This document shows, piece by piece, positions 1-64,000 of a DNA stretch of 64,000 nucleotides; position 1 is the stretch's first letter, and every line of letters begins with the position of its first letter. Source of the stretch: Cenococcum geophilum 1.58. Taxonomy: Eukaryota > Ascomycota > Dothideomycetes > Gloniales > Gloniaceae. A program made the translations under genes and the position numbers. The stretch covers positions 2,360,341 to 2,424,340 of the forward strand of contig KV748182.1 of NCBI GenBank assembly GCA_001692895.1. The letters run 5' to 3'. The notes beneath the pieces are model-generated. The model was not told the origin of the DNA and did not search any database. It saw nothing but the letters and a program-made list of their open reading frames with translations.

Positions 1-574
1 CTCTAGTGTTAGAACTAAGATACTAAATATAAGCTATAGCTTTAGTTTTATAGTTATAGCAGGATTATATACCTTTACTTAGTTAAGTTCTATACTATAT
101 TAGAAGTGATATTAATATAGCGTCTCCTAGGATAAATAGGGGGAAGTATTTATATGGCATAAAGCGGGTTTTAGTAAATATTTACGGTATAATAGTAGCT
201 TAGGTGCTATTAAAGGATATAAAAAAAAGGCGGATCTTTTAAAGAAATAATATAATTTATGCTTAGCTCCTTACTCTAATTTTCCTCTAAAGACTAGTAC
301 TATTAACCTCCTCTAGCTACTTCTCTAATCTTATATTTTAAATTAGCTCTACCCTTTAGGCAATATATAGACTATATTAAAGACCCTAAATACTCCTTTA
401 GGTAGCCCTACTTTATTACTAGCTTAGCCGCCCCTTATTATCTAGTATATTTTACAATTTCTAAAGCTGTTAAAGGTAGCTATAGTAATAAATACGTTAT
501 CTACCTCTACCTCTACCCTAAAAGGCCTAGTTATTAAGCTACTAGCCCTAAAAGACCCTAAACTTAAAGTAATA
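1..574. other. AT-rich stretch, no recognised gene
   Basis: RIP-degraded sequence rich in TpA. No open frame and no motif that I can assign. It lies directly upstream of the first recognisable part of the AAA+ ATPase pseudogene on the + strand, so it may hold that gene's amino-terminal coding region or promoter, but nothing in it settles which. Confidence 0.5.
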
Positions 575-852
575 CTATAAGCCTCTAGGTTAGAGTATAA
601 GATAGTAAACAAAGTATATATCTTTATAGGTATGCGTATATAGTCCTGTTAACACTATTTCTTTATAGTTAGGATAAGAAAGCTTATTAGTATAAGATTA
701 CTAAGCTAGTAGCCCTAATAAGAGAGGTTAATAAACTAGATTAATACGTGTTTATTAATTGTATTTAAATTAGTAGGCAGAATACTCTTTATAAGTGTCT
801 TTAATTACTAAAAATAAATTATAGATAAGAAAACTAAAGACTTTATATTTTA
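575..852 (+). pseudogene. AAA+ ATPase pseudogene, upstream part
   Basis: Upstream portion of a large fungal AAA+ ATPase of the type that has a long N-terminal region before the ATPase domain. The + strand here gives segments such as ASRLEYKIVNKV and REVNKLD that resemble the region before the N-terminal domain in these proteins. The reading resumes at about 9326 with KGLQDVLRKVLKDIYRI. Between the two parts sits a Fot1-type transposon with a TA duplication, so the gene was whole before that insertion. Stop codons throughout are TAG/TAA, as RIP makes from CAG, CAA and TGG. The assignment of this short part rests mainly on its continuity with the downstream half. Confidence 0.5.
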
Positions 853-854
853 TA

Positions 855-897
855 TTAATGTGGGACCCTAGGAAGCAAGACACCCCCCCTAGCAAGA
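855..897 (+). repeat. Left terminal inverted repeat of the Fot1-type element
   Basis: Pairs with 9281-9323 in inverted orientation. The two copies share the core GGACCCTAGGAAGC and then an ACACCCC block. Most differences are C/T or G/A, as RIP would give. The preceding TA is the target duplication. Confidence 0.8.
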
Positions 898-972
898 CAT
901 TCGCGCCCATACCTCCCCTTCTTCTTCCCTGCCAAATTATACCTAAATCGAAAATTTCTAGCACAAATCGCC

Positions 973-1573
973 ATGTCCCTTCCTAAATTCAGTTCTCGCG
1001 AAGCCGAAACCTCCATACAAAAAGCTATACAAGACGTTAAATTGGGCGTTAAGCCGTCAATTCGCAAAGCCTCCGACGTTCGCGCATTACTACCCTCTAC
1101 CGTTGCCCATCATCTTACTAGGCATCTCCCTTAACACCTAGCCTATAAAACCCTACTGTATACTTATTAGGAGGATTAAATTATTAAATAGATGTGTAGG
1201 TATTAGTCCTAGGGCTTTCTAATAAGAGTTAATATGCTTTTTATAATTATAAACTTATTTTTAGCAGAAGGTAGGGTTATAGGTAAATATTAGGGGGAGA
1301 GATTTATATAACGCCATGGGCTCTATCGTATTATAAGTCGTTAATTAGATTGCTAAAGAGCCTAAAATAAGAATCCAGTTATTATTTGTGACTAGTTTAA
1401 GTTCTTTTAAAGCGTATAGGATAAATACTTAATTAAGCACTCTAAATTTATGCACAACTTTGACGAAAAAGGGGTAATGCTAGGCCTTATAGTATTGGCT
1501 TAAGTAATTATAGATGGTAAGACTAGTAAAGAGAGGTTAAAAAATTAGACTATTTAATAACTAGGAATATAAG
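973..1573 (+). pseudogene. Fot1/pogo transposase, N-terminal part
   Basis: Begins with ATG at 973 (MSLPKFSSREAETSIQKAIQ), a helix-turn-helix of the Psq/CENP-B kind that binds the transposon ends. The segment RKASDVRALLPSTVAHHL is the second half of that fold. Further on are EGRVIGK, GERFI and RHGLYRIISRQLD of the CENP-B-like domain, then the first catalytic Asp in DEKGVMLG (GAC at 1462-1464). The frame continues with VIIDGKTSKERLKN up to the Copia insertion after 1573. It stays in one frame from 973, broken only by RIP-type stops. The first ~150 bp are almost unmutated and read openly. The rest of the protein is at 7944-9090. Confidence 0.85.
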
Positions 1574-1792
1574 TGTTAGTTATATAAGGTAATATTACGT
1601 AGCTACGGTTCGTAGATAGTATAATAATTATTTTTATTTTTTATTTTTATAAGGGAGGGTAAGGAGCTTAAGGCTCCTTATTACACTAGTGCCGCGGTAA
1701 TACGTAATAGCAACTTACCGCATATAACGGTAACTTGCTATATATGACGGCAATATACCTTATATAGTAACTACTTGCCTTTATTCCTAATA
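1574..1792 (-). repeat. 3' LTR of the Copia element
   Basis: 219-bp LTR matching 7725-7943 throughout, including the core TAGCTACGGTTCGTAG. In the element's sense it begins TRTTAGGAATAAAGGCAAG. Preceded by the duplication ATAAG. Confidence 0.9.
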
Positions 1793-4700
1793 CTAGCAAC
1801 TCTTCTTTTATAGTTGCTATCTATATATATATACCGCTTAACTAGCAGAATAAAAATTAATCCTCCTTATTTACTATTACTATTGTAATATAAGTCTTGC
1901 TATCCTAAAATTTGCCTCTTAGCACGTGGTACTTTCTTACTTAGGAGTTACAGGTAGATATCTTATTTAGAGGGCCGCTAAGGCGCTAGTAGTAAGCGAG
2001 CCAATAGCGATTTTTTATCCTAGGGATGGAAAATCCTAATTGGCTAGGTTAAGTTAGGGTCTATAAAATATTATTCTCCCCCCCTCTAAAAAAGTCTTAG
2101 TAAGAGAATCTAACTAATTAGATAACTTTAACCGCCGGTTAAAGTTCCTAGATATTTTAAAACTTTACGTAACTAAGAGATTTTTAGGGACTCCTTTTTA
2201 ACCTAACCTTTAACTTATATATATAGAGTATTTATATTAATAAACGTCTCTAGTGCCTTGTTTGGGTTCGCCTTTATTATTATATCTACTAGGTTATCTT
2301 AGCCATTAATCTATTAAATCTTAAAGAGTTTTTAACGCTTATAGAATTGCTAAAGTGCTATAATATTAATTATAAGGCGCTTCTCCTTTGTAGTACTAAG
2401 CTTAATTAAATACTCGTAGAGGGAATATAAGTTAGTGTATATAATTATAGGGATAATAGGAAGTTTGAGTTAATCTATAATTATCTTTAGGGTAGTTCCA
2501 ATTGTAATTACTATATTAACTCCGCTAACTATTCTATATATCTCTAACGCTAGAACGCTTTAAGTAATACGCTTACTTTTAGTTAAGCTCTAATAAATAA
2601 GGTTGCTATAGATTATAAAGTTATTCTCTCCAGTAGATTTGTTCGCGATAATAATCTTATATCCTAATTAGGAGCTAAAATCTTTATTATTTATAAACAA
2701 TCTATTAACAAATATAAAGAGCTTAGCGGTAGGAAGATTAATAGGCACATAAAGTAGTCTCTAATTAAGATGGTTTATTTACTAGGAAAGACGCTTATTT
2801 AGGGCAAGAACGTTATCCTTAGTTAGTTTTTAGTATTAAGCGGTAATAAAAAGATTAAATAAAGCCTTAGGTTAACAGATAAAAGTAATATAAGCTCTAT
2901 AAGCACGTTACTCTATATATCTTTACTTTAGAGAATTAACATTAATAACGTTAATTTTTTTACCTTAGCCCTTTTAGCGCAAAGCAATGGAATCATTATT
3001 TAGGAAGAGGATGCATTTATTAAAGAGTAATAGTGTTATTAAATTAAGCTTTTCTTTTAGCTTTATTATAAGATTTACTTTTATTAGCTTATTTTCTTTA
3101 AGAGCTAAGAATTAGTTGTCTGCTAAAATAATTATATTATTAGTTTATATACTAACAATTCTAAATAGAGTTCCTATAGTTATAATAAGGAAGTAGGGGT
3201 TAAATATAGATATAGTTATTAAAAGCTTCTCTTTATAGTGCTTACTATAGGTAGCCTATTAATAGGTTCCTACCTCTGCAATTCTATATAATGGCTTAAG
3301 TATAACTATAATTATATCTTCCGGATATTGGTAGCGAATTTACTCTAGAAGGTGCGCTAATATTAAGCGTTAAAGGTGCATCTCTAATTAGGTATAGGCC
3401 TAAGTAATATCTTATAAATAGACTGCTATTTTATTCTTTATTAAGGAGAGGGCTAATATAATAATAACCTATTAACTAGCTTGTTAAATTATAGGAGATT
3501 ATATAAGAATTATCTCCTTACTATTATCGTTGTAACCTTAGATAATAGGCCTTAATTTCTTAAATGGGGTATTAGTAGCTTTACCCTTAATCTCATTAAC
3601 TATCCTTAACTTAAAGATGCGAACTTTATTAAACTTAGTAGGGTTATACTTCTTAAATTTAAAGACTCCTCTTATAATAAAACCGTTAATCTCCTACTTA
3701 TTAGATGCTTAGAAAGGAGCTCCTAGGGTTATAATATAACCTTCTTTTTAGAGCTATTTTGCGAGCTTAAAGTTAGCCTTCTCTTTAGCTATTATAAAGG
3801 CCATTAATAACTTAACTTTATTCTTAATAGCGGNAATAAATTATTCTTTAAAATTAATAAGATGTTAGCGATTTTGTAATCTCTTTAGGCGACCTCTACC
3901 GCGTTATAGTTATAGTATATCTACTACAATTATATTAGGATTATAGTCGCCTTTTAAAGCACGTTAATTATAGTTCTCCTTTAAAGTATCTTCTAAGGCA
4001 TCCTATAAAGGCTTAGAATTATTATCTTTATAATAAGGCTTAATAATAGTTAAATGGAATTAAGTGGGTCTGTAAGGCATCTAAATAGTATAAGTTTAGC
4101 AATTAATTATAATAAGTTAGTATAGGCCTAACTATTCTCCCTTTTTACGCCATATATGTACTTTAGACTAAAGTGGCAGATTAAGCGTAGTTAAGGTATT
4201 TAGGCTATTTCTTATTCCTAGTGTATTATTAACCTAGCGTATAGCGTAAAGATATTATACCTCCTTTATTACCTTATAAATAGCCTTAGCTTATTATATA
4301 ATAGAGGGAAATAGTAAAGAATTATTAGTTATTTAAGGGTAGGCGCTAAAGACTAGTAATATAGGTACGAGTCTATCTAGGCTAGCGGAATTATTAATAG
4401 CTTTAATAGCCATTTATAAGGTAAGTTCTTCGCTAGCGTCTTTTAGTTTTAAAGAGATAATATTATATACGTGGCATAATGGCGTGTAATATTGTTCTAT
4501 TTTTTTAATATTATTATATACCTTAATAGGGACTTCCTTAACCTTAATTACTATTACCTTTATCTATTATTAAAACTCTATAGATAAGAAGTTCTTTTCT
4601 ATATTATAGACGATTTAATTAGGGGGCCCTAAATAGATATTAATCTAATATAATTAAAGGGTATCCTATATATTTCTAGCTAATATATCTTTTAAAAAAA

Positions 4701-7291
4701 CGCGCGGCTTAGAAGGAGGTTAAGAAGTTAATAACTTAGAGCACTAGCTTACCGCTAAAATATATAACGTTAATAATAATATAGAAGTTAAAGTTGTAGT
4801 TATTTTTAAGGGTAAACTTAAATTGGTTAGGGGACTTCTGGTTTATTTAGTAGTAATAGCAGTACTTTATAAGATGCTTAATTACCTTAACCTTAACTTT
4901 ATAGCCTACTTACTAAAAAACCCTAAGTAATTAATAAATAGATAAGTGGCTAAAATAATGGTGTAGTTAACGTAACTTTAACTTAATTAGGTAGCTCTAA
5001 GTAACACTCTTTTTTAGTTAATAAAGGAGCAACTAAGGTTAACCCTACTTGCGTATAATTGGTATCTAACTATCTCCCTATATAAGCATATTCTTAAAGT
5101 TATTAAGCTTAACGCCTAATTTATCTATATCTTTAATGTAAAATAGAAATAGAGTATTTATAGAAATAATATGGAAAGTAATGCACCCTAAGGGGGTTTA
5201 GACCCTAATTATGCTAAGAAAAATTATAGTACCCTTACTAAAACAAATCGTATATTAGCCTGCCGTTAATTAGTTAATCTAAATAGAGCTATTAAGCTGC
5301 TAAAGAGCTTAAACTTAGGGTTCTCCTACTATAGATACTCCTATGGCTCCTATATCTAGTATAATACTATAAAAGACGTTTACTAAGTATCTATTATTAA
5401 AGGAAAACGCGGAACTTTTCTTTAGCTTATTAAAGATATTAAATTTCGTAATAGAATAGAGCGTAGATTAATTATTAAGAACAGTGATGGTTTATATACT
5501 ATCTACCTTACTATACTTAGTAAAGTATTGGTTAGGGGAGTAATCCTTAATTTCTATATCTATAAGGAGCTATTTAACCTTATTAACCTTACCCTTAAGA
5601 TCTTCTACGCCTTTATATTAAATTAGGAAGCTTTAAAAGTAGGTTACAGTAACTTTATAATTTTTAACGTTTTTTATACTTTAATGGAACTTATTATATA
5701 CCTCTTTTTGCTTATTAAGGGAGTATCTAGTTAACTAGTAATTTAGCTTCTTATAAATATAGCACTTTTTCTAGTAATTACTTTAAAATAAACCTCTATA
5801 AGGACCTCTATAATTACCTTATAGTTAATATTAATTATACCCTCTTCTATATTTCCTACCACGGCCACTATATATTTAATTAGTCTAGTTATAATTATAT
5901 TAGTTAGGAATACTTAGTTAGGTAAGGTTTTTAGTATAAAACTATTAAGATTTTTATATTTATATTATAGTACCTATAGCAAAGCGTAGCTTAGTATATA
6001 CTTCTTTAAACGTATCTATAGGTTTATATAGCGCTAAATTGCACTTAGGAACGTTATAGTATACTAAAATAACCTAGTCCCTTAGGCTGTTCTTATTTTA
6101 GTAAGTTTTAGTAAGGCTATATTAGATTTTTTAGAGTTTATTAAAGAGTAGTTAAAGGCACTTTAAATAAGTCTTTATTAGGTTAGAAGTAATAACTCTC
6201 TAGAATATAGTTTCCCGCTATTTAGATATATAAAGTTAGTAATTCTTATTAGTCTTAAAGTAAGCTTTAATAAGCTAAAGCATTATATTAAAGCTATAGT
6301 TTTTACCTATAATATAGTTATAATAGAATATTACTACCCGTCCTTTTAATATAATAGAGAAAGCGTAGTGGTACTAGTAGTATTAAATTTTAACCTTATT
6401 ATAATAGTTATAGAAAACCTATAGTTTTACTCTAAGTATATTATACAGTTCTCCTTTAAAAAAAATTTCTTCGTCTAAATATACCTTTATTAAATTTATA
6501 ACTTCTTATAATAGAGGCTTACCGGTTAGCTAGGATAAAGGGGGTAGTAAAAGAGTACCTTTAGGTAAAAGAGTACCTCTAGGTAGGGAATTAGCATTCT
6601 AGGGGTTTTAATATAAATTAAAGTTGCCTTCTAAAGAATATAGGTTAGTTTTAGGTTTCTATAGTTAACGTATAATTTTAGCTTCCATCTATATTAGTTT
6701 TTTTATACTAATAATAACGGCCTAAATATTGCTAGTAATTGGGTTACTATTCTTAGTAATATATACCCTATTCCTATAAAGGAAGTCTTAAAAATCCTAA
6801 ACAATATTAATATTACTAAGTACCTAAGTATTAGCGGTCCATTCTATAAAATTCTCCTTAAAATATTCCTATAGTTATAAATCGGTATAGTGTCTACTTT
6901 AGTAGAATAGGATATAGTATAGAAGAAAGCTATTAACTTGTTTTACGGTATAAGTTATTATATTAATAGTAAATTTATCCTAATTTTTATTAATAAATTT
7001 TATATACGTAGCTACCCCTAGTAGTAAGAAGTCTTCCTAGTTATTTAAAGTAGGCGTAGCTATATTTTTAGAGGGAGGGAGGTATTATTAGTTTAGAGAT
7101 TATTGTTTAGTACGCATTTATAACATATATTTGCGATTTAGTACGCATTTATAACGTATATTTATAATTATAGGGCTTAAGATTAGTTCTAGCCTTAAAT
7201 TATAAAAACTTATAAAGCGTATTATTTTGCGTAATAGACGTAAGAATCTATAATCTTAAAAAGGCTTAGGACTAGTTCTAGCCTTTAAATC

Positions 7292-7560
7292 TGTATAATT
7301 ACAGCACCTGTCGTACCAACCGCGTGCCTACGCGTTCGGTACGTCAGGTACGCGTTTACGCGTTCGGCGCACCAACCACCCGCTTACGCGTCTGGTGCAC
7401 AAGCACTGACTAATCAGGGGGGAAGGACGCATCAGTATATAGACCACGTAGTCTGCTTCAATACAAGAGACAGTCACCACCATCCCAAAGAGCATACGAT
7501 ACTATACGTATTTCGTGCCCCGGGATACGACTCACTCGTGCTATTAAGTTAGTACGAACA
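7292..7560. mobile_element. Solo LTR nested in the Copia element
   Basis: 269-bp insertion starting TGTATAATTACAGCACC and ending TTAGTACGAACA, flanked by 5-bp direct repeats AAATC (7287-7291 and 7561-7565). The other Copia copy in this window lacks the insert at the same place. TG...CA ends and a 5-bp duplication mark it as a solo LTR of an unrelated family. It is much richer in GC than its surroundings and keeps many CpG and CpA. Either it arrived after the main RIP episode or it was too short to be recognised by RIP. A TATATAGACC motif near 7436 could be its TATA box. No second copy is visible here. Confidence 0.8.
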
Positions 7561-7724
7561 AAATCCTTAGATTTATAAAAAAGTTCTATTTAAGGTTTAG
7601 GACTAGTTCTAACCTTAAAAGACAGCTTCCTCTAGTATAAGTAGCACTAATATAGTAGCTTATTTCTTCTTAGTAGAATACTTAGCTATTTTATGGTATA
7701 ATAGTAAAGTTAACTACTAATTAG

Positions 7725-7943
7725 TGTTGGTTATAAAAGGTAATATTATATAGCTACGGTTCGTAGATAGTATAATAATTGTTTTTCTTTTTTATCTTTA
7801 TAAGGGAGGGCGAGAAGCTTAAGGCTCCTCGCCACGCTAGTGCCGCGGCGACGCGTAACGGCAACTTACCGTATATAACGGCAACTTGCTATACGTGACG
7901 GCAATATACCTTATATAGTGACCACTTGCCTTTATTCCTAACA
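7725..7943 (-). repeat. 5' LTR of the Copia element
   Basis: 219-bp LTR followed by the duplication ATAAG at 7944-7948. It ends CCTAACA on the plus strand, so in element sense it begins TGTTAGG. It is less mutated than its partner at 1574-1792. Confidence 0.9.
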
Positions 7944-9090
7944 ATAAGAGCTAGTCTTTATAATTAAGATAATTAGCACTAATAGCTCTTACCTACCTCC
8001 GTTTATAATTTAGAAAGGTTAGTAATACTAGGAGATTTAGTATTAAATTACTAAGCAGAATAAACGTCTTTATAGGTATGCCTATATAACCTTAATAAAA
8101 GGCTAGACGGACGACTTGCTAGGCTTATACTATATTAAGCACTATAATACTTATATGTAATATCTTGTGGAGGATAATAAGGGCGATATTTAAAGCTATT
8201 GCATACTTATAATAGATAATTACTTAAGCCACATTACCTAGCAGTATATTAAGTATGCGCTATTACATAGGATCGTTCTAGTCGCGCTCCTACCTCATTT
8301 AATGTATAAGCTTTAGCCACTAGATATAAGCTGTTTTAGACCTCTTTAGTACTACTATAGCGTAGAGGTAAATAACTTCTATTATTATAGCCATGCAAGA
8401 ATCAACAAAGAGTATTTTATAAAGCTCTACCCTATAGCGCGCGCTAAGGCGTTTACTTATAAGACGATTTATAGCGCCTAGAAAGCTATAAGTCTTCTAC
8501 TATATAATCCTACCGCTATCTTAAAGGCTCTACCACGCATAAAGGCCTCTGTAAGCCCTAAAATAAGCTAGTTAATTATAATTACAGACTATTAAACCCT
8601 AAAGACCCCTAGGACTATAGAGGACCTTAAGTCTTTACAAAATTAGATCACTAAATCAACTACTAAGCGACCAGACGGTATGCTTAAAACCCCTATTTAG
8701 CGATATATTGAAAAGCTGTTTAAAGCTACTATTAGCTTTACTACTAATGCATAAATATAGAGAGAAGAGAATAAGCGATTTTAGAAGTATAAGATAGATA
8801 AGAAAAGTAGTAGGAAACTCCTAAGTAAGGGTAGAGTCCTTACCCAGGAGGAAGTTAATTAATTAAAGTTAGAGGATCTATAAAAACAGGAGCTTACTAC
8901 CTAAAAGTTAGCTTAAAAGGAGTATAAGGAAGGGACCTCTCTACTAGAGCTTAACGTTGCTTTATATACTAAAGCTGTATTAAACCCTAGTAAATATAGC
9001 TAAGACTAAGCAACCTTTATATACGTCTTTTAGTGTAATCCTTAGCCTATAAAGGAATTTGGTAGTAAGTTGATCTAAAAGGGAGGCTTA
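7944..9090 (+). pseudogene. Fot1/pogo transposase, catalytic C-terminal part
   Basis: Continues the transposase in the same frame as 973-1573 once the Copia insertion is set aside. The second catalytic Asp is in LIIDNYLSH (GAT at 8215-8217). The third is in the PLD motif (GAT at 8323-8325), 36 residues later, as in the DDD triad of Fot1/pogo enzymes. After that come RINKEYFIKLYPIARAKAFT, a well-conserved stretch of fungal members, LYNPTAILKALPR, and a charged tail rich in Lys and Glu. Frame continuity through the whole protein with RIP-type stops only shows decay by point mutation, not by indels. The exact end of the gene is uncertain. Confidence 0.85.
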
Positions 9091-9280
9091 GAAAAGTATA
9101 GTAGTAAGCTATCTAATTGGTTAACGTCGGGGGTAAACTTACGCCTATAACGTACTCGGAAACTTTTAAGCCATTTTCTTTTATAATAAGAAGCATAATC
9201 GCTTTAATTTAGGCTATTTAGATTTAATATAAAGGTGTTATTAATTTTATTATTAATACAAATGCATCTAGGGGTAAGTG

Positions 9281-9323
9281 ACTCGCTTAGAGGGGTGTCT
9301 CGCTTCCTAGGGTCCTATATTAA
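9281..9323 (-). repeat. Right terminal inverted repeat of the Fot1-type element
   Basis: Inverted partner of 855-897, followed by the TA duplication at 9324-9325. The host AAA+ ATPase reading resumes just beyond. Confidence 0.8.
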
Positions 9324-9325
9324 TA

Positions 9326-11290
9326 TTAAGTTTAAGGGGTTGCAAGACGTTCTAAGGAAGGTCCTTAAAGATATCTATAGAATCTACCTAAGAGAGGATA
9401 AGCCTTTAGTGCGGAAAATCTTCGCTATTAAATCTTACCGGCTTATACCGCGTATAGGTTAAATAGAACCTCTTATATAATTTTCTCCCGGAACTATAAT
9501 TATATTAAAGTAGTATAAATATTAACTCTAAGAATAAAGTATATTTAAAACATTTGGACCTCTTAATTAGCTTTATTAAAACTACCTACGCGTTTATAAC
9601 TAAACGCCTTAAACCCCTTCTTAAAAATTGTAAAATTACGTATAATCTACTTTAGGCTCTCTTTAAGCCGAACTTAGAGGTCTATACTACTTATCCTAGT
9701 ACTAGTAAACTAAGATGTGTTAAGTTTAATTATAGTAAGGGGGAAAAAAGATAAAGTGGAGCTAAGTACTTCTATCTAGACTGTTACTACTTTAATTTTA
9801 ATAGAAAAGTATTTAGGGAAGCCGGCCTTAGGCTTACTATTAAGAAGTTTTGCGGAACAAAATAGATAGACTTCCTTTAGGCATTCCCTCTAGAGTACTA
9901 CCGAAAATTAAACGAGATTAGAGTATAGCTAATTAAATATAGTTAAACGTTTAATAACTTAAGAGGTGTCTACTACTACTAGTACTAAGGGACTACCTTC
10001 TATAAGGATAATAACGGTAATAAGATTAAAGTCTTTATTAAGAGCCGAATTATAGTTAATACGGTATATTTCTGGCAAATTAACCCTAATTACGCTAGAC
10101 TAAAAATTAATAAGTCGCTGGAAATACTAGACTTATTAGCTATCTTTAATTTTATAAGGGGCTTAATAAAAAGAAAAGACTAAATTAAGAGGACAAATTT
10201 AGATCTAACTAAAATAAAGGATTAAGATTTCCTAGTTAGTAGCCTAACTATACTAAGTTTTAGTTTAGGTAACAAGCTCTAGCGTATGTTATCTTTACTT
10301 ATATATAAGCGGCATTTGTTAATACGTTATAGTTAAGTTCGTAGTTACTAATATTAGTAATATTATATAAAACCCTTCTTCCTTTAATAACCTTAGGATT
10401 CCTACTTAGTAGAAGGAAATTATTTAAGCTCTTAGTAATACCTACTTATCTTAGGACTCTTACCCTATCTTAGATAACTTTATATTAGGTAAAGGGCGTA
10501 AACTTATTACCCTTTTATAGTATATTACTAAGCCCTCTCTTTTAAAATTAGTTATACTATTATCTACTAAGATAAGTGAATTAGTGGGCCGCCTAGTGTT
10601 AGTAAGACCTTAATAGCAGGGGCAATGTTAAAACACCTTAGGAGACTACTTTATATCGTACATCTCTATTCCCTTATAATTATGGCTCTTTTTAACTAAG
10701 CAGATCTCTGCTAGAGAATTAGGCATAACTATAAATATACTTAAGAAGAAGCTTTCTCTTATCTTTAAGATAGTAACTTACTAGAAAGCCACTTTACTCC
10801 TTAATAAGGCGGACGTATTTGTAAAATAGCGTGCTACTAATAATATTTATCGCAATGCCCTTATTTGTATGTTTTTACACAAGCTTAAATACTATAAAGG
10901 AATCTTATTTTTTACAACTAATTAGGTAAAGACGATTAATAAAGCTATTATAAGTAGAATACACCTCGCGCTCTAGTATGGTCTATTAGATTAGAACGCT
11001 TAAGAGGTAGTTTAGGATAGTTTCCTTAATAAGGTAAGTACGATAAAAGGAGCCGTAGATTTTATAGAAAAGGACCTTAATATTCTAGTAGGGAAGGATC
11101 TTAATAGCCGAAAAGTAAGAACCTTTACGCCTGCGGTAAAGCCAAGCTGATTAATTTTCTAATCTAGATTAAAAATGCTCTTTTTACAGCTTAAGTATTA
11201 GCTAGCCATAAAGAGATATAAGTATCCTTATTATATCTGGAATTCGCTATTAATGCGAACGTAGAATTTTAGTATAATTTTATAGGGGGA
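9326..11290 (+). pseudogene. AAA+ ATPase pseudogene, main part
   Basis: Large fungal AAA+ ATPase of unknown cellular role; such genes are multicopy in many ascomycetes. It opens with KGLQDVLRKVLKDIYRI and LREDKPLVRK. Next is the conserved N-terminal domain: IKTTYAFITKRL and LFKPN near 9,570-9,670, then FPLEYYRKLNEI near 9,880. Downstream is VFIKSRI followed by INPNYARLK. The ATPase domain has a Walker A, GPPSVSKTLIA near 10,588, in which two Gly of the usual GPPGVGKT read Ser (G-to-A change). The Walker B region reads LLLNKADVF near 10,800, with Asn and Lys in place of Asp and Glu. ILFFTTN (sensor 1) and SRIHLAL (arginine-finger region) follow. All replaced residues fit RIP. The gene is dead. 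Confidence 0.8.
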
Positions 11291-11660
11291 GGTAAGTTTA
11301 ATAATATGCAGTCCTATACTTAGCTCTCTTAAATATACTAGGATATTAGGGGTCTATAAAACGCGTGCCTTTTTGGCGTATAGGTAGATATATATTCGGG
11401 ATTTAGCTATCTTTTTTTTCCTCCTTTATATTTTTCTAATTTATACTTATTAATAGTTAGAGGCAGTATATTACTTAACTATACTGTTTATTACCTAGTA
11501 ATATATATACATATATCCTATATATAAAAGACTTTAATAACGCGATTTTAGATATAAATATAATCGGGTAGTTATAAATTAAATTCCTAGTTATAGGCCC
11601 GCATTCCAACGAATATAACTAGTAAATGGCTTTCATTTCCATACGGGGTATAAGCCTATA
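11291..11660. other. AT-rich spacer
   Basis: Lies between the AAA+ ATPase pseudogene and the left limit of the FunK1 repeat unit. It contains a run of TATATA motifs near 11,500-11,540. Nothing else could be recognised. Confidence 0.5.
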
Positions 11661-11749
11661 TACTTGCTTACTCTTATTATAATAAGGCCTATATAGTAGG
11701 CTATAGCGTAGGCGAATTACTAGTAGATCTAGAAATAGGAGAATAGAAG

Positions 11750-12345
11750 CTGTAAGGAATTAGGTCCCATAGGGAAGTAAAAAACATTAGTATTAGTTCC
11801 TATAGGGAATTAAAAGCTATAAGAGGACGGAGGATACGGGTATTAGTTTCTATAGGGAAGTAGAAGATATTACTATTAGTTTCTATAGGAGAGTAAAAGC
11901 CGTATATAAATAGAAGCTATAGGTATAGTTCTTATAGGGCAGTAAAAGATATAGTTATTATATACAGGAACGTAATTTATAAGGGATTTATTTCCGTATA
12001 GAAGTAAAAAAGGTAGCTTATAGTTCTTATAAGGGAGTAAAAGCTATATATAAATATAAGCTATAGGGGAGTAGTTTTTATAAGGCGGTGGAATATATAG
12101 GCATTAGTACCTATAGGGGATTCATTAAAGGAAGGGATTTATTAAAGTAGGGGATTTATTAAAATATGGGATTTATTAGCGTAGGGGATTTATTAATATA
12201 GGGGATTTATTAAAGTAGGGGACTAGTTCCTATAAGGTGGCAAAATATATAGGCATTAGCTCCTATAGGGGATTTATTTAAGTAAGGGACTTATTTAAGT
12301 AGGGGATTGGCTAGAGTAGGGGATTAATTCTCTTACAGCCTCTAT
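11750..12345 (-). repeat. Degenerate short tandem repeats 3' of the FunK1 kinase
   Basis: Tract built from variants of TAGGGGATTTATTAAAGTA and TCCTATAGGGGATT, repeated irregularly every 17-20 bp and alternating with CTATAGGGAAGTAAAAG. The matching tract of the other copy is at 47,490-48,310 in reverse orientation, where the unit is better preserved as CCCCTACGGGATCCACT. Confidence 0.75.
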
Positions 12346-12639
12346 TTAGGCGGTATAAGGCGGCTTCTAATAGGCTAGGGAGTAAATTGTATATTTTATA
12401 GAAATATAAAGCCTATATAGAATAGTAGGGTATTGGGAACCTAATATCTAGCGGAAGATTAGGTTATCCGCTTTCTTAGGTTTATTTAGCCTAGGCGACT
12501 TACCCTCCACTATTTTATATACGTTTTAACCAAAGCTACTACCTAGCCTTAACCGCCTAAATCTCTGCAAAACTTTAACTTATGCGGTAGAAGAATATAG
12601 GAAAATAAAATATTATTCTATCTACTCTACTAGCACCTT

Positions 12640-14970
12640 TAGATCCTTCTATGCTTAATAAAAAATCTCTTTTATCTAAGAATAAAGCCCCCTATCTTCC
12701 TTCTCCTATCTACTATCTATTAAGAAAACCACCTTTTACGGCTTATTAACCCATAGGACTAGCGGCTAGTAGTAAGGTATAAATGCCTTAACTATACGGT
12801 TAAGAAAATGCCCTTCCCTATTTACTAGCCCCAATTTTAACTTAGCTAATTTAGTAGTATTCTTATAGTTCTAACGCTTAAACTTAGTTAGACCGATATC
12901 TTTACCTAGCCTATTATAGTATACGTATATCTAGAAAAGCACCTAAAAGAACAACTCTAAATTATACTTAAAGGGGTATTTCTTGCCTAGAAGCACTCCT
13001 ATAGCTATAAACGCTCTTATACCTATCTTACCCTATACTCCTAAAGGTCTTTCTTACTTCTCTTTAATCGCGAAATTAAAGTTAATTAAGAATGCCAGCT
13101 AAGAAGGATTATTGTCTTTCTTATTTATTATAAGGTTGCCTATTAAAATGTTATATTAGATAATGCCAGCTTACGTATATAAAGACTTATATCCTTTAAT
13201 ACCACCCTTTAGTGTAGTAATTATTATAGCCCAAAAGCTTACCTTATAAAGAGGCTTCCTATAGTTACTAGTAATAATATATTAGTATACGCGATTCTAT
13301 ATAATAGGGCGCTTAGTTAAAGAGGTTAAATATAGGCGCTTACTAGGCGGTAATAAGGCGCTATAGCTAGAAGACCTCTTTCTGCTAAAACTTTAACCTT
13401 TTTTTATACTCCCTTGCACTCTAGCTAGTCTTAAAGGCATTATTAAGCCTTTTAGCTTATAGTTTATTACCTTTATAATATCCAGCCCCTTACGGATATT
13501 AAAGATATTATTATCTTGTCCACTTACGCAAATAGTTTTATAGTAATAGTACCTAGCTACGTTGACCACTCCCTTCTCTAATATCTTATATAGCAGTTTA
13601 CCTTCTTCCTTACGCTCTAGGTATTACTACAAATCTTTAATAATAAGGAGTATCTTAGGTGTCCCCTTACAGTATACTTTCCAGTAAGTAGTTACTTAAC
13701 TAGCAATATAGCGTGCCCGCTTTATAAGTTTATTAAGAATAAGATGCTCAGTCTGGTTGTTATATACAATTTTAATATACCGTTTACTATCTAATATTAA
13801 AATAGTAGGGTCGAACCTAAGCTACTCCTTATTTATTTAGAGAAATCCCAACGTTACTAAGGTAAATTATAGTCCGTCTTTATTAATATTTAATAGTAAT
13901 AATACAATGCCTCCTACCTAGTTATACTTCTATAACTATATAATAGATCTATAGAAGGTAAAGCTTAAAATAAAGTAATAACTATCCTAAGCGGCAAATA
14001 CTTTCCTTATATATTTCCCTAAATTAAACCATGCTTATAAGGCTATATTAGTATTTAGGTTACTCTTTAGCTCCTAGTATAAGTATATACAACTAATAGC
14101 ATTAGAAGCTTTCGCCGGCTATTAAATCATCTATAAAGCCGATATCTAGCTTTTAGTCAGCTGTAAATCCTTATAAGGGCTGCTAAGTATACTCTACTAA
14201 TCTTTATTATACCTTTAAAATAAACCTATACTCCTTTATAAAGTCTAAAAATAATATAATTAGCTTATTAAACCACTCTAGGACTATACGTTCTTTTACG
14301 TATCTAGACCAGTTACGCTAGCCGCCCTTAGCGTATAGTAAATTATCCCCTTCCTTACATTTCTTAAAAACGGCAACGCTTACCTCTTTAAGACCTTCTA
14401 CTTCCCTAAAGAATACTTTATATAAGCTAGGAATCCCCACATAAAGAGGGCCTAGCTCCTCCTTTAGAATATTATCCATATATTTCCTATATTTAGACAA
14501 GTTAATAAAGCTGCTTATATTACGTTAATATAGGGTTTATTAAATATAGAATGGCAGCGGTTGGAAAGGAGGCGTAGACTCTATTATAGTGGCGATAGTA
14601 TTACTCCAAACGTCCTTATTAGATTCGCGATTAAGAACTATTTTTAGGAGAGAGGTAAACTGTTTAATATTAAAGTTAATAGAATTAACTAAGAAGCTAA
14701 GTCGGATAAGGTTATAGAGAAGATTGCTATAGCTAGCGCTAAATAGCAGTAGTCGAGCAGTAGGAAGGTTCTATAATGCTAGGATAAGGTTAATAATAAG
14801 ATTTTTAAGCCCTATGCGTATTAGAGGGGACTTATAATAGACGAATTAATAATACCTTTATCGCCTATCTAGTATAATAAGTCTAAAGAGCTAGGGATGC
14901 CTAGATCTTAATAAGTTAAGTTAAATAAATTACGGAAGTTATCTAGCCCTTCCTTAATAGGTTTTGTTTT
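12640..14970 (-). pseudogene. FunK1-type fungal protein kinase pseudogene, copy 1
   Basis: Belongs to the FunK1 group of fungal-specific kinase-like proteins, abundant in ascomycete and basidiomycete genomes, with no settled function. The N-terminal region ends with SKYRKYMDNILKEELGPLYV and GDNLLYAKGG (14,318-14,500 is open for 60 codons). Downstream, toward lower coordinates, the reading is collinear with copy 2 at 44,690-47,070 up to the conserved tail that precedes the repeat tract. Most of the kinase domain is too mutated to list catalytic residues here; copy 2 shows them better. Stops are TAG/TAA as RIP makes from Gln and Trp codons. The start is placed where the upstream similarity to FunK1 N-termini fades and is approximate. 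Confidence 0.75.
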
Positions 14971-16080
14971 AATTATCTCTAATTTAAAAAGATTTGCTGT
15001 CGCGGGCGAATGCGCTAAAAGCTATATTAGGAGGGCCGATATAGTAAGCGAGTAGGTAGGCAAGGAGGGGATATTAAAGAGGCTAGGATATAATAGATAG
15101 TATAATAGTAGAGAAGTAAATAAGTGTAGAGAGGTTAAGGATATATTAGGCGCGTCTTAAAATAAGGATATAATGAAGAAGAAAAGTATAAGGAAGAAAG
15201 TAAGGTATAAGCAAAAATATAAGGATTAAAGATTAGGTGTGGAAAAGTTAAGCTAATCTAATACAGCTTAGACTGAGGCTTCACAGGGCTTAGTTAAATA
15301 CTAAGCTATAATAACCTAAAGTATAGGGACACTGTTTGCAGTCTCTAGTTATATAGGCTAAAACGTAGTACGTATATAGGATTTTAGTATTATTAGAAAG
15401 CTATAGGCAGTATTTATTAGTCTATAACTAATTATAATTATTAGCTTTAGTTTATTCCATAATATATAAGGCTTAAATAAAGCGAGGCTTTAATATAGTA
15501 ATGCTGAAGGCGCTAGGTAAGGTGTAGCTATAAAAATAGGTTAATTGTTGGGTTAGTTATATACACGCCTATAATTAATTACGTAGCTAATTCTAAAATA
15601 AGCTAAACCTAATATACCAAATACAGATATAGGAAACCTCTTTTTACAGTAGTTAATTGACCTTTTTCCTAAAAACTAGATCCTATTTCTAGAACCAGAT
15701 CTAGTTTTTAGAATTACGCCCTTTTTATAATAGTTAATTAGCCTATATCCTAAAGCTGAAATTAGGATTTAGTTTCTAGAATTAAATCTAGTTTTTAGGA
15801 TCGTAATTAAGCTAGAACTAAAAATTATCCGATTAGCTCAATACTATATCTTTTTAGTTACGTTTAGTACGTTTAGGATCTAGAATTAGGATATAGCCTT
15901 TAGAATTAGAATATAGTTTTTAAAATTAGATCTAGTTCTTAAAATAAGATCTTATTTTTAGTTAAAGCTTAGGCCAATATTAAGGGGTAAATTCTATATT
16001 TATTTTTAACATTCCCACCTTATTAATATGCAATTTAGAGCTAACTTATACCCTAGTTACCCTACAAAACGCTAGTAGGC
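14971..16080. other. Upstream region of FunK1 copy 1
   Basis: Shared with 43,705-44,690 in reverse orientation. It contains several blocks resembling AACTAGATCTAGTTCTTAGAA spaced irregularly between 15,640 and 15,990. These could be promoter repeats or remains of an older element. No coding frame is evident. Confidence 0.5.
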
Positions 16081-16840
16081 CATTAATTATCTAGTACTAT
16101 AGTAATATATTTAAAGTAAAGGTCACTACTAAGGTTAAAGCGAGCTATAAATAAGAATTTTTAAAAGTAAAAGGAGACCTTTTTATAAAAGGCTAATAGA
16201 TTAAAGCAAGACTATAATATAGATTTCTATATCCTAATATGGCGCAACGGTCGATTTTATACCTATACGTCTATAGATTAACCTTTATAGCCTCTAAACC
16301 TACAAAATCTAGTAGGTCCTCTTCTATTATTACTATATAAACTACTAAATACTTTAAAGGAAAAGTTTTATCCTATACCAGTTAAGAAAACGCTAGTATA
16401 TTTTAACTAGGTTAAAGAGGGTAGGCTAATAAAGGCTAATTCTAAGATATCCAGATTAAAAAGTAATAAGTCTTTTCTTTATAGAGGATTAAACGAGTTA
16501 TAAACTGGCCTAACTTATGCTACTAAGCATATAAAGGTGGAGAACTATTATATAAGCTAGGTAATTATTTGCTAAGACTGGACTAGTATAATATAGGTTT
16601 AGTTAAAGCATCCTAAGAGATATTTCTTCTTAAAATGGCCCAAAATTAATTATAGTAAAGACTATTATAGAGATCTCTAGTAATTACTATAACTTAACCA
16701 AGAGTTACATTATAATTAAAGTATCTATTTTCAAATTTATAAAAATAAAGCGATATAAATACTAATTAAATAGTATATTTTCTCGCGAAATCTATAAGCT
16801 AAATACTAACTATTTAGAGATAGCCACTAAAAACCGGCTA
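16081..16840. other. AT-rich region, unrecognised
   Basis: Patchy similarity to the sequence left of FunK1 copy 2 (near 43,620-43,660) suggests the shared segment once extended further. A long plus-strand frame with only TAG/TAA stops runs across 16,180-16,800, but I recognise no family in it. Confidence 0.35.
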
Positions 16841-16844
16841 AAGG

Positions 16845-17105
16845 CATATTGCTATAGGCACTCCCCATTACTCCTAACTATTATAAGTAACTACCATTGT
16901 AGGTACACTCTAATATTATAGGTACTCCCTATTACTATAGGCACTACCACTTATAGGTACTCCCCTTTATTGTAGGTACTTATTATTATAGGTGCTCCTT
17001 ATTAGTATAAGTACTCCTTATTATTGTAGGTACTCCTTATTATTATAGGTACTCCTTACTATTAGGAGTACTCCTACTTATAGGTACTTATTAATATTAT
17101 AGGTA
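16845..17105. repeat. Minisatellite, unit about 16 bp (TATAGGTACTCCTTAT)
   Basis: Roughly 14 imperfect copies of a 16-bp unit like TTATAGGTACTCCTTA. Unit lengths vary between 14 and 19 bp. Unlike its neighbours the array is not embedded in a coding frame. Confidence 0.8.
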
Positions 17106-17292
17106 CACTAAGTGCTAGCTTTTTATAGCTACTCGCTTTAAACTAGGGTTTATTATCTACTAAACCAAATTTAATTAAGTGTTAGGTGCTATATTACAGG
17201 CACCTAAACTAGCCTTACTTATTAGTAATATATCCTTTTTAAAAGACTTTTAAAGTGCACGCTATAAAAACGTATATATGTATATATACCAC

Positions 17293-17365
17293 CCTAGCGC
17301 ATCTGGTTAAAAGCGCGTATTAATTACGCTAATTAAAATGTCTAGATTTATACCTAAAAAAGGTA
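17293..17365 (+). other. tRNA-like relic (weak)
   Basis: TAGCGCATCTGGTTAAAAGCG resembles a tRNA A box and D arm (TRGCNNAGYNGG). About 35 bases on, a stretch resembling a decayed B box follows (TCTAGATTTATACC). Spacing is right for a tRNA or tRNA-derived SINE, but the anticodon stem and acceptor stem cannot be paired convincingly. It may be a RIP-mutated tRNA pseudogene. Confidence 0.25.
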
Positions 17366-19225
17366 AAAATACGTTAAAGTGGCCGTATCTCCCTAACTTA
17401 GGAGATTTATAAATGCACTAATTACGTAAATAATCTCCTTATAGACGTCTCTTACTTTAGCAATAGTGAATTTATTATATAATGCCTTAAAGCATCCTAC
17501 TTTTGAGGTTTTTCCTTCCGCTATTGGCCGTTGGTCTTAGGCGTTTTATTACTAGCCTAGACGACCCTTATTAAAACTACCACAATCCTATTTATAATGC
17601 TAGCCATAAAGTTATAGAGAAAGTCTAAACTTAGTACAATAGCATTACAGCTTACAACCTTCCTTTCTTCGTCGTTCTTAAAGTGTCTTAAAGCGTTAAT
17701 CTAGATTACAGCCGATTAAGCTAAGATATACTACTTAAATAACGCGGGATAATAGTTTTAACATACTATGCAGTTTTAAGAAACCTACGAGTGGATTAAA
17801 AGAACTATTAATAAAGGGGAACGCCTAGCTATAAGGGGCGCTTAGTTATATAATGCTCTATTATATAATAGTTTTACGTAAGGATCCTCTTATTTAAACA
17901 TGCCTATTTAGACCACGCTGGTTTATCTAGCGATTTGTTTAAGTTAGAAGAATAGTATTACTTATAATACTAACTTCCTTTAATCTTTCAAAGAATAATA
18001 AAAGGCACTTTATGACTAAAATTAAGGGAATAGCTAACTAGATTACTTAGGTAATAGTAATTATATATTTAGGCTTACGCCTTATTATTATTAAAGTATT
18101 ACGTTAGTAAAGAGTACTAATTTAGGTTTCAAGTTGGTATAATTTATAACTTTTAAAACCTTTTATAATAAAGAGTAGTAAGACCCTTAGTATATACCAG
18201 CCTTAAGCCATAATAGAGTAAAGCCTAGTAGGCTTTCTAATTAGGCTAACTTAGGATAGGCTATAAAAGGAGCTCTTAATTATTTATATGGCATATAGGT
18301 AGTTATAATATATTTTTTACTTTATATCTACTAAATAAGTTTTTGCTATAGCTATACCTAAAAAACACAATTATATAACCTACGTCTTTATAAACTCTTC
18401 TACTACTTTATATTTCGGCATTACTTCCTAAAGCTGCTTAATTATTATCGCAACTTAGTAGTATATAGAAGGTCTATTTATACTATAGCTATAGCATTCT
18501 TAGGATAGCTCTATCTTTTAATTATCTAGCCTATAGAATGTTGTTTATACTATATATATATATTCCTATTCACTTTTAATAGGCATAAATCTATACTATA
18601 ACCCTACTTAACCCCACTAGCTATTCTTGCGGCTTCTATACTTACTATCTTTATATTTAGTATAACTTATTCTTACAGCGATCTAGCCTAAATAATATAA
18701 TAACTAAAGATAAAAGCGTGCTTTATATATATAGCTTAACGCGGTAAATCTAGTAAGTTATACCCTATGTTAATATATAATAAGCGATAAAATAATAGGT
18801 TTAATAAAAAATACTTCTAATCTAGCAGACCTAGTAACATCTACTCTTTAGTTAAGTTAATCGCTATACCTTATAACTAGAGGCCTTTTAAGTAAAAGCC
18901 CTATACCTAAACTTATAGAACCGCTTAAAACCCTTAACATGGCATTAAAAAAAGCTTACCTAGATATTAACTATAATAAATGCCAAATTTATAGCACTAG
19001 AGCTCCCTTTATAAAGTTATAGTAAGTATTATAAAGAGCTTAATAAACAGATCAGTTAGGCGGCTTAATTAGGTGCTTATAACTAGGCTATATTTAAGTA
19101 TATAGGCCAGGATATCTTTGGCTTTATACGTACTTTAAAAATATATATATCTACTATTATAATAAAGATAATAGATATTGCGTTATATATTAAAGGCGTA
19201 CTTATATAAACTAGAGCTAATACTA
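17366..19225. other. AT-rich region, no recognised gene
   Basis: RIP-degraded sequence. Local stretches keep coding-like order (for example around 17,480-17,600), but no family motif could be found on either strand. No repeats shared with the rest of the window were noticed. Confidence 0.4.
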
Positions 19226-19400
19226 CATCGGCAAAATATGGTACCCTTTCAATGGCCTCAATGGCTGGTGGTTGACGCAATTGGCGCGCAGTTAAGGTCA
19301 TTTGGCAACTCGACCGACTAGCCTATATCGTGTTTTTTTAACACGCAGCCTGCGCGCAACCTGCCAGCAATCTGCGCATTTGGCAACCATAATTATATTT
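19226..19400. other. Small GC-normal island
   Basis: This ~175-bp stretch keeps CpG, CpA and TpG and contrasts sharply with its AT-rich flanks. It holds the direct repeat CATTTGGCAAC (near 19,299 and 19,377) and the short hairpin CGTGTTTTTTTAACACG (19,329-19,345). It may be unique sequence that RIP did not touch, or a short young insertion. No gene is visible. Confidence 0.45.
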
Positions 19401-19511
19401 ACCTCTTTTATACTAATAGCATATTTTAAATAAATAAAAGCTATTTTAAAGCTATTTATAAGGCTAGCAAAATTAATAATATTATTTTAGATAATTTAAT
19501 ATAATATAGCG

Positions 19512-19806
19512 ATGGTTCTCTTCTACCTATTTACCTATTGACTTACCTACCTACCTATCTACCTACCTGCCTACATCGCCTACCTATCTGCATTGCCTAC
19601 CTGTCTACATTGCCTACCTATCTGCATCGCCTACCTATTTGCATCTACCTACCTATCTATATCTACCTACCCGTCAGCATCTACCTACCTATCTGCATCT
19701 GCTTACCTATCTACATCTGTTTACCTATCTATATCTACCTACCTATCTACATCTACCTACCCGTCAGCATCTCCCTGTTTGTGCCTACCTGTCTATGCTA
19801 CCTTAA
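19512..19806. repeat. Tetranucleotide-based array (CCTA/TCTA)n
   Basis: Long pyrimidine-rich tract of CTAC, CTAT and CTGC tetranucleotides (ACCTACCTATCTACC...). Internal 12-24-bp higher-order units such as TGCATCGCCTACCTATC recur. Open frames across it are by-products of the repeat. Confidence 0.9.
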
Positions 19807-19847
19807 TTCGATCAATCGATCAAATCGTTTATAGTGTTCGCTGGCTA

Positions 19848-20098
19848 GTCGTTGTCGTCTGGCTCTGGCGACAGTCGTCTAGTTCTAGCGACGGTCGTCT
19901 GGCTCTGGCGACAGTCGTCTGGTTCTGGCGACGGTCGTCTGGTTTTGGCGACAGTCGTCTGACTCTGGAGACGGTCGTCTGGTTCTGGCGACGGTCGTCT
20001 AGCTCTAGCGACGGTCGTCTGGCTCTGGCGACGGTCGTCTGGTTCTAGTAACGGTCGTTTAGTTCTAGCGATAGTCATCTAGTTCTAGCAACGGTCCT
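19848..20098. repeat. 20-bp minisatellite (GTCGTCTGGCTCTGGCGACA)
   Basis: About 12-13 head-to-tail units of 20 bp with small changes; each unit is itself a weak inverted repeat (GTCGTC ... GCGAC). Because 60 bp is a multiple of three, frames stay open on both strands. These are not taken as genes. Confidence 0.9.
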
Positions 20099-20224
20099 CT
20101 GCTGGCTGCCGTTCTAGTGCCTCCCTAGGTAGGGAGGATGTAAGGAAGGAAGGAAGGGTAAAAAAAATAAGGCGGCTACATAGGTAGAGACACGTGTAGA
20201 CGCTATTGGGAATATAGCGGGGAC

Positions 20225-20925
20225 CCGATGCAGAGCTTCGTGTAGAGCCTCCGTACGCAGAGCTTCGCGCAGAGCCTTGTGCAGAGCCTTTGTACGTAGA
20301 GCTTCGTATAGAGCTTCGTGTAGGAGCTTCGTGTAGAGCCTCCGTATGCAGAGCTTCGCGCAGAGCCTCGTGCAGGGCTTCGTGTAGAGCCTCCGTACGC
20401 AGAGCTTCGCGCAGAGCCTCGTGCAGAGCTTCGTGCAGAGCTTCGTGCAGAGCCTCCGTACGCAGAGCCTCGCGCAGAGGCCTCGTGCAGAGCCTCTGTA
20501 CGTAGAGCTTCGTGTAGAGCTTCGTGCAGAGCCTCCGTACGCAGAGCCTCGCGCAGAGCCTCGTGTAGAGCCTCTACGTAGAGCTTCGTGCAGAGCTTCG
20601 TGTAGAGCTTCGTGCAGAGCTTCGTGCAGAGCTTCGTGCAGAGCTTCGTGCAGAGCTTCGTGCAGAGCTTCGTGTAGAGCTTCGTGCAGAGCTTCGTGCA
20701 GAGCTTCGTGTAGAGCTTCGTGTAGAGCTTTGTGCAGAGCTTCGTGCAGAGCCTCCGTACGCAGAGCTTCGCGCAGAGCTTCGCGCAGAGCCTCGTGCAG
20801 AGCCTCTGTACGTAGAGCTTCGTGTAGAGCTTCGTTGTAGAGCTTCGTATAGAGCTTTGTGTAGAGCTTTGTATAGAGCTTCGTGTAGAGCTTTGTGTAG
20901 AGCTTGTGCAGAGCCTCTAAGTAAT
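20225..20925. repeat. 12-bp minisatellite (GCAGAGCTTCGT)n
   Basis: More than 50 units of the 12-bp motif GCAGAGCTTCGT, with variants GCAGAGCCTCGT, GTAGAGCTTCGT and a recurring CTCCGTACGCAGAGC block that forms a higher-order unit. GC-rich and scarcely RIP-mutated, although GTAGAGC variants could be CpA-to-TpA products. The 12-bp period keeps a Cys-Arg-Ala-Ser frame open on the plus strand. Confidence 0.95.
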
Positions 20926-20974
20926 AAAACCGTGTAAAAATTCCATTTGCGTAATTAGCATATAACTTTACCTT

Positions 20975-21215
20975 AATTGCATGTTAAGGAATATACAGTT
21001 AGCTTTAAAAGTTGTTAAATAGGTTAACTGCGTGTCAAGAAATATATAGTTAGCTATTAAGTAGGTTAACTACGTGTTAAGGAATATATAGTTAGCTTTT
21101 AAAGTTGTTAAATAGGTCAACTGCGTGTTATTTGACTTTTGGATATGTCAAATTGGTCAATTGCGTGTCAAGTTGGAGTTGGTCAAATTGCATGTCAATT
21201 ACGCGAAACGCGAAA
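20975..21215. repeat. Imperfect tandem repeat, unit about 43-55 bp
   Basis: Three units share GGAATATATAGTTAGCTTTT, AAAGTTGTTAAATAGGTTAA and a CTGCGTGTTA end. Shorter 'TTGGTCAAATTGCRTGTCAA' copies follow to 21,210. Noncoding as far as I can see. Confidence 0.75.
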
Positions 21216-21239
21216 ACCAAAGTCTACTTGAATCTCATC

Positions 21240-21725
21240 CTGCGAATATTTTCCCGATATAGTATAGGTCTATAGGCAATATTATATTTACTAAAAAAAT
21301 ACCTTAAGGAATACATAGAGCTTATTAAAGACACTAAGTCCGCCATCTTTAAAGAACTAAAAGGTAAGGTTTATTAGTTAGGTAAAATAAAATAATAGCT
21401 TAGTAAATTAATTTTTCTATTACACTACAAATTAACGTATAGTTGTTTATTAAACTAGTCTAGGCTATCTATTAGTAGCTGCTGCTAGTATATATTTTCT
21501 TAATATAACCATAAGGGCCGTTTACCTATGGTGGAATACTAGCACTATTAATACTAAAAAAATTTAGTACTATATCGACTACTGTTCTGTTCTTAACCTA
21601 ATTATATTATTCGCGTATATACACTATACTTAACATTTCTTAAGATAGTCTTTTTCTAAATTTCTTAATATTTGCAGCGCTTATGCGTTCTTTATATTAG
21701 GGCCCGCTAAAAGCTTTTTAATACT
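21240..21725. other. AT-rich left flank of the second Copia element
   Basis: RIP-degraded sequence that was joined to the DNA at 62,359 before the Copia element (duplication ATTAG) arrived. A plus-strand frame with RIP-type stops seems to run through it, but I do not recognise the family. Confidence 0.4.
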
Positions 21726-21730
21726 ATTAG

Positions 21731-21948
21731 TATTGGGAATAAAGGCAAGCGCTCACTATATAAGGCATATTGCCGTTATATATAGCAAGTTGCCGTTATA
21801 TGCGGCAAGTTGCCGTTATATGTCGCCGCGGCACTAGCGTAGCGAGGAGCCTTAAGCTCCTCGCCCTCCCTTATTAAGATATATAGAATAATAATTATTA
21901 TACTATCTACGAACCGTAGCTATATAATATTACCTTATATAACTAATA
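21731..21948 (+). repeat. 5' LTR of the second Copia element
   Basis: 218 bp, family identical to the LTRs at 1574-1792 and 7725-7943. Preceded by the 5-bp duplication ATTAG. Confidence 0.85.
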
Positions 21949-22302
21949 CTAATTAGTAATTAACTTTACTATTATACTATAGAATAGCTAGGTATTCCAC
22001 TAAGAAGAAATAAGCCACTATACTAGTGCTACTTATACTAGAGGAAGCTATCTTTTAAGGTTAAAACTGGTCCTAAACCTTAAATAGAACTCTTCTATAA
22101 ATCTAAGGATTTAAAGGCTAGAACTAGTTCTAAGCCTTTTTAAGATTATAGATTCTTGCGTCTATTATATAGAATAATACGCTTTCTAAGTCTTTACAAT
22201 TTAAGGCTAGAACTAGTCTTAAGCCCTATAATTATAAATATACGTTATAAACGCGTACTAAATAATAAATATATATTATAAATGCGTACTAAATAACAAT
22301 TC

Positions 22303-22746
22303 TATAAGAGTATATATATTAGGTCCCGCCGCGCTTACAACAAGTTCGCAAGCACTCTCAGTCTTTTTAGCCGTATGGTGACGTGGAGGCGGGCCACGTT
22401 ATAATTGTGCTTGCGAACTTACTAGGGCCAGGTATTATAGGTTCAATCCCCATCAGTTACTTCACTCTAATACAGTCTAACACGCATCTATGCGATAAGG
22501 TAGGTTAGCTAAGTCCAATTGCTTATATTACTGGGGACTAACTAATATAGTAATACTCTTGGCGTTTAATCCCTGTGGCCCGGAATGGGTGTATAGAGGA
22601 ATCCCTGCAAGCGCTCGGGGACGAGCGCGCAGAGGAGAGGGCAATTATAAGAGTATATATATTAGGTCCCGCCGCGCTTGCGACAAGTTCGCAAGCACTC
22701 TCAGTCTTTTTGGCCGTATGGCGACGTGGAGGCGGGCCACGTTACA
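22303..22746 (+). mobile_element. TRIM-like element (444 bp) nested in the Copia
   Basis: Two 101-bp direct terminal repeats (22,303-22,403 and 22,646-22,746) enclose a 242-bp interior, all flanked by the 5-bp duplication AATTC (22,298-22,302 and 22,747-22,751). The repeats begin TATAAGAG and end GTTACA or GTTATA, consistent with ancestral TG...CA ends. The tract AGAGGAGAGGG (22,631-22,641), just before the right repeat, is a good polypurine tract, which supports plus orientation. The interior has no coding capacity. The segment TAGGTTCAATCCCC near 22,440 looks like a tRNA T-arm/B-box sequence. These are the traits of a terminal-repeat retrotransposon in miniature. It is GC-richer and much less mutated than its host. 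Confidence 0.75.
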
Positions 22747-23495
22747 AATTCCTAAACTAATAATACTCCCCTTCCTCCAAAAATATAGCTATACCTACTT
22801 TAAATAACTAGGAAGACTCCTTACTACTAGGGGTAGCTACGTATATAAAATTTATTAATAAAAATTAGGACGAATTTACTATTAATATAATAACTTATAC
22901 CGCAAAATAAGTTAATAGCTTTCTCCTATACTATATTCTATTCTACTAAAGTAGATACTATACTAATTTATAACTATAGAAATATTTTAGGGAGGATTTT
23001 ATAGGATAGACCGCCAACACTTAGGCACTTAGTAATATTAATATTATTTAGAATTTCTAAGACTTTCTTTATAGAAATAGGGTATATATTGCTAAGAATA
23101 GTAACCTAATTACTAGCAATATTTAGGCTGTTATTATTAGTATAGAAGAACTAGTATAGACGGAAGCTAAGATTATATATTAACTATAAAAACCTAAAAC
23201 TAACCTATATTCTTTAGAAGGCAACTTTAATTTATATTAAAACCCCTAAAATACTAATCCCCTACCTAAAGGTACTCTTTTACTAAAAGGTGCTCTTCTA
23301 CCTAGAGGTGCTCTTCTACTACCCCCTTTACTACCTTTACCCTCTCTATCCTAGCTAACTAGTAAGCCCTTACTATAAGAAGTTATAAATCTAATAAAGG
23401 TATATTTAGATAGAAAAAAAAGTTTAAAGGAGAACTATATAATATACTTAAAGCAAAACTATAGGTTTTTTATAACTACTAGAATCTTATTATTG

Positions 23496-23531
23496 GGGAA
23501 GACGCAGCCGGATTTGGAGGCTCCTTCCCCC
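23496..23531 (+). repeat. Candidate left terminal inverted repeat of the Starship-like element
   Basis: Matches the reverse complement of 58,105-58,140 at about 19 of the first 27 positions (GGGAA, GCA, GGA and GAGGCT blocks). A further GGAGGCT copy follows at about 23,539. Confidence 0.5.
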
Positions 23532-24018
23532 CGTTTTAGGAGGCTGTTTCTCCTCGCTTAGACCTATATCTATCGCCGCTTTTGCAATATACTAAGCATG
23601 CCAAGGACGGTAGGGTCTTCCTTATTTACCTACTAAACCTAGAAGCTCCCCAAACGTCCCTCGGCGGCTAACGTTATTTAAGAAGCTATAGACGTCTACC
23701 ACCTACCTTTATCCTCATCCTTTGCCAAAAGCACTACCCTTACACGACGAAACCTTCCTTCTATACTACGCTCCTTCAACCCTTTTCCTATAGTAGCTAC
23801 GTATGCATTTTCCCCTACTATTATGTCGTTCACTTTTAATACTTAATTTCTAGGTTTCTACCCATGGGATTTTTTTGCCTTATCCCGCTCTTAAGAACGC
23901 CGATCTCCCGTAGAGCCTTTTTTAGCGTTCCTATTAATAGCAGTCGCTCTTAAGCTAGCTTTTATGTGTAAGCAACTAGTAGCTGCTAAAGCACTAAGAC
24001 ACTACGCGTTTAACCACC
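23532..24018 (+). promoter_or_regulatory. Leader region upstream of the captain gene
   Basis: About 490 bp between the left inverted repeat and the captain start codon. It is richer in C and less RIP-mutated than the gene. It contains pyrimidine-rich runs (CCTTTATCCTCATCC, CTCCTTCAACCC) typical of fungal promoters. No specific regulator site was identified. Confidence 0.35.
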
Positions 24019-26600
24019 ATGCCCTCTTAAAGTAAGAAATGGCGAAATATAGATTTAGCCTTTAGCTTAGACTCCGAACTAGGTAAGCTGTTTTATTCTA
24101 AGCTAGCTTTAAACTTAGATTTAAGCTCTAACTCTAGAGCTAGGGAAGACGCCGATTCTAAGGGGGAATATTTATAGTAGAGGATTGCGTATTATAAGGA
24201 TTAAGGAAGGGCGAAGTTAAAACGGAAGCCCTAGTCTACTTCTTTTATTAAGCGTAAGTTTCGGAATTAAGAAAAGTTCGTTTGTATTTAAACCAAAATT
24301 TACCTTATAATACTAATAATTTGTATTTAGGTTCTGCCTAAAAGTTAAGTCTAACCCAACTAAGGCCCTTCGTTAGTGTGTAGCCGACACGTTTAAAATA
24401 TACCTTAAATGGCGCGTAAAGAATTCTTAAATTAAGAAGGAAAGCACGATCTAGTTATACTGGAGATGAATACTATACAAATTTATAGATATGGTAGGCT
24501 ATAGTATGAATAATAGCATAGAACTTGATATATAAGATATAGGTAATCTTTAATTTTTTAAAAAAAAATCCTAGCTAATTTGTTACAGTGGATCCTAACC
24601 TACTTAACGCTAATATATAAGCTGGACATATTAGAGAAAGAAAAGGATGCTATATATATGCAGGACTTATATATAATTATTAATGCCCATTAAATAATAG
24701 ACGCGAAGCCTTACTATAGTCGTTTTCAAGTATAGATAGGAGTAATCCTCCTCCTCTCTAGTGCCACGGCAATAAGACCCTAAGCTCTTATTAAAAGTTT
24801 AAGCGTAAGAGGCTCCAATAAAGCGCTTTTATATAAATATATTACAATCCTAAGAGTTCGCAATGTAAAAAACTTTAATTAAACTATAACTGTTGCCCTT
24901 ATAAGTCTTATATATATTAAGAATTCTGGAGGCATAGGTAGACGGTATATAGCGACGTTAATTAAAGATGGCGCGAATGGTGCTAATAGACCTATAGTAA
25001 GAGGTTTATTTTCCGTCTTAAAAGTATCCTAGCTTTTTATATCCTATTCTATCTTATAAGCCTTACTATCATAGATAATGCATTTTAACGCCGTTACACT
25101 TCGCCGGAAGAGATTTTTAAATTTAAAATCCTAGTGAAAAAAGAGAGTCTTAAAGTGAAGTTCAAGAAGGAGATAAAGAAACGACCCATCTTTTGAGATA
25201 TTAAGATGATGGCTAGTTATAGGGGAGTGTCGGACACTAAAGCATTCCCTTACCAGAAATGCCGCGATTACTATATATAGTTAGGCCAAGTGGCCGGGTT
25301 TAAAAAATTGCTTAAACTTTACTAGCTACAACGAGCGTCTAAAAGGAAATTAAATAGTAAGTATCTAATTTGACATAAGTGTATATATTGACTAAGTTTT
25401 CTAGGCGCCCTTACTCTAGAAGAGCGAAATCAGACAATAGGTTATTACGGTAATACCTACTAACGGTTTTATTTACCTAATTTAATTAAGCGCGATTTCC
25501 AGTTAATTTACTTTGGGACTTTATTACAGGATGACCTTATTTAATATACCGTATAGATAGGGATCTTAAGGGACGAGCGGGCCCCTATAGGTCTAACTAA
25601 TAAGTAGAAGCTTAAATTCTAGCTAGAACTTAATTAACGCCCTAATATTCTATAGCTTTGCGAGAAATAAGAGCGATATAAGCAAAAGATCAGGAGCTAG
25701 GGATATCACCCTATTAATACCGCGAAGGGAATAAAACTATATAACCGTTATAACGAAGCTAGATATAAACTTTATAGTGTTACAAACGTCCTACGTAAAT
25801 AAAAAGAGGACTAGGTTATTCTTAATTTTCACAACGCTATTAACGATTACAATATTAAAAGACAGCTTAGTGGTAGCGTTAGGACGGAAATTCCCACCTA
25901 TTCAGCTGTATAGTATGAATTTCGCGAATATACTACTATTGCTAAACTACTGTTTTAGCCGCTAAATAAGCTTAAAGAAGGACACGCTATAAAACTCCGT
26001 ATAAAGTTTATCCGTAATCTTATTAAGTATTATAATTAATAAGAGAGTTGGTAGAATGGGATTCTAAGTAAGGCTATCGGATTTTAACTTGGGTCTAAAG
26101 TAGACTAAAGTATAATAGGCGTAAAAAGAGGTGCAAGTGACGCCGATACTAGTACCTATTAGTAGGCAAAGCGGCAGAAAGAATAGATTAGCTTAGACTC
26201 GCCTTTTTAAGAAAACCTAGATAAGACGCGGAGCGCGGTCCTAATTAAGGAAGAGGGTGTTAAGATAATACAGCTGCCGTATCCTATAACGTTTACTAAT
26301 CTTATTTATCTTATCTATATTGGTAATAACTAACTCTTAACGCTAAGGCAGACCCGCCTATTTATAAAGAAGGATATACTATAGAAGTATCTTAATAATT
26401 ACGTTACAGAAGGAGTATTTAGGTAAGGGTTCTACTATAAGCATCCTTATTACTTAGAGTAGATTAAAGGACTTAAGCATTTTAAAAATCACGCAGCCCT
26501 TATATATAGCGTATGGTATCCGATTAAGAGGCACCGCTAGGTAAGTTATCTTACCTATATGAGAATCCTATGCTAACCCTCTAGTATGTATAGAAAGGTA
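24019..26600 (+). pseudogene. DUF3435 tyrosine recombinase ('captain') pseudogene
   Basis: The enzyme family that excises and inserts Starships. ATG at 24,019 (context ACCACCATGCC) starts MPS. The N-terminal domain gives TFKIYLKWRVKNS and IKKESTI near 24,390-24,460, in another frame than the start, so an intron near 24,310-24,360 is possible. The first catalytic-core box reads LLLSSATAIRP near 24,750-24,780; its Arg matches the active-site Arg of these recombinases. Box II resembles LQRASKRK near 25,330. Then come ILRDERAPIGLTNK near 25,563, NRYNEARYKLYS near 25,740, and the C-terminal HFKNHAALIY at 26,478-26,507, a hallmark of the family. Length (~2.6 kb) suits the usual 700-900 residues. 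Stops are RIP-type and the gene is dead. The C-terminal Cys positions cannot be read safely. Confidence 0.8.
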
Positions 26601-26776
26601 TATAACTAGTAAATTTAAAACCATACGTTTTTTTATATATAGGACCTTTTCCTAGTCATTATACGCTTATCTTATTATTCTTTACTACTTTTTATTTTAT
26701 TTTAGTTTATTATTATCTAATTCTATTCTAGTATTTAGTAGAATAGATATAATAACTAGGATTTTATAATTCGTTT

Positions 26777-26872
26777 AGGGGGGTAAGGGGTAATAAGTAA
26801 GGGTAAGGGTAAGGGTGAGGGTGAGGTAAAGGATAAGATAAAGGGTAGGGTGAGAGGTAAGGTAAGGGGAGG
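26777..26872 (+). repeat. G-rich (GGGTAA)n-like tract
   Basis: Degenerate run of GGGTAA, GGGTGA and AGGTAA hexamers just downstream of the captain. It resembles telomeric repeat sequence (TTAGGG) only loosely. Several G3 runs at close spacing could form a G-quadruplex. Confidence 0.7.
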
Positions 26873-27028
26873 CTAATAAAAGATAGATAATATAGTTGTA
26901 TAATATCTAACGGACTGACTATAAACGAGATATATATTTAAATTTCTTAGATCAACCTAAACGGAGAAAGGAAGAGAAGTATTATATAATAACTTCCTAC
27001 CTAAGCTAATCTCCTAAGCTATGTATCT

Positions 27029-28034
27029 TTACTTATATATAATGCTTGCACCTTTTGTAACAAAGTATATAAGGGTGATTAGGGTCGGATAGATAACTGC
27101 TGTCCTTAATGTAATATATAAACTCAGCTTTATAATTAATATTACAATAGGTCCTAGTCGTGCAGAGGGTATTAAGATAGTTATTAATGTTTTCGCTTTT
27201 ATGCTTAGCCGCGGCATACCTTACCTTGGCGGATTAAAGTAGTGATTCTGTTTGTTATAGCTGAGATTGGATAGCTTAAAGTTTTAGTATAAAATTTTCC
27301 TCTATGTCCTTAGATGCGGTAATCGCTATCTATATAATACTAATAGCGAAATCGCCTATAACGTCTAGCTTTATAAAGTCCTTAAGTTTAATAAGCTCTT
27401 TAATATGCTTAGCCGTTATTAAGGTAATTATATTATATAATACTAAGTTACCTATTAGGTTAAAGACATCCTTAATAATATTAGGAAACCTATTTGCGGA
27501 CTAGCTGGTTCCTAAAATGTGTTAGATTTTTATATTTATAAGCTCTTTTAGCTGTAGTATATTGTAGTAATCGGTAATTGCATTAATATAGACGTGACGA
27601 AGTGTGATATAGGCCGTCGTCGGCTATATTATTATGTCTTTATTATCACCACCGCTATTATCTAGTTTAGATAGCGATAAGGCATCGGCGTCATTAATAT
27701 TAGATCCTTGCTCCTCCTTACTATTCTTATAGTCCCTCTTATACATAAATTAGATTATCCTCTTAACGGTACCGGAATTAAACTTATTAATATTTATAAT
27801 ATTAGTCGCTGCCTCCTACCCGTTAGTTAGTTAGTTAGGGTTAATTCCACTAGACGTTTAATTAGCTTTTACCTAAAAGCCTTTATTATAGGCAGCTGTA
27901 AGTATAGGAGATTAGGTATATATAATCGCTTTATAGACTTTAAACTCTAGCCCCTAGTATATAAGTTTTAAGTCGCTATATTTCTCGCTATCTATAAGCT
28001 ACGCTAAGCTAAACAGAGCACTCTTAGATGGCAT
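27029..28034 (-). pseudogene. BTB/POZ-domain protein pseudogene
   Basis: Fungal BTB/POZ proteins of this kind have a single N-terminal BTB dimerisation domain and often serve as adaptors for Cullin-3 ubiquitin ligases. The minus-strand ATG at 28,034 starts MPSKSALFSLA, then KYSDLKLIY, EFKVYKAIIYT and SPILTAAYNKGF, the classic opening of a BTB fold (KYSDL...C...F.VHK.VVC..S). Further on, an acidic Ser/Asp-rich insert lies near 27,640-27,720. ITDYYNILQLKELINIKI near 27,530 matches the helix ADKYD...LK.LA that follows the BTB core. 27,029-27,217 is still open for 62 codons. The 3' limit is uncertain. Key Cys and His are replaced by Tyr, as RIP does. Confidence 0.75.
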
Positions 28035-28750
28035 GTTTCTCTGGTTTTGACTACGCCTTAAGCAATATTTAAGGGAGTGATTTGGTATTAAATAGGACGA
28101 TTAAGAATGAGAACTCTGCTTTATTAAACGTGGCTCTAGAGCCTCTATATATACATTAAGAAGTTGTCATTAGCTTCGTCTAATCTGCGACGGATTTGGC
28201 TGGTTAGTTAGAGCTTTAAATGTTAGTTGCTTGACTAAGGACTAGTGTGACTTCTAAAGTTCTAGGAAGGGTAAGTAGTGGGGTCGGCCGCAGCGCCTAA
28301 AAGCAGTTAGGTCATATAATAGAGGCTTAATTAGAGGACGTATTCCTATAACTTAGGTTAAGGCTCTATACTCCTCTAAGCTATATTAAGTAAAGTTAAA
28401 TAGTATTATATTCCTGCGTACTAGCCTACTAATTACACTATTCCTGCGCCTTTAAGAGCGGTTTCTTAGCCGACCTTCTTGTTATTAGCTGGTCGAAGTA
28501 TACTTTTTAGATAAGGGGCACTGACTTAATTCTTAGTTAATTACTCCGTAAGTCTTAGAGATAGTATATTCCCTACTAATAACTTGCTAACTAAGCAAGC
28601 AGATTAATAAAACTAACCTTGCGAATATACTACTATATAAAGCTTAGTAGATAAAAATACATTTCCTAAATTAATAAGATTTAGTATAAAGAGTAATTAT
28701 ATAATGCTTTAGCATATTCAAGATACCTTAGAATTTTATAACTTTACTAT
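28035..28750. other. Spacer between BTB gene and Zn-cluster gene
   Basis: Partly GC-normal near 28,170-28,300, probably promoter DNA of the divergent or neighbouring genes. No motif was recognised. Confidence 0.35.
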
Positions 28751-28759
28751 TATTAGTAT

Positions 28760-29480
28760 TAACAAAATGTCATATAGGAAATGATTCACCTTCCTCTATT
28801 ATTAGTAGAGGGAACTCTCCTAGTACGTTAGATATTTATTTAACATTTTACGCATATTATAGAGGGCTTATACGTACTAAAATTAGTTAAGGGTACTAAA
28901 GAACAATGCTAAGAAGTAACGGAAGAAGTATATAATGCAGTATTATATATCTGCAGAGGTATAAAACCTAAAGGAGCTTAACCATACTCTATATTGCTAT
29001 AGTGCTTATCCCTTACGTGGCCGCACCTATATGGCGATGTTTTAGTTTTTTTAGAGAACCCTAGATATAAGCAAATCTAGTACTAGGAAATGCTTTTAAG
29101 GAGAAAATTTAGTTCTGGGTAATGCTGTTATTTAAATAAGGCTGCTGAGGAGTTTAAGGAAAATAGGATAGTAAATAAACCTAAGGACGGGGAGTAGAAC
29201 TAAACTCCTAGCATTAATTTATCCTCTTTATTTCCTATTATTCTCCTATCCGTCTTTTTTACCAGTTTTCTAGCCTCCTTTAATTTTTCTAGGAGAGTCG
29301 CCTAGTTACGCCTCCACTTATAAATATATTATAAACCTACCAGTAAACATTTTAGGTAAGGTTTATTGCTATTACCATTACACTTAAGTTTCTTTAAGGA
29401 GCATTAAAAGCACGATTTTATTCTCCTTAGTACTAGAATTCGTAAGTCTTAACTATAGCCGGCAACAGTCCTTTTTTCAT
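28760..29480 (-). pseudogene. Putative Zn(II)2Cys6 transcription factor pseudogene
   Basis: Reading the minus strand from about 29,412, one frame gives C-x2-C-x6-C-x7-Y-x2-C with LKKLKCNG between the second and third positions. This is the pattern of the GAL4-type binuclear zinc cluster (C-x2-C-x6-C...C-x2-C-x6-C). The fourth and sixth Cys read Tyr, which RIP makes from TGC or TGT. Next are YKWRRN and a basic, heptad-like EKLKEARKLVKKT, as in the linker and coiled coil after such clusters. The frame continues with RIP-type stops to about 28,760. No middle-homology domain could be seen, so the gene may be short or decayed. Zinc-cluster regulators are common fungal cargo genes. Confidence 0.45.
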
Positions 29481-29807
29481 AACGCCTTTTATATAACTTA
29501 AGGAGGTCACCTTAGAAGAAAGCTCTAGAGTATTTGTCGTAATAGTAGGTCAGCTCTTTAGCGTCTATAAGAGTTAGGAATATATACTACGGTTAAATGG
29601 AGTAGAGACTTACGGGATTTTTAGTATTAGTTTAAGTGCCCCACTCAAACGAAACTTCTTATATAATTACTATAGTTATATATATAAATTTTCTAATTTG
29701 GTAGCTACCCCTCTATAAGTGGACTGTTAACTCTAATAACTATAGGGTAGAGCATCCTTTTACTTACCTATTTCCATTCTATTACGGCAGTTAGTAGTTA
29801 AAAGTAA

Positions 29808-30490
29808 ATGGCTGAGTTTATATATAATATTAAAGAGGTTTAAAATGCAGAAAGATATAAAATTAAAAATATGGACTACTAAGAGGAGGTGGGATATAAA
29901 GTTTCTATATATCGACGTAGCGCTAACACTAATATTATATATAGAATGATCTGGCGTATTGACGATTAATATAATAATATAAGTATTCCTAATATAGAAC
30001 CCTAGTTTCTATTTAAAGCGTAAGGTGTCCTACTATTTCGCGTTTTAGATAGTAGAAGAGTAGAATATAAAAAGTTAAAAAGACAGACTATTAGGAAGTA
30101 GACTGCTAAGCTAAACCTCTAGAAGTTTTAGAGAGTCTTATATTTAGAAAATATTACGTAGGTAAAAGGAGCGAGCGAGGAAAAAGGGCTATATCAATTA
30201 CCTATAATGCTTGTAGGGAACACGCGCTATACTTGTTGCTATTATTTGGAGTATATATACTCTTAAATTGTTTCGGTTTTAAGACGGCTTATCTTCTTAA
30301 ATAGGTAATAAGCTTTAGGGATGAATCTAATTAGCTCCTACTAAGCCTATTAAACGATTATATTTAAGGCTTATAGAATGTAGGGAGTCGCAGAATAAGG
30401 CTTAGGTTATCTAACCTTAAGGATCTTCCGCGATTTAGCTTAAATTATATCCAGGATGACATTAAGAGGAAAGAAAGTAATATTAGCTTT
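29808..30490 (+). pseudogene. Unrecognised protein-coding relic
   Basis: ATG at 29,808 (MAEFIYNIKEV) opens a frame of about 220 codons broken only by TAG/TAA, which argues that it was a gene. It gives SIYRRSANTNIIYRMIWRID, LKRQTIRK and GLYQLPIMLVGNTRYTCCYY. No domain was recognised. Composition is basic and without obvious membrane spans. It lies just left of the 4.2-kb element bounded by inverted 31-bp arrays. Confidence 0.4.
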
Positions 30491-30546
30491 TTGATTAGCT
30501 CTCGTCTAATTTATAGCAGAACCCTAAATGGTTTGGTGGCTTATAG

Positions 30547-30676
30547 TGCCTACCGAATTCTAAACGCCTTCGCACCGCAACTATTAAATTATGGACGCCT
30601 TCGCATTATAACCACTAAATTATAGATACTTTTGTACTGGGACTACCAAATTATGGACGCTCTATACTGTAAGCAC
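30547..30676 (+). repeat. Left 31-bp array
   Basis: Units of exactly 31 bp: ...CTATTAAATTATGGACGCC..., ...CCACTAAATTATAGATAC..., ...CTACCAAATTATGGACGC.... Inverted relative to 34,622-34,742. Confidence 0.8.
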
Positions 30677-31519
30677 TAGTATAAGGAGCCCCATATTAAG
30701 ATCTAATCCAATTATAGCATGCGTATTAGATTTAACAGTATTAGTAATAGATCCCAGTAGCTTAAGATAGTAGAGGGGATATACTTAATACTTATCTAGT
30801 ATTTATCTAGAGGGCCCTATATAGTGTTATGTAATATAAGCTCCTATATAAATACTTTATTAGTTTCTAGCACTCTTTAGTAGCAACGGGGATTTTAGGT
30901 ACCCTGCTTTTCTAATACTTAAAGCGACATACGTTTTTTTAATTAGTAATCCTTTTTATTTAAAAATAAAATGCTTAATTTTATTGCTATTATTTAATAT
31001 CCTTTAATATCTATTCCCTTTTATTTGCTACTAGTAATATATAATTATACCCAGGTTTACTATAAGTATACTTATCTCCACTACACCATAAGAGCTTAGT
31101 GTATGAAATACCAGGAGATATAGAAAAGATATCCGGTAAACGTTATCGTAATATAAAAGTAAACACCTAAGCCATTAATATATAACTAATTTTCTATTAT
31201 AGTAAATATAGGCTTAATAAAAACTGCGGTATGCCTCTATAGGTCTATATAGAGGCCTAAGAAGCTTATATAAGAATTTCTTCTAGGTGACTGTAAAGAT
31301 ATATTAAACCGAGAGGCTTACTTAAATATATATAAAAAGGTAAAGGAGGAAATTATTTAACGAATATAAAGGGGGCTACGCATTGCTGGCAAAGGGCGTG
31401 TACAACTCTCTTCTTTATAGATGCACTGTAAATAAGTATTTAGGGTAGAGAAACCAAACTATCTCTAATAAAGCATTTAATGTGTTTTAAACCTAGCGAT
31501 AAGTCTAGTTATTGTATAT

Positions 31520-31610
31520 GTCCGGCTTGTGGCTTAGTTATGGCCGGAATTAAGCGGTTAGCGCTGCTAAATTCCGCCTAACTTAACGCACTAAGCCTTA
31601 GCCCCTGGAC
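31520..31610. repeat. Fold-back (MITE-like) sequence
   Basis: A 91-bp near-palindrome from GTCCGG to CTGGAC centred at about 31,565. The arms share GGCTTAGT and CCGGAATT...AATTCCG blocks. It is GC-richer than its surroundings and could fold into one long hairpin. The size fits a very short MITE. No clear target duplication. Confidence 0.5.
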
Positions 31611-31929
31611 GGTGAGACCTTGGATATAGGCTAGGTAAACCTCAGTATGTATACTTATAATGTTCTACCAATTGCCCGCCTATTAAACATATCCAATAGC
31701 TTTTAAATAGAGATAATAGTAAGTAGCTCTTCGTACGCTACAAACAGCATATATACTAATATTTACAAAGAAACTAATATATATAATAAATGCATCCGTT
31801 AAAACACCTCTACCTTACCCCCGACATGCTAAACGTCGATATCTATTAAAGAGAAAAGATGCCGACCTATAATACCGTTTATTTATATTGTATAAAGATC
31901 TTACTATGTGAGTTAGTGTTTTAGAGGAG

Positions 31930-32300
31930 ATGTTTAGGCTATCGCCTATGATATAAGTGGACGAAGCCGCCTTCACCAAGGCTGTCACCGGTTGTATTCT
32001 CGCCCTTAAGCATTATATAGGAGCTAGATATTTTCGACCCTTAAAGTTAAAAGGAGGGTGGGATTGTTCTGTTAAAGATTGCAATAGAATTTACTAGCGT
32101 CTAGATTTATATTATAAGCATATTAAAACTATAGAGGGGTTTAGGCATAAGATTCTAAAGCGTTATCTCGACTAGGATACGTGCCTGCTGTACAGCCACT
32201 AATTTGACTCTTCCGCTAGTCTTCTTTAATATAAGCGGAAAGCTTATGGTATAGAAGCTTTATCGCAGACTTAAATGTTCACACCATTTATAATATATAT
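31930..32300 (+). pseudogene. C2H2 zinc-finger protein relic
   Basis: ATG at 31,930 (MFRLSPMI) opens a frame with only RIP-type stops: VDEAAFTKAVTGCILALKHY, then KGGWDCSVKDCNRIY, in which two Cys and the following YYKHIKTIEG (His) form one C2H2-like finger. A second finger is DTCLLYSH then FDSSASLL and YKRKAYG, where Tyr stands where Cys and His would be expected. Spacing suits a DNA-binding regulator or the zinc-finger region of a larger protein. The gene may continue by splicing into the frame starting at 32,393. The family is not known to me. Confidence 0.45.
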
Positions 32301-32392
32301 TAAGAAGAGTATATTATAAGATTATATTATTTTAGAAATGCTTATAAGATATAAACTTGTAATTGGCGGAGGCTAGCAATTAAATAAAATAA

Positions 32393-33800
32393 ATGGAAGA
32401 CTTTACTGTTTACACGCCTTATATAGACTCGCTAAAATTTGGCTTTAATAGCAGTAGCTAAGGAGAATCTATTTCTCTAAGCGCTGAAATAGGCCCCTTG
32501 ACTTTAAAAGCTGAAGACAGCACTTAGATACCTATCCCAACGTCTTTTACGGGAGGAGACTTTGAATTCACTATAGTACTAAGTACTATGCTACGTGCGA
32601 TTGAACCTAAAGCATAAGGGGGTAGAAGGGTATTTAAGTTCTCTATAGCACTAAGCGCTACTAAAGAGGGTTTTAGATTTACTATAAATTTATAGACTAA
32701 TTTTTCTATTAAACCTAAAGCTAGAAGGGACTTCAGGTTAGGGTTACTAAGTGCCGCTATGGTTAGGTTTAGTAGAAATAGTGCTAAAGGGGATTTCGGA
32801 TATATAGCTCCGTATATAGAGTTTTCGGCAGGTAAACTAGGGGGTTATAGTAAGGGGATTTTTGAATTTAGGATAGAACCTTGCGCTGCTAACGTTCCCT
32901 TTAATAATCTTATATTTAGAGTGGGCTAGGGTTAGTAGTTATAGCTTTAGGACTTTTAGTAAAGAGATTAGATAAAATATATCTTAAATAACGCAAATAA
33001 GTTACGTCTTACTACTTATTAAGTGGGCTTATTCCTATTCCACATATAATAAACCACTATTACTTTTTCTTCTTTAACAGTAGGAGTTGGACTTAATCGT
33101 CTTAGCTACCCATTCTAAATAACACTAATTTTAATAAGAGCTAGCTCAATCGGTAGGCGCGATTACTTATATATCCCCTTTATATGCTTTAATAATAGAT
33201 ATATTATTAGTCTCTTCCTTTTAAAGGGCTAGGTCGTACTATACAATCTATCTCTAATTAATGTCTCCTTTAAGGTAATAGCAACTGATGGCGATAATAT
33301 CGTCGTTATTAGCTAGCTGCTTCTAATTTAGTGATTATCCAATCAAGAGTGGGGTATATTAAGGGAAATTGTGTTCTTTAACGTATAAGACTTAGAAACT
33401 ACTATCCCTAGCAGAACTAATAAGGGTATTTATAAACTTTAAAGGTATCAGTAAGTAGAGCTTTTTTTCCTTAAAGAAAAGAAAACTGGCATAACCTTAT
33501 TATCATTAATTTGCGGCTACTTTGGAATGGTATTGGTTGCGCCTTTAAGGACCATAATGCCTTAATCTTATAGAAGCTATAAGATAAAACGGGTATAGTT
33601 CTTGTCGGATAGGTCTAGCGACTACTCCTCCTAGTGTCTATAGACTTTAAGGGTAAGAGAACTTATATCTTTAACTCAGAAAAAATCTTAACCTTTGTAT
33701 GACGCGATTTAAATTTAGGGCTAGTTACCTTACTAATGCTAAAAGAACCGGAAAACTAAACACGTAAACGAGAGCAAAATTTAATTAAGAAATAACCTAT
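32393..33800 (+). pseudogene. Unrecognised long gene relic (about 460 codons)
   Basis: ATG at 32,393 (MEDFTVYTPYIDSLKFGFNS) opens one frame that runs about 1.4 kb with only TAG/TAA stops. The first half contains repeated acidic/aliphatic motifs (GDFEFTIVLST, RVFKFSIALSATKEGFRF, ARRDFRLGLLSAAMV). The second half has VIATDGDNIVVIS, NQEWGILREIVFFNV and GITLLSLICGYFGMVLVAPL. I recognise no domain. It may be the downstream part of the zinc-finger gene at 31,930. It sits inside the 4.2-kb element, so it is a candidate for that element's own gene. Confidence 0.45.
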
Positions 33801-34621
33801 ACCCTAATAAAGCTTTTATTTGTCTGATAATAAGGCGCTCCCTATATACTATATATTTAGCAATATACTCTTAGTTCTTATCACTATATACTAGGTATAT
33901 AACTACCTAGCACATTATATCCAACTACTAAAAAACACTCGCGGTAGAGTCATTTATTACCCTTTAGAATAGCATTTTCTAATAATTAGCTTAGTATTCT
34001 ATAATTATCTAGTTATATATATATTACTGACCTTATTTTAGTTCTATAGTATATCTAGTTAATTTAGGGTGTCGGTATAACGGAGGCTTAATAACTAAAA
34101 AGCACTAAATCTATTATTGCGTCTACTCCGTATATATGCACTTAAAACGTAAGTTAGCCTAATAGTGTACCTAAAGAGGTGGACAGCTCTTATATATATA
34201 AGGCAACTATTAATAAAACTTAGCCTCTAAGCCTTACGCCCGACTTGTGAGAAGGATTGGAGGTTAAGCGGGACTCGTTATATACTGATTCGACTGCTTA
34301 GGAGCAAGGTGGCGGCTCGTTTTTATATAACCTTTCTTACTTAATAGCAGCTATCTAACCATATCTCTAACTAGTATTAATTGGTATTTCTTGGATGTTA
34401 TAAAGTTTTATCCTAGGCGCCGGATTTAGTTATAACTTAGTATTACTTTGATATTTGCTTACAGATTTTAATCCTTATTTATAATTACTAGCTTATTCGA
34501 TCTTTAATTAAGGGATAATAACTACGTTAAAGCTATAGATTTGGATTCAAATATGCTTAGTTAAAAGAGGCGGTGATTGCCACGTTGGCCGTAAGTGGCT
34601 GCTCTAATTTTCAGCATATTC

Positions 34622-34742
34622 TATAATTTAGTAATCGCGGTATAAAGGCGTCTATAATTTAGTAGTCTAGTATAGAGGCGTCCATAATTTAGTGGTCGCG
34701 GTGCGCTACGTCTAGGATTTAGTGGTTACCGCGTAAAACGCC
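34622..34742 (-). repeat. Right 31-bp array
   Basis: Four units of 30-31 bp with ATAATTTAGTGGTCGCGG and AAAGGCGTC segments, inverted relative to 30,547-30,676. Confidence 0.8.
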
Positions 34743-35997
34743 TCCCCTAGCCCCCTAAAGTTAGCCCGTCCCGCCTGCCCCAACACATCTATAGTCTTAT
34801 ACTAACTTTGTTTACCTTAGGAGATAGTATATAACCCCCTAGAAAAGCATTTCTAATATTATATTAGTTCTTTTATAAGTCGCAATGGGATATCTAAGGC
34901 CACTTCCCTATAAGTTCTGGTATCGCCAGTATAGATATAAGGGCGGTAGGTTGACCAGGGCGAGGATATAGTTACCTTCTCCCTTTACCGCTCTTAGTTA
35001 TTTTAGTTATAAAAATGTATAATTATTAGTTTGCCTACGCTACGTATTTCTATATATAGTTCTTTTATTGCTTTATACTATTCCGTATTATACTCTATTA
35101 GTACTACTAACTAAGCCACTTTTAGGAGCATCTTTTGCTTTAGGTACTCCTCCTTTTTGTTTTTCCTAAACTTGCTATTAGGCTTCTTATTTAGCAGTAT
35201 AAGAAGCTCCGGAAAGTCTACCTACCCTAAGACTTATTATAGCTAATAACTTAGTTGCTAGAGTCTCTATTATTACTTACATTAGTTATTTAGATTTATA
35301 AGGCCACTATATTAAAGGAATCTACTAATAGGGAACTAGGTTATAAGTCTATAGAACTCCTATAAGTAATACCGCTAAAGCCCCCGCCTAGTACGCCAGG
35401 TACTTATTGTTACTATTTTATTCCCTTCCCTACTCCAGCCTTCTGGTATAGTGCTATTATTCTTAATATTGAGCTGACTTTTAGTACGCGTCTTAACAGC
35501 TTTAAGAAGCGTCTCGGTATAGGTTCTATTTACTGTAGCCCAACTCGTTATAAAGTAGGAGTGGCGTACGCGTCTAGACTGTAATGTATCTTCTTAGGTT
35601 ATAGTAAAACAAATCTAGTCGGATAAAGCATCGCGGATAATTATACTTAGTGCAACTATTAGCTTTTTTCCAGCTATAGTAAGTTTAATTCTCCTTATCT
35701 TGTCTTAGATAGATTATTACCTCTTAATAAGTAAATCATCTAACCTCTAAAGAAATCCTCTAATACAAGGTAGTGGGTATATGTTGTAATGTTTACGGTA
35801 ATATCTTTATTGGAATGTATAGGTTTTTAGAATTACAAATTGTAGGAAAGTAATAGGATTGGAGATGGAAACTCTAATATCTAAAGCCGTTTAAGTATCC
35901 GCTTCTTTGCGCTAGTACTTAGGCTAGGGTAGTATCTATCGTAGCGTTTGTAGCATTTATAGCGATTTATTAAGAGCATTTTATATCAAAACCGCAC
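34743..35997. other. AT-rich region with weak coding signal
   Basis: Plus-strand ATG at 34,883 gives MGYLRPLPYKFWYRQYRYKG then a hydrophobic stretch. The minus strand between 35,790 and 35,420 gives KIRRIKLTIAGKKLIVALSI and ETLLKAVKTRTKSQLN. Both are broken only by RIP-type stops and I cannot say which is real. No family was recognised. Confidence 0.3.
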
Positions 35998-36299
35998 TTA
36001 TCCCTTAACCCATTAATTCGCGTCTAATGGTTATTAATAAGAACTAGCCAATTAATTGAGCTAAATTTAACGCTCGTGCTAAGGAATATAAAGCTTTTGA
36101 TTTTATAGTAATTTAATATATACGCTTAATTTTAGGAGTTAAGTCGCTTAATATAAGGTAGCTAGCACTTATCTTTTTTAAAGAACCGTATTTTGCAATA
36201 TAGTAGGTAATTAATTAATAGAATCTATATAGGCATACGTTGTTTTAAAGTTCGTATACGGACCACTTACTTATTGGGCGCTGACGGGTTAAAGGATAA
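35998..36299. mobile_element. MITE-like element (about 302 bp)
   Basis: The left end TTATCCCTTAACCCATTAA and the reverse complement of the right end, TTATCCTTTAACCCGTCAG, form terminal inverted repeats of about 15 bp with weaker similarity beyond. The interior is noncoding and AT-rich. No convincing target duplication was found, so the superfamily is unknown. Confidence 0.45.
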
Positions 36300-36599
36300 A
36301 TTATAGTTATAAAGTTCGGGTGATAAGACCTTAAAATCTAATATGAATTACGTTCTATAAAATTATAAACCCTATAATATTTGCCACTATAATCTAAAAA
36401 CCAAGACTATAGAAGTACGGTAGATAAAAGCTAAGAGTTATTCTATTTAACTTCACCCTTATATCCTTTTAACTCTAAATACCACTAATTGCTAAGAGTA
36501 TATCCTTTATTAAAATGATTAAGGATATACTTAGCACGCTTATGCTAAGCCTTATTACGCACTATTTTTAATTTCTGCAGTTACGCGCAAAAGCTACAC

Positions 36600-39300
36600 T
36601 AATATTAGAATTGGCCATTCCGGCCTATATAAGATAACTTAATATCTTTAGAAGGAACGGTACCCTTGTATATTTAAAGATGCTACTTAAAGTATTACAT
36701 GTTATAGCTTAGGTCCAGATATTGTTGGCTAGTCGCCGTTTTCTACGGGCATACCTATATATCTATCTAGAAGTGTAGAGAATTGTTATAACAGAACTAA
36801 TCGTTCCTATATATGCTTTTATATAAACACCCCGGATATACGCACGCGTATTCTTAGGTCTGTTTTATAAAATAGTTAGTATATTATCTTTACTTAGGAG
36901 TGGAGCATAAACGAACGATTGGTTAATTAGAAGGTTCCTCTATAATCTTTACGCCTAAATTTCAAACTATAGTTGTGGACACTGCGTCTAGCTTCTCTAT
37001 TAAGATAAGGTAAACTAGGCAAATAGCAATATTAATTTATTTAGATTTAGGATAGGATACGACTACAAGTAATGTAGTAGGAGGCTACTTTATCTAAAGC
37101 TCTAAATTAGGTAAGAAGCCGGTATAGATATATCTATAACGGGCTTCCAACAATCCTAGGCGTGCGTGTTGTTCTTACTAAGGATAACCGCTTATATGTC
37201 CTAGCGTGGTTTAGAAAGATCGGTAATTAATATATCGAAGACTACGGCCTATATGCGTACTAAAGGGGATGCCTTATATAATGAGAGGCGTTATTAGTGC
37301 GGCGTAGGGGCTTCTTATTAGAGAAAATAAGATTTTTAGGAGACTAATAGGCTTAAGAAGTGGCTTAGGGAACAAAAATACTTAATAGTTAAGATCGCCA
37401 AGTAGATTTGCCAGTTTCTATAGTATCGGTCTTAATACTAGGCATAGACTAATACCGACATAAACGTTTTCTATCTGGCTCCTTACCTCCCCGTTAACCC
37501 TTTAGAAGCCTAATATCTTTAACAAAGTCTAGTATAAATAAGCCTCCTTAAGTAAGAAGACTTGGAAGTAGGGGCGCTACTAGCGTTAATATATAAACCA
37601 CTTAGAAAACTAAAACAACTTTTCCTAGCGATATCCCTCTATTAGTCCCACTCTTATACCTTATAGGGCCTATAACACATGGGTTACTTATCCCGTATCT
37701 CTTATAGGGTTATATGGCTTAGTTAATGCCTAGGGTCGATTGGTTAATTGACTTAATTCGCTTACTTCCTCCTTAGGCGCTATATTTAATAAAGCTAAAT
37801 ATAAATTAGTATAAGTATCCTAGCCGTAATATAGTGGAACTAATAATAGGCTTTTCTAACGGCTTATGCCATGCGCTAATTAAGGACTTTAGTAGCTACC
37901 TTAGGTATATTCTCGGCCGCTAGTAGGTTATTTAAACGCTCTAGAAGCTCCTTCTGTTTATCTATAAAAATCTTAAACTAAGTAGAGCGTATTAGATGTA
38001 ATAAGCGAAGTCATTTAGCTTCCTCCTATATGAGTGTCTGCCAATCTTTATTATTAAAAGTTAAGGCTGTGCTTATATCCCTACTTACTAGAAACCGCTT
38101 CTATTAAGTTTTAGAATATCCGGTAACAGCCTATATATTACTAGCTTTAGACCTAGCGGTGAGACTTATTATACGTAGTGGCATTAAAATAAGAAGTTTA
38201 GTATCGCTAGGCGAGTGCCACCTACTAAGGCGGGGCTATCGACCCCGTTAACTCCGTCAACCCTATTAACTATATTAACTATATTAACCTAATTAACCGC
38301 TAGTAATATAAAACCGGCTAACGCCACTAATCTCCGCTTCCGCCTTCTGCATAATAATACTATTTAGTGCCTCTCTAAGTACCCTAACCCTATATTTGCC
38401 TCTAGTTAGCTTATTGGTTCTCTTTACGTTCTAAAGGGCTTATTCTAGCTTTACATCTTACTCTTTGTCATAAGCCTATAATAATTACCCTGCTTTATTA
38501 TAAGACTTACTATATTCCGTTAAATTTAGTTAGCTACATTAACTCGTTAATATTATAGACCTTTAATAGTAGTTATTTCTATCTAGCTTAGAGTTAAGAT
38601 TTCGGTATATAATTAAGATTAGTCCTTTAGTCTCTGCATAAATCTGCTTATACTATAGTGTAAATTTACGTATATACGCCTTGAATTCTTAAAATTGCAG
38701 CGCTTGTATATTAAGGGGGAGCCGTACTAGTAGCGTTATTACATTTATCAGCCGCCTAGTGCTCTATTAAATAGGTGCGTTTTGCTAAATGTCCTCCTAA
38801 TTGCTGCTAACGCTCCTACTATACCTATTACAGTTTTGATACAATATGCACTTTAATTAATCGCTCTAGCAATGCAATCTATTACTATCATTTTTAACGT
38901 TAATAAAACCTATCGATTTAGATAACGGAGCTTACTTTGCGGATGTTCCTAATAAGTTAAGAAAAGTAACTAGTCTAGTATCTAGCGAGGGTCTTACTAG
39001 CAATAGTTAATCTAGAGCTACCAGCACCAATTACCCGCTTAATATTAATTAACTTAGCTCTCTAAAAACCACCTAGACTATTAGTTTACACTATTAGTCT
39101 TTCCCTAGTAAGACTCTACTAATACTTTATAAAGTATAACTTAACTAGCCCTTATATAAATAACGAGCCCTTAGTATCCGTATATAAGTCTTAGTTAATT
39201 AATAAACAATCTAAGTTAATAAACACGACTTTTAAGGATAGTAATGGTTGGGACAGTATTTTGTCTAAACTTAATAGACTAATGTTAGGTTATAAGCAGA
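36600..39300 (+). pseudogene. Unrecognised coding relic(s)
   Basis: Long plus-strand frames with RIP-type stops cover most of this interval. Pieces include NTWVTYPVSLIGLYGLVNA near 37,670-37,730, VDLPVSIVSVLI near 37,390, LPPIQECLPIFII-like text near 38,020-38,050 and RVPPTKAGLSTPLTPSTLL near 38,210. A Thr/Ser/Pro-rich stretch near 38,230-38,330 suggests a disordered linker. Some of it may be the upstream part of the MYB/SANT-like gene that follows. No domain was recognised. Confidence 0.35.
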
Positions 39301-39660
39301 AATATTACAGCCTTTTTCTTAATACTAGAGTAAGTGGTAAATGGACAAAGGAAGATAAAGCTATTATATACTATTTAAGGCAGGAGCGGTTTCTGTTTAT
39401 AAATATTGCCAAATAGGTGCCGCATTTACTAGCTTAAATTTCAGAGATGTACCTAACTATATATATCTTATACCTTATCCTACTAGGGCTATATATTACT
39501 TACATTTGCTAAGTTAAATAATATATAGGATCGCTTACAACACTATAACCTAGATATAGAGTTTTAGCGTATATCGCCGGTTAGTTTCTTTTCTTAGATG
39601 CAACTTCTAATAGCTTTACTAATATTTTTTAAAGATTGTTATTGTAAATAAAGCCTTATA
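39301..39660 (+). pseudogene. Putative MYB/SANT-domain protein relic
   Basis: GKWTKEDKAIIYYLRQE followed by FINIAKQVPH (39,333-39,440) has the W-T-x-E-(E/D)-D start, helix spacing and I-A-x-x-(L/V)-P signature of a SANT/MYB DNA-binding repeat. Only the first two helices are clear. SEMYLTI after it could be helix three with lost residues. MYB/SANT genes have been reported as frequent Starship cargo, usually near the 3' edge; this one is mid-element. RIP-type stops occur before and after. Confidence 0.35.
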
Positions 39661-40035
39661 GGAGCCAAAGCCTAAAACTAGCGCATAGACACCTAATGAA
39701 GATAATACCCTTATAGAGCTAGGTCACTAGGTGTTACTTATAGTTTTATTATAGGATAATGTTGTAAAAGCCCTGCCAGGGAGAATACGGGGTGCATGTT
39801 AGCGCCATTATGACGTTATTTTTCGCGCCAATAAGCTGGTATAGATAGTTAAGGAAGAGAATCTCCTTATAGAATTACGTAATAAGAAATTTCTATTATA
39901 GAGAGAGATTAGGAAACATTTTCCAAATAGGCACCATTAATTAATTAAGGAATTCTATAAAAAGAGCGAGCTAGGTAGTTAGGCGTAGCGCCCTCCAAAC
40001 GTATAGCTAGGGTCTTAACGGATTTAACGGCTATA

Positions 40036-40700
40036 GCTTTAGTCCTATAAGCTAGGAGGTTATAGGAGCTAGGGGATCCTATAAAGTAGGTGATTATATA
40101 AGTATAGTAGTCTAATCTAGCGCCCTCTAATTAATGCCTGGCGTGTAAATAGGGTATTAATAGGTTTAATAACTTCGCGGCTTTAATCCTACGAGCTAGG
40201 CGATCGTGCGAGCTAGATGCTTATAGGAGCTAGCTAATCCTACGAGCTAGGTGATCGTGCAAGCATGGTACTTATGGGAGCTGGGCAATCCTATAAGCTA
40301 GGTAATCGTATAAGCTAGGCGATCGTGCGAACTAGGTAATCGTGCGAGCTAGATGCTCGTGGAAGCTAGGCGATCCTACAAGCTAGGTGATCGTGCGAGC
40401 TAGGCGATCATGCGAACTAGGTAATTATGTGAGCTAGATACTCATAGGAGCTAGGCGATCCCACAAGCTAGGTGATTGTACGAGCTAGGTAACTATGCAA
40501 GTATAGTGCTTATAGGAGCTAGGTAATCCTACGAGCTAGGTAATTATATAAGCTAGGTAATTATGCGAGCTGGGTAATTATACAAGCTGGGTAATTGTAT
40601 AAGCTAGGTAATTATATAAACTAGGTAATTATACGAGCTAAGCGATTATACAAGTAGAGTAATCGTGTAAGCAGAGTAATTATATAAGCAGGGTAATCTA
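40036..40700. repeat. 17-bp minisatellite with flanking direct repeats
   Basis: About 30 units of 17 bp like GAGCTAGGTGATCGTGC fill 40,187-40,690; a short array of the same kind starts at 40,036. A ~40-bp direct repeat, CTAATCTAGCGCCCTCTAAT and TGCCTGGCGTGTAAATAG (near 40,110-40,155), recurs at 40,691-40,735 as CTAACCTAGCGCCCTCTATT. A further AGCGCCCTCC lies near 39,989. Array blocks thus alternate with a common spacer. Units toward the right are more T-rich, as if more strongly RIP-mutated. Confidence 0.85.
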
Positions 40701-40739
40701 ACCTAGCGCCCTCTATTAACGCCTAGCATATAAATAGAA

Positions 40740-43490
40740 AGCAAATATTAGGAAAATACTAGAACTATAAAAAAAAGAAATATATAAGTCCCAGATCTAG
40801 AAATATTAAAGAGGTTCCTATATAAAGACCCCTTATATACACTTAGAGAAGTTCCCATATAAACAGCCCTATAAGCGTAGCTATAAGTCTAAGCCCTCTC
40901 GCGTAACCTAACTACCCCTCCCTACTATACCGGAATAGATAAACAACCGCTATATACTATAAGTAGAGAAATAATTTAAATAAAAAGAAAACACTATAAA
41001 AAAATATATTTATATCCTTAAGATATAAATCTATAAGTACCGTAGTCTTAAATACGACTAATAGTTACTAAGGTAGCATACGTCCCAGGTCTATAAGAAA
41101 TTCAAAAAATCCTAGGTCGTTAATATAGATTTTCCTTCTATTATTACTTTTAAGATAGTAAATAAATTTATCTAAGTAAAAGCATAGATTATCGCGAATG
41201 CTTTATAGCTCGCTATAAGTTAAGCGGGTAGAGACTCTGGTAGGAATAGTAAAATATTGTTTTATTTCGCGATAGGCTAAATAAAAAGTGGCTAAAGTTT
41301 TAACCCTTTTACCAGCTTTTATTAGAAATCTTCTTTATATTTATATCCTATACTTACAGATTTAAGACTATAAAGCTAAGGCCACCGTATCTAACCGTCG
41401 CCCATATAGCCTCGTCGCTCAACATCTCTTTATTATTATTTGCCCCTATTTCTTAATCTTTAGTGCTAAAACCATTTTCTTTATTATATAATGTCTTTGC
41501 GTCCCATTCTTAATCCTTATTACTAAAGTTACTTTCCTAACCAGCTAACGCCTCTACGTTGCCGTTATCTCTAAAGTCGGTTTCTCTATCTATAAACGCC
41601 TACTTACTAGCTGATAATTTAGGGACGCTGCGCTTATAGGTACTTGGGGTTACGGATACCACTTAAGGAGAAATCGTGGTTAATATTATTGGGATATAGA
41701 ATAAGCCTATAGACCTCTAAGTACCGGCTACTTAGCGCTTTAAGTAAAAGATCTCCCCTAACGTAAGGTAGATTAATAGAAGTTAATTGCCGCCTGTATA
41801 AGGCGGAGCGCTTATAAAAGGCTTAGCCAAAATAGCAATTAAACCACCCTAAAGGCACTAATAGCTCCTTTGCTATAGATAGGGGGTCAATATATAAGAT
41901 TGACTGGCTAGGATAAGTCTACTGCTTAGGTAATGTCTTGCCCTAAGAAGGACGGGCGTCGGAAGTAGATTATATAATACTATTCCTACTAAGAGAGGCG
42001 TTATTAAGGGTTATTGTTAACTTCCAATTTTAGTTTATAACTTTATATGAACGCTTCTAAACCCTACTAAGGCATACGGCGTCCGTTAGGGATCGTCAGC
42101 TATTTAAGTTTAGTAGTAGCTTAGCTAATAGCTACCCTTAATAATGCCTTACTTGTAGATCACTTTAGGCACCTATAGTCTCGGGCACAGACGATATATA
42201 AGCTAAAAGTAATCATAGCTACTAAATATTATACCACGGACACCACATAAAGTAGAAAGGGACGGCTAGTGTACTCTACCTTTCCCTTCTACCTTCTGTC
42301 CTAACTCCGCCTTAGGAGAGAAATAGAATATAAACGTCATACTCCTGGTTCTTATATGCTATTAATTTGACTTACCTTTAAATCTAACCTCTTGACTATA
42401 TATCCCTTACTATCCTTATAAGAATACTAGACATTATATATATTACCTTAACTAAGCTTAGATATATTGCTAATATAACCTATAAGTCCTTAATCAGTAC
42501 TTATAAAAACATTATAATATACTATCGCCCCAAAGATAATATACCTAATTATCAACTTACTAGAAACCTTAAATTATCCCAGAATCGCATTAATAATAAA
42601 GACACGGCATCCGGTAGCGGGGAGGAGAAATAATCGCAGCTTTCCGACCCTATGTAGAAACAGATGCCTTATACGCCTACTTAAACACTTAAGAAGGTTA
42701 ACTCTTATAAAATCGACGATAATATAAAGGGTAACATATAAGAGGATACGGAAATGTACGCCAATTACCTTAAGAGCCTAGAAGGCCGCAGCGAAACTAA
42801 AATAGTCTTACTTAAGCCAATGGAGAGCTATAGCGAGGCTAAGACAGACTTACCTCAACTAAAAGAGGTTTATATTAAAGGTTTGCCGGTACCTCTAGGT
42901 ATGTTTATAAAACACCTATATATTATTTAGCAATACTAATAATTAAGTAGAGAATAGTTTAGCTAATCCTACAAACTTCCTTAGAGATATACCTCCCCTA
43001 ACTAAAGTATTAACAATTTCCAATGCTATAATTTCGGGCGGACAACTAAAATATCTCTTATCGTGGTTGCTAACTTGCTATATAATAAAGGACTTAAAGC
43101 GTTTCCAAAACCCTAGATATAGATCAGTTATATCTATATATAGTCCTATCGCAATAGTATCCTAGTATCCTATTTAGGTTTTACCCGCGGGTATACCATA
43201 TAAGAGACTTATATTATACTATACTAAGAACCTACGTCACCTTTATTATCATACTAGGATATATAAACCGCTTAAAGATATTATAATAGAGATAGCTTAG
43301 AGGGGTAAACTATATAAGCAAAGAGACCAACTAGGAGAGGCGCTAGATAATCATTTAAAAGATCTATTAATAAGAGGGACACGCAAAAGAAAGGTAAATT
43401 GCACCGTAGATAGAGCCTCTAAGAAGCTAAAGAAATAAGAAATTTCTTATAAGAAAAGATTTTCGTAATTACGTTTATATTTTCTAGCGC
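40740..43490 (+). pseudogene. Unrecognised coding relics
   Basis: Two plus-strand frame blocks carry RIP-type stops only. Block one (about 40,990-42,480) gives VNIDFPSIITFKIVNKFI, AISQAGRDSGRNSK, EVNCRLYKAERL and NVLPQEGRASEVDYIILFLL-like text. Block two (about 42,530-43,470) is charged: EDTEMYANYLKSLEGRSETK, LLKPMESYSEAKTDLPQLKE, then RGKLYKQRDQLGEALDNHLK and RGTRKRKVNCTVDRASKKLK, probably coiled. The second part resembles a DNA-binding or structural protein, but I recognise no family. The number of genes is uncertain. Confidence 0.35.
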
Positions 43491-44689
43491 TAAGAATTAA
43501 GGCGCCAATTAGGATTTCCTTAGCTCGGTATTGTTTTTCTATCTAGTTGCTTCCATATCAAGAGTATCTCATTGTCGTTTACCTATACGTTAAATTGAAG
43601 TTAAGAACTCGCTTATAGTAAGCTTATAAGTCCTCCACCTTTATATACTTAGCAGCGATAAGTCAGCCTCCACAAAGAATTAAAGTCAAGGTATTATAGT
43701 CTCTGGCGTTTTTATAGGTAACTAGGGTACGGGTTAACTCTAAATTTCATATTAATAAGGTAGGAATGTTAAGGATAAATATAGGATATCTCTCTTAATA
43801 TTAAAAATGGGATCTTGTTCTAAGAACTAAATCCAATTCTAAAGATTATATCCTATCCCAATTCTAAGCCAAACGTACTAAACGTAGCTAAAAAGGTATA
43901 GCGTTAAGCTAAGCGGTTTAATGGTCTTAGAAAAAAGGAGCTATTTTCAGTTATAGCTTAAGTTACAATTCTAGGAACGAAATCTAATTCTAAAACCAAG
44001 ATCCTAATTTGGGTTTATAAAGTAGACCAATTAACTGCTATAAAAAGGGCGCGATCCCGAAAAAGGATCCGGTTCTAAGAACTAGATCCCAATTACGGGA
44101 AATAGGTCGATTAAGCGCTATAAAATAGGGTTAGCTATATCTATATTTAGCATATTAGGTTTAGCTTATTTTAGAACCAGCTACGTAATCGATTATAGGT
44201 GCTTATATAACCAACCTAATAATCAACCTATTGTCGCCAGCTGTACCTTACCTAGCGCCTTTTAGCATCGCTATATTAAAGCCTCACTCTATTTAAGCCT
44301 TACGCGTTACGGAATAAACTAAAAGCTAATAACTATAATTACTAATAAATGCTACCTACAACTTTCCACTTTAGGTCATTATAGCTTAGTATTTAACTAA
44401 GCCCTATAAAGCCTTAGTCTAAGCCACGTTAGGTTAGCTTAACTTTTCCACACCTAATCTTTAATCCTCGCGTTCGCTTATACCCTACTTTCTTCCTTAT
44501 ACTTTTCTCCCTAGTTATTTCCTTATTGCAAGACGCGCTCAACGTGTACTTAACCTCCCTACACTTATCTGCCATTATACCATCCATTATATACTAGCCT
44601 CTTTAATCTCCCCTCCTTATCTACCTACCCGCCTACCACGTCAGCCCTCCCAACATAGCTCTTAGTACGTTTACTTATAATAGCAAATT

Positions 44690-47070
44690 TCTCCTAATTA
44701 GAGATAATTAAAACGAAACCTATCGGAGAAGGACTGAATAACTTTCACAATTTATTTAACTTAGTTTATTAGAATCTAGACATCTCTAGCTCTTTAGACT
44801 TATTATACTAGATAGGTAATAAAGGTAATTGCTAATATACCTATTATAAGTTTCCATCTAACGCTTATAGAACTAAAGAATATTTTGCTCGATCTAATAC
44901 TAGCTCTATAGGGCCTTCCCACTTCTTATTTATTACTATCTAACGGCAGTAACAAAAGGCTTCTTATTAATCTATTGAGACTTAATTCAGCGGTCGGTTC
45001 CAACGACTTTAATATTAAGCAGTTCCTACCTCTTCTAAATGCGATCCTTCGGATTAAACCTAACAAGGTTATTTAGAAAAAGGCATACGCCACCATAACA
45101 GAGTCTACGCCTCCTCCCTAACCGCTACTATTCTACGTTTAAACCCCATATCTACGCAATATAAGCAGCTTTACTAACTCGTCCGAATATAGGAAATACG
45201 TAGATTATATTCTAAAGGAAGAGCTAGGCCCTCTTTACGTAGGGATTCCTGGCTTATATAAAGTATTCTTTAGGGGGGTAGAAGGTCTTAAAGAGGCAAG
45301 CGCTGCCGTTTTTAAGAAATATAAGGAAGGGGACAATCTACTATACGCTAAGGGTGGCTGGCGTAACTAGCCTAGAAGCGCAGAGTAAGATAATGTCCTA
45401 GAGTGGTTTAATAACCTAATTAAATTATTTTTAGGCTTTGTAGAGGAGTATGGGTCCGCCCTAAAGATATAACAAACGCTTATTATATATACTAAGCAGC
45501 CCTTATAAGGGTCTATAGCAAAGCGAAAGCTAAATATCGGTTTTGTGGATGATCTAATAACTAGCAAAAGTTCTTAATGCTATTAGTTATATATACTTAT
45601 GCCAGGAGAGCTAAAGAGTAATCTAAACACCAATATAGCCTCGCAGGCATGGTTTAATTTGGGAAAATATATAAGAGAAGTTTTTGCTGCTTAGGACACT
45701 CGTCGCTTTATCCTAGGCTTTACCCTCTATAGATCTATTATACGGCTATAGGAGTATAACCAAGTAGGAGGCATTATATTATTACTATTCGATATTAATA
45801 AAGACGGACTATAATTTACCTCGGCAATGTTAGGGTTTCTCTAAATAAATGAGAAGCAGCTTAGGTTTAACCCTACTATTTTAACATCGGACGGTAAGCA
45901 ATATATTAAGGTTATACGCAATAATTAGACCGAGCGTCTTATCCTTAACAAACCTATAAAGCGGGCACGCTATATCGCCAGTTAAGCGACTACTTGCTAA
46001 AAAGTACACCATAAGGGGGATATCTCTAAGATACCCCTCATTATTAAAGACTCGTAGCAGTACCCGTAGCGCGAGGAAGAAGGTAAACTGCTGCGTAAGG
46101 TAACAGAGAAAGAAGTGGTTAATATAGCTAGGTACTATCACCACAAGACAGTTTATATAGGCGGTAAAGAAGATAATATTTGCAATAACGTCCACAAGGG
46201 GCTAAATATTACAAGAGCAACAAACTATAAGCTAGAAGACTTAATAATACCTTTAAAACCGGCTAGAGTAAAAATCAGTATAAGGCAAGGCCGAAGTTCT
46301 AGTAGAAAAAGGTTGTCTAGCTACACTAACGCCCTATTACCGCTTAGCAAGCGCACGTATTCAAGCTCTCCGCCTAAAGGCGGAAGGCGCCTTATAACCC
46401 TAAATTAAGTGCATTAACGCGTTATTACTAGGGACTATAAAAAGCCTCTTTACGAGGCAAGCTCTTAGGCTGCAATACTTACTGCACTAAAGGGTGGCAT
46501 TAAAGGATATAAGTCTTTATATACGCGGGCTAGCATTATCTAATATAATATTTTAATAGGCAACCTTATAATAAACAAGGAAAACAATAATCCTTTTTAG
46601 CCAGCATTCTTAATCGACTTCGATCTTGCGATTAAGGAGCAGCAAGAAGGGCCTTTAGAAGCGCGGGGCAAGACCAGCATAAGAGCGTTTATGGCGATTA
46701 GAGTGCTCCTAGGCGAGATATACTTAGCTTAGCATAATTTTAAGTCGTTCTTTTAGGTGCTATTCTAGATATACATTCACTATAATAGACCTAATAGGAA
46801 AGGTAATATTATTAATAGGTTTAATAAGTGGAATTCTATAGATATAGAAGAGCTAGCTAAGATAAAGAAAGGAGAAGTGGATAACAAAGGGGATTTTCTT
46901 AAGGGTATAGGTGATAACTTTTTACCGTACTATTAGCTACTAATCCCTTAGGTTAATAGATTGCGGAAGGTAGTATTTCTAGGTAGTAGGAGGCGAAAGG
47001 GAAATAATGAAAAACTTCCTTCTTAAATAAAGGAGGTGCTTTAGGAAGCAAGGAAGGATCTAAAGGTGCT
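44690..47070 (+). pseudogene. FunK1-type fungal protein kinase pseudogene, copy 2
   Basis: The more readable of the two FunK1 copies. The N-terminal region ends YRKYVDYILKEELGPLYVGI, GDNLLYAKGG and IGFVDDLITSK. An N-lobe-like region has MPGELKSN, ILTSDGKQYIKV and ARYYHHKTVYIGG. After a basic Ser/Arg-rich insert (RQGRSSSRKRLSSYTNALLP) come VHRRVI-like text, the catalytic-loop equivalent ILIGNLIINKENNN near 46,545-46,590, and IDFDLAIKE near 46,610-46,640, where DFD replaces the usual DFG, as is normal in FunK1. GKTSIRAFMAI follows. 46,115-46,408 is open for 97 codons. Stops elsewhere are TAG/TAA from RIP. Function in fungi is unsettled; these genes expand in accessory compartments. Confidence 0.85.
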
Positions 47071-47489
47071 AGCAAAGTAGATAGAATAATATTTTATTGC
47101 TCTTCCACTATATAAGTGAAGTTTTGCGGAGATTTAGGCGGCTAAGGCCAGGTAGCAGCCTTAGTTAAAACACATATGAAACAGTATAGGGCGAGTTACC
47201 TAGGCTAAATAAACCTGGGAAAGAATAACATTTTATTTTCCTGTATTCTTCTACTATATAGGTTTAAGTTTTGCAGGGATTTAGGCGGCTAAGGCTAGGT
47301 AGCAGCCTTAGTTAAAACGTATATAAAATAGCATAGGGTAAGTCGCCTAGGCTAAATAAACCTAAGAAAGCAGATAACCCAATCTTCCGCTAGGCCCCTA
47401 TACCCTACTATCCTATATAGGCTTTAAATTTCCATAAGATACTAACCTACTCTCTAGCCTATTAGAAGCCGCCTTATACCGTCTAAATA

Positions 47490-48312
47490 GAGGCTATAGG
47501 AGAATTAATCCCCTACTTTAGCTAATCCCCTACTTAAATAAGTCCCCTACTTGAACAAATCCCCTGCGGGAGCTAATGCCCATATATTTCGCCGCCCTAT
47601 AGAAACCAATCCCCTACTTTTAATAATCCCCTATAGGATCTAATCCCCTACTCTAATAAATCCCCTACGGGATCCACTCCCCTATAGGATCCACTCCCCT
47701 ACGGGATCCACTCCCCTATGGCAATAAATCCCCTACAGGATCCACTCCCCTACGGGATCCACTCCCCTACGGCAATAAATCCCCTATAGTAATAAATCCC
47801 CTGCGCTAACGAATCCCCTATAGGTGCTAATGCCTACGTGTTTTACCGCCCTATAGGAACCAATCCCCTACGGCTTATATTCCTATATGGCTTTTACTCC
47901 CCTACGGGGGCTAATAGCTATATTTTCCTCTCCTGTACGGGAACTAATGCCCTATAGCTTCTATTCTCTATTCCTAGATCCAGATACTATTAGCTATATC
48001 TTTTACTCCCCTATGGAATAAATCCCCTATAAATTCCGTTCCTATATATAGTAACTATATCTTCTACTGCCCTGTAAGAACTATACCCTATAGCTCCTAC
48101 TCCCATACGGCTTTTACTCCCCTATAAGAACTAATGGCGATTTTTTCCACTCCCCTACGGAAACTAATCTCCTATAGCTTGCGGTTCTCTATGGGGGTTA
48201 ATACCCGCTTTCTCCGTTACCTTATAGCTTTTAATTCCTTACAGGAACCAATACTTATATCTTTTACTCCCCTATAGGAACTAATGCCCTATAGCTTCTA
48301 TTCTCCTATTCC
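47490..48312 (+). repeat. Short tandem repeats 3' of FunK1 copy 2
   Basis: Irregular array of CCCCTACGGGATCCACT, CCCCTATAGGATCCACT and CCCCTATGGCAATAAAT units (17-20 bp). Many units centre on a small palindrome (CCCTAYGGG or CCTATAGG). It matches the tract at 11,750-12,345. Confidence 0.8.
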
Positions 48313-48559
48313 CAAATCTATAAATAATTCGCTTACGCTACTACCTACTATATAGGTCTTGTTGCTATAAGAGTAAGAAAGTAATTTTAAGAAAGTAATA
48401 AGTAATAATACTACTAGCTATAAGATCTATAAGACGTATTTAATACTTTATATATATAAGCGAATCTATATATATAAGTTTAAATTCTTAACTAGTCCAG
48501 CGCCTTTAAAGTTACTTTTAAAATCTTAGTTTAATATAAGAGCCTTGCCTAAATGCTTA

Positions 48560-50990
48560 TATATAAGTTTCTCCCCCTTACTTTTAGCTAAGCCATAACT
48601 AATCCGTATAGTGTTCTTAATCTAATATAGTATGTTAGCACTAGCCTCAAAACTCTCTCTTAAATATTGCCTTGCCTGTCTTCCGTTTAATTAATGGTTT
48701 AAAAGCCGCTCTATATCCTTTTTAGAGATATTAGCAGTAGTATTGGCTTACTTTAGGAAGGTTTTCCATACCTACTCTCTTGCTAGTTTCTTTAGCTCGT
48801 TATATCTAAGTGTAAGATGTATTCTACTCTATATAGCTGCATTAAATACGGTAATTCTGTTTGTTATGAGAAACATAATACCTTAGAAATACTCTATCTA
48901 TCGCAGGAAGACGGATACTAAGCTGTTACGTTAGACATTATTTAAAGTTCTTTTTATAAAAAAGACATTGGCCTTATCTAGAAGAAGGACAGCGCTCTAG
49001 CAGTAAATGTTCTTAACTATTAGAGCCAGGTTTTGTTCTAAATGGGCTAGATCCGTATTAAGGTCTCCTATATAAGCCTTATTATAGTCAGACTGGTATA
49101 TAAATATACTTATAAAGGGGAACAAACCACATAAAGGGGTCTCCTCTAATATTCGGCAAGTGCTTTAGCTATTAATGTCTTTCCTACCCTAGGTGGGCCA
49201 CTAAAACGGTCAGCCTTTAAAACAGCTAATGCCTTACCAGAAAACTTACTGTAGTAAGAAAACTAGGCCTTTCCCCTTCCCTTTAATTATATTATTAAAC
49301 TTTAATTTCCTAGACCTAGACTAGTAGCTCTTATAAGTCCTTAAAGTACCATTTTCTTATCCTCCTTAATTGCGAGTGACTTAAATGCTAAGGCATTCTA
49401 TTTAATATCCTTAATGTTAGCGACGGCAAATTTACCTATTAGTGCTTGTATTAGTATATATAATTCGCTAGCTCTAGAAACAGTATATAGAAAGCCTAAC
49501 CCTATTTTTTATCTGCTAAACTAAAGGCTAGGGCTGTTAGTAGACAGATTAGATACTTATTATCTCCTATCTCCTTAGGAACTAAACGCTAATTCTTTAC
49601 GTCCCCTTGCCAATTGGTCCCTTAATTAATTACGCTTATTCCGTACGCATCTATAGCGATTAGTTGCTTGCTATAGTTAGGATTCTAATAATAAAATGCT
49701 ATCGCGTCCACCATAATGCGGCCGCTTATAGAAAATCTCAACGGGCCATCTTTAGTCCAGAAAAATACGATCCCTTTATATTTACGGTAGTTAATATCTC
49801 TTAAAGACACGAACTTCTAGCTATTACTAATAAGATCCTACTTTATCTCGGCTTGTCTCTTATAACGCTCTAGCGGAAATACTTTAAGAGATATAATTTT
49901 TATAGTTAAACAGAATTCCGGAATAGAGAGGGTGGTTTTTACCTCGCCAAACGCCTTCCTATTATAGCTAAAATAGTAACAGTTAAGTTCGAAGCTCTTT
50001 TCGCCAAAAAGTGAGGTTTTAAAGTTGCCTAAATTATATATAAGGCATCTTAATTAATCCAAGCCTTCGTAAATCGTAAGAACATGCGTATTTGGTTTAA
50101 ATAAGGCCCAAAGAAAATTGAAATTAATTTCGCTATAGTGTAGAAGCGGCAGGAGACTATTAGTTATAGGCGCGAAATGGTCTTTAAGGAATTTTAGTAA
50201 CCCCTAAAAGTATTTAGCGCCGATTAAGTTGGGAGAAAGACTCTCCTAGTATGTTTTTAACTAGGGTAGGAAATTAAATATAAGGTTTATAGGAATCTAG
50301 AAGTTAAATTAGAATAAGCTATATCTATAAAAAGGTCCACTTACTATAGGCTTGTCTTCCCGAAGGGAGATAGCTTATACGCCGTTTAGCACCACCTATA
50401 AGGCGTCTCTTACTTCTCCTAAATTTATACTTAGGTACGTACTGCAGTCTTTCTTATCCTTTTCTGGCTTAAAGTCAGCATCTAAGTTAATATATTTAAA
50501 GGCACCTAAAAGATAAACTAAATTTCTTCCGAAGGATATAAATATACTAATTATATATATCACGCTCACTTAACGTATCCGGCGAAGTCTCTATAGTCTT
50601 ATACTGGCAGTTTTATTTATCCCAGCTGTAGTAAACGCTATATTAGCGTATTTCTAAGTATATTTTAGGGATTTCGCGAATATACATCTTATTTAACACC
50701 TTAACTTTAACCTTAGAACCTCTTACTTCGGGTATCTCTTTAACCCCTAAACTCGTAGGGGGAGGTAGAGGAGGTAGAGGAGGTGGAGGAGGTTAGGCCG
50801 CTTAGACTATCTTTAATACGGCTATAAGCACTTTAACTATAAGATGCTGCGCTAACTGCCTATAATATATATGCGTTTAGCTTAGACTACTAGGGGGGGT
50901 ATTATAAGGCAGTAAAGGCGCTGGCGTAACGGGCTTAGATATAACTGGTATTATTACTCTATAAAGCTTTAGTAATATAACACTGATCTA
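48560..50990 (-). pseudogene. Second AAA+ ATPase pseudogene
   Basis: Minus-strand reading from a Pro-rich leader (PPPPPLPPLPP, 50,757-50,801). It continues to VKEIPEVRGSKVKVLNKMYI, a long N-terminal domain, and an ATPase domain with an intact-looking Walker A (FSGPPRVGKTLIAKALAEY, plus-strand 49,170-49,235). Walker B reads SAVLLLDKANVFF near 48,960-49,000; the Asp is kept, while Lys and Asn replace Glu and Asp. IMFLITNRI (sensor 1) and SRIHLTLRYNEL follow. The same broad family as the gene at 575-11,290, but the two differ enough not to be recent copies. The domain order suggests an ATP-driven remodelling factor of unknown target. RIP-type stops throughout. Confidence 0.8.
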
Positions 50991-51272
50991 AAGAAGGAGC
51001 TAAGTGGAAAGTGGAGCTAGATAGTATTGTTTTTTAGGCTAGATCCGCCCTTTTCTTATATAATATAAGCTGTGCTATAGGTATATCTATACCCCTCTTC
51101 TAATAATAAGCTACCTTCCCCAATTAATCCTAGCAAACTTTAGTTAAGACATATTAATATCGTCTCCGTTATGGTAAATAAAGCTATAGTATATGTGCTT
51201 ACCGTACCTGTAGAAATAGTCCCCTAGCTTATATACGGGATTTCAACTCCAGCACTAGAGCGAGCTTAAAAA

Positions 51273-51332
51273 AAGACATTGCCTAAAGTATAGAAGTGCT
51301 CTAATTAACATATAGGAGATAGGCAATGTCTT
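51273..51332. repeat. Short inverted repeat (AAGACATTGCC/GGCAATGTCTT)
   Basis: Perfect 11-bp arms at 51,273-51,283 and 51,322-51,332 with a 38-bp loop. It may be a tiny hairpin element or regulatory structure between the two divergent genes on either side. Confidence 0.55.
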
Positions 51333-51444
51333 AGGTCGAATTAAAGATATAAGTGCAGAATTAGTGCTAGCAATGCTAGCCGGATTGCAGCAAGCGATCT
51401 GGCTATGCATTGTTTATCTAGGGGAAGTGGCATATAATTGGGCT

Positions 51445-51600
51445 AACCGTCCCGTCCCGTCCCATCCCGTCTCGTCTTGTCTCGTCTCATCTCGTCTCTT
51501 CCCTTCCCTTCCCTTCCTCCTTTCCTTCCCGTCTCTTTTTATCCCGCTCTTTCTTATCTTAGCTCTCTTTATCCTTCTCTTTATTCTTAGTTAAACTTCT
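51445..51600. repeat. Pyrimidine-rich pentanucleotide tract (TCCCG/TCTCG)n
   Basis: Runs of CCCGT, CTCGT and CCCTT units upstream of the next gene on the plus strand. CT-rich tracts like this are common just before fungal transcription starts. It is hardly touched by RIP. Confidence 0.75.
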
Positions 51601-51616
51601 AATAGTACCAAATGAC

Positions 51617-52560
51617 TAGTTTTACGAGCTACTTAAGGAAAAAAGAAAGACGTTCGACGCTAATATATATCCATTACCCTCCTACCAGAACAACGCGTTT
51701 AAATCATGCCTTAAGGTACTATAAGAAAACGTGATATCCTTAGAGAAACGATCAAGCTCGCGACAAAGTGTAAAGCTACATACACGCACTCTATTAACGG
51801 ACGTTTTCATCAGCTTAGGTCCTAAAATATTCTTCCTATACACTTTAATAGCGCCTATCTCAAAGCTAGCAACAATATCGGTAAAAAACCTCCTCCGAGA
51901 GCTTCGAGAATAGTAGGAGAGTTACCCCCACCCCCGCAGTCTTATAGTTGCTGTAAGTACACTTTATAAGGCCAATTTAATTAGCACGTTAATTCCTTCG
52001 CCTCTAAAACGTCTATCTTTAGAGGTAGATCCCTCTACTAGTATAAAAGAGCCTTATATTTTAAATAAATTATTAATAAATATTATTAGAGGAACACCTA
52101 ACATTAGCCTAAGACTTTTGGTTATTAGAGAGGCATTCTAAAGCTCTAATCCCTTAGGACGCTTATTAAACGCTTGGTATATAAGTCTTAAGTACTCGTT
52201 AATTAGTTACTTATATATTTTAGAGCCAGATTTATTATAAAAGGAAAGTATAATCTTATCTAATAATCCTAAAACCAATAGTTAGATACCTTGTTCCCCA
52301 AATTTAATATATTAATACTTATCTAAGATAAACGCTTCTTCTAAGAGTCCTCCAAGCGCCATTATACTAGTATATCATTAAGTTATAAATAAACCACCAT
52401 TAAAGCGTCCCCAGTTAAAATTATAGCAAACTCTAGGTCTATAAAATGACCTTTAATAAGATATTATATCTGTGGTTAACATTAAACAGGAAATCCAATA
52501 TTGCTAGGGAAGGGCTAGTACTTATCTTTCTTATTTATAAGGCGCCATATAATTAAAAAT
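51617..52560 (+). pseudogene. Unrecognised gene, first third nearly unmutated
   Basis: One frame runs from about 51,617 to 52,560. The first ~300 bp have almost no stops: FYELLKEKRKTFDANIYPLP, then NAFKSCLKVL, ENVISLEKRSSSRQSVKL, IFFLYTLIAPISKLATISVK and NLLRELRE. Downstream the same frame has RIP-type stops (IKEPYILNKLLINIIRGTPN, LVIREAF). The start codon is unclear: an ATG at 51,612 is out of frame and the GTG at 51,731 is unlikely in a eukaryote. No family was recognised. Low mutation load in the first part suggests it was unique sequence, or that RIP faded across it. Confidence 0.45.
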
Positions 52561-53559
52561 CTCCCTAAGCCATTTCGCACCAGGATAGAAATAAGCAATT
52601 TATAAAGAAAGGAAAAAGAGAGCGGAGGACTAGCGGTTATAAATTGCCTATCTATATATATGCCAGAAATAGACAATAAGGACGCTCTTTTATTAGTTAA
52701 GATCGGCTACAAAAATAGATAGAATATCTTTAAATTATTTGGTTTGGGGGACCTAGATACTTTAAAGTTTTAGGAAAATACTATAAAAGAAGCTAAAGAT
52801 TAACTCTTATCCACAATAAATGGCATATATCGCTTTAGGTTACCACTTATTACTACCTCTTCTTATTACCTCTTCTCTAACTTAACCCGTGCCCTTATTA
52901 TATAGCATTTATACCCAGTAAGAACCTCTCTTGTTACTTATCCATCTTCTATACCTAAATATTTAACTAGCTTTCCTTCGCCGTCTTTAATATTGCATAA
53001 TCTGCCTTTAAATATCATAGTTATATCCTCCGTTATCTTAAATATATAACCTCCAATCTCCTCCTATTCCCCACTAATCGCCTTATCCCCGGCCTTAGCG
53101 GATATAATCTATATAGCTAGAAATGCGACTACGCAAGTCAGCGGGACTAGTGGCTATAAAAGAGAGGTATTCTATAGACGTGTAATATTAAGCAAATATT
53201 ATCTTTTATAAAGCGTTTTTAATTATAGATAGCCATCTAAGGAGGAATAGCGGCTGATTTAGGAATTTATTTTAGAATAAAAGGCCGTAAAGCACATGCG
53301 CATTAAAGCACAACTATTATAGAAGATATAAGTAATTAGGCATATACTGCGCGGAATAGCCAAGCTAATATTTACCTTAATAGCAAGAATAGAATTGCTA
53401 GATAACTATAAGAGGCAGAACGTAAAAAGCATAAAAGGAGGTAGATTATAGGCTTAAACGGAGAGCAGCTTTACGGAACTGCGCTACGAATAATTAGCGA
53501 AGTAGGGTTAAAGGAAATTTATAAGGGAAAATAGAGGTATTACTGCAGTTAATAGGTTT
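52561..53559. other. AT-rich region, possible continuation of neighbouring genes
   Basis: Both strands have coding-like stretches with RIP-type stops. The minus strand may be the 3' part of the gene at 53,560-54,143. No motif was recognised. Confidence 0.3.
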
Positions 53560-54143
53560 ATAGCTACTTAGTTATTAATGCCTAATAGAAAGGCTTATAT
53601 AAAAGAATTGCTAAGCGGCTACCTCTCGGACTAAGCTGCGGCCGGATTTGCCCTGCCCTACTATCAAAGCTTTCTAGCGCAGAATATTATGTATATAATT
53701 AGGCCACCAGCTAAACAACGGGTAAGGCGTCCACTATAATGCGCATTTCAACTATACATTAGCCGAAGTCTAGGGGATTAGAGTTACTAGATATATATAG
53801 CCCCTCCACTAACTAAAATATCTCTAAGGATTAGATTCTTATAGCTTGTTCTTATTTATAAGGCAAATTAACTATAGCTAGTTTATACGCCTTTACATCG
53901 TATATATAAGTTAATCAATTATTAACGCCTAACTTTATATTATTCGGACTACCGCTCAGTTTCAACTATATTACATAATTTTAATTAGCTAGCCAAGTTA
54001 TAAACGTAGTTTTAGCCTTACATTTTCTATCGTCTGTAGCGTTATAAGTGGTAATAAGTAGCTCTTGCTTACCGCCCTTAAAAAAGTAATACTCTTATAG
54101 ACCTTTTTATGCGGCCCTTAAGCTTACAGCTTTAGACGACATT
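53560..54143 (-). pseudogene. Unrecognised gene relic
   Basis: Minus-strand ATG at 54,143 starts MSSKAVSLRAA and a single frame of nearly 200 codons with RIP-type stops only: FFKGGKQELLITTYNATDDR, KAKTTFIT, LKLSGSPNNIKLGVNN, YDVKAYKLAIVNLPYK, VEMRIIVDALPVV and SFDSRAGQIRPQLSPRGSRL. No domain known to me. The frame appears to continue left of 53,560. Confidence 0.45.
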
Positions 54144-54880
54144 ATAGTTAGGCGATTATATATAGTATAGCCGGCAGTATAGTTTATAAGGGCTTAACTT
54201 TTTTAAATTAGAAATTATAGGACGTTATAAGAAATGCGCTATAAATAGAATAAGCCAAAAGTAGAACCTAAAGCTAGAAAAAGATCTCTAAACCAAAAAG
54301 AAGGGCACTACAATTACTACCGTCTCTTCCGCCCGGCAGGCCGGCCCCCTTTCTTCTACGCGGTAGGCCAGGCCTTTAATTTCAAATAGTAATACGCCTA
54401 TAGTAATCTAAGACTTCTTTCTAGAAAGCGGTCTTTAATCTATTCCTATAGAAGATTACGTCCTTTCTTTAATTTAATAAGCAGCGCGTCTTCCTCTTCA
54501 GTGAATTTTATTCTAGACTTTAGCCCTTAGGGCTTTAGCTCCTAGGGCTGCTCAACTAGGTTAAAAGGTAAAGGGAATTATTAAGGAAGGATATCTAGTG
54601 CATATAACCCATCTTTCTAGCGCCTAAAAGCTGCTTAGAGTAAAATTTCTTCCGAATTAGCATTTAAGGTGGCTCCTGGTATTGCTTTATTGGAGTTAAA
54701 GCCAGAGGCGGGGCTTAGTAGCGGTTTTTAGGTATAGAGGCAATTATATATAGGGGATACAACCCACTTATAATAATTGCTAGTAAGCGCAATGCTTTAG
54801 TTAGACGCATGCATAGATAAAATTAAAGAGGAATAGTAAGACCGCTGGAGATAATACTTCGTAACACGCTTTACCTTTAA
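54144..54880. other. Spacer with a GC-rich patch
   Basis: 54,325-54,375 is GC-rich (CCGGCAGGCCGGCC palindrome-like core) against an AT-rich background. No gene was recognised. Confidence 0.35.
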
Positions 54881-54899
54881 TTAACTAGTAATAGGGGTT

Positions 54900-56181
54900 A
54901 GTAATCCTCATTACCCTATACACCCGCGGGCCTCATTACCCTTATCGCTATTACTACTGTCATTATCCCTAAAGTCGTCATTACCCATATCGTCACTATT
55001 ATTACTTCCGTTGCTATAGTTCTCGGCCTTATCTTCGTCTATAACGTTCTCGCCATCTTTATTATCGCTTTCTTTAGCTAAGCCGTTAACAAGATTATCT
55101 AGAATACAATTACGACTTTTATTAGCCCCATTCTTTAATAGTCTAGTATTATAAGGAGATATATAGTACCAAGAGAAGGAGCTAGTGGGCCACGCAGTAA
55201 AGGCTGCTCGCTCCTTAATACCGTCACCATTATTAAGGCTAAGGGTAGGAGAGCTAGAAGGCGTAATCCTCCGGGAAGCAGGTAACCTTTATTACTTCCT
55301 AGGTCGTACGCTCTCGCTACTCTTACTAACAGAAGTATTAGAGATATAATTAATGCTACCTAGTTAATTAAGCTAATTAGACCTCCGCTTTTTTAACTTC
55401 TCGGCTCCTAAAGACTCTTAACTAGCAGCCACTAATATCCTAAGCTTTTACCTAAACTGCGAAGTAGTTCTAATGCGACGCCCCTTAGCTAAATTATCCG
55501 TTTAATTGCTGTTTAGCGTTGAGGGTATAGTACGATTATGCGTAGGTACGCGTATCTCCTCTTCCAGCGCTTCTAACAAAGGTAGCTCTTTATTATCTTT
55601 ATTGCCCTTACCACTACTATTATTCCTATTATCTACTAATTATTAAATAAGGCCATTGTAAATTAAAAGGGAAAGCGTATACCTAATCTATAAGGTATTA
55701 GTCGATTATCGGCTTTATTAACTTTGTTATTAATATTACTAGCTTTATTACCCTTAGTTTCTAAGTCCAGATTGGCTGTATCATCTTTAATAACTATTAG
55801 ATTTGCTATTAGTTATTAAAACTACATATTTAAAACTTCTAGGGAAAGAGGGAGAGTAGTAGGGTAATTACTAGGATAATTACCTTAATTACTTCCTCCA
55901 GAGACTTAACTGTCATTTCTATCCCTATAGAAATCTTCCTTATTGTCCTCGTTATCCTTATTATCCTCGTAATACTTATTATTAGCTTTCTTATAATTAT
56001 ATATAGGGTCTATAGGCGCTTTATTAGACGGAATATCTAAATTAAGGCCCTAGGTGGAATAATATACTATTAAGTGCCCAAGCTTATAATGCTTCTTAAC
56101 TTTTTAGGGGGAAAAGAGGTACTCCCCTGCTCCTCCTTTCAGGCTTACTACTCGCGTTTTTCTTAAGGGCTGTAATTGCAT
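54900..56181 (-). pseudogene. Unrecognised acidic, low-complexity protein relic
   Basis: Minus-strand ATG at 56,181 starts MQLQPLRKTRVVSLKGGAGE. In the next frame a long Asp/Asn/Glu-rich text follows (NNKYYEDNKDNEDNKEDFYR). Later come a Ser/Arg-rich part (RRITPSSSPTLSLNNGD) and another acidic tail (ESDNKDGENVIDEDKAENYS, NSDKGNEARG) near 54,930-55,090. The protein looks disordered, as many fungal chromatin-associated or accessory proteins do. The frame change after the start may be an intron. No domain was recognised. Confidence 0.45.
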
Positions 56182-58104
56182 AGTGCTAAGATAAAGCTAT
56201 TAATTTTTTAGGGGGACTAGTATAGAAATTATTCTTATTAAGTGAAATTTTAAAAGGAATACAAAATAAAGACTAAGGTAGTGCTAACGTTATTATTATT
56301 AGAGTTACTATTATTTTATAGCTTTTAAAAGCTTTAAGGGGGAATTAAAGGTCTTTTTAAGTGCACGTTAGTTCTCCCTTCGCCGCTAGCACTTACCTAT
56401 CGCCCCTTACCCTTTACCCCTTACCTAAGTTTCTTATTAAATTAAAGCATTTAATATATGCGCCTCTGGCATAGACTGGGGTTAATTACCGTTTATAAAG
56501 TATAAAGGTTTGCAAGGGCTTAAATTCCTAGCACCTAATTAACACCCTTAGCAAATTGCGATTAAACCATATCTATCCATCTAAGCTAGTATATTTAGCT
56601 TTAACACAGTTATTACATCTAGCCCCTTATTAGGAGGTTAGTGGCTTAAATTCTCTACCCTTATTCCTTAGTAAAGGGCAGTGCTAACGTATCTATTCAC
56701 TTCCTAATAATGCCAATCCAGCTAATCTTCTGCGCCGCTCGTATTAATAGGATATAAAGCCCCACTTATATATGCGCGTTATAAGCTATCTATAACGGAA
56801 GGAGGTAGTATTATTATTAGTGGTAGGCGGGGTTCTCTAATACTAACCACCTAGTGACGGATACGCCTGCCGCTTATATGGTGATTGTATACAGATACAT
56901 AAATAAACTAGGTAAAGGACTGCATAGGGTACTACATAAGGTGCTATATAATGCTCGCCCTCCTAACATGGCTGGCTGGTATTAGATTCCTTTATAGTCG
57001 TGCCGCAGTGCTATAGATCTATTATACGCCTAAAAGCTACAACCTTCTAATTTTAATCTAGGTAGTTCCTACTATAGCCCCATAGCTTAGAAGGCCGGAT
57101 TATCAATCCTTTACCACTCTGCCGCTAAGTAGTTAGGCAGAGCTAACAGCCCCTTAGCCCTAAACTAGTAGATTAAACGGTGTCTCTAAAACATCTGTGG
57201 TAATACAACTATACCACTAGGTAGGTATGCATAGCCACCCAGGCAATACTCTATATAATGTCCGTTTAAATAATACCTAACACAGCCCTATATAGGGTGG
57301 TTGCTTAAATCGGCGACATCTAGCTGATTTTCCGCTGGGTAGCCTAATAGGCATACTAGCTATAATATAGGTGGCTTTAGCCATCGGTAAATGCTAAAGT
57401 GGGCCGTCTAACTAACAGCATATCCTAGGTAAGAAAATAGCGCGTAGGTTAGCTAAAACGAGTGCGACATAAGCTCGCTTAAGCCCTTAAGGGGGCGGAT
57501 ACGGCACGCCTGTCCCTCCCTACCTTAGAAGGAGATATGCAGCAGAGTTAAATAAGACAATAGTGCTGACGCGGCTGGTAACTGCGGAATTCCCCTAACC
57601 CCCTTCTTATAGGACGGTTGCGGACTAACGCTATCTAGAAGGCAAAAGAAGAGAGGGTGTATATAAGAAAGAGAATAGAATTGTAAGGATATAGACGCGC
57701 TTAGCGGACAGAGGTGGCGCTAAAAGAGCTTAATAAAAATTAAAGCCATCGGCTCTAGAGGCGGGAATTAAGAGAGGAGGTTAAGACCGTCTATACATTA
57801 CCGTAGAATAGAAACTCACCTATTGGAAAGGCCGTAGTTAACTATATTAATTGTTAGTCTAAGATACGGGGGAATAAAGTAATAAGTGGGCTAGACTTGC
57901 ATATATATTAGCGCTAAAGGGACGGCAGAAATACCTTAATGTAACTATACCAGGGACTAGCAGCAAGAAGAGGAGGAGGCGCAGTGTTAGAAGAAAGGAA
58001 AGATGGAGGATAAGAGGAAAAGTAGCGAGAGAAATGGCCTTTTATGGTTAAGGTCAAGGGGCAGTCTTGGCTTGGCCGGGGTCAACAAGCGAGGGCGCCT
58101 TGCC
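56182..58104. other. Less RIP-mutated 3' margin of the Starship-like block
   Basis: GC rises here and CpA/TpG are better kept, notably 56,380-57,540 and 57,960-58,140. No coding frame with family resemblance was found. A purine-rich run (GCAAGAAGAGGAGGAGGCGC) lies near 57,961. A tRNA-like stretch lies at 57,060-57,135. Confidence 0.4.
57060..57135 (-). other. tRNA-like sequence (weak)
   Basis: On the minus strand TTAGCGGCAGAGTGGTAAAG resembles a tRNA D arm with A box. A TTGATAA loop sits where the anticodon loop would be, and CTATGGGGCTATAGTAGG follows in the T-arm position. An acceptor stem of AACTACT with AGTAG can be drawn. Pairing in the anticodon and T stems is poor, so this is at most a tRNA relic or tRNA-derived SINE end. 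Confidence 0.25.
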
Positions 58105-58140
58105 CGTAAAGGAAGCCTCTATTTCCTGATGCAGTTTCCC
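58105..58140 (-). repeat. Candidate right terminal inverted repeat of the Starship-like element
   Basis: Inverted partner of 23,496-23,531, about 70% matched over the first 27 positions. Ten bases (GCGTAACAAA) separate it from the heptamer ATAACTA at the Copia boundary. Confidence 0.5.
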
Positions 58141-58150
58141 GCGTAACAAA

Positions 58151-61100
58151 ATAACTAGACTAATTAAATATATAGTGGCCGTAATAGGGAATACAGAAGA
58201 GGGTATAATTAATATTAACTATAAGGTAATTATAGAGGTCCTTATAGAGGTTTATTCCGAAGTAATTACTAAAAAAAGTGCTATATTTATAAGAAGCCAA
58301 ATTACTAGTTAATTAGACACTCCCTTAATAAGCAAAAGGAGGTATATAATAAGTTTTATTAGAGTATAAAAAATATTAAAAATTATAAGGTTATTATAGC
58401 CTACTTTTAAAGCTTCCTAGTTTAATATAAAGGCGTAAGGGGTCTTACGGTTAATAAGACTAAATAGCTCCTTATAGATATAGAAATTAAGGACTACTTA
58501 CCTAACTAATACTTTACTAAGTATAGTAAGGTAAATAGTATATAAACCGTTGCTGTTCTTAATAATTAATCTACACTCTATTTTATTACGAAATTAGATA
58601 TCTTTAATAAGCTAAAGGAGAGTTCTGCGTTTTCCTTTAATAATAAATACTTAGCGTATGTCTTCTATAGTATTATACCGGATATAAGAGCCGCAGGAGT
58701 ATTTATAGTAGGAGAACCTTAATTTTAAGCTCTTTAGTAGCTTAATAGCTCTATTTAGATTAATTAATTAACGGTAGGCTAATATATAATTTGCTTTAGT
58801 AAAGGTACTATAATCTCTCTTAGCATAATTAGGGTCTAAACCCCCTTAGGATATATTACTTTCTATATTATTTCTATAAATACTCCATTTCTATTTTATA
58901 TTAAAAATATAAATAAGTTAGGCGTTAGGCTTAATAACCTTAAGAATATACTTATTTAGGGAAATAATTAGGTGCCCGTTATACGCAAGTAGGGTTACCC
59001 CTAGTTACTCCTTTATTAACTAGAAAAGAGTATTACTTAGAGCTACTTAACTAAGTTAGAATTACGCCAACTATACCATTATTTTAGCCACCTATCCGTT
59101 TATTAATTACTTAGGGTTCTTTAGTAAGTAGGCTATAAAGTTAAGGTTAAGGCAATTAAGTATCTTATAAAGTACTACTATTACTACTAAATAAACTAGA
59201 AGTCCCCCTAGCCAATTTAAGTTCACCCTTAAAGATAACTATAACTTTAACTTCTATATTATTATTAACGTTATATATCTTAGTGGCAAGCCAGTGCTCT
59301 AAGTTATTAACTTCTTAACCTCCTTTTAAGCCGCGCGTTTCTTAAAAGATATATTAGCTAAAAATATATAGGATACCCTTTAGTTATACTTAATTAATAT
59401 CTATTTAGGACCCCTTAATTAAACTATCTATAATATAGGAAAGAACTTCTTATCTATAGAGTTCTAATAATAGATAAAGGCAATAGCAATTAAGGTTAAG
59501 GAAGTCCCTATTAAGGCATATAATAGTATTAAAAAAGTAGAGTAATATTACGCGCTATTACGCTATATATATAAGATTATCTCTTTANAACTANAGGATN
59601 CTAGTAAAAAACTTACCTTATAAATAGCTGTTAAAGCTATTAATAATTCCGCTGGCCTAGATAGACTTATATCTACATTACTAGTCTTTAGCGCCTACCC
59701 TTAAATAACTAATAATTCTCTACTATCTCCCTTTATTATATAATAAGCTAAGGCTATTTATAAGGCAATAAAGGAGGTATAACATCTCTATGCTATATAC
59801 TAGGTTAATAATATACTAGAAATAAGAAATGGCCTAAACACCTTAACTACGCTTAATCTACCACTTTAGTCTAAAGTATACATATAGCGTAAAAAGGGAG
59901 GATAGTTAGGCCTATACTAACTTATTATAATTAATAGTTAAACTTATACTATTTAGATACCTTACAGACCCACTTAATTTTATTTAACTATTATTAAGCC
60001 TTACTATAAAGATAACAATTCTAAGCCTTTATAGGATGCCCTAGAAGATATCCTAAAGAAAAACTATAATTAACGTGCTCTAGAAGGCGACTATAATCCT
60101 AATATAATTATAATAGATACGCCATAACTAGAACGCGGTAAAGGTCGCCTAAAGGAATTATAAAATCACTAACATCTTATTAATTTTAAAGAATAATTTA
60201 TTACCGCTATTAAGAATAAAGTTAAGTTATTAATAGCCTTTATAATAGTTAAGGAGAAGGCTAACTTTAAGCTTACAAAATAGCTCTAAAAGGAAAGTTA
60301 TATTATAACCCTAGGAACTTCTTTCTAAGCATCTAATAAGTAGAAGATCAACGGTCTTATTATAAGAGGAGTCTTTAAATTTAAGAAGTATAACCCTACT
60401 AAGTTTAATAAAGTTCGCATCTTTAAGTTAAGGATAGTTAATAAGATTAAGGGCAAGGCTACTAACGCCCTATTTAAGAAATTAAGGCTTATTATCTAAG
60501 GTTATAATAATAATAGTAAGGAAATAATTCTTATATAATCTCCTATAATTTAACGAGCTAGTTAATAAGTTATTATTATATTAGCTCCCTCCTTAATAAA
60601 GAATAGAATAGCGGTCTATTTATAAGATATTACTTAGGCCTATACCTAATTAAAGACGCACCTTTAGCGCTTAATATTGGCATACCTTCTAGAGTAAATT
60701 CGCTACTAATATCCTAAAGATATAATTATGGTTGTGCTTAAGCCATTATATAAAATCGCAGAGATAAGAACTTATTAGTAGGCTACCTACAGTAAGCACT
60801 ATAAAGAGAAGCTTTTAATAACTACTTCTATATTTAACTTATACTTCCTTATTATAACTACAGAAACTCTATTTAGAATTGTTGGTATATAAACTAATAA
60901 TATAATTATTTTAGAAGATAACTAATTCTTAGCTCTTAAAGAAGACAAGCTAGTAAAGCTAAATCTTATAGTAAAGCTAAAGGAAAAGCTTAATTTAATA
61001 ACACTATTACTCTTTAATAGATGTATCCTTTCCCTAAATAAGGATTCTATTACTTTACACTAAAAGGGTTAAGGTAAGAAGATTAATATTATTAACGTTA

Positions 61101-62353
61101 ATTCTCTAAAGTAAGGATATATAGAGTAACGCGCTTGTAGAGCTTATATTACTTTTATCTATTAACCTAAGGCTTTATTTAATCTCTTTATTACTACTTA
61201 ATACTAAAAACTAACTAAGGATAATATTCTTACCCTAAATAAGCGTTTTTCCTAGTAAATAAACCATTTTAATTAGGGACTACTCTACGTGCCTATTAAT
61301 CTTCCCACTACTAAGCTCTTTATATTTATTAATAAATTATTTATAAATAATAAAGATTTTAGCTTCTAGTTAGGATATAAGATTATTATTATAAACAAAT
61401 CTACTAGAGAGAATAACTTTATAATCTACGGCAATCTTATCTATTAAAGCTTAACTAAGAGTAAGTATATTACTTAAAGCGTTCTAGCGTTAGAGATATA
61501 TAGAATAATTAGCGGAGTTAATATAGCAATTGCAATTAGAACTACCCTAAAGATAATTATAGATTAACTTAAACTCCCTATTATCCCTATAATTATATAT
61601 ACTAACTTATATTCCCTCTATAAGTATTTAATTAAGCTTAGTACCACAAAGGAAAAGCGCCTTATAATTAATATTATGGCACTTTAGTAATCCTATAAGC
61701 GTTAAAAACTCTTTAAGATTTAATAAATTAATAGCTAAAATAACCTAGTAAATGTAATAATAAAGGCGAACCCAAATAAGGCACTAGAGACGTTTATTAA
61801 TATAAATACTCTACGAGTATAAGTTAAAGGTTAGGTTAAAAGGGAGTAGGAGTATAATATTCTATAAACCCTAACTTAAACTAGCTAATTACGATTTTCT
61901 ATCCCTAGGATAAAAAATCGCTATTAGCTTACTTACCGCTAGCGCCTTAGCGGCCCTACTAATAAAATACCTACCTATAACTTATAAGCAAGAAAGCACC
62001 ACGTAGTAAAAGGCAAATTTTGGGACAGCGAGACTTATATTATAATGGCAATAGTAAGTAAAAAGGATTAATATTTATTCTGCTAATTAAGCAGTATATA
62101 TATATAGATAGCAACTACAAAAAAAGAGTTACTAGTATTAGGAATAAAGGCAAGCGCTTACTATATAAGGTATATTGCCGTTACGTATAGCAAGTTGCCG
62201 TTATATACAGCAAATTGCCGTTACGTATCGCCGCGGCATTAGCGTAGCGAGGAGCCTTAAGCTCCTCGCCCTCCCTTATTAAGATATATAGAATAACAAT
62301 TATTATACTATCTACGAACCGTAGCTATATAATATTACCTTATATAATCAATA
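58151..62353 (+). mobile_element. Second Copia element, right part with 3' LTR
   Basis: Collinear with the Copia at 1574-7943 from within gag through integrase, reverse transcriptase and RNase H to the 3' LTR (62,136-62,353), which is followed by ATTAG (62,354-62,358). Copia-type RNase H is recognisable at about 61,290-61,690 and the reverse transcriptase at about 60,300-61,000, which fixes the coding sense as plus. A purine-rich run (AAAAAAAGAG) lies just before the LTR. It is broken by very many point changes. A few undetermined bases occur near 59,590. Together with 21,731-23,478 it is one former insertion. Confidence 0.85.
62136..62353 (+). repeat. 3' LTR of the second Copia element
   Basis: 218 bp, nearest relative 21,731-21,948. 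Followed by the duplication ATTAG, which matches the one before the left LTR. Confidence 0.85.
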
Positions 62354-62358
62354 ATTAG

Positions 62359-64000
62359 GAAGGCTATAAAATATCTCTAAAAGCTCTAATAGCTAGATTT
62401 TGTACTAGCCAGACTCTACTACAATTTTAATGCCACTAATACTAGTAATAATTCCGTACATTTCTATCTTTCTAAAAGTAAGAACCTGCCGCCACTATTA
62501 AAGGAGTTAAAGAAGTTGTATAACCTAGGCTCTTAATCCTAAAAGAACTAATCTTAATTACCTATCTTTATCTTTATTTTCTAGTACTATAGAAAACCTA
62601 TAAATAGTATAGATAGTAGTAAAAGAATAAAAGATTAGAGATATGGTAAAGTGAGGCTTTATATACCTAAGGCAATGCCAAGCTAGGTGCCTATACTACG
62701 CTACGCCGCGTATAGGGCCGGGATGATAAAAAATGCACCTCGCTTCTTAAAAAAAGCAATAACTAAGGGAGCATCCAACTAATCCAAAAAAGGTCTTTTA
62801 TTTAACGCCTAAAATTAGGTACTCAATTTTCAAGGTCTATTTATCGCCTCCTCTCTAGCGCTTAGCCCTAAGTTAAGCAGCAATGCTAATTATTTAAGCG
62901 ATAGGAAATTCTACTAATAACTCTCTGCTTCGCCTAATTGCTTTTATAGTATCTTAAGTCGAAATAAATCTAGAATGTCTTCTTAATAGGCATTCTCGTC
63001 TTATCTTTACGCTTACTCTAGTTACTCTTATTTATATTAGCCCTAATCTTAATACAGCGCTTAACAGCCTTATTTTTAGTCTAACTACTATACTTAATAA
63101 GAAAGGGAATAAGCCTTGCTATTTTGCTATAATGTATAGTCTTGTAAATATTATAATACTACTTAATTTCTTTAAGCCCAACGAGGATATATATCTCTAA
63201 CTTCTATAATTGCGCCTCTAAAGTGGCATACTTATAGTATATACTCTTAAAGATACGAAACTCTTAGGGCGTATTAATAACCAACTAAAAGTAATCTATA
63301 AATACTAACCAAAGGTAGAGGTTTCTTTTAGATATATTAAAGACTAGTGCGGATATAGACCTAGAAATTACCTAATTTATATATAAATAGTAAACGCTAG
63401 TACCTCCTAGGATATCTAGTAAGAATTTAAAGCTACTATAAGTACTCTTAATTAACGGCTTCTTTAATAGACATTCGGCTAATAATACTAAGTTAAAAAA
63501 ACCGTTTAAAGCCTAAGAAAGGGAAATATCTATTAGAGGCAGAAGATATTAGCTAGAATAATATAATAAAGCGTTAATTACAGATATATAGTAATTTAAG
63601 AGATAGAGTTAAGAAATAATATTTTTTAAGTTTTTCTATCTAAGGCTAGAGGAATTTAGGAAGAGACTAAGTTTTTATTTAACTTAGCTATATTTATAAC
63701 TATAAATAAAGAGTATTATATTAGGTATTTCCAACTTTAAAAGGCTTATTCTATTAATTCCGGCGTCCTATACTCTAGGTTATAGTCATATATACTTTAT
63801 AATATCCTTATATTCTAGATATTATTTAAATTATTTTTTATATACTATATACTGTTTTATCTAGCTATATTATACTTATACGTGCACTTATTAGAGTAAA
63901 AGTAGCCGTAACTATATAAGAGTATTTCCTAAATATATATAGTATACCTTTAGAGACGAGTTGGCTACTTTTTATAGATAGTAAGAAATAATCTTATAAA
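62359..64000. other. AT-rich right flank, no recognised gene
   Basis: RIP-degraded DNA, originally contiguous with 21,240-21,730. A small GC-richer patch at 62,685-62,745 has CTACGCTACGCCGCGTATAG. The minus strand between 63,300 and 62,760 has a frame with RIP-type stops, with no family recognised. Confidence 0.45.

Follow-up and report, generated by a model that had tools for sequence, protein, structure and literature searches.

A probable RIP-degraded Starship-like transposon lodged within a split Copia-like retrotransposon

Cryptons are small tyrosine-recombinase transposons of a few kilobases and are not known to have cargo or inverted ends. Starships carry their captain gene at the 5' end, and the curated elements described in one account have direct repeats in 19 of 20 cases and inverted ends in 18 of 20 (PMC12153272). 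The same account already mentions Starships inserted into smaller transposons and the degradation of multi-copy Starships by RIP, and describes the starfish workflow as one that leans on predicted genes and empty sites. In Gaeumannomyces tritici, a type A Starship is described as gene-poor and extensively affected by RIP, in a study whose elements span 34 to 688 kb (PMC11905480). On the evidence of these accounts (PMC11905480 for RIP; PMC12153272 for nesting and RIP), both RIP-degraded Starships and Starships lodged in smaller transposons have been published, and the locus reported here is, on our reading, a further example of an established kind.

The locus is a block of 34,672 bp in a 64-kb stretch of DNA, the whole of which was analysed and is called the window below. 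In common with the Starship superfamily, the block has an inward-reading captain-type gene near its 5' end, inverted ends, a length of 34.7 kb with cargo, and insertion at a single site; unlike a typical Starship, its genes have been erased by RIP, its direct repeat is insecure and half a kilobase of target is missing. A tyrosine recombinase is common to the block and to Cryptons, from which the block differs in being 34.7 kb long with paired ends. The type A Starship of Gaeumannomyces tritici, compared here by description only, is likewise gene-poor and RIP-ridden, whereas its description in PMC11905480, in so far as that source was available, states no placement in a retrotransposon. A sequence-only reading of this DNA had proposed a Starship-like transposon, and the inward captain-type gene, paired ends, size, cargo and single target-site duplication (TSD) around the retrotransposon all speak for it. 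Because a captain-type end gene, matched ends and cargo coincide within a single resident retrotransposon, a dead Starship is the best account of the block, with a probability of roughly 0.8.

Self-comparison of the window found two copies of one LTR element, an undivided copy (A) and a split copy (B), which together define the insertion:

1574-7943, minus strand: Copia copy A, undivided, from self-comparison; a stand-in (paralogous) empty site
1,569-1,573 and 7,944-7,948: TSD of copy A, ATAAG
21726-21730, plus strand: left TSD of copy B, ATTAG, outside the left LTR
21731-23478, plus strand: left part of split Copia copy B, with its LTR at 21,731-21,948
23479-58150, no strand assigned: inserted block, 34,672 bp, placed by the break in Copia homology; borders uncertain by about 10 bp
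58151-62353, plus strand: right part of split Copia copy B, with its LTR at 62,136-62,353
62354-62358, plus strand: right TSD of copy B, ATTAG, outside the right LTR
5893-6397, minus strand: 505 bp of copy A without a counterpart in copy B where the block is inserted

In both copies the LTRs are flanked by a 5-bp TSD, as expected of an LTR retrotransposon, and the shared duplication ATTAG that had been claimed for the outer LTRs is present at both positions. The LTR pair of copy B is 93% alike, differing by 15 transitions and no transversions over 218 columns, and copy B differs from copy A by five transversions in 697 columns in one part and 19 in 3,692 in the other (0.005-0.007 per site). 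As the LTRs differ by transitions only, and both parts show low and similar transversion rates against copy A, the two Copia parts are, by sequence comparison, halves of a single element into which the intervening 34.7 kb was later inserted. We take the element to be Copia from a likeness seen by eye; no Pfam retroelement domain was detected in nine pieces of copy A or six of copy B. Copy B also holds a small GC-rich insertion at 22303-22751, with 102-bp terminal direct repeats 95% alike, resembling a miniature LTR element; a GC-rich stretch of copy A at 7305-7560, absent from copy B, aligns poorly to it.

Homology of the left part of copy B to copy A runs up to 23,485 (6,398 in copy A); that of the right part sets in at 58,151 (5,892 in copy A). 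Over 300 bp, GC rises from 0.29 to 0.47 across the left border and falls from 0.467 to 0.267 across the right, with steps as large or larger (over 200 bp) at 1.4% and 0.35% of places tested, respectively. The block had been said to separate one Copia element exactly: the splitting of a single element stands, but not the exactness, as 505-519 bp of the target are missing. Copy A, taken as a paralogous empty site, carries 505 bp more than copy B, and the loss comes to 519 bp (173 codons) when counted between the ATAACTA words of copy A at 6,405-6,411 and 5,886-5,892, a spacing that is a multiple of three. One frame of these 519 bp presumably resembles fungal Copia gag, although stop counts in the three frames (34, 80 and 43) do not single out the gag-like frame. 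An insertion of 505 bp in copy A was set aside given the spacing in whole codons and the gag likeness; a loss in copy B is preferred over a gain in copy A but, the stop counts being indecisive, falls short of proof.

The same heptamer provides a candidate direct repeat at the borders of the block:

23472-23478, plus strand: candidate direct repeat ATAACTA, left (weak)
58151-58157, plus strand: candidate direct repeat ATAACTA, right (weak)

The repeat is weak: the window contains ATAACTA 80 times, and when places in the two Copia parts were paired at random in 20,000 draws, a common 7-mer turned up in 1.6% (tight) to 20% (loose) of them. The repeat was rejected as a secure target-site duplication, the word being too frequent, and a 7-bp direct repeat at the borders is unproved. 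An overlapping alternative, ACTAGA, lies at 23,478-23,483 and 58,154-58,159. Against the published target site A(N3)CTA(N17)T (PMC12153272), the first part of ATAACTA fits and the last specified base does not, in a motif too short to weigh. The half kilobase of Copia was presumably lost before, at or after integration, perhaps via recombination between short repeats. In a more specific scheme, the captain would have used a pair of ATAACTA words in the Copia gag, spaced by 519 bp, and exchanged 173 codons for the 34.7-kb element as a cassette rather than simply adding the element. Copy A has both words, and ATAACTA flanks the block on either side, yet an ordinary microhomology deletion, whether it preceded or followed the insertion, would explain the sequence just as well, and cassette exchange is very unlikely. 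A literature search for target site deletion by Starship captains returned no papers, which says little. The missing half kilobase turns into a testable question how cleanly Starships integrate.

For the gene content of the block, Pfam was run over all six frames of 23,301-57,692 in seven overlapping pieces, with stops written as X, covering all but the last 0.46 kb of the block:

25041-25952, plus strand: DUF3435 captain-type tyrosine recombinase pseudogene, best stretch (PF11917, E 5.5e-28)
27663-27995, minus strand: weak BTB match (PF00651, E 0.0031, 18.1 bits, below the cut-off of 20.5)
29344-29415, minus strand: very weak zinc-cluster match (PF00172 Zn_clus, E 0.086, 13.4 bits, below 21)
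45572-46771, plus strand: FunK1-type kinase pseudogene (PF17667 Pkinase_fungal, E 4.7e-81)
49122-49205, minus strand: weak AAA match downstream of DUF7025 on the same strand (PF00004, E 0.025, 15.4 bits, below 21.2)
49865-50149, minus strand: DUF7025 domain, probable AAA-ATPase pseudogene (PF22942, E 3.7e-18)

Only DUF3435, FunK1 and DUF7025 exceeded the Pfam cut-off, and three of the seven pieces returned no match. The captain search of the six-frame translation succeeded in one frame only, DUF3435 being absent from the other five frames of 23.3-28.3 kb: the match reaches 98.5 bits (cut-off 25.8) over profile positions 104-392 of 418, and its core, which lies about 1.6 kb from the left border and reads inward on the plus strand, is the first Pfam match met on entering the block from that side, just as the sequence-only reading had placed it. 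The remaining gene content proposed there fared unevenly, with the FunK1 kinase clearly present, the AAA+ ATPase probable by way of DUF7025, and BTB, zinc-cluster and AAA all falling below cut-off. Two further sub-cut-off matches were set aside as weak, namely DUF6873 (E 0.087) and, within the kinase, Get5_bdg (E 0.074). With FunK1 and DUF7025 aboard, the block at 34.7 kb exceeds the size expected of a Starship (above about 15-20 kb with cargo). Queries of viral and prokaryotic contig collections with the captain, and of viral contigs with FunK1, returned no relatives, which says little given the makeup of those collections; sequence searches of the PDB with captain and FunK1 gave none, ARAGORN and Rfam (at the gathering threshold) gave 0 in the window, and no paper linking FunK1 to a Starship captain turned up in the literature searched.

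The ends of the block pair with one another as follows:

23487-23526, plus strand: left inverted end, identical to the right end in 30 of 42 columns
58109-58149, minus strand: right inverted end, pairing with the left

Inverted repeats matched at about 70% had been described at the edges, in keeping with these 30 of 42 columns, and each end is the other's best inverted partner among 18,226 placements each (both strands, step 7). Scanning from the left end, the partner scores 34 and the runner-up at a separate place 28; from the right it is 30 against 28, a small margin. Random pairs of 80-mers attain the same score in 65 of 2,910 cases within the block and in 16 of 3,000 GC-matched pairs from the window (84 of 2,910 and 36 of 3,000 with transitions scored as neutral), so the pairing is only moderately rare compared with random places. 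The window yielded no other element bounded by the same ends.

The sequence of events proposed would begin with a large tyrosine-recombinase transposon, its predicted captain near the left (5') end and reading inward, whose cargo included a FunK1 kinase and a probable AAA ATPase with a DUF7025 domain, if not more. Its target would have been a Copia-like retrotransposon that the genome already harboured, entered in the 5' (gag) half, and RIP would later have acted across the whole region until the genes became unreadable. The insertion into one retrotransposon, the captain domain and its orientation, the paired ends and the RIP signature are observed; that the captain moved the block, and that the insert arrived as one unit, we infer.

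It is worth noting that the FunK1-DUF7025 cargo is not unique to the block, as a second pair, missed by the sequence-only reading like the loss at the junction, lies outside it:

1-807 and 9336-16139: diverged counterpart, in inverted orientation, of block 43.6-50.4 kb (possibly to 51.3 kb), its FunK1 and DUF7025 convergent as in the block
843-9335: pogo-like DNA transposon, with 57-bp inverted ends at 843-899 and 9,279-9,335, 81% alike
9608-9901, plus strand: second DUF7025 domain, outside the block, inverted (PF22942, E 5.3e-19)
12928-14112, minus strand: second FunK1 pseudogene, outside the block, inverted (PF17667, E 1.3e-57)

Lenient blastn, which yields many chance matches in AT-rich DNA and of which only long collinear runs were used, aligns 43.6-50.4 kb of the block with 16.1-9.3 kb in inverted orientation. 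Block sequence at 50.5-51.3 kb may continue at 807-1, where there is one lenient blastn match (E 6e-18) and an alignment of 716 columns against 56-242 in three controls, and no match in the protein comparison. Transversions per site are 0.037-0.051 in the FunK1 segment (43.70-48.38 kb) and 0.21-0.22 in the DUF7025/AAA part. As nucleotide controls are equally diverged (0.18-0.25), homology of the latter part rests on its Pfam matches and on protein comparison of the block with the outside pair (E 2.2e-34 and 4.4e-20). Two ages appear within the outside segment, the FunK1 part being much closer in sequence than the DUF7025 part. A recent copying of the outside FunK1 segment from the block was rejected, and its transversion rate, above the 0.005-0.007 between Copia copies, suggests that the FunK1 copies parted before the Copia copies did. 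The pogo-like transposon, which has a DDE_1 match at 7,972-8,475 (E 8.1e-08) and contains Copia copy A, lies between the 807-1 and 9336-16139 segments, apparently inside the outside DUF7025 gene or next to it. A weak PigL_N match (E 0.0028, below cut-off) neighbours the outside FunK1 locus at 18949-19188.

Counting against a Starship are the 505-519 bp of missing target, the weak direct repeat, the moderate end score and the presence of FunK1 and DUF7025 outside the block. The missing target, the weak repeat and the collinear FunK1-DUF7025 segment would also suit repeat-rich host DNA put into the Copia element by break repair or ectopic recombination, with half a kilobase lost on the way and DUF3435 there by chance. 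Such an origin is unlikely: DUF3435 stands at the edge, reading inward, and the ends of the block are mutual best inverted partners.

Nesting elsewhere in the window, with Copia copy A inside the pogo-like element, lends something to a view of the block not as one Starship but as a stack of smaller elements, a short DUF3435 element among them, as do captain-type genes unconnected with any Starship, which are reported in PMC12289983. We consider a stack distinctly unlikely: the pairing of the ends spans all 34.7 kb, and the six frames of 23.3-57.7 kb yielded no other transposase or retroelement domain, although RIP hid the Copia domains likewise. That the two Copia parts were independent truncated elements, and the block never an insertion, is barely credible; the parts do tile imperfectly, with about 0.5 kb absent, but they lie on the same strand within one common 5-bp TSD, have LTRs that differ by transitions only, and combine complementary breakpoints with similar divergence from copy A. 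A dead Starship therefore remains the preferred reading.

Damage by RIP extends through the whole AT-rich window, whose 32 segments of 2 kb have composite RIP indices between 0.68 and 1.55. Together with DUF3435 and FunK1, RIP points to a filamentous ascomycete as the source. Within the block the index is positive in 137 of 137 windows of 500 bp, and the only stop-to-stop frame of at least 120 aa is one of 125 aa at 54,911-55,288, which agrees with the earlier description of a RIP-degraded element in which no ORF survives. Six-frame Pfam searching that masked stops as X brought out a captain and cargo despite the near absence of open frames, and copy A of the resident retrotransposon, lying nearby, was usable as a stand-in empty site. 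Because Starship finders depend on gene prediction and on empty sites, RIP-erased Starships in AT-rich regions are probably undercounted.

The GC least depleted by RIP (0.425) is found at 20-22 kb, and dense minisatellites with units of 12, 18 and 20 bp occupy 19540-20930. Open frames and weak Pfam matches over these minisatellites look like repeat artefacts; DUF445 (E 0.0036) and nine weaker matches there were set aside as weak. Tandem arrays with a 17-bp step occur in the middle of the block (40173-40708) and in both copies of the FunK1 segment (47509-47905 and 12047-12346).
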